Shown: piece after piece, positions 1-64,000 of the stretch | Layout of the letters: the number at the start of each line of letters is the position of its first letter | How positions within the stretch are numbered: the stretch's first letter is position 1 | Source of the DNA: Gadus chalcogrammus | Taxonomy: Eukaryota > Chordata > Actinopteri > Gadiformes > Gadidae | DNA: 64,000 nucleotides | Assembly: GCF_026213295.1 (NCBI RefSeq) | Contig: NC_079420.1 | Location: 5,380,209 to 5,444,208 of the forward strand | Direction: 5' to 3' | The notes under the pieces: model-generated | What the model saw: the letters and a program-made list of their open reading frames with translations, nothing else | What the model was told of the DNA's origin: nothing | The model's database searches: none | Made by a program: the position numbers and the translations under genes

Positions 1-897
1 TCAGGTGTCATCTTACATTCAAAGTAAAAGCTCTGGAAACGTATGATACCTTTATTTTGAAACGACTGAAACCGGATGCATTATCGTCACTGTTGACATG
101 GCCCAGACGCCATGGACACGTGATGCATCGAGTGCGGCGATTCAATCTGTTCCTCCACTTAAAGCTAACTCCACGAGCGTTACTGGAATAGTGTTCAGCG
201 CGAGCTCGATTCAAAACCAACATAAGAGCGACGCGCGCTGTCACCCATGTAACGGCTCTTTGTTCACGTGAATCCGTCTGAGCTGTAGTAGTAACGCTAA
301 TCTTATAAATTGGTAAGTAACGTTCGCTGGCTAACTCAATAACACATGAATACTCAGTCCCCCCGTATGGCAATATGTTGCCTCGTCGTCGGGAACAAAG
401 CGGTCTAAAGTGTGCTTAGTGACTAATGTGGACGCGCCTGTCAGTTAACGGGCTCATTTACAAGGTCAATGGGCAGAAAGAGTATGCTACGATGAGCTAA
501 GCTACACGGTTACATAACCTGTCTCACATTCACAGAAAGGTGTTTTTGCGCGGTAATTCCCCTTCACGCACCCCACATTCAGAGTATAGTTTCAGCTCTC
601 CTCCGTCACTGTGGGGCTTTTAGAATAGACTGTTCTCTTGCGCTTTGTCTGTCAGGTGGGTAGGGCGTCGTTGAACAGTCAGTCAAACGCAGCGTGTCTA
701 GGCATTTCAGGTCCCCGGCGTATGTGACCAGTCCCGGATATTTGATTTATCGCTCTTTTAAACGTGTGTCCCCTTCTGACAATCCCAGGATGCTGCCATT
801 CACTCGGGGTGGGGTTGACACGGATGACACACTGCTCAAGAACAGAGGCGAGGGGTACTGACTGAGCAGCAGTCATACCGACGTATGCGGTAGAGCC
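1..897. other. 5' flank and putative promoter/5' UTR of ptdss2
   Basis: No gene is recognised here. Open frames on either strand up to about 120 codons match no family I know and have no splice context. The last 150 bases are richer in G, C and CpG, continuing into the GC-rich first exon, as expected for a housekeeping promoter and 5' UTR. No convincing TATA box is seen. Confidence 0.4.
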
Positions 898-15546
<14,649 letters not shown>

Positions 15547-18545
15547 CGCCCCTCGGCCCCCCAGCTCAGTCACACGCACCGGAGGCAAGGCTCTGCACAG
15601 GAAGGATCATCGCGCTGGGTCAATAAAGTGTGGTGGTGGTGGTGGTGGTAGAAGCAATACTAGTAGTGGTGGTGTTGGTGGATCGGTTCTCGGGTGAGTG
15701 TGTGTGGGGGGGGGGGACGACGACGACACTATGGTGTGAGTGACACTATTGGGCTGGGCGGATGTGGGAGGGTGGACCAGGCTGTGGAAGGCACACGAAT
15801 GCGCTTGTGGTTGTTGTGCCTGAACCTGAATTTTCGAGGAGTCATTCCAAGGCTGGCTCGGCCGCTGTTGGCACCGAAATGTCGTTGGAGAGCAGGGGGG
15901 GTGGGTATGGTTTTCGTCATGCGACAGGGATTTACCTCATTGTATTTTCTTTTGTAAGTAGGGAACCATGCGGGCTTGTACACGGGAGGAAATTATTTTA
16001 TATTTTGTAATTATGTTGATTTGGATTCTTGGTGATTGAAAGTCGGGGGCTGGTGGGGTTATGGTGGTTGTTGTTCTTATAAGGATTGTTGTTGTTGATG
16101 AACATGAGCAGAGGGGACAATTGGTTACAGGAAAAAGACAGGACGTACAGTATCCATGCTCTCTCTCGCTCTCTCTCTGTCTCTCGGTCTCTTTTGCGTT
16201 ACCAATATGGAGGACCCTTTAGTTCTGTTGTGTATTGTTTTCCGACAGACCACAGAGAGAAGTTAGACCCCAGTCTTGCCATCAAGGATATCTGATTTTT
16301 CTGAATCATTGCTCCTATGCAATCTCCAATATTTGCCTGGTCGTTGATTTCCTGGGAGGCACAATGTGGAACGGGAGTGTACAAATGAACTAATTGTTAT
16401 TTTCCATCATGTTTTGTGTAATTGCAATGACCAAGTGGCTGCCCAGTAACTGACGAATTGCTTGGCTGTAAGAACAATTTAGAATTGTTTGTATTTTCTG
16501 TTTTGTTTTTGTGGTCCTCAAATCGGTGTTTATTTGTAATTTGAACATTTTCTTTTCATTTTAAATACCTTGTCAGCAGTGTTTCTCGGTCCTACATTCA
16601 CAGTTATGGTTTACACAGAGTTGATGTTCTCCGCTGTTGACGCACACTAAGCAGGGCTTTCTGCCCTTCCCATGGTCCCGATCACTTTCAGACTCCCGAG
16701 TGGAACATGGTTAAAAAACCAACGTAAACTTCTCTGGCTTTTGTTCTTGAAAAGAGGACGGCAATAGTTTGTACAATAAATTAAACCTGTGTCTTATTTA
16801 ATGGTATGTACGTAAACGTGCTTTAGGAGTGATAGCTTTGGCCGTCATGTGTAAGCGTTTTTTTAGTTTTGCTGCCTACCTTTTTTTTGGACAGGTCGAT
16901 AGTGGGCACTATATAGTTTGGCCTCAAGTCTTGTCTTAGTAAAGTTAGTCGTGAGAAGTCTGCATCGCTTTAAGGAACACATCCAGGACAATCACATGCT
17001 CATCGCTAAGCTAAATTACGGTTCTCCAGTTAGGATGTGTCGTTATGACCATACGCACTTCACTTTGTGGTTCACTGGAGGTCTGCCATGTGCTTGCTTC
17101 TGTGCCCTTCTATATGGAGTAGTTGAGCAAATCCTGGTTTTGAACTCTGACTTTGTAAACAGGCATAGTGCGTGGGATCCATTCGGTATTAAAGAGTATG
17201 GGTTGTTGGAAAGGGAGAAGGAGTCGCCATTATACTTACACTTTTTAGCTTTGCCATGCACCACCTGCGGTCAACCAAAGCTTGGAGCTCATTCTTAAGC
17301 CATACGTGATACAGGAGCCATCTTTTAACAATGAGCTGTTTTTCATTTGGATTCTTCGGTTGTGTTAAAACAAACTCATTATTAGGGTGAACGGACAGGG
17401 ACTATTGGCATAATCCTTGTCAAAGCAAAATGTAAGACTATAAGAAGGGATGCCCTGACATTGCATTAAATAGCTTTAAAAACACGAGTGGAACTAGGCA
17501 TAGCTTGAATGTGTACAGTTGCATTAAATGGGCAGTCTGGTTTTTAAATCGGAAAATTAGCAAATAGGCAAATATGAATAAAGATGCAGCAACATATAAC
17601 GTATAGCATTTGATTGGAACTTTGATTCAATGTCTACTATGCGTGGTTCTAATTGCAAGTTTGTCAGAATAAAAACAAAAAACATTGTTTTCCAAAGATT
17701 TAAAAAGGAAGGCTGTTCTACAGGTCGTTTCGCCGTTGAATAATCCGTTTTGAGCTAGTACATACCTTGTATCCTGTGTGTGTTTGTGTGTGTAACATGA
17801 ACCCAACTGCAGATCCAGTCATTGGATCGATGCCATTTATTATTTTCTAAAGGATGTAATCCAAAACTATTGTGTTCAAAGTAGTCTTTCTAGTCTTTCT
17901 CTGCTTATAGAGTTTGTAGTCAATACGTTTTAGGACGAGGTAAAGGAATCCATTTTCTTTTTAGTCTGACATGATGTATTCTGAGAGGAAGGATATTTTT
18001 TAAAGCATTTTTTTTAAGTTTACACTGGCCAAAGAAAAAGCTGCACTGTATATATTGCATAGCCATTTATTCATTACATATTTGGCCCCCTTTTTCTTTT
18101 AATAATGTGTAACTAAATAACTACAGTTTCTAAATATCTGAAGTGTCAGTCTGTGGTCGTTCTACTGTGCTGTGTAATTCTGTCCAATTGAGAATTTACA
18201 ATGTTCTAATGAGTAGACTTGGGACTGGGGATTAAATATTGAGGAATATTCCAAATTGCACTCAATATTGACTCTGATTGTCTCTGCATTGTTAGTGACT
18301 TTAAAACAGCAATTGTCTGCACTTCGTGTAATGCAACTAACTATATAGAAATGGCAATCGTGTACACAAAACAAATCCCTGGTCCCATCTCCCTGGCGAT
18401 CAGACAAGCTTAAGCTTTTTTTTTCATTTTTTTATTGCACTTGGTTAGTTACAAGTGACTGTCCTAGATGGAAATACAAATATGAAATGCTGCTGTACCT
18501 TATTTTATAATGTTTTCAATAAAATAAACAAAAACTAGGATAAAT
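15547..18545 (+). other. ptdss2: ptdss2 3' UTR with alternative polyadenylation signals
   Basis: No other gene lies on this strand until well past 18545. AATAAA occurs at 15622-15627, 16775-16780 and 18519-18524, so short and long 3' UTRs are possible. The distal part, from about 17258, is duplicated downstream of the other tmem168 units, including the terminal AATAAA context. The tail is convergent with tmem168 copy 1, whose minus-strand AATAAA at 18673-18668 lies close to the last ptdss2 signal. Confidence 0.6.
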
Positions 18546-18959
18546 TGCCTGTGGTGCCTGGACTGAAATAGTAAGTATATACTGCTTTTATGCCACATGA
18601 TGGCAGTGTATCCCACTGTATTAGGGGCCGATTGGATAAATAATTGCAAAGATTTTCAAATCAGTTTTTTATTGCATAGCGGTCTCAATTTAGTAAATGT
18701 TATTTTGAATACGCATGCAAGCCAATTACAAATAACACCCTTTTTAAAAAAAAAACGACACTCATGTGAATATAAGTCTTACAACTGCGTCTAGCGCCAA
18801 TTTGATTTCGCGAATCCCCTTAGTAAATTAACGACTTAACCAAACGTTCTGTACTCTAAAAGTAATAAAGCATACTCATCCATTCTGTTTGGGTTTTCTT
18901 TACAAACACTCTAATCTCCCTGACTCTGAAGATCCATGCCTTTAACCGAGTGCAGGGGG

Positions 18960-21900
18960 CTAGGACCTGACCAGCTTGAAGCCCTGGCCCGTGTCTAGGA
19001 TAGCGGGCGGGAACCAGTTCAGCTTGAGCCTCCGCAGGTACCGTTGGAAGACGCCGCAGCCCCAAAACACGTCCAGGCCGCAGGCCCACAGCGCCTGCCG
19101 GACCACGGGGTAGGTGACTCTGGGGAAGTAGGTCTGCCAGTGTCTGTGGACGTCGCCCTCAGTGGGCAGGTGCAGCGAGTAGTCGCCCCAGTGGTGGGAC
19201 ACACCGTAGACAGCCGACACAGGGCGGCCCGGCTCCGACCAGTGAATGTCTGCGCCCGGGTTGCAGTTGAACACCACCCAGCGGTGGGTGAAGTCCCCGA
19301 GCTGGCCGGCGTCCTGCACCTCTGGGTATGAGGCAGGCGAGAGAGTGGCGCCCTGCACCGCCACATAGAGGCCGGAGTCCTTGACACGGCCCGCCTCCTT
19401 GGTCCAGGGAAGGGCGTTTTCCACGTCAACAACCAGGATGAGACGAGAGCAGGCCCCGGCGTTCTTCTCCCGCCACCACTTGACGATCTGGTCCAGCTGC
19501 AGGGTGTCACCGCCTGGTGGATGTGACACAGGAGGAGACGACGACACGTTACGGTCTAATGAACCTCGACCTAAATACAACTACACAAGTGAGTGTAAGA
19601 GCTAAGGTACAAAACATGTATGGGCATTTCAAACGCCATTGATAATAAATAATGGATATCGTTGATACTAATGTAAAATAGTTGTGAATACAACTGGTAA
19701 AATCAGCTGAATAAGTCGATGATCAATTTATAATGATAATCAAAGCCATTTATCAAACATTTGGTGCTTAATGTTACAGTTGAACTATCATATTTGGTTC
19801 ATAGATCATTATAAAGGGAAAAGTTTACTTTTTCTTGGTCGGTAGAAGTAAGATAAAGCCTGCACATTTAGGGAACCACTTTGGACTCGTAAGTTTGATG
19901 GCATTTTCTATTGTGACAGTTTATAGTCTGATGCAATCATTTCACCAAACCACCATGATTTGGTTAAATCTTTCGGCAATTAACTTTGGAATTTAAGGAA
20001 CGCAAATAAGCAAACGATATACTTTATAGATCCACCAGCACCACAGGGCGCCTCCAATGCGTCTGGGCTTCAGTCATCACCTGCCAGAGCCCACTCCCCG
20101 GTGCGGTGCGTGTGTCCGCTGTAGTACACGACGTAGGTGTCGTGGCGCGGGCCCTCTGCCGTCCGCTGCTCAAGGAAGCTGCAAAGCTTGGCCTGCATTG
20201 CCTCCAGGCTCAGCCCGCTGGTGGAGTAGTCGCAGCCGAAGTTCCCGATCATGTGGTGGTCGAAGAAGAGCTTCACCTTGTTCAGCATGTCCATGGAGCG
20301 CTGGTTGAGCTGCTGCACCTGGTCCGGGGGCAGCAGCATGGGCTGGCCGTCGAGGCTGGATGGGAGGGGGAGGGAGGGAGGGGGGGGGGGGGGGAGGAGG
20401 AGGAGGAGACGGTGAGCAGAGGGAGGAGGCTGAGGCTGAGTTAAACTCATCAGTTCAGTCCATTGTTACAGGGTATCAATGAAATGTTGTTAGAGCAAAA
20501 CACAGAAAGGCATAAAGTTTTAGTTGTCCATGTATACATCATTAAAATCTCCATGAATCAATCACCCATTAATTTAAACATAATAACTCCCCATAAATAC
20601 AGACTCCCCACAAATACCCCACAGTCTCCCCATAAGTACCCCATAAAGTGCTTAGTGCAATAAATAGATACATCTGATGGGGGTAGGGTTGTTGGAGTGT
20701 TTTGCAGCAATGTTCATGGCTGCTCAGTTGGTTTTGGGCAGCCATGAGCTCAAAATGTATATTCAATTCATAGTGTGAATCTCCAGAATACAAAATAATC
20801 ATGTTAAAGGTTGCATAGGTGATTTGCTTTTTTGGCCATTTTTGCAAAATTACTTGAAATCCTTATCATAACCCGCTTACAGCCACTGAGTTAGAAGTAC
20901 TGACATGAAAATTAAACTTGTCAATCATCTGTGGAACGTGCAGGGCTCGAAAAACTCCAGCCAATCATATCCATTGCCACCGAGTTTCATTGGACAGTAA
21001 GTACGTCAATCAAACGGTCGTACGGCACTCCCCCTCCCCCCCTCCCCCGCGCCCCGCGCGCGACCCCTTCGTGCAGTACTCGTGACCCAGAGCTCGTGAC
21101 CCAGAGCAAGCTCCTGTTTGTTGTTATCCTGCGGTATCTACTGGAACTAGTTAATCCACATTTGGACCTAGCAGTAGAAGACAATTTCCATGGCAGACAA
21201 GACGCCACAATCCCCACCACCACCACCACCACCAGCAAAGAGAAGGAAAACTCTTTTTCAGAGAGTAATTGATAATAAAAACGCTGAAAGAGAAAAACTG
21301 AAATCAAGAATAATCCTAGGCGCTGCTTTTGAACGTTGGCGGCAACTGAAGGACGAGAAGGGTCTAAAAACCGATGCTTGTGTGGCGGTTGACCTAGTTT
21401 CAAAGTTTATACCGTTTATACTCGGTAATACCGGTGTTGAGACGAGTGTATTACTCGGTGTGAAAATGTCCACACCGCGGCAACCCTATTGAAAACCAGG
21501 ACTTCCAATACAATTATATGAAACAAACATACATTTTCTAAAAATAGTATTGATTTATGTGACCGTTTAATGTTTATAACATCTGGTGCAACCATAGCCG
21601 CGAGAACGTATTCTCAGCAGGGGGTGCTGGAAAAAAAAACCCGGCCTGCACTAGACTCGCAACTCGTCACATTGATAAAAAAGATATATAGCAGCGCAGC
21701 TCAATTACACCAGTGCATGCGCGCACAGTTGAAAATCGATCGTTGTGTTCACTTCCTTCACACCATGGTTCACATCCAGCTGCTCACAGAACAAGTTTAG
21801 CGCACCACCGCTACCCTCACACTTTTTCATATAACCTTTTTTCAGCACTAGGACATATGAGCATTAAATAAATGCTGCGTCTCAACATGCCTTGGACAGC

Positions 21901-24396
21901 AGCGAGGATGACTCGCTTTGCCACGGGCCGAAACAGTTCGGAGCGACCACAGCCAGAGCGAACACAGCGGGGCAGAGGAGTGTCAGGAAGTCTTTGGTGT
22001 AGCCTACACAGTACGGCCTATTTGCAATACTGTTTAGTGGCAATGCAGTGTTTTATTCTATGCCTTTTTATTTTCGTATATTATTTCAATTAATACAATT
22101 TATTTATTCATGAAATCAAGATCTGGTCTTCAAATCTTTTTTCCAAATATAGGTCGTATTACAATGGGGTTTGTGTTTATATTCGGACCAATACGGTACA
22201 GCGGATGCTCACATGACGTTAAGCATTTCCTGGTGCATAATGTGACGCTTCAGAACCTAAAATCCCGTTTCTCCCCGTTGATACGACAACACATAACCGG
22301 CGTTTTCAGAAATCTCCACTTTGGTTTTTAGAAATGATCGTTTTCTGTGATAAGACAGGGCCTCGGACAGGGGGTGTTGCAGCACCCCCAAAACCCCTAC
22401 TTCCCGCGGTACTGGGTGCAATTTACAGCTGAATGTAGTGCCATGTTGTTAAACGAAAACCTACGCCAGCCTGGCTCGCGCATCTCTGTTCGCGCTCGTG
22501 CATGATTGCGCGTCCAGGTACTTGGAATGGGTGGAGTCAGAGTCAGCGTTGAAGGGGAGGGGGTAGGACCATTTGAGTTGTGTATTTTCAAAATCTGCTG
22601 GCGTTTCGCAAATCGCGTACCCAACCTTTAAGTTAAGATATTTAAGCAAATCAATATAGCCCCAGTATGTTGGAAATAGCTAAAGAAGAATGAGATGTCA
22701 AATCTTCTATGAACCAATCCTTCAACTGCTTTTTCCTATACTGTTCATAGATTAAGTCATTGGCTGGCTTTCTAAAAGGTGTAGGACAGCTTATGTGTGG
22801 GCACCGACTACCTGGAATTAGTGGGGATGACCACAGCGTAGCCAACGCAGGTTCCCCCCAGACTGTTGCCCAACTCGTGGAATAGCCCGTGGAAGAGGGA
22901 CTCCAAGAGCAGCACCAGCAGGGACACACTGATGGAGAGGCTGCAGACCGACTGGGGAGAAAGACGGGGAGGCACTTTCAAGTCAGGGAAACTTCAGGCT
23001 GAAACCAAATGTGCAAAAAGGGCCCCTATTTTACCGCCAAATGTGAGTTATCAGATGTATTGACTAAGGACCTTTTGGACTGTATCAACTGGTTGATTGG
23101 AGCCACCCATCCCAAATCCGGCTGGACACTGCAATTTGTGATGTCCCCAACGTTTTGAAATGTAGACGCTTTAAATGACTCATTGACTAACCTCACAACT
23201 GGTTGTAAAATGGGGGCAAAATGCATTATATTATATGCAATAATTCAGCCTACCATCCATGCCAGAACTGCCATCATGAGGGTGGACAGCAGCGTCAATT
23301 GAACGAGGCTTTGTGAGATGAGGCAGAAGTGTCGCACGCCTTTGGATGCCATGACCTTGTCTAGACTGTTGAACCCTGACCCCTGGGCCAAGCACACTCT
23401 CTGGCAGGCGCTGATTTTGGTGTGGAAGCCCCATAAGGTGATTAAGAACACAAGGTGGATGATGCCCCAGAAGAGCATGCAGACCACGAAGGCTGGAATC
23501 ATCAGGTACAACGGCCCCCCGTCCGACAGCTTAGACGCGGCCAGAACGAGGAACGTCACCTCAACCACCAGCAGTAGGGGAAGGAGGGACAGCCGTCGCC
23601 AGCGTCCAGCCGCCAGGAACGGCTGCCAGCGCTCGGTCACAGACGAGACGCTGAAGTAGCAGTCGAGTAGAGGGTCGCACATGAGTTGGCTCAAGAAACA
23701 CGCCAAGGCAAACTGGTTGTTGGACACGTCCAGGCCCTTGATGAACAGGAATTCGCCGGCGAAGACGAAGACGAAGGCGAAAACTACTAGGTCGGGAATT
23801 GTGAGGACAGCTTTCACCCGAAAAACTACCATCAGTACCGCCAGCGCACCGACAAACACCGCCACACTCGGAGAGCTGCTGACCACGAATGACACGACGC
23901 CAAAGCCGACCAGTTCCATACGCTCCGCCGTGGTGAGGAAAGCCGGACGGTACTTTGCGCATCCGCATATCCGCTCCAGCAGAGCCCAGAGAGTTCTGAG
24001 AACCATACTAGTCAAGAGCAAGTAGTTGGTGGTCTGCTCCTTCACGCCGTGGTCGAGGGCAGGACTACCCACGAAGCACAGGAGACCCAACAGAGACCCC
24101 CGCCACAGGTGGATCAGACTTTGGCTGACTTTCTCCATGTGGAAGTAACAGTGAAGTGCAATCGCTAATCCAAGGACAACGAGGGCCAAAACGAAGATGA
24201 TGAGCATGTTGGCCTCTTGGCTGATTTCCCATCGTGCATATATCCCGAGGCAGATCGCCACCAGCAGACTGACGCGGGACAGAAGGTCCAGGGCCCGCAT
24301 GGAGGAGCGGATGGTCGCCTCTCCACGGAGCTCCTGCAGCCGGGCCATGGCTGCGCGCATGCAGTGGGTGACGCCGTAGCGCATAAAGCGGCACAT
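18960..24396 (-). CDS. tmem168: transmembrane protein 168, tandem copy 1
   Basis: Multi-pass membrane protein of poorly known function, reported at the nuclear envelope/ER in mammals. Exons in coding order: 24396-23254, 22951-22812, 20355-20081, 19513-18960; all introns are GT-AG and the join gives 703 codons plus TAG (human 697). Exon 1 encodes the N terminus MCRFMRYGV and about nine hydrophobic segments; exon 2 the last membrane segment and [20 protein letters not shown]. Exons 3 and 4 encode a soluble domain with [34 protein letters not shown] and the terminal [12 protein letters not shown]. The start is the ATG aligning with the human start; the open frame extends 15 codons further without an earlier ATG. 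Near residue 214 a GAAGAC-type coding repeat lengthens one membrane segment by four residues relative to copy 3. Intron 2 (2456 bases) contains a TTAA-flanked transposon. The frame is intact. Confidence 0.93.
20808..22627 (+). mobile_element. TTAA-flanked DNA transposon (Kolobok/piggyBac-type target site)
   Basis: A 1820-base insertion found only in tmem168 copy 1 intron 2. It is flanked by TTAA at 20804-20807 and 22628-22631, with terminal inverted repeats AGGTTGCATAGGTGATTTGC and AGGTTGGGTACGCGATTTGC. Unit 2 shows the empty site. Removing the element and one TTAA leaves a 632-base intron, against 637 in copy 2 after the same correction. A residual open frame lies at 21190-21492. TTAA duplications occur in Kolobok and piggyBac; the fish distribution and terminal AGGTTG favour Kolobok, an inference. 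Confidence 0.85.
21190..21492 (+). CDS. short open frame inside the TTAA transposon (element-encoded fragment)
   Basis: One hundred codons starting MADKTPQS, followed by a proline run, a basic KRRK patch and a helical segment with [19 protein letters not shown]. It starts with a good ATG and lies wholly within the transposon, so it is probably the first exon or remnant of an element gene rather than a host gene. I do not assign a catalytic domain, and no transposase core is visible in the rest of the insert. Confidence 0.4.
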   Translation: MADKTPQSPPPPPPPAKRRKTLFQRVIDNKNAEREKLKSRIILGAAFERWRQLKDEKGLKTDACVAVDLVSKFIPFILGNTGVETSVLLGVKMSTPRQPY

Positions 24397-26890
24397 GCCC
24401 TCTCCGTGCAGCACACGACCTCGAAGAAAACGCCGGCTCACCGTGAAAAAAAAAAGTAATTCTCTCGATTCTTACTAGGTTATGTGAGCAACCATACCAT
24501 GGCCAGCCGTTAGATCTGACAGCTCATTGGTTATCATAACCTAACTCGAATGTTGGGTTTCGTTTTTGTCGAAGGACGGAGCTATCTGATGGGACGCGCC
24601 GTGTCATTTGTGCATGTCGGGAAATTCCCCAAACCCATTTCATCATCTTTGGCAAAGTGTAATTTGTGAAGTTATATCGTGTCCTAAAGTAACTTAGGAG
24701 TACCGAAAGCTTTGGTCTGACGACATCCTTCAGGTTGGCTACAGCAAGAACGTGGAGTCAATGTTTGTCCCAAAACGTTATAACACACACGCATTAGGTT
24801 TCATAGGACACAAGCCCTGCTCTCCAGAATTGATAACGAAAAACTCTCTCAGATGCGCTCACGAGACGGCCGTGTATGATGTTACCATAAGTTATTCTTG
24901 ACTATTGAAAGTGTCTTCCCAAGGAGACAGCTCTCCCCTGGCCTCTTCCCATTTGCAACACTAAGAGCTCGTTGATATTTGGTCGGTGGCAAGATTATAT
25001 GAAAAAGGAGGCATAAAAGCACCGTTACAGCTAATTATTAGAAAATGCTTCAGTAAAAAGACTTCAATCACCACAAAGGTATTGACACGTTGAAGAACAG
25101 AGGGAGGTTAGAAAACAATTTGTTTAGATTTTTTTGTATAACTTTCGTTTTATTCAAAAACGGGTCAGGACTTGGTCAGAAACGAAAACGAAAGAAAGCG
25201 TGTGCAGATGGCGTGCTCCCTGCGTTGTTTAGGCAGAACCGATTTTCCGGTATGGTTCGGACGGGCAGTATGACTCACACATGCGGATTTATTAGTTCTT
25301 ACTGCAGTCAGGCCAGAGGCTTGACACGCAAACGGCTTCTCCGGTGCTGCAGCTAGATAGTAGGCTACTCATTCAAACCTGCGCCACCAAGTTGAATTAA
25401 TTAGTTAGGGTGGCCTGACCTGAGCCAAAGGCAAGCTCCACCACAGTTTGTGTTGGTTGTTTTTTTGTTGCAGACAAGTGTCGGATGTAGAAACAAATAG
25501 CCTATGATCTAAATAATTTTCCATCATGTAGGCTATTTCTTTTTTCTTTGATATGCCTCAAATCGGAATCGGGCCTGCTCAATCTGCAATGTGAATTGCC
25601 TTGGATAGTGGTTCTAATGCAGATGGAGGAGACAACTAATGAGACACATGACATGTAACATACTTTCTAAAAATGGAACCATTAGCACACCTTGTTCTGC
25701 AATGTCAAAATACTTTGTAAAGCATTGTTGTAATGCAAGCGGACCAATGTCAACACTGGAAGACAAATGCAACCACAAAAAAAACCCAAATAAGATCACT
25801 TTTTTTCTCGCCAGTACAGTGATAATACAGGTGATATCAGCAGATAAATTCGTATTTGCTTGCGAAAGACCAGAGGGAATGCAGTAGTTATTAAATGTGT
25901 AAAACCTATCCTGTTAACCATGCACCACCTGCGGTCATCCAAAGCTTGGAGCTCATTCTTAAGCCATACGTGATACAGGAGCCATCTTTTAACAATGAGC
26001 TGTTTTTCATTTGGATTCTTCGGTTGTGTTAAAACAAACTCATTATTAGGGTGAACGGACAGGGACTATTGGCATAATCCTTGTCAAAGCAAAATGTAAG
26101 ATTACAAGAAGGTATGCCCTGACATTAGGCCTAGGCCTAAAAACACGAGTGGAACTAGGCATCGCTTGAATGTGTACAGTTGCATTAATCAGTCTGGTTA
26201 ATCCCATGATTAGATTTAGAAGTCTAAAAAAGGAACCTAATAACTTGATGTCAACTGGTTTTAAATTGGAAAAATTTGATAAAATGGATAAATCGTGTAC
26301 ACAAAACAAAGCCCTGGTCCCGTCTCCTTGGCGATCAGACAAGCTTAAGCTTTTCTTTTTTTTTTTCACTTGGTTAGTTACAAGTGACTGTCCTAGATGG
26401 AGATACAAATATGAAATGCTGCTGTACCTTATTTTATAATGTTTTCAATAAAATAAAGGATAAATTGCCTGTGGTGCCTGGACTGAAAAAGTAAGTAGGC
26501 CTATTTAGCCTACTGCTTTTATGCCACATGGTGGCAGTTTATCCCACTGTATTAGGGGCCGATTGGATAAATAATTGCAGAGATTTTCAAATCAGTTTTT
26601 TATTGCATTGCGGTCTCAATTTAGTAAATGTCATTTTGAATATGCATGCAAGCCAATTACAAATAACACCCTTTAAAAAAAAAAAAAGACACTCATGTGA
26701 ATATAAGTCTTAGAACTGCGTCTAGCGCCAATCTCAATTCGCGAATCCCCTTCTTAAATTAACAACCAAACGTTCTGTACTCCAAGTAATAAAGCATACT
26801 CATTCATTCTGTTTGAGTTTTCTTTACAAACACTATAATCTCCCTGACTCGGAAGATCCATGCCTTTAACCGAGTGCAGGGGGCTAGGAC

Positions 26891-27360
26891 CATAGACATA
26901 GCAATGCATAGACGGAGCATTGGCTGCTGGGACGCAAGAAATACGGCCGCCATCTTGGAGTGGTCAACCGGGAGCAGCAACAGCAGCAGAAACAGGATGC
27001 CGGGCTGTTGTTCAGCGTATTCCTGCTCAAATCGGCGGACCATCCACAATAGGAATCGGGGGATTACTTTTCACAAGTAAGATTTGACATTACCGTACTA
27101 TTGCTATAATTGGTATTGAATAATAAAACACGCCAAACCATGTGGCCTTTATCATAGCTACACGTATGACAAAAAACCGCATGAAAATCAGTGGTATTCA
27201 GTGAGGTATGATTAATTAAATGCGCTGACAGTTCATTGCTCCAGCCAAACGGATTACACTGAGTGGAGCGGATGACCACTCCAAGATGGCGGCCCCGCGT
27301 CTCGTCGGCGCCAGTAGGCGGTAGCATTCGATGCTCCGTCTATCATATAAGATGTCTATG
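26891..27360. mobile_element. hAT-like non-autonomous transposon at the tmem168-2 stop codon
   Basis: A 470-base insertion absent from copies 1 and 3. Ends are CATAGACATA and its inverse, TGTCTATG. A further inverted match (TAGACGGAGCAT, CCATCTTGGAGTGGTC and their complements) runs about 90 bases inward on each side. Flanked by an 8-base duplication GCTAGGAC at 26883-26890 and 27361-27368. Eight-base duplications are typical of hAT elements. No transposase is encoded. Confidence 0.8.
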
Positions 27361-27361
27361 G

Positions 27362-30300
27362 CTAGGACCTGACCAGCTTGAAGCCCTGGCCCGTGTCTAG
27401 GATAGCGGGCGGGAACCATTTCAGCTTGAGCCTCCTTAGGTATCGTTGGAAGAAGCCGCCGCCCCAAAACAAGTTCAGGTCTGCGTCAGGTGACTCTTGG
27501 GTTCTTGACCAGTTGCATCTGGGGAAGTAGGTCTGCCAGTGTCTGTTAATGTCACCCCCAGTAGGCAGTTGCAGCGAGTAGTCGCCCCAGTGGGGGGACA
27601 GGCCGTAGACGGCCGACACGCGGCGGCCCGGCTCCGACCAGCGAATGTCGGCGCCGGGGTTGGAGTTGAACTCCACCCAGCGGTGGGTGAAGTCCCCGAG
27701 CTGGCCGGCGTCCTGCACCTCTGGGTCGGAGGCGGGCGAGAGCGTGGCGCCCTGCACCGCCACATAGAGGCCGGAGTCCTCGACACGGCCCACCTCCTTG
27801 GTCCAGGGAAGGGCGTTTTCCACGTCAAGAACCAGGATGAGACGGGAGCAGGCCCCGGCGTTCTTCTCCCGCCACCACTTGACGATCTGGTCCAGCTGCA
27901 GGGTGTCACCGCCTGGTGGATGTGACACAGGATGAGACAACGGCACGTTACGGTCTAATGAACCTCGACCTAAATACAACTACACAACAAGTGAGTGTAA
28001 GAGCTAAGGTACAAAACATGTATGGTCATTTCAAACGCCATTGATAATAAATAATGGATATCGTTGATACTAATGTAAAATAGTTGTGAATAGCCGAGCT
28101 CTGGCACGTAGGCTATACACAAATGCTCATACAACTGGTAAAATCAGCTGAATAAGTCGATGGCCCGATTTTTTTTTCAAAATGTATATTGATAATCAAA
28201 GCCATTTATCAAACATTTGGTGCTTAATGTTGCAGTTGAACTATCATATTTGGTTCATAGATCATTATAAAGGGAAATTTGGGAAAAGTTTACTTTTTCT
28301 TGGTCGGTAGTAGTAAGATAAAGCCATCACATTTAGGGAACCACTTTGGACCTGTAAGTTTGATGGCATTTGCTATGGTGACAGTTTATAGTCTAAAATG
28401 ATTATGTGCAAAAATAACCATTTGAGTAATCAACTATGAAAATAAACGTTACTAGTTGCAGCGCTGCAATCATTTCACCAAACCACCATGATTTGGAAAA
28501 ATCTTTCGGCAATTAACTTTGGAATTTAAGGAACGCAAATAAGCAAACAATATACTTTATAGATCCACCAGCACCACAGGGCGCCTCCAATGCGTGTGGG
28601 CTTCAGTCCTGCTCACCTGCCAGAGCCCACACTCCGGTGCGGTGCGTGTGTCCGCTGTAGTACACCACGTAGGTGTCGTAGCGCCGGCCGTCGGCCGCCG
28701 TCCGCTGCTCCAGGAACCTGTGCAGCTTGGCCTGCATGGCCTCCAGGCTCAGCCCGCTGGTGGAGTAGTCGCAGCCGAAGTTCTTGATCATGTGGTGGGC
28801 GAAGAAGAATTGTATCTTGTTGAACATTTCCGTGGAGCGCTGGTTGAGCTGCTGCACCTGGTCCGGGGGCAGCAGCATGGGCTGGCCGTCGAGGCTGGAT
28901 GGGGAGGGGGACGGCAGGGGGGGGGGGGAGACGGTGAGCTGAGGGAGGAGGCTGAGTTGAACTCATCAGTTCAGTCCATTGTTACAGGATATCAATGAAA
29001 TGTTGTTGGAGCAAAACACAGAAAGGCATAAAGTTTTAGTTGTACACCCATGTATACATCATTAAAATCTCCATGAATCAGTCACCCATTAATTTACACA
29101 TAACTCCCCATAAATACCGCATAGACTCCCCTCAAATACCCCACAGTCTCCCCATAATTACCCCATAAAGTGCTTAGTGCAATAAATAGATACATCTGGG
29201 GCCGTATTCACAAAGCATTTTATCTTACCGCTAGGAGTGCTCCTAACTCGTGCTAAAACATTTTACGTAGGAGATTTTTCTTAAAAGTTATTCACAAAGC
29301 CGCTGAGACCTACTCTTACTAAGGATAAATCACAAAGAGTGAACTAAGAGTGACGCGCCGTTGCTATGGATTACGTCAATTCTCGTGCACGAATTTAGAA
29401 ACGGTCATTCGGTGATTGGTTGTTCAGACGAGCCCACTGAATCACCGAAAAACAAGGAAATAGCCTAGGCTAGAAATGAATTCCTATTAAGTAGTTATAG
29501 TGCAGTTAGCAGAATACACGCATGATGACAATTTTGTGCAGACCACGATAATGACGTTGTAGCCTGCACGTTCAAGAGAGAGAGAAAGCAAACAATAAAA
29601 ATACGTAAAATCTAAAAGAAAATAAATGTTAGAGTCACTGTCACCCAGCAAGTAGTCTCGCAAAGCCAGACCAAACTACAGCAAGTGACACCCAACTGGT
29701 ACATCTCAAAAAGCTGCCTCAGACCGCTCACCATTAAAATGCGCGAATCATGGGTAGCTGAAGATCCAGGCCACTTTGCAACAACGTCCAGTAGGCTATG
29801 TTAACATTTGCATCAAAAACAACCTGCGTGTTGATGGAATGCACTTTCTTCCTATTGACGAACACGTCTTTTGATGGCGCAATTATTTGTATTTTTTATA
29901 AGTTATATATATTTTTTTATAACTTATAATTTTTATAACATTTTATTTCGGGACTAATCGGATTATTCCTGTTAGTCGGGGATGTTATTGCATCGCGCAT
30001 TAACTCCACATAAATTGAATACCCTAACATTTCGTCTCGCAGGCATTTTAAGATTCTTTGTGAATAGGTCTTACTGAGTTAGGAGTCCTCTTGAGGACTT
30101 TTAAGCTCTCCTAGACTTAGGTGCTACTTTTAGTCCTAAAATACTTTGTGAATTGCTCTTAGTGAAAAAAGTTAGGAGTCCTAAATTTAAGAGTGACACG
30201 CCCATTATTTTTAGGAGTTACTCCTAAATTCGCCAGTTAGGACCTACTTTTAGCCCTAAGATCCTTTGTGAATACGGCCCCTGATGGGGGTAGGGTTGTT

Positions 30301-32140
30301 GGAGTGTTTTGCAGCAATGCTCATGGCTGCTCAGTTGGATTTGGGCAGCCATGAGCTCTTGCGTTCTCGCATGATGCACCCCAAAATGTATATTCATAGT
30401 GTGAATCTCCAGAACACAAAATAATCATATTAAGTTAAGATATTTAAGCAAATCAATATAGCACCAGTATGTTGGAAATAGCTAAAGAAGAATGAGATGA
30501 TGTAAAATCTTCTATGAACCAATCCTTCAACTGCTTTTTCCTATACTGTTCATAGATGAAGTCATTGGCTGGCTTTCTAAAAGGTGTAGGACAGCTTATG
30601 TGTGGGCACCGACTACCTAGAGTAATTAGTGGGGATGACCACAGCGTAGCCCACGCAGGTTCCCCTCAGACTGTTGCCCAACTCGTGGAATAGCCCGTGG
30701 AAGAGGGACTCCAAGAGCAGCACCAGCAGGGACACACTGATGGAGAGGCTGCAGACCGACTGGGGAGAAAGACGGGGAGTCACTTTCAAGTCAGGGCAAC
30801 TTCAGGCTAAAACCAAATGTGCAAAAAGGGCCCCTATTTTACCGCCAAATGTGAGATATCAGATGTATTGACTAAGGACCTTGTGGACTGTATCAACTGG
30901 TTGATTGGAGCCACCCATCCCACATCCGGCTGACACTCCAATTTCTGATGTCCCCAACGTTTTAAAATGTAGTCGCTTTAAATGACTCAGTGACTAACCT
31001 CACAACTGGTTGTAAAATGGGGGCAAAATGCATTATATTCTATGCAATAATTCAGCCTACCATCCATGCCAGAACTGCCATCATGAAGGTGGACAGCAGC
31101 GTCAATTCAACGAAGAATTGTGAGATGAGGCAGAAGTGTCGCACGCCTTTGGATGCCATGACCTTGTCTAGACTGTTGAACCCTGAGACCAAGCACACTC
31201 TCTGGCAGTCGCTGATTTTGGTGTGAAAGCCCCATAAGGTAATAAAGAACACCAGGTGGATGATGCCCCAGAAGAGCATGCAGACCACGAAGGCTGGAAT
31301 CATCAGGTACAACTGGCCCCCGTCCGACAGCTTAGACGCGGCCAGAACGAGGAACGTCACCTCAACCACCAGCAGTAGGGGAAGGAGGGACAGCCGTCGC
31401 CAGCCTCCAGCCGCCAGGAACGGCTGCCAGCGCTCGTTCACAGACGAGACGCTGGAGAAATGGTCTAGCAGAGGGTCGCACATGAGTTGGCTCAAGAAAC
31501 ACGCCAAGGCAAACTGGTTGGTGGACACGTCCAGGCCCTTGATGAACAGGAAGAAGGCGAAGCCGACTAGGTTGGGAAATGTGAGGACAGCTTTCACCCG
31601 AAGAACGACCATCAGTACCGCCAACGCACCGACAAACACCGCCACACTCGGAGAGCTGCTGACCACAAATGACACGATGCCAAAGCCGACCAGTTCCATC
31701 CGCTCCGCCGTGGTGAGGAAAGCCGGACGGTACTTTGCGCTTCCGCATATCCGCTCCAGCAGAGCCCAGAGAGTTCTGAGAACCATACTAGTCAAGAGCA
31801 AGTAGTTGGTGGTCTGCTCCTTCACGCTGTGGTCGAGGGCAGGACTACCCACGAAGCACAGGAGACCCAACAGAGACCCCCGCCACGGGTGGATCAGACA
31901 TTGGCTGACTTTCTCCATGTGGAAGTAACAGTGGAGTACAATCGCTAATCCAAGGACAACGAGGGCCAAAAAAAAGATGATGAGCATGTTGGCCTCTTGG
32001 CTGATTTCCCATCGTGAATATATCCCGAGGAAGATCGCCACCAGCAGACTCACGCGGGACAGATAGTCCAGGGCCCGCATGGAGGAGCAGATGGTCGCCT
32101 CTCCACGGACCTCCTGCAGCCGGGCCATGGCTGCGCGCAT
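27362..32140 (-). CDS. tmem168: transmembrane protein 168, diverged tandem copy 2
   Basis: Exons in coding order: 32140-31061, 30759-30617, 28894-28617, 27912-27362; GT-AG introns, 683 codons plus TAG, frame open throughout. The ancestral start is lost: ATG became ATC (32177-32175) and one base was inserted near 32141, so translation would have to start 12 residues later at [10 protein letters not shown], which has G at -3. Relative to copy 1, seven residues are missing from one membrane segment and two before SGFNSLDK. The conserved Glu of TGEWALAG is Val. Near the C terminus the block [16 protein letters not shown] is replaced by an unrelated stretch of equal phase ([13 protein letters not shown]). 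Intron 2 carries a Harbinger-like insertion. It could be a functional divergent paralogue or an early pseudogene; the open frame favours the former only weakly. Confidence 0.8.
29199..30280. mobile_element. PIF/Harbinger-like non-autonomous transposon
   Basis: A 1082-base insertion in tmem168-2 intron 2. Terminal inverted repeats begin GGGCCGTATTCACAAAG at both ends. It is flanked by a 3-base CTG duplication at 29196-29198 and 30281-30283, and unit 1 shows the empty site ACATCTGATGGGG. Subterminal TTAGGAGT/ACTCCTAA motifs recur near both ends. No transposase reading frame is seen. The 3-base CWG target duplication fits PIF/Harbinger. Confidence 0.85.
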
Positions 32141-33412
32141 GGCAGTGGCTGGCACCGTAGCGTATAAAGCGGCAGATGCCCTCTCCGTGCACACGACCTA
32201 GGAGAAACGCCGGCTCACTGTGGCATTTCAAAGTAATTCTCTCGATTCTCACTAGGTTATGTGAGCAACCATGGCCAGCCTTATGGAGTTAGATCTGAAA
32301 GCTCATTGGTTAGCAGGAGTAACCTAACTCGAATGTTGGGTTTTTGACGGAGCTATCGGATGTGATGCGCTGTGTCATTCGTGAATGACGGGTAATGCCC
32401 CAAACCCGTTTCAACATCTTTGGCAACATGTCATTTGTGAAGTAATATCGCGCCCTAAAGTAACTTAGGAGTGCCGATAGTTTTGGTCAGACGACATTCT
32501 TCAGGTTGGCTACAGCAAGAACGTGGAGTCAAGTTATGCTTGTCCCAAAAGGTTATAACACACGTGCATTAGGTTTCATGGGACACAAGCCCTGCTCTCC
32601 AGAATTGATCACGAAAAACTCTCTCAGATGTGCTTACGAGACGGTCATGTATGATGGCAAGATTATAAGGGGTGAAAAAAGAGGCATAAAAGCACCGTTA
32701 CAGCTAATTATTAGAAAATGCTGCAGTAAAAAGACTTCAATCACCACAAAGGTATTGACCTGTAGGGAGGTTTGTAGAAAACCATTTTAGATTTTTGTAT
32801 ATCTTCGTTTTCGTTTTTGTCAAAAACCGGTCAGGGCTTTGTAAGAAACGAAAACGAAAATACTTTCTAAAAATGGAACCATAAGCACACCTTGTTCTGC
32901 AATGTCAAAATACTTTGTAAAGCATTGTTGTAATGCAAGCGGACCAATATCAACACTGGAAGCCAAATGCAACCACTTATCACAAAATAAGATCACTTTT
33001 TTTCTCGTCAGTACAGTGAAAATACAGGTGATATCAGCAGAGAAATTCGTATTTGGTGGCTAAAGACCAGAGGGAATGCAGTAGTAGTTATTAAATGCGG
33101 AAAACCTATCCTGTTAACCAACAATATATTTATAAACATAAATACTCCTCAGAAGATTGGTTATTTTATAATGAACACAGTCATGTTTACGACATGGAGA
33201 AGATCAGCCTGATAGTACCCTTGTAGATATTAAAAGTGAAGTGCTATCAGCATATTCAAAATTCAACAATCACTCTTATTTAACACACACAACTTCAGCC
33301 ACTCGTTGCCTGTTAAAGGGAACACAGTAGGCCTTCCATTAGCGGTACACGACACAACGTTTTTTTTATATAAAAGATTAAACTTTGTTGGCTATTGCTA
33401 ACATAAATTTGC

Positions 33413-34605
33413 CCGTACTACTGGTAACAGGTCAATTGGGACTCTTTACAAAATAAATTCACTTTAAAGTTTGTTCCAAATCAAATAAAATTGTGTGTTG
33501 GATTCCCAAGAGGTATAGCCTACACATCGGGTATTAAATAAGCAAAAGCTGTGGAGGTGTGCTTTGGGAGAAGGTATGAACTGTTAGACTAGTATCTTTA
33601 CAAGGAGTATGGCGTCACAAGGCCATCGAATGACTTTAGTCCAAAAGCAAGTTTGTTACTAGTTCTTTGGTGATACTACAGTAGCCTACAAAATATTTAT
33701 CTTGCATGTGCGCAAACATAAAACCAAAACAATAAGATAAGTGAACACACTAAAACCCCAATAAGTAGCATCCATTCTGTTTAGGTTTTCTTTACAAACG
33801 CTCTGATCTCCCTGACTCTGAAGATCCATGCCTTTAACCGAGTGCAGGGGGCTAGGACCTGACCAGCTTGAAGCCCTGGCCCGTGTCTAGGATAGCGGGC
33901 GGGAACCAGTTTAGCTTGAGCCTCCGCAGGTACCGTTGGAAGACGCCGCAGCCCCAAAACACGTCCAGGCCGCAGGCCCACAGCGCCAGCCGGACCACGG
34001 GGTAGGTGACTCTGGGGAAGGGCGAGAGCGGGTATTACACTTTGTCATGCACCACCTGCGGTCAACCAAAGCTTGGAGCTCATTCTTAAGCCATACGTGA
34101 TACAGGAGCCATCTTTTAACAATGAGCTGTTTTTCATTTGGATTCTTCGGTCGTGTTAAAACAAACTCATTATTACGGTGAACGGACAGGGACTATTGGC
34201 ATAATCCTTGTCAAAGCAAAATGTAAGATTATAAGAAGGTATGCCCTGACATTGCACCTAGCTTTAAAAACACAAGTGGAACTATAGGCATCGCTTGAAT
34301 GTGTACAGTTGGATTAAATGGGCAGTCTGGTTAATCCCATGATTAGATTTAGAAGTCTAAAAAAGGAACGTAATAACTTGATGTCAACTGGTTTTAAATT
34401 GGAAGATTAGCAAATAGGCAAATATGAATAAAGAAGCAGCACTAACGTAGGCATTTGATTGGAACTTTGATTCAATGTATGCGTGGTTCAATTGCAAATT
34501 TGTCAGAATAAAAAGAAAAAACATTGTTTTCCAAAGATTTAAAAAGATAGGCCGTTCTACAGCACGTTTCGCCATTGAGTTATCCGTTGTGAGCTAGTAG
34601 GGGAG
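33413..34605. repeat. truncated duplication unit (tmem168 3' flank, exon remnant, ptdss2 3' UTR copy)
   Basis: From ACTGGTAACAGG at about 33413 to 33851 the sequence matches the DNA downstream of tmem168 copy 3 (43732-44300). The broken last exon follows, then from 34049 a third copy of the ptdss2 3' UTR tail (TGCACCACCTGCGGTCAACC), which ends near 34600 at GAGCTAGTAG, where unrelated DNA begins. Confidence 0.75.
33852..34030 (-). pseudogene. tmem168: tmem168 last-exon remnant
   Basis: Encodes only the last 55 residues of TMEM168 (from FPRVTYPVV to FKLVRS and the TAG at 33854-33852). Upstream of FPR the sequence breaks off after CTGGGGAAG and continues with GGCGAGAGCG, which resembles a short piece of the same exon from about 180 bases further upstream. 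No other exon is attached. It carries Leu in RLALW as in copy 3, not Gln as in copy 1, so it is closer to copy 3. Confidence 0.85.
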
Positions 34606-35292
34606 AGCCGGGTCTGTTGAAACACTTTTCAGTTAAACGTATTTTTCAAAGATGACGTTACGTATACAAATAATTTCAACATGTGATCAACAACTCCCAT
34701 GTGTGTTCTCTTAGTTACAAGTGTAATTTAATACATATGTTGGATGATCGAGCTATTTTTTAACTTTGAACGTAAGTTGACATCTGTTTCAAACGCCCCG
34801 CCTAGTCGGGACGAATGAAACAGCATATTATAAAAATAAACTAGTTATTTACCTTACTCTTGTTTTTATGCAACATACCGGACAACATAGTAGTGTACTC
34901 GTCAATGCTAAAATTTCACATAATTCCGCATAATTTAAATAGGTTAAAATATATTTTTGGCCCGTGCGTAATTGTGCGTAATTGTCAAGATGCACATTTC
35001 GATTAAAACTCGCCTTTCTTCTTTTGGACTACAAAATTTGCATTAAATTTGTTTATTTCCCTGTCCTAAGTCATGTTTAGGGATACTCAGTTGAACATCC
35101 TTTTATTTATTTTAAACAAAAACGTCCACGTCAACCGGATAACATGACTCCTGTTGCGTTGGAAACAAGTGTTTCAATCGTCCCGACAGCGACTACTGAA
35201 ACTTAAACCTTTTTTACCTCTAAACTTCAAAACTCTGACATTGCACACTTTAGCACAGGTTTAAGTACGAATTCATCTGTTGTATAGTCATA
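34606..35292. other. unclassified AT-rich insert between duplicated DNA and gag fragment
   Basis: Begins GGGGAGAGCCGGGTCTGTTG at the breakpoint of the 3' UTR copy. GAAACACTTTT near the start and GTGTTTCAATCG near 35168 are weakly complementary, so it may be part of a decayed inverted-repeat element. No coding potential is seen. Confidence 0.4.
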
Positions 35293-35600
35293 TTGCTGGC
35301 TTCTCACCGCCGCAGGGAGGAGGAGAGCCTGGGGGTCTACGCTGCTGACGTCCAGCTCTTGACTCGACGCGGCTACCCGGAATTCTCCGCGGCTACACGA
35401 GAGGCCCTGGCGCTCCACGCCTTCCTGCGGGGACTGCAGCCGGAGTGTCTGGGGCAGCATGTCCGCCGCACCGAGCCCCAGACCCTCGATGCAGCTCTGG
35501 ACCAGGCCGAACGGGCTGAAGAAGTGGAGCTCTGCCGCCGTCGCGGTGGTGCATCCGTGGACGCGGCTGGGGCAGCCCTCCCCCCGGCACAAAGAACGTG
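35293..35600 (+). mobile_element. Ty3/gypsy-type gag fragment, decayed
   Basis: The translated segment has the usual gag capsid-tail pattern of vertebrate Ty3/gypsy elements: EESLGVYAADVQLLTRRGYP, then AATREALALHAFLRGL, then QTLDAALDQAERAEEVELCR. It is cut off at the 5' side and loses similarity after about 100 codons; the rest of the frame to 35964 is GC-rich and unrecognisable. No protease, reverse transcriptase or integrase follows, so the element is dead and internally deleted. Confidence 0.7.
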
Positions 35601-36020
35601 GGGGTCAAGTCCCGGCAGCGGAAGGGCCGGATCCGGATGGCCACCCTTCCCGCCACCGAGACGGCTGAGGCTTCCCGTGCGCAGTTTCGGCAGCTGGGGC
35701 TGGTCGAGGACTGCGGGTGGACGGGGCAGCGTGCCACTCATCCTCGGCCAGACATCGGAGGGCGGCGGAGGATGGGGTGCCCGAACGGCGCTCCAGAGGC
35801 CCCCTACAGCGGTACCTGGTGGGGGCCCCGATGGAGGTGGTCCCCGACCACACCCCCAGGACCTCTACAGACTATTGGAGACGGGCGTCCAAACCCGAGG
35901 GGAAGGCTGCACCGCAACGGGGCCGCTACTGGCCGGGGCCAAGGCGGCGGCGCCGGCCCCCTGAACACTCGGGACTGTGCATTGGGTGTTGGGGTCGTCT
36001 GACCCCTAATGTGGGGTCTG

Positions 36021-36351
36021 TGTGGCGACTCCTACCCCCCGGGGAGTCTGGGTATTCATGTTGTTTGGGGAAAAGGGGTTTTATTGCCTTTGGATAACTT
36101 GTTTCTGTTATTAGGTTAAGTGGGGTTAACGGGTTTGGGGTCTTTATTGTTTGTGTGTTTATTGAGTGTAGTGTTGCCGCCACCGTTACCGAGATGTGCA
36201 TGTCCGTTGGTTGGTTGTGCGGTGCACTGTGTGTTGTGTGTGTGTTTAAATAAAGGCAGCTCTCGGGGTCGTGCGGTGTATCGAGGCACGAGAGTTGCGT
36301 CACCGTTTAAACCTGGGCTCCCGTCTCGTCCTTCCCGCACTGCTCACCACA
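36021..36351 (+). mobile_element. solitary or 3' LTR of a retrotransposon
   Basis: A 331-base block bounded by TGTGGCGACT and CTCACCACA, the TG...CA inverted termini of LTRs. It holds an AATAAA at about 36248-36253 followed by GC-rich sequence. It lies 3' of the gag fragment in the same orientation, so it is probably the 3' LTR of the same deleted element. No matching 5' LTR is in the window. Confidence 0.6.
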
Positions 36352-36900
36352 ATATTTAAAAGATAATCTCCCCAGAAAGTAGGCTACTATAAAATAACAA
36401 GTTCGGCGCTTTTATTTAATTTTTAGTCGACCCTGGCTTGCATCTTCCTTTGAGTTCGTCTGGAGGTGCAAGAGGGGCTCTTGCCCCACCGGTGTATTGG
36501 ACTGGAAACATTGAAATGCGCATGCTCAGAGTGTTTCTCTGTTGAAGTGAACGGAGATAATCTTTCTTTCTGGTGGGGCTAGCCCAATGTGTCCATGGTG
36601 TGGACTTGGAACTGTTAAATGCGTTTCGCATTTCGCATTCCTGTTTTAAAATATCAGCGTGTAAGCTATAAAATAGGCTATATAGGAACATTTAAAAAGT
36701 ATAACAAAGATGGAGGCCTATTCAAAATATTGGCATACTATTATTTTAAAATGAAAGAGGGGTTTTGTTTTACATAATTCGTTTTTTGTATAAGTCGCTG
36801 ATGGAGGAAACCCATCGCAACGGAAATCCCGGTCGGATCCATCTGATTATGTGTGTGTGTGTATGTGTGTGTGCGTGTGTGTGTTTCTATTCTATTCTAT
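36352..36900. other. spacer between LTR and minisatellite
   Basis: AT-rich unique-looking DNA ending in a short interrupted GT repeat (36850-36885) and a TTCTA repeat. No gene is recognised. Confidence 0.5.
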
Positions 36901-38669
36901 ACAGTGTTACCCTTTACGTTTCATTTGATAAAAACGACAGTGTTACCCCTAATTTTTTTTCCCATGATGACTGATGAAAAACAACAGTGGACCAGGCCGA
37001 ACGGGCTGTGTGTTTTTTTTTTTATATAAGGAGTAACAACAGTGTTACCCCTTATATTTTATTTGACAAGGACAATTATCTATTTTTTTTCAAACATGTT
37101 TTTTTTTTCATAACGACCAATAAAATACGACAGTGTTACCCCTTATGTTTTTCTTTCATGACGACCAATAAAAAACGACAGTGTTACCCCTTATGTTATT
37201 TCATGACGACCGATAAAAAAAAACAGGGTTACCCCTTACGTTTTTTTTCATGACGACCAATAAAAAACGACAGTGTTGTCCCTTATGTTTTTTTCATGAA
37301 GACCAATAAAAAACAACTGTGTCACCTCTTATGTTTTTTTTCCTGACAACGAAAGAAAAATGACAGTGTCACCCCTCATGTTTCATTTGATAAAAACGAC
37401 AGTGTTACCCTTTACGTTTCATTTGATAAGAACGACAGTGTTACCCCTTATGTTTTTTTCCCATGATGACTGATGAAAAACAACAGTGTTACCCCTTATA
37501 TTTTATTTGACAAGGACAATTATTTATTTTTTTTCAAACATTTTTTTTCTCCCTTATATTTTATATATATATATATTTTTGACAAAGACAACAGTGTTAC
37601 CCCTTATGTTTTTTTTCATGACCAATAAAAAACAACAGTGTTACCCCTTATGTTTTTCTTTCATGACGACCGATAAAAAACAACAGTGTTACCCCTTATG
37701 TTTTTCTTTCATGACGACCAATAAAAAACGCCAGTGTTACCCCTTATGTTTTTTTCATGACGACCGATAAAAAACAACAGTGTTACCCCTTATGTTTTTT
37801 TTTATGAAGACCGATAAAAAACGACAGTGTTGTCCCTTATGTTTTTTTTCATGACGACCAATAAAAAACAACATTGTTACCCCCAATGTTTTTTTTCATG
37901 ACGACCAAAGAAAAACGACAGTGTCACCCCTCATGTTTCATTTGATAAAAACGACAGTGTTACCCTTTACGTTTTATTTGATTAAAACGACACTGTTACC
38001 CCTTATTGTTTTTTTCATGACGACCGATAAAAAACAACAGTGTTACCCCTTTTGTTTTTTTTTATGACGACCGATAAAAAACGACAGTGTTGTCCCTTTT
38101 GTTTTTTTTCATGACGACCAATAAAAAACAACATTGTTACCCCCAATGTTTTTTTTCATGATGACCAATAAAAAACAACAGTGTTACCCCTTATGTTTTT
38201 CTTTCATGACGACCGATAAAAAACAACAGTGTTACCCCTTATGTTTTTCTTTCATGACGACCAATAAAAAACGCCAGTGATACCCCTTATGTTTTTTTCA
38301 TGACGACCGATAAAAAACAACAGTGTTACCCCTTATGTTTTTTTTTATGACGACCGATAAAAAACGACAGTGTTGTCCCTTATGTTTTTTTTCATGACGA
38401 CCAATAAAAAACAACATTGTTACCCCCAATGTTTTTTTTCATGACGACCAAAGAAAAACGACAGTGTCACCCCTCATGTTTCATTTGATAAAAACGACAG
38501 TGTTACCCTTTACGTTTTATTTGATTAAAACGACACTGTTACCCCTTATTTATTTTTCCCATGATGACTGATGAAAAACAACAGTGTTACCACTTATACT
38601 TATTTGACAAGGATTTTTTTTTTTTTTCCAATGTTTTTTTTTTCATGACGACCAATAAAAAACGAAAGT

Positions 38670-38975
38670 TGTAGGCCTACCCCTGTCAACGTTTTTGCGT
38701 GGATCCGAACCTGAGCTGTTTAAAGTGTTAACCTCCGATCTTATCAATGCACCATCAACACACCGAATAAAGACATCACAATGGTCATACTTGACTTTAT
38801 AATTACGTTTAAAATTAAAGATATTGTGTTTTCCTCAGAAATTGAGCCGCGGTCTCCAGTGGGTTAGGCAGAGTGCACTCCACTGCACCACTGAGGCGAT
38901 GACCATACACAATAATCAATCATCAATAAAGAGGATATACATGACATTAAAATGTATGTGTTTTTTTCCCTTATG
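38670..38975 (-). repeat. tRNA-like dimer module 1 inside the minisatellite
   Basis: On the minus strand are two tRNA-like stretches. One (about 38758-38692) has GGTGCATTGATAAGATCGG and a B-box-like GGTTCGGATCC. Another (about 38905-38833) has CAGTGGTGCAGTGGAGTGCAC, whose GTGC/GCAC could form a D arm, and ends closed by CCTCAG/CTGAGG. Both look degenerate, so this is a tRNA-derived repeat, not a working tRNA. Confidence 0.4.
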
Positions 38976-40009
38976 TTTTTTTTCATGACGACCAATAAAA
39001 TACGACAGTGTTACCCCTTATATTTTATTTGACAAAGACAACAGTGTTACCCCTTATGTTATTTTTCATGATGACCAATAAAAAACAACAGTGTTACCCC
39101 TTATGTTTTTCTTTCATGACGACCAATAAAAAACGACAGTGTTACCCCTTATGTTATTTCATGACGACCGATAAAAAAAAACAGTGTTACCCCTTACGTT
39201 TTTTTTCATGACGACCAATAAAAAACGACAGTGTTACCCCTTATGGTTTTTTTCCTGACGACCAAAGAAAAACGACAGTGTCACCCCTCATGTCTCATTT
39301 GATAAAAACGACAGTGTTACCCCTTATGTTTTTTTCCCCTGATGACTGATGAAAAACAACAGTGTTACCCCTTATATTTGATTAGACAAGGACAATTATC
39401 TATTTTTTTTCAAACATGTATTTTTTCATGACGACCAATAAAATACGACAGTGTTACCCCTTATATTTTATTTGACAAAGACAACAGTGTTACCCCTTAT
39501 ATTTTATTTGACAAAGACAACAGTGTTACCCCTTATGTTTTTTTTCATGATGACCAATAAAAAAGAACAGTGTTACCCCTTATTTTTTTCTTTCATGACG
39601 ACCAATAAAAAACAACAGTGTTACCCCTTAGGTTTTTCTTTCATGACGACCAATAAAAAACAACAGTGTTACCCCTTATGTTTTTTTCATGACGACCGAT
39701 AAAAAACAACAGTGTTACCCCTTATGTTTTTTTTTATGACGACCAATAAAAAACAACATTGTTACCCCTTATGGTTTTTTTCATGACGACCAAAGAAAAA
39801 CGACAGTGTCACCCCTCATGTTTCATTTGATAAAAACGACAGTGTTACCCTTTACGTTTTATTTGATTAAAACGACACTGTTACCGTTTATGTTTTTTTC
39901 CCATGATGACTGATGAAAAACAATAGTGTTACACCTTATACTTTATTTGACAAGGATTTTTTTTTTTTCCCAATGTTTTTTTTTTCATGACGACCAATAA
40001 AAAACGGAA

Positions 40010-40360
40010 GTTGTAGGCCTACCCCTGTCAACGTTTTTGCGTGGATCCGAACCTGAGCTGTTTAAAGTGTTAACCTCCGATCTTATCAATGCACCATCAA
40101 CACACCGAATAAAGTCATCACAATGGTTATACTTGACTTTATAATTTGCATGAAATAGAAATAAGAGTCTTCCAAGAGAGGACATCAACCGGACTTGAAA
40201 CCCGGTCTCCAGGGGGTTAGTTCACAGCTCTCTCCACTTCCCACTGAAATGTATAGTTTAATTATCTCTGAGGTTATATTTGACAATGCAATAGACATGA
40301 TAGCATTACGTTTAAAATTAAAGAAATTGTGTTTTCCTCAGAAATTGGGTTAGGGTTACG
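40010..40360 (-). repeat. tRNA-like dimer module 2 inside the minisatellite
   Basis: Same first tRNA-like block as module 1 (B-box-like GGTTCGGATCC, minus strand, about 40109-40039). The second block (40250-40185) reads CAGTGGGAAGTGGAGAGAGC and ends in GGGTTTCAAGTCC, a B-box-like element. The second blocks of modules 1 and 2 differ enough to be separate derivatives. Confidence 0.4.
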
Positions 40361-42588
40361 ACAGTGTTACCGTTTACGTTTCATTTGATAAAAACGACAG
40401 TGTAACCCCTTATATTTTATTTGACAAGGACACATTTTTTTTTTTCAAATATGTTTATTTTCATGACAACTAATAAAATACGACAGTGTTACCCCTTATA
40501 TTTTATTCGACAAAGACAACAGTGTTAGACCTTATGTTTTTATTCATGACGACCAATAAAAAAACAACAGTGTTACCCATTATGTTTTTTTTCATGACGA
40601 CCAATAAAAAACAACAGTGGTACCCCTTATGTTTTTTTTTGCATGACGAACATAAAAAACAACAGTGTTACCCCTTATGGTTTTTTTCATGACGACCAAA
40701 AAAAAACGACAGTGTCACCCCTCATATTTCATTTGATAAAAACGACAGTGTTACCCCCTATGTTTTAATTGATAAATATCGACAGTTTTACCCCTTATAT
40801 ATGTAATAGACATGTTACCCCTTATGTTTATTTCATGACGGCCGATAAAAAACAACACTGTTACCCCTTATGTTTTTATTCATGACGACCAATAAAAAAA
40901 CAACAGTGTTACCCATTATGTTTTTTTTCATGACGACCAATAAAAAACAACAGTGTTACCCATTATGTTTTTTTCATGACGACCAAAAAAAAACGACAGT
41001 GTCACCCCTCATATTTCATTTGATAAAAACGACAGTGTTACCCCCTATGTTTTAATTGATAAATATCGACAGTGTTACCCCTTATATATCCAATATATAT
41101 ATATGCAATAGACATGTTACCCCTTATGTTTATTTCATGACGGCCGATAAAAAACGACAGAGTTACCCCTTATGTTTTTTTTTCATGACGACCAATAAAA
41201 AACGACAGTGTTACCCCTTGTGTTTTTTTTCCTGACGACCAATAAAAATAGAACAGTGTTACCCCTTATGGTTTTTTTCATGACGACCAAAGAAAAACGA
41301 CAGTGTCACCCCTCATATTTCATTTGATAAAAACGACAGTGTTACCCCCTATGTTTTAATTGATAAATATCGACAGTGTTACCCCTTATATATCCAATAT
41401 ATATGTATGCAATAGACATGTTACCCCTTATGTTTATTTCATGACGGCCGATAAAAAACGACAGAGTTACCCCTTATGTTTTTTTTTCATGACGACCAAT
41501 AAAAAACGACAGTGTTACCCCTTGTGTTTTTTTTCCTGACGACCAATAAAAATAGAACAGTGTTACCCCTTATGTTTTTTTTCATGACGAACATAAAAAA
41601 TAACAGTGTTACCCCTTATGGTTTTTTTCATGACGACCAAAAAAAAACGACAGTGTCACCCCTCATATTTCATTTGATAAAAACGACAGTGTTACCCCCT
41701 ATGTTTTAATTGATAAATATCGACAGTTTTACCCCTTATATATGTAATAGACATGTTACCCCTTATGTTTATTTCATGACGGCCGATAAAAAACAACACT
41801 GTTACCCCTTATGTTTTTATTCATGACGACCAATAAAAAAACAACAGTGTTACCCATTATGTTTTTTTTCATGACGACCAATAAAAAACAACAGTGTTAC
41901 CCATTATGTTTTTTTCATGACGACCAAAAAAAAAAGACAGTGTCACCCCTCATATTTCATTTGATAAAAACGACAGTGTTACCCCCTATGTTTTAATTGA
42001 TAAATATCGACAGTGTTACCCCTTATATATCCAATATATATATATGCAATAGACATGTTACCCCTTATGTTTATTTCATGACGGCCGATAAAAAACGACA
42101 GAGTTACCCCTTATGTTTTTTTTTCATGACGACCAATAAAAAACGACAGTGTTACCCCTTGTGTTTTTTTTCCTGACGACCAATAAAAATAGAACAGTGT
42201 TACCCCTTATGTTTTTTTTCATGACGAACATAAAAAATAACAGTGTTACCCCTTATGTTTTTTTTCATGACGACCAAAGAAAAACGACAGTGTCACCCCT
42301 CGTATTTCATTTGATAAAAACGACAGTGTTACCCCCTATGTTTTAATTGATAAATATCGACAGTGTTACCCCTTATGTTTTTTTTCATGACGACCAATAA
42401 AAAACGACAGTGTTACCCCTTATTTTTCATTTGATAAAAACAACAGTGTTACCCCTTTTTTTTTTTTTCATGACGACCAAAGAAAAACAAAAGTGTTCAC
42501 CCGTTATGTTTTATTTGATAAATATCGACAGTGTTACCCCTTATGTTTATTTCATGCAGCCAATAAAAAATGACAGTGGTACCCCTGT

Positions 42589-42807
42589 CGACGTTTTCGC
42601 AGGGATCCGTACCTGAGCTGTTTAGAGTGTCCGAACTTTTCAATGCACCTTCAATACACAGAATAAAGACATCAGAATGGTTATACTTGACTTTATAATA
42701 CGCATGAAATTGAAATAAGAGACTTCCAACAGTGGACATCAACCGGACTTGAACCCCGGTCTCCAGGGGGTTAGCTCACAGCTCTCTCAACTTCCCACTG
42801 AGATTAG
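42589..42807 (-). repeat. tRNA-like dimer module 3 at the end of the minisatellite
   Basis: The first block is degenerate (42601-42660). The second block (42806-42736, minus strand) reads CTCAGTGGGAAGTTGAGAGA and ends in GGGGTTCAAGTCC, the best B-box match of the three modules. It abuts duplication unit 3 directly. Confidence 0.4.
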
Positions 42808-44330
42808 TAAGCATTTTTTTTAAGTTTACACTGGCCAAAGAAAGAGCTGCACTGTATATATTGCCTAGCCATTTATTCATTACATATTTGGCCCCCTTTT
42901 TCTTTTAATAATGTGTAACTAAATACAGTTTCTAAATATCTGAAGTGTCAGTCTGTGGTCGTTCTACTGTGCTGTGTAATTCTGTCCAATTGAGAATTTA
43001 CAATGTTCTAATGAGTAGACTTGGGACTGGGGATTAATTATTGAGGAATATTCCAAATTGCACTCAATATTTACTCTGATTGTCTCTTCATTGTTAGTGA
43101 CTTTAAAACAGCAATCATCTGCACTTCGTGTAATGCAACTAACTATATAGAAATGGCAATCGTGTACACAAAACAAATCCCTGGTCCCATCTCCTTGATG
43201 ATCAGACAAGCTTAAGCTTTTTTTTTTTTGGATTTGTTACAAGTGACTGTCCTAGATGGAAATACAAATATGAAATGCTGCTGTACCTTATTTTATAATG
43301 TTTTCAATAAAATAAACAAAAACTTGGATAAATTGCCTGTGGTGCCTGGACTGAAAAAATAAGTATTTACTGCTTTTATGCCACATGGTGGCAGTGTATC
43401 CCACTTTATTAGGGGCCGATTGGATAAATAATTGCACAGGTTTTGAAATCGGTTCTTTATTGCATAGCGGTCTCAATTTAGCAAATGTCATTTTGAATAG
43501 CATGCAAGCCAATTAAAAATAACACCCCTTTTTAAAAAAAAAAACGACACTCACGTGAATATAAGTCTTACAACAACTACGTCTAGTGCAATTATTAAAG
43601 GTTTTCCTGGAATTCCCTGAAGTTGGAATAGTTATAAAAGGTATCCCCAAAAGCATAAAATATATTTATGAAGTATTTAATTGGAGAAAATAGATCGGGT
43701 GTATTTTCATTAACCCATTGCACTTATTATATACTGGTAACAGGGATTCTTGGACTCTTTACAAAATACATTCACTGTAAAGTTTGTTCCAAATAGAAGA
43801 ATCGGTTGTTGGATTCCCAAGAGGAATCTATACACATATTATACACGTATTAAATAAGCATAAGCTGTGCAGGTGTGCCTTTGGAGAAGCTATAAACTGT
43901 TACAGAACAGTGTGTTTGCAAGGAGTATGGCGTCACAAGGCCGTTGTATGCTTTAGTCAAAGCAAGTTTGTTACTAGTTCTTTGGTGATACTACAGTACA
44001 AAAGAAGGCACTGGTCTAAGTGAATGCCAGCGATAACCGATCATGTCGAATACAACATTGCAATTCAATTGAAGAGCCCATATTATAACCAACATGTGTA
44101 TGCTCTTCTTTAGTCGGTGGCGACATCAAGATCCCAAACAATGACGTCTAACTGGCATGTGCGCAAACATAAAACCAAAACAATGAAATAAGTGAACACA
44201 CTAAAACCCCAATCAGTAACTTTGTAAATTAACGACTTAACCAAACGGTCTGTACTCTATAAGTAATAAAAACACACTCATCCATTCTGTTGGGTTTTCT
44301 TTACAAACACTCTAATCTCCCTGACTCTTA

Positions 44331-44824
44331 GGGTGCACTCACACTAGGCCATCTGGCCGTGGCCGTGGCCGTTTACACACCTAACCGTGCTCAAATCTGC
44401 CAGTGTGAGTGTGGCCAGTCTGGCCAGGCCAATTTGGCCACTTGGGAGAGGTGTGCTGCTACGGTACGGGCCGCTACGGTACAGATGCTAATGAGCCGAC
44501 ACGCGCGCACGCACGGCTACGCAGCCTGAGCTGGATGACGTATAGTCCATGCGACGACCACGGACATAATAAAGGCGACGAGCCTTCTTTCCCATTAAAC
44601 GGTAAACATCGCGTCAAGCGGTTCAACTGTTGGTGTGTTCTCTGTGTTGTTGTCCATTGTTGTTAAAACTCTGACTGGCGGCAGACTTTATTATGGTCCA
44701 TGCAGCGGACGCTTGGTGATGACGTGTTAAGACGTGATGACGTATGTACAAGAGCCTACCTTGGCCCAGGCCACAGTTGCGACGGCCAACGGCCACGGCC
44801 AGATGGCCTAGTGTGAGTGCAGCC
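44331..44824. mobile_element. PIF/Harbinger-like non-autonomous transposon
   Basis: A 494-base insertion just 3' of tmem168 copy 3. Inverted ends GGGTGCACTCACACTAGGCC and GGCTGCACTCACACTAGGCC, extending through GGCCGTGGCCG. Target duplication TTA at 44328-44330 and 44825-44827, typical of Harbinger. The copy 1 site (GACTCTGAAGATCC) is empty. No transposase is encoded. Confidence 0.8.
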
Positions 44825-44857
44825 TTAAGATCCATGCCTTTAACCGAGTGCAGGGGG

Positions 44858-47800
44858 CTAGGACCTGACCAGCTTGAAGCCCTGGCCCGTGTCTAGGATA
44901 GCGGGCGGGAACCAGTTTAGCTTGAGCCTCCGCAGGTACCGTTGGAAGACGCCGCAGCCCCAAAACACGTCCAGGCCGCAGGCCCACAGCGCCAGCCGGA
45001 CCACGGGGTAGGTGACTCTGGGGAAGTAGGTCTGCCAGTGTCTGTTGACGTCGCCCTCAGTGGGCAGGTGCAGCGAGTAGTCGCCCCAGTGGTGGGACAC
45101 GCCGTAGACGGCCGACACGGGGCGGCCCGGCTCCGACCAGCGAATGTCGGCGCCGGGGTTGCAGTTGAACTCCACCCAGCGGTGGGTGAAGTCCCCGAGC
45201 TGACCCGCGTCCTGCACCTCTGGGTCGGAGGCGGGCGAGAGAGTGGCGCCCTGCACCGCCACATAGAGGCCGGAGTACTCGCGGCCCGCCTCGACACGGC
45301 CCACCTCCTTGGTCCAGGGAAGGGCGTTTTCCACGTCAAGAACCAGGATGAGACGGGAGCAGGCCCCGGCGTTCTTCTCCCGCCACCACTTGACGATCTG
45401 GTCCAGCTGCAGGGTGTCACCGCCTGGTGGATGTGACACAGGAGGAGACGACGACACGTTACGGTCTAATGAACCTCGACCTAAATACAACTACACAACA
45501 AGTGAGTGTAAGAGCTAAGGTACAAAACATGTATGGTCATTTGAAATGCTATTGATCAATTATGTGCATCGTTGATAAATAAATAGGAAAGGTTGTCAGG
45601 GTTACAAACTAATGTCAAATAATTGAATAGCTCAGCTCAGGCACGTATACAAATAAGTGCTCATACTACTCGTAGGTTAAGATACTGTAGCACTAAGTTA
45701 TCAGAGCTGAATACTGTAAGATTCAATGTCGATCGACCAAAAATTAATTGTTTATTTTGATAAGCTATTAAGCCATTTATCAAACATTTGGTGGTTAATG
45801 TTGCAGTTGGATTTACATTAGTGGTGGGCATAGATTTTTTTTTTTTTAAATAGATTAATCTAGATACATTTTGGAATTAATCTAGATTAAAATGGCAAAC
45901 AGCAAAAAATCCTTTTGTTTACCTTGACAGCTGTCAATTATATGGCAACGGTGAATTATCAAATATAATTCACAGCCGTAAGTTGTGAAGTGCCCATGCA
46001 AGTGAACGGAGCATAAACAAAAATAGTTGACAGCTGAACGTTGGGAAGGCCCATGCAAGTGAATGGAGCAGTCTACAGCAATGAGAAGATCCGTGTAATA
46101 ATCCATAATAATGTAAGGTTTAGAAGTTAAATATTTGAAAGTTGTAGAATGAATTAATATAATTTATATTGGAGTTAATTTGCTAGAAATGTACTTACAA
46201 TGTTTAGTCAGTTAATCATTTACATATTAATGTCACAATTATTACTTAGATATTTACATGTTTACATATTTAACACAGTCAGGATATTCTGTTGAATCTG
46301 CCGATTCCCTCACGTTTACCTCAGTCTAAATTCTAGCTTCTGATTGGTTAGTTCGGTCACGTGATGGGTCCGAACAAGGAAATGTTTGAAAATAGATTAA
46401 CCGCGATATTTTTTTTTATCGCCCGATAAAAGTTTTGCGTTAACGCCGATAACGGCCCACCACTAATTTACATATTTGCTTCAGATAATTATAAAAGGAA
46501 ATGTTCACCTTTTCTTAAAGCAAGCACATTTAATGAACCACTTTGGACCTGTAAGTTTGAGGTCATTTGCTATAGTCTAAAATTATTAAGTGCAATATAA
46601 CCATTCGAGTAATCAATCCAAAAAAATCGTTACTAGTTGCAGCACTACAATCATTTCGCCCAAAAAATAATAATCTTTCGGCAATTAATGTCAGACTTTA
46701 TAGAGTCACCAGCACCACAGGGCACCTCCAATGCGTCTGAGCTTCAGCCTGCTCACCTGCCAGAGCCCACTCCCCGGTGCGGTGCGTGTGTCCGCTGTAG
46801 TACACCACGTAGGTGTCGTGGCGCGGGCCGTCGGCCGTCCGCTGCTCCAGGAAGCTGCGCAGCTTGGCCTGCATGGCCTCCAGGCTCTGCCCGCTGGTGG
46901 AGTAGTCGCAGCCGAAGTTCTCGATCATGTGGTGGGCGAAGAAGAGCTGCACCTTGTTCAGCATGTCCGTGGAGCGCTGGTTGAGCTGCTGCACCTGGTC
47001 CGGGGGCAGCAGCATGGGCTGGCCGTCGAGGCTGGATGGGAGGGGGAGGGCGGGGGAGACGGTGAGCTGAGGGAGGAGGCTGAGGCAATCCCTTTACTCA
47101 ACTCATGGCTGCTCACTTGGTTTTGAGCCCTTGCGTTCTCGCATGATGCACATCAAAATGGTATATAATATTCATAGTGCGAGTCTCCAAAAAATGTGAT
47201 TAAGATGAGATATTTTAAGCAAATTAATTTCCAGATGTTTGCCTACAGGAGTTGAAGTTTTTTAGAGGAATGAGATAATGTCCAATATTATTTTCTACCA
47301 ATCCTAAAATACCTTTTTACTGCTTTTTCCTATACTGTTAATAGATGAAGTAATTGGCTGGCTTACTAAAAGGTGTAGGACAGCTTATGTGTGGGCAACG
47401 ACTACCTGCAGTAATTAGTGGGGATGACCACAGCGTAGCCCACGAGGGTTCCCCCCAGACTGTTGCCCAACTCGTGGAATAGCCCGTGGAAGAGGGACTC
47501 CAAGAGCAGCACCAGCAGGGACACACTGATGGAGAGGCTGCAGACCGACTGGGGAGAAAGAGGGGGAGGCACTTTCAAGTCAGGGCAACTTCAGGCTGAA
47601 ACCAAATGTGCAAAAAGGGCCCCTATTTTACCACCAAATGCGAGATATCAGATGTATTGACTAAGGACCTTATGGACTGTATCAACATGTTGATTCGAGC
47701 CACCCATCCCACATCCGGCTGGACACTCCAATTTGTGATGTCCCCAACATTTTGAAATGTAGACGCTTTAAATGACTCAGTGACTAACCTCACAACTGGT

Positions 47801-48981
47801 TGTAAAATGGGGGCAAAATGCATGATATTGTATGCAATAATTCAGCCTACCATCCATGCCAGAGCTGCCAAAATGAGGGTGGACAGCAGCGTCAATAGAA
47901 CGAGGCGTTGTGAGATGAGGCAGAAGTGTCGCACGCCTTTGGATGCCATGACCTTGTCTAGACTGTTGAACCCTGACCCCTGGGCCAAGCACACTCTCTG
48001 ACAGGCGCTGATTTTGGTGTTGAAGCCCCATAAGGTGATTAAGAACACCAGGTGGATGATGCCCCAGAAGAGCATGCAGACCACGAAGGCTGGAATCATC
48101 AGGTACAACTGGCCCCCGTCCGACAGCTTAGACGCGGCCAGAACGAGGAACGTCACCTCAACCACCAGCAGTAGGGGAAGGAGGGACAGCCGTCGCCAGC
48201 CTCCAGCCGCCAGGAACGGCTGCCAGCGCTCGGTCACAGACGAGCCGCTGAAGTAGTAGTCGAGTAGAGGGTCGCACATGAGTTGGCTCAAGAAACACGC
48301 CAAGGCAAACTTGTTGGTGGACACGTCCAGGCCCTTGATGAACAGGAATTCACCGAAGAAGGCGAAGCCGACTAGGTTGGGAATTGTGAGGACAGCTTTC
48401 ACCCGAAGAACGACCATCAGTACCGCCAACGCACCGACAAACACCGCCACACTCGGAGAGCTGCTGACCACGAATGACACGATGCCAAAGCCGACCAGTT
48501 CCATCCGCTCCGCCGTGGTGAGGAAAGCCGGACGGTACTTTGCGCATCCGCATATCCGCTCCACCAGAGCCCAGAGAGTTCTGAGAACCATACTAGTCAA
48601 GAGCAAGTAGTTGGTGGTCTGCTCCTTCACGCCGTGGTCGAGGGCAGGACTACCGACGAAGCACAGGAGACCCAACAGAGACCCCTGCCACAGGTGGATC
48701 AGACTTTGGCTGACTTTCTCCATGTGGAAGTAACAGTGAAGTACAATCGCTAATCCAAGGACAACGAGGGCCAAAACGAAGATGATGAGCATGTTGGCCT
48801 CTTGGCTGAGTTCCCATCGTGCATATATCCCGAGGCAGATCGCCACCAGCAGACTGATGCGGGACAGATAGTCCAGGGCCCGCATGGAGGAGCGGATGGT
48901 CGCCTCTCCACGGAGCTCCTGCAGCCGGGCCATGGCTGCGCGCATGCAGTGGGTGACGCCGTAGCGCATAAAGCGGCACAT
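44858..48981 (-). CDS. tmem168: transmembrane protein 168, tandem copy 3 (probable ancestral position)
   Basis: Exons in coding order: 48981-47851, 47548-47406, 47031-46757, 45423-44858; GT-AG introns, 704 codons plus TAG. All landmarks are kept: MCRFMRYGV start, [93 protein letters not shown]. It has a four-residue insertion (VEAGREYSG) after the LPWTKEV segment compared with copies 1 and 2. Intron 2 is only 374 bases; intron 3 is 1333 bases because of a hAT-like insertion. It lies next to bmt2 in the same orientation, as in human 7q31. Confidence 0.93.
45819..46465. mobile_element. hAT-like non-autonomous transposon
   Basis: A 647-base insertion in tmem168-3 intron 3. Terminal inverted repeats TAGTGGTGGGC and GCCCACCACTA, with an 8-base duplication ATTTACAT at 45811-45818 and 46466-46473. 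Internal GATTAATCTAGAT and TTAACGCCGATAACGG motifs are of the kind common in short fish hAT elements. No transposase is seen. Confidence 0.88.
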
Positions 48982-51000
48982 GCCCTCTCCGTGTAGCACA
49001 CGACCTCGAAGAAAACGCCGGCTCACCGTGTCATTTTAAAGTAATTGTCTTGATTCTCCGTCTGTTAGGTGAGCCATGGCCAGCCTTTATGGAGTTAGAT
49101 CTGACAGGTCATCGGTTAGCATGAGTAGCTAACCTAACTTTTAATGTTGGGTATTTGACGGAGGACGGAGCCATCTGGTGTGACGCGAGTGGCCGTTTCA
49201 TATTCGTGCATGATGGGTAATGCCCCAAAGCAGTTTCATCAATTTTAGCAAAGTGTCATTCGTAAAGTAATGTCGCTTCCTGAAGTAAGTTAAGTGCGCC
49301 GAAAGTTTTGGTCAGATGACATCCGTCAGAGTTACTACGGCAAGAGCGTAGAGTCAAGTTTAGTTCGGCTCAAAACGTAATAACGCACACATTGGGTTTC
49401 ATTGGACACAAACCCTGCTCTACATTTATAACGACAAACTTTCTCAGATGCGCTCACGAGACGGCCGTGTATGATGTTGTCAGAAGTGAACCTTGACGTC
49501 TATTGAAAGTGTCTTCCCACGGAGACAGCTCTCCCCTGGACTTTCCATTGCAACACCAAGTATTTGTTGATATTTGGTCGGTGGTCACACTTGTAGATTA
49601 TGAGTGGTGAAAAAAGAGGCATAAGGCACTTTTAACTGCTTATTATTACAAAATGCTGCAATAAAAACACTTCTATCAGCACAGAGGTATGGACATGTTG
49701 AACACATGGAGGGTTGTGGAAAATAATTTCATTTTTTTTCCCTATACTGTTAATAGATGAAGTCATTGGCTGGCTTTCTAAAAGGTGTAGGACAGCTTAT
49801 GTGTGGGCACCGACTACATGATGACCGGTTTTTAAAAAAAAAAAACGGTCATCATGACTGTCAAAAACGAAAAAGAAAGCAGATTGCATATGCTCGCTGC
49901 GTTGTGTTTAGGTAGAACCTGTTTTCCGCTATGGCTCGGGCAATATGACATTCACACATGCGGATTTATTAATTCTTTACTGCAGTCATACCAGATGCTT
50001 GACACGCAAACGGGTTCTCCGGTGGTGCATAGCAGCAGCAGTCGAACCTATGCTACCAAGTTGAATGAATGAGTTGGGGGTGGGGGTCAAGGGTCAAGCT
50101 CCGCTCAAGTTTGACTGTGTTGGGTTGGGTATTAGTTGCAGAAGTGTCGAATGAGGAACTGATTATGATCCAAATAATTTACCATCATGTATTATTTATT
50201 TTTTTATCTGATAGCCTGGTCTCAAATTGGAATCGGGACCACTCAATCTACAATGTGAATTTAACCCTGGATAGTGGTTCTTATGTAGATGGAGGAGACA
50301 ACTAATGAGACACGGACACATGACATGTACAATACTTTATAAAAATGGAACCATAAGCACACCTTGTTCTGCAATGTCAAAATACTTTGTAAAGCATTGT
50401 TGTAATGCAAGCGGACCAATGTCAACACTGGAAGACAAATGCAACCACTTATCACAAAATAAGATCACTTTTTTTCTCGTCAGTACAGTGAAAATACAGG
50501 TGATATCAGCAGAGAAATTCGTATTTGCTGGCGAAAGACCAGAGGGAATGCAGTAGTAGTTATTAAATGAGGAAAACCTATCCTGTAAACCAACAATATA
50601 TTTTAACAATCAACTTTGGACAATGTAGAATTTCACAAAGGGTGTTCATATATTCATAAATACTTTTCAAGGGGGTGTGAATAGTCTCCCAACACAAACA
50701 TGGAGAAGGCACCTCAGAAGATTGGATATTCTATAATGAACACGGTCATGATTAGGACACGGAGATGAATCGGCCTCAAAGTACCCTTGTAGATATTAAA
50801 AGTAAAGCGCCATCAGCAAGCTGTGACAGCATGTATTCAAAATTCAACAATCACTCTTATTTAACACACACAACTTCAGCCACTCGTTGCCTGTTAAAGG
50901 GAACACAGTACAGGCCTTCACACGACATTTCAAGCTAGTGTTTTTTTTCTATCAAAGATTAGATTTTGTTGGCTATTGCTAACATAAATTTGCCTCTAAG

Positions 51001-52143
51001 GCTTGTTTATGACTAAGAAATATTACGAAACAAGCTAATTGGCACATATCCCACCACTACTATGAAGTACTTTGAATTTACAAAGTTCTGATCAAAAGGT
51101 TATAACCTAAGGCATGAGCAAGAATTTCCACATTAGGTTATGAAATAGTCTCAAAGAATATACCGTTTACATCTATAGATACTGATTTGAAGTAATGTGC
51201 TTCTCTTTTACTTGACTACACAAAAGTTATTAAATTCTACTAGGAAACTATTTTATATTGTTACTATTTCTAAGAACAGCAAGAAAGTGGAAGGTTAGTA
51301 GAGATTCTCGTACCTTCGCCACAGAGTAAAATACATTTGCAGTTTCACAATAGTACATCTAGAACACAATCCTAGCGCGTGGTTCTGAAACTTTAAAAAA
51401 TGCTACAAACACAGCTTTATTGTAAAACATACAAATTCAGACATAAAATGAATGCCACATTAAATAAAACGGTGTTCCATTTTATACTGCACAACACGCA
51501 ATGCGTCGGGTCTTTGAGATTCTCATACTTTTAGCAAAGCACACACTTTTTTTCGATGCACACAAGACATTTTTTGAATTTCAAGAAAATCTAGGTGCAG
51601 GAATGACACTGTGATAAAGATTCTATCATCAGTCACTCATCTATAGCCTCCATTACAATCTCACACTGAAAGCTTTTTTTGTTGGACTCTTGCACTAGTG
51701 AAGTCTGCCCTATAAGCTTGTTAAACGTTTTGTTTTTTTTCTAAAACAAGCGCATGTGCAATAGGACTTGAAATGGCAACAACAATGGGAGTGGGGCAGC
51801 TCAATATCTCGACGCTCTTAAAAAACCTAGCTATTTATTAAAATATATCAATCTCATCATATGTAATGTATAGTATGTGTGTGTGTGCGTGTTTGCATAT
51901 GTGTGTGTGTTTGTGTTCATGTCTTGATATGACAAAATAATTTGTAAACTTCTTTCTTTCGTTCTGTGCAAACTGCATTGTTTCAGGGGGGAGGGTGACA
52001 TGGGAGAAGATAAAATGCAGCAGTTTTCATTTGGCAGCGCAGCAGTAGAAGACACGCTTCAGAGACAAGGGGGGAGGGGGGGGGGAGACGACACCTTGTG
52101 GTGGTGGTGGTGGTGGTGGTGGTCGTGGTCACTTCAACCCAGC
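51001..52143 (-). other. intergenic DNA and bmt2 3' UTR
   Basis: Single-copy AT-rich DNA between the end of the tmem168-3 duplication homology and the bmt2 stop. The part next to bmt2 should be its 3' UTR and includes a (CCA)n tract in transcript sense (about 52099-52131) directly after the stop codon. No other gene is seen. Confidence 0.5.
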
Positions 52144-58884
<6,741 letters not shown>

Positions 58885-61460
58885 AGCACTGCACAAGCGT
58901 TGCTGCCTCTCCTTCCCCTGTCCCGGCTGAAATCCAGTCAGACACCGGCGGCAAACCGGCGCACCGGCCAACAACGCGCAAGGTGATTGCTTGGTTTTCA
59001 GAACACGCTGCCAAATTGACAGCCCTACAACCAATCAGCGAGCGGAGAGAGGACACCGCCCCTGTCAGATGAACAGCTGTTTGTGCGGCCTCCATCAAAT
59101 CTCAGCACCAACCGTTGAATGTATTTTTTACCCCGTTGGTCCCATATTATATTGAATGTAAAAGTTAAGAGTTTTAATTCCCTGAGAAGCAACCTTGCCG
59201 CCCTCACACTTTCCACCGTCACATTTTTATATTAATTCATTTGAAGTTTAAAACACAAAGCAAAAAGCATTTTCTGAATTTAAATAGGGACGTTGTTCAA
59301 GCTCAAACATATTCATCAAACTTCAACATATTCTTTATTTATTGGCTTCGAGCGATGTTCGTCCGCTTTGCAACATCGAGGTACGTGCGGCCCTCTATTG
59401 GTTTAGCATGACTAATTTAAGTGATACACACTTGTTGTAACACTTTTTAGGACTTCTGCTCTTTATTTAACCTTTAAGCTGCCGTATTTGAAGTCTTTAG
59501 GCTATATCTGAAGATATTCTATTTCCACAAATCCTTTTCAACTTTTCGACAGCATTTGACGCCATGTCAACACATGGCAGGCTGTTTATAGACTGGCAAA
59601 GTGGCTCAAAATAATATAGAGTTTGAGTCATCATGGTGGGATGTTAATGAAGTTGGGCCTTTTATAACTAAGTGTCATTAAAAACGGTGTAATCAAAGTA
59701 ATTATATGTAACAACTCCATGCAGTCAACAACAAAAAGCAGAATCTCATTTAGCCAGACTGAAAAACATGTTTTTCACTTGATGTTGCTCGAAATAGCCA
59801 TTTTATTTAAAATTTGTTTGCATACTTTAGTTGACTTGTGGGAGTGATGATTCTTTCCAGAATTGGTTGGAGGTCCCTAGAGACTACAGATCTTTTTCCA
59901 GCAGTCCAGCTGCAGCCCATATCATTGTAAATTAATTTGAACAAAAATATATAAAACAAAGGATCTAAATCGCAACAAACATTGTTTATTTCAAGGGACA
60001 TTCTTTGAGATGCCTTGAATCTTGTGGGGTCATTCAAGGTAAATTGCTTATGTATATGAAACAGCTTAGATATATATCAATATTACACTTCTTCCAAGCC
60101 TGAAAAGGGATGCCAGAAATGCACATACTTGGCTAAGATCCAAAGTTTGTGATGGAAACCCGCTTATTCTTGCTTTCTTTCTGTCCAATTATTTCCCAGG
60201 GAAGGAATAAGGATTGAGGTAGTTGAGGGTTTAAAATATATATATATTCCTAGTTTCCTGACTATTTTATCCAGAAAGCCAACATAATAGAGAATATTAA
60301 AAATGTGGTGGTTTAGCTTCCTCACAACCACAAATAAACACAGAGCACAAAATGCCATGAAAAAACTTTTTGCCAATACTCTATTGAACTGTTATTTGCC
60401 GTAAACAATAATAAAATGAATTTGTTAACTACATGTACCATTTGCTTGATAGTGGCGGAACGTACCTGTCTTTATGACAATGGTCACACAGATTATTGGC
60501 GTATGTGGTTTAATTAGCTAAACCTGGATTTCCCCTTTCCATCATTAGCTTATCTTGTGTTTCTTTGTTGTAGGTATATTTGTAGCACAAATCTTTTTTG
60601 TAGCATTTATTCATAATGTAGATATTAAAACAAAGACTTACATAAATAATTGTATATATATAGATACATATAAATCTATATATATATAAACTAGGGAGAT
60701 ACAATCTCATATACTAGTACATCTATATATATCTATACATCTCCATTTACATTGCATTGTACCCAACTCTGTTATGCTGATAATTTCAAAATGGTCCACA
60801 GTGTTTGCTTTGTTGACACAGGAATTACCTTTACGGTTCATCATACCACTAATTGCTATGCTAACTACAGAAGGGGTATGAGTTATGTGTCATGATTTTA
60901 ACAAACTGCATTTTGACAAAATTGCATGGATTCATGTTTTTCCACAGGGAATATATAGCACGTTAAAATAACCTGTTGGACATTCACTTCCAGATCAAAG
61001 CCTCAAAGTTAAATTCAAAGTTAAATTGAAGTAATCAGGTATACACGAAGTGAAATATATCTTACGTAAATCATGATCAGGATTAGGCTTCTTTTTATAT
61101 TCATGGATTATGAAAAAGTTATTAAATGAAAGTCAGTGATTAAAGCTGCAGTATGTAACATAAACAAAATAGGCGGAGCCTCGTTGTGAAACGTTAGAAT
61201 GGAATAACCCTGCACGGCTGCTTAACGGGTGAAGGAAATGTATTGTACAATGTACTGTGAGGGATTGTGGATGGGGATGTGTCTACACTCCAAGAAAAAA
61301 ATCATACCTACTGCAGCTTTAACATAGGGATGTAAACAAACACAGCTCTACAGTAGTGATCTGACCTTTGTAAAATTCATTGTTTCGCCGATAAGCTCAG
61401 AATATATATGTATGACCTCTGATAAAAATTATATCTTCATGTTGCACCCTATAATCTAGT
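58885..61460. other. intergenic region between bmt2 and ppp1r3a
   Basis: Contains the bmt2 5' UTR/promoter on the left (GC-rich to about 59100) and the ppp1r3a 3' UTR on the right. AT-rich in between, with TA microsatellite-like stretches near 60230-60245 and 60650-60740. No reading frame of GPR85 size (about 370 codons) is present, although human GPR85 lies between these two genes. Confidence 0.55.
61144..61318. mobile_element. TTAA-flanked MITE
   Basis: 175 bases with inverted ends AGCTGCAGTATGTA and AGCTGCAGTAGGTA. Flanked by TTAA at 61140-61143 and 61319-61322. It lies about 140 bases 3' of the ppp1r3a stop, probably within the 3' UTR. Confidence 0.8.
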
Positions 61461-64000
61461 TTAGAACATTGTTGTTTCCGACTGACTGTCTGCTCGGCAA
61501 TACAGCCAAAATATGGACAACAAGTAAAGAGCAAAACACGCAAGGAAATCATAATGGTATCCGACAACTACAAATAAAGCACACATGGTGATGCATAAAA
61601 GTGCCTTTAAGATATTACTGCAAGATAATTTGGACGTCCACTGGGCAGTGTTTACGCCTCCATATTCCTGATTGTCCTGTGTTGGAAATTGTCCAGAGTC
61701 GGCCTGGAAGTTCTCTACTTCCTTCTTTTCTGGCTTGTCCGGGATCTTTGTGAGCTGTTCCTCATTCACAGATTCACTGATGGATGGCATGGACGAAGAC
61801 AGGAGCTTTGGTCCGTCTATCGAGAGTCTTTTACCCGTACGTGAGCCACGATCTCTGGGGAAGCTTCTGAACGTTTGGGGGGATGGCGCTGCCCGCAGGC
61901 GGTGCATGTACAACTCCATCTCTTCATCCGACGGAGAGTCACTGGAGTTGCTGTCCACCTCCCGCTCCTCGGCCGTTACATCCCATTCCGGCTCGTCGGT
62001 CGAGGCGCGTGACCCTTTGTCTGCGGCCCACGAATCACTTCCACATCGGGACGATTCAGAAAGTGCTTTTGATTGGCCGCTTGCAAGGTGTAACCTGTAA
62101 GTGATGCTTCGCACCTCTTCTTCTGAGATAAACTCCATTTCAGTCTGGAGATTTGTGGTTTCATTTTTCGGGGAGTTTTCTTTGTCTATTACCCTTTCTA
62201 CCTCACACTCATGCACATTGCTCACTGGCGTAGATGGATCGCTCTCCACTTGCCTTTGACCAGCGTGTGACCCCATCTCTGGCCTCTCCGTCTCTTCGTT
62301 TCTCTCTTCTTTCGCTGTTCCGACCACAATCTCCTCAACCGTCTCCACCGCCACCCCTCCTTTCCCTGCTCCATGAACCTCCTCAGTGGCTGAAATTCGC
62401 TCTGCCTGAGCTTCTACTTCTACCTGAGTTTCTATGTCGGTTTCAGCTAGGTTTTCCTTCTCTTTGCTCCTTATTTCCTGCTGGTTATCTGTGTCATGAT
62501 CAACATCTTTCTCAACCTTTTCCTCTTCCACTTCCTGTTCCTCCAAAACGAGGGGTTCCTTCACAGTTTCAACTTCAACTTGACTTTTCACTTCTGTCAA
62601 ATCAAAACTTTTTTGTCCATCAGACCCTGTATTAGTTGGCTCTCTCTTTTCACAGCCCACCGCATTCTCCAAAGGTTGTTGCTCTGTGATCGTTTGCTTT
62701 TCTTTCAGCTTGTCGTTGTCTCTCTCACCATTTTCGTCAACCTCTTTCCTCATGACCTCTTTGCCTAATGCATTGTTTTCCTCTTCTTTGACCATCATTT
62801 CCCAGTTTCTGTCCTCGGCTTTCTCTTCATCTGGCCTGAGGTAGTCCTTTTTTGTGGCTGCGTCTTCACTTACGCAGCGTTCAGCCTCTGATTGCATAAA
62901 AACAGTTTCTTCTACCAGAGTTAGTCCAATTTCTTCAGCCAACATGTCTGGGTGTGTACAAGGGGTTTTATTCACTTTGATAAACTCAGATACATCCACA
63001 CTGTCCTCATGTTCAACTGTAGGGGTTATATCCCCTTCCTCTATATTGTTTGTTGATTCATTTCCTCCGTTGTCCGGTTCTTCACCATCCTCCAGTGATG
63101 CTTTCAGGGTCTCTTGGCTGAGATCGATAGCAGAACCTCCATGCCCAGCTTCCAACTCTGGGATACTTTTATCCCCGACCGATATATCAGCGGCCTCAAA
63201 CGTAACAGGACGCATAAAACATTTAGGATCCAGCTCCTCCAGTTGCTCTCTTTCTCTGCCCTGTTCCGGGTACACAGGAGTTGTTGACACAGCCTCAGTG
63301 GGCGGAACACCATCCTGTTCATTCGACTCGCCTGTGCAAATGAAGTCTACCGCCGCCACCTCACAGCAGAGCTGTTGCTCCAGCGCTTTGTTTTCACACG
63401 CTGACACCAACGGAGGCAAGTGCGGCAGTGGCGCGCGATGACTGGTTTCCTGCAGGACTTTCGGTTGTGAAGGTGGCTGCGATGGGTTCAATTGCGTCTG
63501 AATATATGAAAACACTTCCTCTGCTTCTGTTTCAGCCTCTGCTGTATCTTCCATTATTTGCTTTTCATACAGAATCTGCAGTTGACACCCAAGGGCCTGA
63601 GGGCCTTCGTCAGCGTTCCCCTGGTGATTTAAACCCGCTCTGGTGGTGCATGCGTTCGACTTCTCATTGTTTTCATCTGAAGGAGTCATGTCTTCATCCG
63701 TGGTCGGCTGGGGATAATTTGGTGCCTCTGTGCATTCATGCTCTGATTCCTGACAGTCGACATCTGTAGGGTTTGTGCTTGAGTCTGCAACCACGCTTAC
63801 ACACAATTTTCCCTCTATCGGAACAGTTCTATCGGTATCATTCAGAGGAGGCTTGAACGGATCTGGGCGGATCCCAGAAGACTCCTCGTCGTTTTTAGTC
63901 GAATCCGTCAACATGCTGTTCTCCATTGAGGCTCCCATCTGTGAAGGTCCTCTCAATGATTTCAATTGATCAGCCAGGATGCGATCCTCACTTTTCAGCT
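61461..64000 (-). CDS. ppp1r3a: protein phosphatase 1 regulatory subunit 3A, last exon (partial)
   Basis: Encodes the long C-terminal part of the muscle glycogen-targeting subunit that brings protein phosphatase 1 to glycogen and anchors it to the sarcoplasmic reticulum membrane. The frame is open from the window edge (first full codons read LKSEDRILADQ) to TAA at 61463-61461, about 845 codons. It is Glu/Ser/Thr-rich and of low complexity, as in the family. The last 55 residues hold two hydrophobic stretches around the conserved YHYD, matching the tail of human PPP1R3A. The upstream exons with the PP1-binding RVxF motif and the CBM21 glycogen-binding domain lie beyond 64000; AG at the very edge could be the splice acceptor. 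Two short related motifs, EEEVRSITYRLHLA and DEEMELYMHRLRAA, occur about 60 residues apart. Assignment rests on the tail and on synteny with bmt2. Confidence 0.85.
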   Translation of the reverse strand, partial: LKSEDRILADQLKSLRGPSQMGASMENSMLTDSTKNDEESSGIRPDPFKPPLNDTDRTVPIEGKLCVSVVADSSTNPTDVDCQESEHECTEAPNYPQPTTDEDMTPSDENNEKSNACTTRAGLNHQGNADEGPQALGCQLQILYEKQIMEDTAEAETEAEEVFSYIQTQLNPSQPPSQPKVLQETSHRAPLPHLPPLVSACENKALEQQLCCEVAAVDFICTGESNEQDGVPPTEAVSTTPVYPEQGREREQLEELDPKCFMRPVTFEAADISVGDKSIPELEAGHGGSAIDLSQETLKASLEDGEEPDNGGNESTNNIEEGDITPTVEHEDSVDVSEFIKVNKTPCTHPDMLAEEIGLTLVEETVFMQSEAERCVSEDAATKKDYLRPDEEKAEDRNWEMMVKEEENNALGKEVMRKEVDENGERDNDKLKEKQTITEQQPLENAVGCEKREPTNTGSDGQKSFDLTEVKSQVEVETVKEPLVLEEQEVEEEKVEKDVDHDTDNQQEIRSKEKENLAETDIETQVEVEAQAERISATEEVHGAGKGGVAVETVEEIVVGTAKEERNEETERPEMGSHAGQRQVESDPSTPVSNVHECEVERVIDKENSPKNETTNLQTEMEFISEEEVRSITYRLHLASGQSKALSESSRCGSDSWAADKGSRASTDEPEWDVTAEEREVDSNSSDSPSDEEMELYMHRLRAAPSPQTFRSFPRDRGSRTGKRLSIDGPKLLSSSMPSISESVNEEQLTKIPDKPEKKEVENFQADSGQFPTQDNQEYGGVNTAQWTSKLSCSNILKALLCITMCALFVVVGYHYDFLACFALYLLSIFWLYCRADSQSETTMF

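What the first reader, a model, noticed from the sequence alone, without database searches (positions are those of the whole stretch)
17258..51000. Tandem triplication of tmem168 with one broken remnant
Three complete four-exon genes (703, 683 and 704 codons) and a fourth exon fragment lie in one orientation where vertebrates I know of have one gene. Copies differ by substitutions, in-frame indels and different transposons, so they are not assembly duplicates. Copy 3 borders bmt2 as in human, so copies 1 and 2 are probably derived.
Basis: partly seen in the sequence, partly recalled or inferred. Interest (0 to 1): 0.75.

Follow-up and report, generated by a model that had tools for sequence, protein, structure and literature searches.

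The report
Cod-genus tandem array of tmem168 genes
Alaska pollock very probably carries three open side-by-side copies plus a broken piece of the membrane-protein gene tmem168; at least one of the extra copies has a counterpart in Atlantic cod, and the copies evolve at different speeds.

Summary
Three four-exon tmem168 genes (703, 683, 704 codons) and a 3' exon-4 fragment lie in one orientation at 17.2-51.0 kb, beside bmt2/samtor exons. Copy 1 is letter for letter a listed protein of Gadus chalcogrammus, so the window is almost surely Alaska pollock. Copy 2 has a 95.7% identical counterpart in G. morhua; all six Gadus sequences group apart from Lota lota (one listed sequence). The duplications thus look older than the Gadus split and younger than the split from Lota, and an assembly artefact is unlikely. 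Copy 3 is the conservative, ancestral-like copy; copies 1 and 2 evolve faster, yet a neutral model is rejected for copy 1 and weakly for copy 2. Copy 2 lost the ancestral start codon and has about 17 rewritten C-terminal residues; its G. morhua counterpart is listed from the same methionine with nearly the same block. Coding and much non-coding DNA give discordant relationships, suggesting gene conversion. Beyond the finding, two AlphaFold models of moderate confidence put a caspase-like fold in the C-terminal half of TMEM168; a histidine motif is invariant in 73 of 73 aligned sequences, but the cysteine position is valine in all three copies. Expression and whole-genome copy number are untested.

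The parts
18960..24396 (-). Copy 1 (c1), tmem168b-like, 703 codons; coding exons 24396-23254, 22951-22812, 20355-20081, 19513-18960
   Evidence: single open frame after splicing; GT-AG introns (exon 3/4 boundary moved one base); identical to listed protein P0001 of Gadus chalcogrammus
27362..32140 (-). Copy 2 (c2), 683 codons from a downstream ATG; ancestral ATG lost; C-terminal block rewritten; coding exons 32140-31061, 30759-30617, 28894-28617, 27912-27362
   Evidence: 95.7% identical to P0004 of G. morhua, which is listed from the same methionine
44858..48981 (-). Copy 3 (c3), 704 codons, conservative copy next to bmt2; coding exons 48981-47851, 47548-47406, 47031-46757, 45423-44858
   Evidence: fewest derived residues against Lota; shortest branch
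33852..34020 (-). Broken remnant: last 169 bp of exon 4, cut inside the exon
   Evidence: 33818-34020 is 99.5% identical to copy 3, 33769-34020 is 98.0% identical to copy 1; end of similarity before the next unit at about 34020-34040
33419..33851 (-). 3' flank of the remnant
   Evidence: matches to 43732-43998, 44149-44218, 44279-44328 and 44824-44857 of unit 3
17249..25917 (.). Tandem unit 1 (3' flank, copy 1, 5' flank)
   Evidence: self-comparison; right junction at 25917/25918 with a shared CC
25918..33413 (.). Tandem unit 2 (3' flank, copy 2, 5' flank whose match reaches further upstream than that of unit 1)
   Evidence: 32859-33131 is 97.4% identical to 50331-50603 of unit 3
34040..34599 (.). 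Left end of tandem unit 3, separated from the rest of the unit by an insertion
   Evidence: 94.9% to 17249-17542; 94.4% to 25919-26271 for 34046-34404
34600..42808 (.). About 8.2 kb without a match in units 1 and 2: open frame 35254-35964 that looks gag-like by eye, and 36- to 47-bp tandem repeats at about 37.1-42.6 kb
   Evidence: no Pfam family above its cut-off for the open frame
42809..50994 (.). Remainder of tandem unit 3 with copy 3
52147..59034 (-). bmt2/samtor exons, the neighbour of copy 3; exon-bearing open frames near 59034-58621, 55612-55367, 54916-54695, 53997-53740, 52878-52147; not spliced, intactness not tested
   Evidence: Pfam Bmt2 on the last exon frame, E 0.0012, 19.1 bits, just under its cut-off of 20; the other exons recognised by eye and recall in open frames
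8504..9094 (+). Open frame with an exon of a phosphatidylserine synthase gene, the other neighbour
   Evidence: Pfam PSS, E 5.6e-9, 36.4 bits, cut-off 25

Best explanation
This is a tandem array of tmem168b, shared at least in part by other Gadus, made by at least two segmental tandem duplications between a phosphatidylserine synthase gene and bmt2. The units hold the coding exons, some 3' flank and about 1.3-1.5 kb of 5' flank in units 1 and 2 (shown in sequence; the events are inferred). Copy 3 keeps the ancestral role (inferred). Copies 1 and 2 still encode near full-length membrane proteins under relaxed but not absent constraint; copy 2 is furthest along, with a shortened N terminus and a rewritten C-terminal stretch (shown in sequence, effect inferred). 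Gene conversion reshuffles exons among copies (supported, not proven). The protein is a multi-pass membrane anchor with a C-terminal caspase-like domain (predicted) that in all three copies lacks the cysteine, so it most likely acts as a non-catalytic module; extra copies would alter dosage or partition expression (inferred).
For: Three open genes and one fragment. Copy 1 is identical to a listed G. chalcogrammus protein and copy 2 has a counterpart in G. morhua. Tree of 13 proteins: the six Gadus sequences together at 100/100, Lota outside, copy 2 with G. morhua_684 at 98/98. Relative rates against Lota: copy 1 against 3, 23:7, p 0.0035; copy 2 against 3, 45:11, p 5.5e-6. Codon model on 658 codons: one omega 0.43, lnL -3300.63 against -3309.85 neutral; free branches 0.29 (c1), 0.49 (c2), 0.80 (c3); fixing c1 or c2 neutral costs 7.8 or 2.9 log units. 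Exon 4 pairwise omega 0.23-0.30. Conversion: copy-unique site classes differ between coding and non-coding DNA (chi-square 59.1); c1- and c2-unique codons are clustered (29 runs against 43.4 expected, P 0.00125); G. morhua P0003 agrees with copy 1:copy 2 at 16:11 of 30 diagnostic sites in exon 1 but 10:29 of 46 in exons 2-4, Fisher p 0.0099.
Against: No transcript evidence was available, and no promoter or untranslated first exon was located. The free-omega model is only 1.7 log units better than one omega, so the branch omegas do not differ significantly from one another; c3's omega cannot be told from 1, and the c2 test (p about 0.016) is weak. Pairwise omega in exon 1 is 0.79 (c1-c3) and 1.05 (c2-c3), and in exon 3 0.92 for c2-c3. 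With synonymous codons alone the clustering is not significant (P 0.096). The chi-square treats sites as independent, includes the rewritten block and mixes constraint with conversion. Non-coding regions do not all agree: by mismatch, units 1 and 3 are closest in the 3' flank and units 2 and 3 in the distal 5' flank. At sites where P0003 is derived against Lota it is 6:6 between copies 1 and 2 in exon 1 and 1:19 after it, so its exon 1 is mixed rather than copy-1-like. Copy 2's lost start could equally be decay.
Confidence: 0.6

Rival explanations
1. Copies 1 and 2 are unexpressed duplicates on the way to becoming pseudogenes; open frames persist because they are young, helped by conversion from copy 3.
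For: Faster evolution of both, exon 1 omega near 1 for copy 2 against copy 3, lost ancestral start and rewritten C-terminal block in copy 2, a truncated remnant in the same array.
Against: Neutral evolution rejected for copy 1 (2 delta lnL 15.6) and weakly for copy 2 (5.8); exon 4 omega 0.23-0.30; the copy-2 frame is open over 683 codons here and its G. morhua counterpart is listed with 684.
Confidence: 0.3
2. Assembly artefact: haplotypes or one locus laid out three times.
For: No reads were available to check.
Against: 5-9% non-coding mismatch between units, distinct insertions and junctions, and a separate counterpart of copy 2 listed for another species.
Confidence: 0.02
3. An older array, shared by more gadiforms or teleosts, whose copies look young because of gene conversion or were lost elsewhere.
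For: Copies per genome were not counted in other fish; 90% clusters hide similar members and only 120 of 447 or 464 matches were listed; conversion can erase age.
Against: The six Gadus sequences exclude Lota with 100/100 support; the listed Lota and Muraenolepis clusters have one member sequence each.
Confidence: 0.08

Closest known systems
TMEM168 / tmem168b family (vertebrate multi-pass membrane protein, 697 residues in mouse per PMC5638853 passage)
   Same: Alignment over 96-100% of the query with 61-70% identity to listed tmem168 entries of non-gadid teleosts; neighbour bmt2 (human gene order recalled).
   Different: Three open copies in tandem; copy 2 lacks the first 12 residues of the other copies; valine in place of the common cysteine at c1 position 550.
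Tandem gene arrays of codfishes (antifreeze glycoprotein, haemoglobin and innate immune genes; titles and abstract starts seen, details recalled)
   Same: Head-to-tail units, sharp junctions, mosaic relationships among copies, a truncated remnant.
   Different: A gene with no known environmental role; no copy number data by population or species.
Caspases (clan CD cysteine peptidases), structure only
   Different: 5-11% sequence identity; Foldseek itself gives nothing at E 0.001 or better (best 0.099); moderate to low model confidence there; cysteine absent in the gadiform sequences; joined to a many-helix membrane region.

Membership tests
TMEM168 | End-to-end sequence homology to named TMEM168 proteins | tested here: met
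   447 matches for copy 3 and 464 for copy 2, best 120 listed each; the listed rows that bear a name say TMEM168, or hypothetical, uncharacterized or unnamed
TMEM168 | Position next to bmt2/samtor as in human | tested here: met
   copy 3's start codon lies 3.2 kb from the last bmt2 exon frame, same strand; Bmt2 profile just under its cut-off on that exon alone; human order recalled
tmem168b rather than tmem168a | Closer to teleost b than a sequences | tested here: inconclusive
   several listed entries carry the name 168b and none 168a, but only 120 of 447 were listed and no 168a sequence was identified
Tandem segmental duplication | Head-to-tail repeat of coding and flanking DNA with junctions | tested here: met
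Functional protein-coding duplicate (copy 1) | Open frame with splice sites and purifying selection | tested here: met
   neutral branch rejected, 2 delta lnL 15.6
Functional protein-coding duplicate (copy 2) | Open frame with splice sites and purifying selection | tested here: inconclusive
   frame open from a downstream methionine and splice sites present; neutral branch only weakly rejected, 2 delta lnL 5.8
Functional protein-coding duplicate (copies 1 and 2) | Transcription and translation | not testable with these tools
   no expression data held
Caspase-like (clan CD) fold | Fold match of the domain | tested here: met
Active clan CD peptidase | Catalytic His and Cys | tested here: not met
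   His motif present, but the Cys position is Val in all three copies
Active clan CD peptidase | Peptidase family profile match | tested here: not met
   no Pfam peptidase family for P0001, P0005, P0008 or P0086 up to E 10; no PDB sequence match at E 1 with a 73-sequence profile

The most novel reading that the evidence does not exclude
TMEM168 is an unrecognised family of membrane-tethered caspase-fold proteins. Most aligned spiny-rayed fishes have a His-Cys pair, while other lineages have Val, Thr or Ser at the Cys position. In cods, where it is Val, the gene has multiplied into an array of three diverging pseudo-proteases that exchange exons by gene conversion, with copy 2 taking on a new role.
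Probability: 0.3. Interest if true: 0.65.

Novelty: new member of a known kind. Interest (0 to 1): 0.36.

Why it matters
It gives a fairly recent, well-marked natural experiment: one conservative copy beside two faster copies of a gene whose cellular role is little known, in commercially important cods. If the caspase-like fold is right, it also offers a structural handle on TMEM168, which a review ties to SCN5A surface regulation and glioblastoma growth (PMC10627164, passages read), and suggests testing it as a pseudo-protease scaffold.

Tried and rejected
Assembly duplication: judged unlikely from divergence, junctions and a counterpart in another species. One tree for whole units: rejected, because pooled non-coding DNA puts units 1 and 2 together (5.1% against 9.0 and 9.2%) while coding DNA puts copies 1 and 3 closest (3.3% against 4.9 and 6.3%). 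A three-way alignment of whole units was unreliable in introns (some windows 36-44% identical), so pairwise local alignments were used. Base composition showed no clear CpG island upstream of exon 1 in the three units. ARAGORN and Rfam scans of the window: none. Profile search against solved-structure sequences: none at E 1. NCBIfam for P0001 and P0008: none. Weak Pfam matches to Tweety, DUFs and others lay below cut-offs and were set aside. Literature, listings only unless said: 55 papers hold 'tmem168', 40 listed; 0 hold 'tmem168a'; 0 hold both 'tmem168' and 'gadus'; 0 hold both 'tmem168' and 'caspase-like'; others (15 of 16 listed; 5 of 5; 8 of 665; 2 of 2; 6 of 273) showed nothing on this array in the titles and abstract starts seen. 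PMC5638853 was searched for six terms; PMC12292546 and PMC10627164 were seen as passages. Rows dropped before counts: the rewritten C-terminal block of copy 2 was left out of the codon models, pairwise rates and run tests but not; gapped columns were left out as each comparison needed. The structure alignments used 73 of 121 listed proteins and 66 of these, without gadiforms and Lepidogalaxias.
Full report
What is there. The window holds three open genes and one fragment of tmem168 on the minus strand. All introns are GT-AG once the exon 3/4 boundary is shifted by one base. The repeat is segmental: self-comparison shows units between 17249 and 50994 that include 3' flank, exons, introns and 5' flank. 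The remnant at 33419-34020 is about 430 bp of 3' flank plus the last 169 bp of exon 4, cut inside the exon. Junctions are sharp: unit 1 to unit 2 at 25917/25918 with a shared CC; unit 2 to remnant at about 33413/33419; remnant to unit 3 at about 34020/34040. About 8.2 kb without a counterpart in units 1 and 2, much of it tandem repeats, splits the left end of unit 3 from its remainder.

Where it comes from. Copy 1 is identical over 703 residues to a protein listed as transmembrane protein 168-like of Gadus chalcogrammus on a 26.49 Mb sequence. The window is therefore almost surely Alaska pollock; identity in a sister species cannot be fully excluded.

How old and how wide. Besides that protein, the nearest listed relatives are one G. 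macrocephalus and two G. morhua sequences, then Lota lota at 83% identity to copy 3. In a tree of 13 proteins the six Gadus sequences form a clade at 100/100 with Lota outside; copy 3 branches first (the other five together at 95/93), and copy 2 pairs with G. morhua_684 at 98/98. Taken at face value, the duplications came before these Gadus species split and after the line to Lota left; conversion could make them look younger than they are. The four Gadus clusters hold 17, 1, 6 and 5 member sequences, whose species I could not see; the Lota and Muraenolepis clusters hold one each. Copies per genome were not counted in any species, and the whole-genome tool did not complete.

Which copy is ancestral. 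Of 680 columns aligned in all three copies and Lota, 591 do not vary among the copies; 38 are derived in copy 2, 16 in copy 1, 6 in copy 3; 5 derived states are shared by copies 1 and 3, 4 by copies 1 and 2, none by copies 2 and 3, and 20 are unresolved. Relative-rate tests reject equal rates for copy 1 against 3 (23:7, p 0.0035), copy 2 against 3 (45:11, p 5.5e-6) and, weakly, copy 1 against 2 (21:38, p 0.027) (the rewritten block of copy 2 is included). Copy 3 also sits beside bmt2 exons.

Are copies 1 and 2 genes or decay? A three-branch codon model with one omega gives 0.43 and beats neutrality by 9.2 log units. Free branch values are 0.29 for copy 1, 0.49 for copy 2 and 0.80 for copy 3, but the free model gains only 1.7 log units over one omega, and copy 3's value is not different from 1 (lnL -3298.95 against -3299.03). 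Forcing copy 1 neutral costs 7.8 log units, copy 2 only 2.9. Constraint looks uneven: pairwise omega is 0.67-1.05 in exon 1, 0.38-0.92 in exon 3 and 0.23-0.30 in exon 4; exon 2 has too few changes (0.18-1.44). Copy 2 carries ATC at the ancestral start and one inserted base before the next in-frame ATG, and about 17 C-terminal residues differ wholesale from copies 1 and 3. Its G. morhua counterpart is listed from the same methionine and carries nearly the same block; a listed start is not proof of translation, and I did not see its DNA. I take both copies as genes under relaxed constraint, with decay of one or both as the main rival.

Mosaic history. Pooled non-coding DNA groups units 1 and 2 (5.1% against 9.0 and 9.2%), and both lack about 625 bp of 3' flank (43594-44219) that unit 3 has whole and the remnant in part. 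The regions do not all agree: introns 2 and 3 and the proximal 5' flank put units 1 and 2 closest, but by mismatch units 1 and 3 are closest in the 3' flank (3.8% against 4.6 and 5.9%) and units 2 and 3 in the distal 5' flank (4.7% against 6.5 and 11.4%), over partly different sites. Coding DNA makes copies 1 and 3 closest (3.3%, against 4.9 and 6.3%). Classes of copy-unique sites (unit 1, 2, 3) differ between coding (44, 72, 19) and non-coding (51, 46, 112) DNA, chi-square 59.1, and 45.8 without the 5' flank. Codons unique to copy 1 or to copy 2 are clustered: 29 runs against 43.4 expected, P 0.00125; with synonymous codons alone 13 against 17.1, P 0.096. The remnant and copy 3 are 99.5% alike over 203 bp. 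In G. morhua, P0003 agrees with copy 1 at 16 and copy 2 at 11 of 30 diagnostic sites in exon 1, but with copy 1 at 10 and copy 2 at 29 of 46 in exons 2-4, Fisher p 0.0099; counting only states derived against Lota it is 6:6 and then 1:19. Gene conversion among copies explains this best; unequal selection contributes and was not separated from it.

Verdict. A real tandem array shared at least in part by other Gadus: ordinary in kind, good as a marked case of unequal duplicate fates. The more unusual lead is the caspase-like domain of the TMEM168 family, which came from studying it.

Changes made on checking: bmt2 is no longer called intact; the sizes of the remnant's flank and of the shared gap were corrected; regional non-coding results and the small gain of the free-omega model were added; copy 2 was moved to inconclusive in the selection test; odds were lowered slightly (best 0.62 to 0.60) and those of decay and of an older array raised for these reasons.

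Noticed in passing
window 18960-22951 (copy 1 residues about 406-697) and the equivalent exons 2-4 of copies 2 and 3: TMEM168 C-terminal half models as a caspase-like fold with an invariant SGH motif; the cysteine position varies among the aligned fishes and is Val in the gadiform ones.
   Followed up: partly
P0006 (Lepidogalaxias salamandroides) and P0077 (Muraenolepis): The Lepidogalaxias protein groups with the gadiform Muraenolepis (94/93) and shares the gadiform Val, unexpected for a basal euteleost (placement recalled); convergence, contamination or mislabelling are open.
   Followed up: no
window 37101-42586: A 5.5 kb array of 36- to 47-bp tandem units with higher-order repeats of about 304 and 350 bp, within the stretch that splits unit 3.
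   Followed up: no
window 53929-54502: A 37-bp tandem array that overlaps the start of the open frame holding a bmt2 exon.
   Followed up: no
window 21178-21489: Open frame in a part of copy 1's intron 2 without counterpart in the other units; looks like part of a mobile element gene by eye; no Pfam family above cut-off.
   Followed up: no
P0003, C terminus: The G. morhua 703-residue entry ends in six extra residues after the usual RS, as if the normal stop codon were changed.
   Followed up: no
window 15225-15353: A perfect GT dinucleotide run of 64.5 units left of the array.
   Followed up: no
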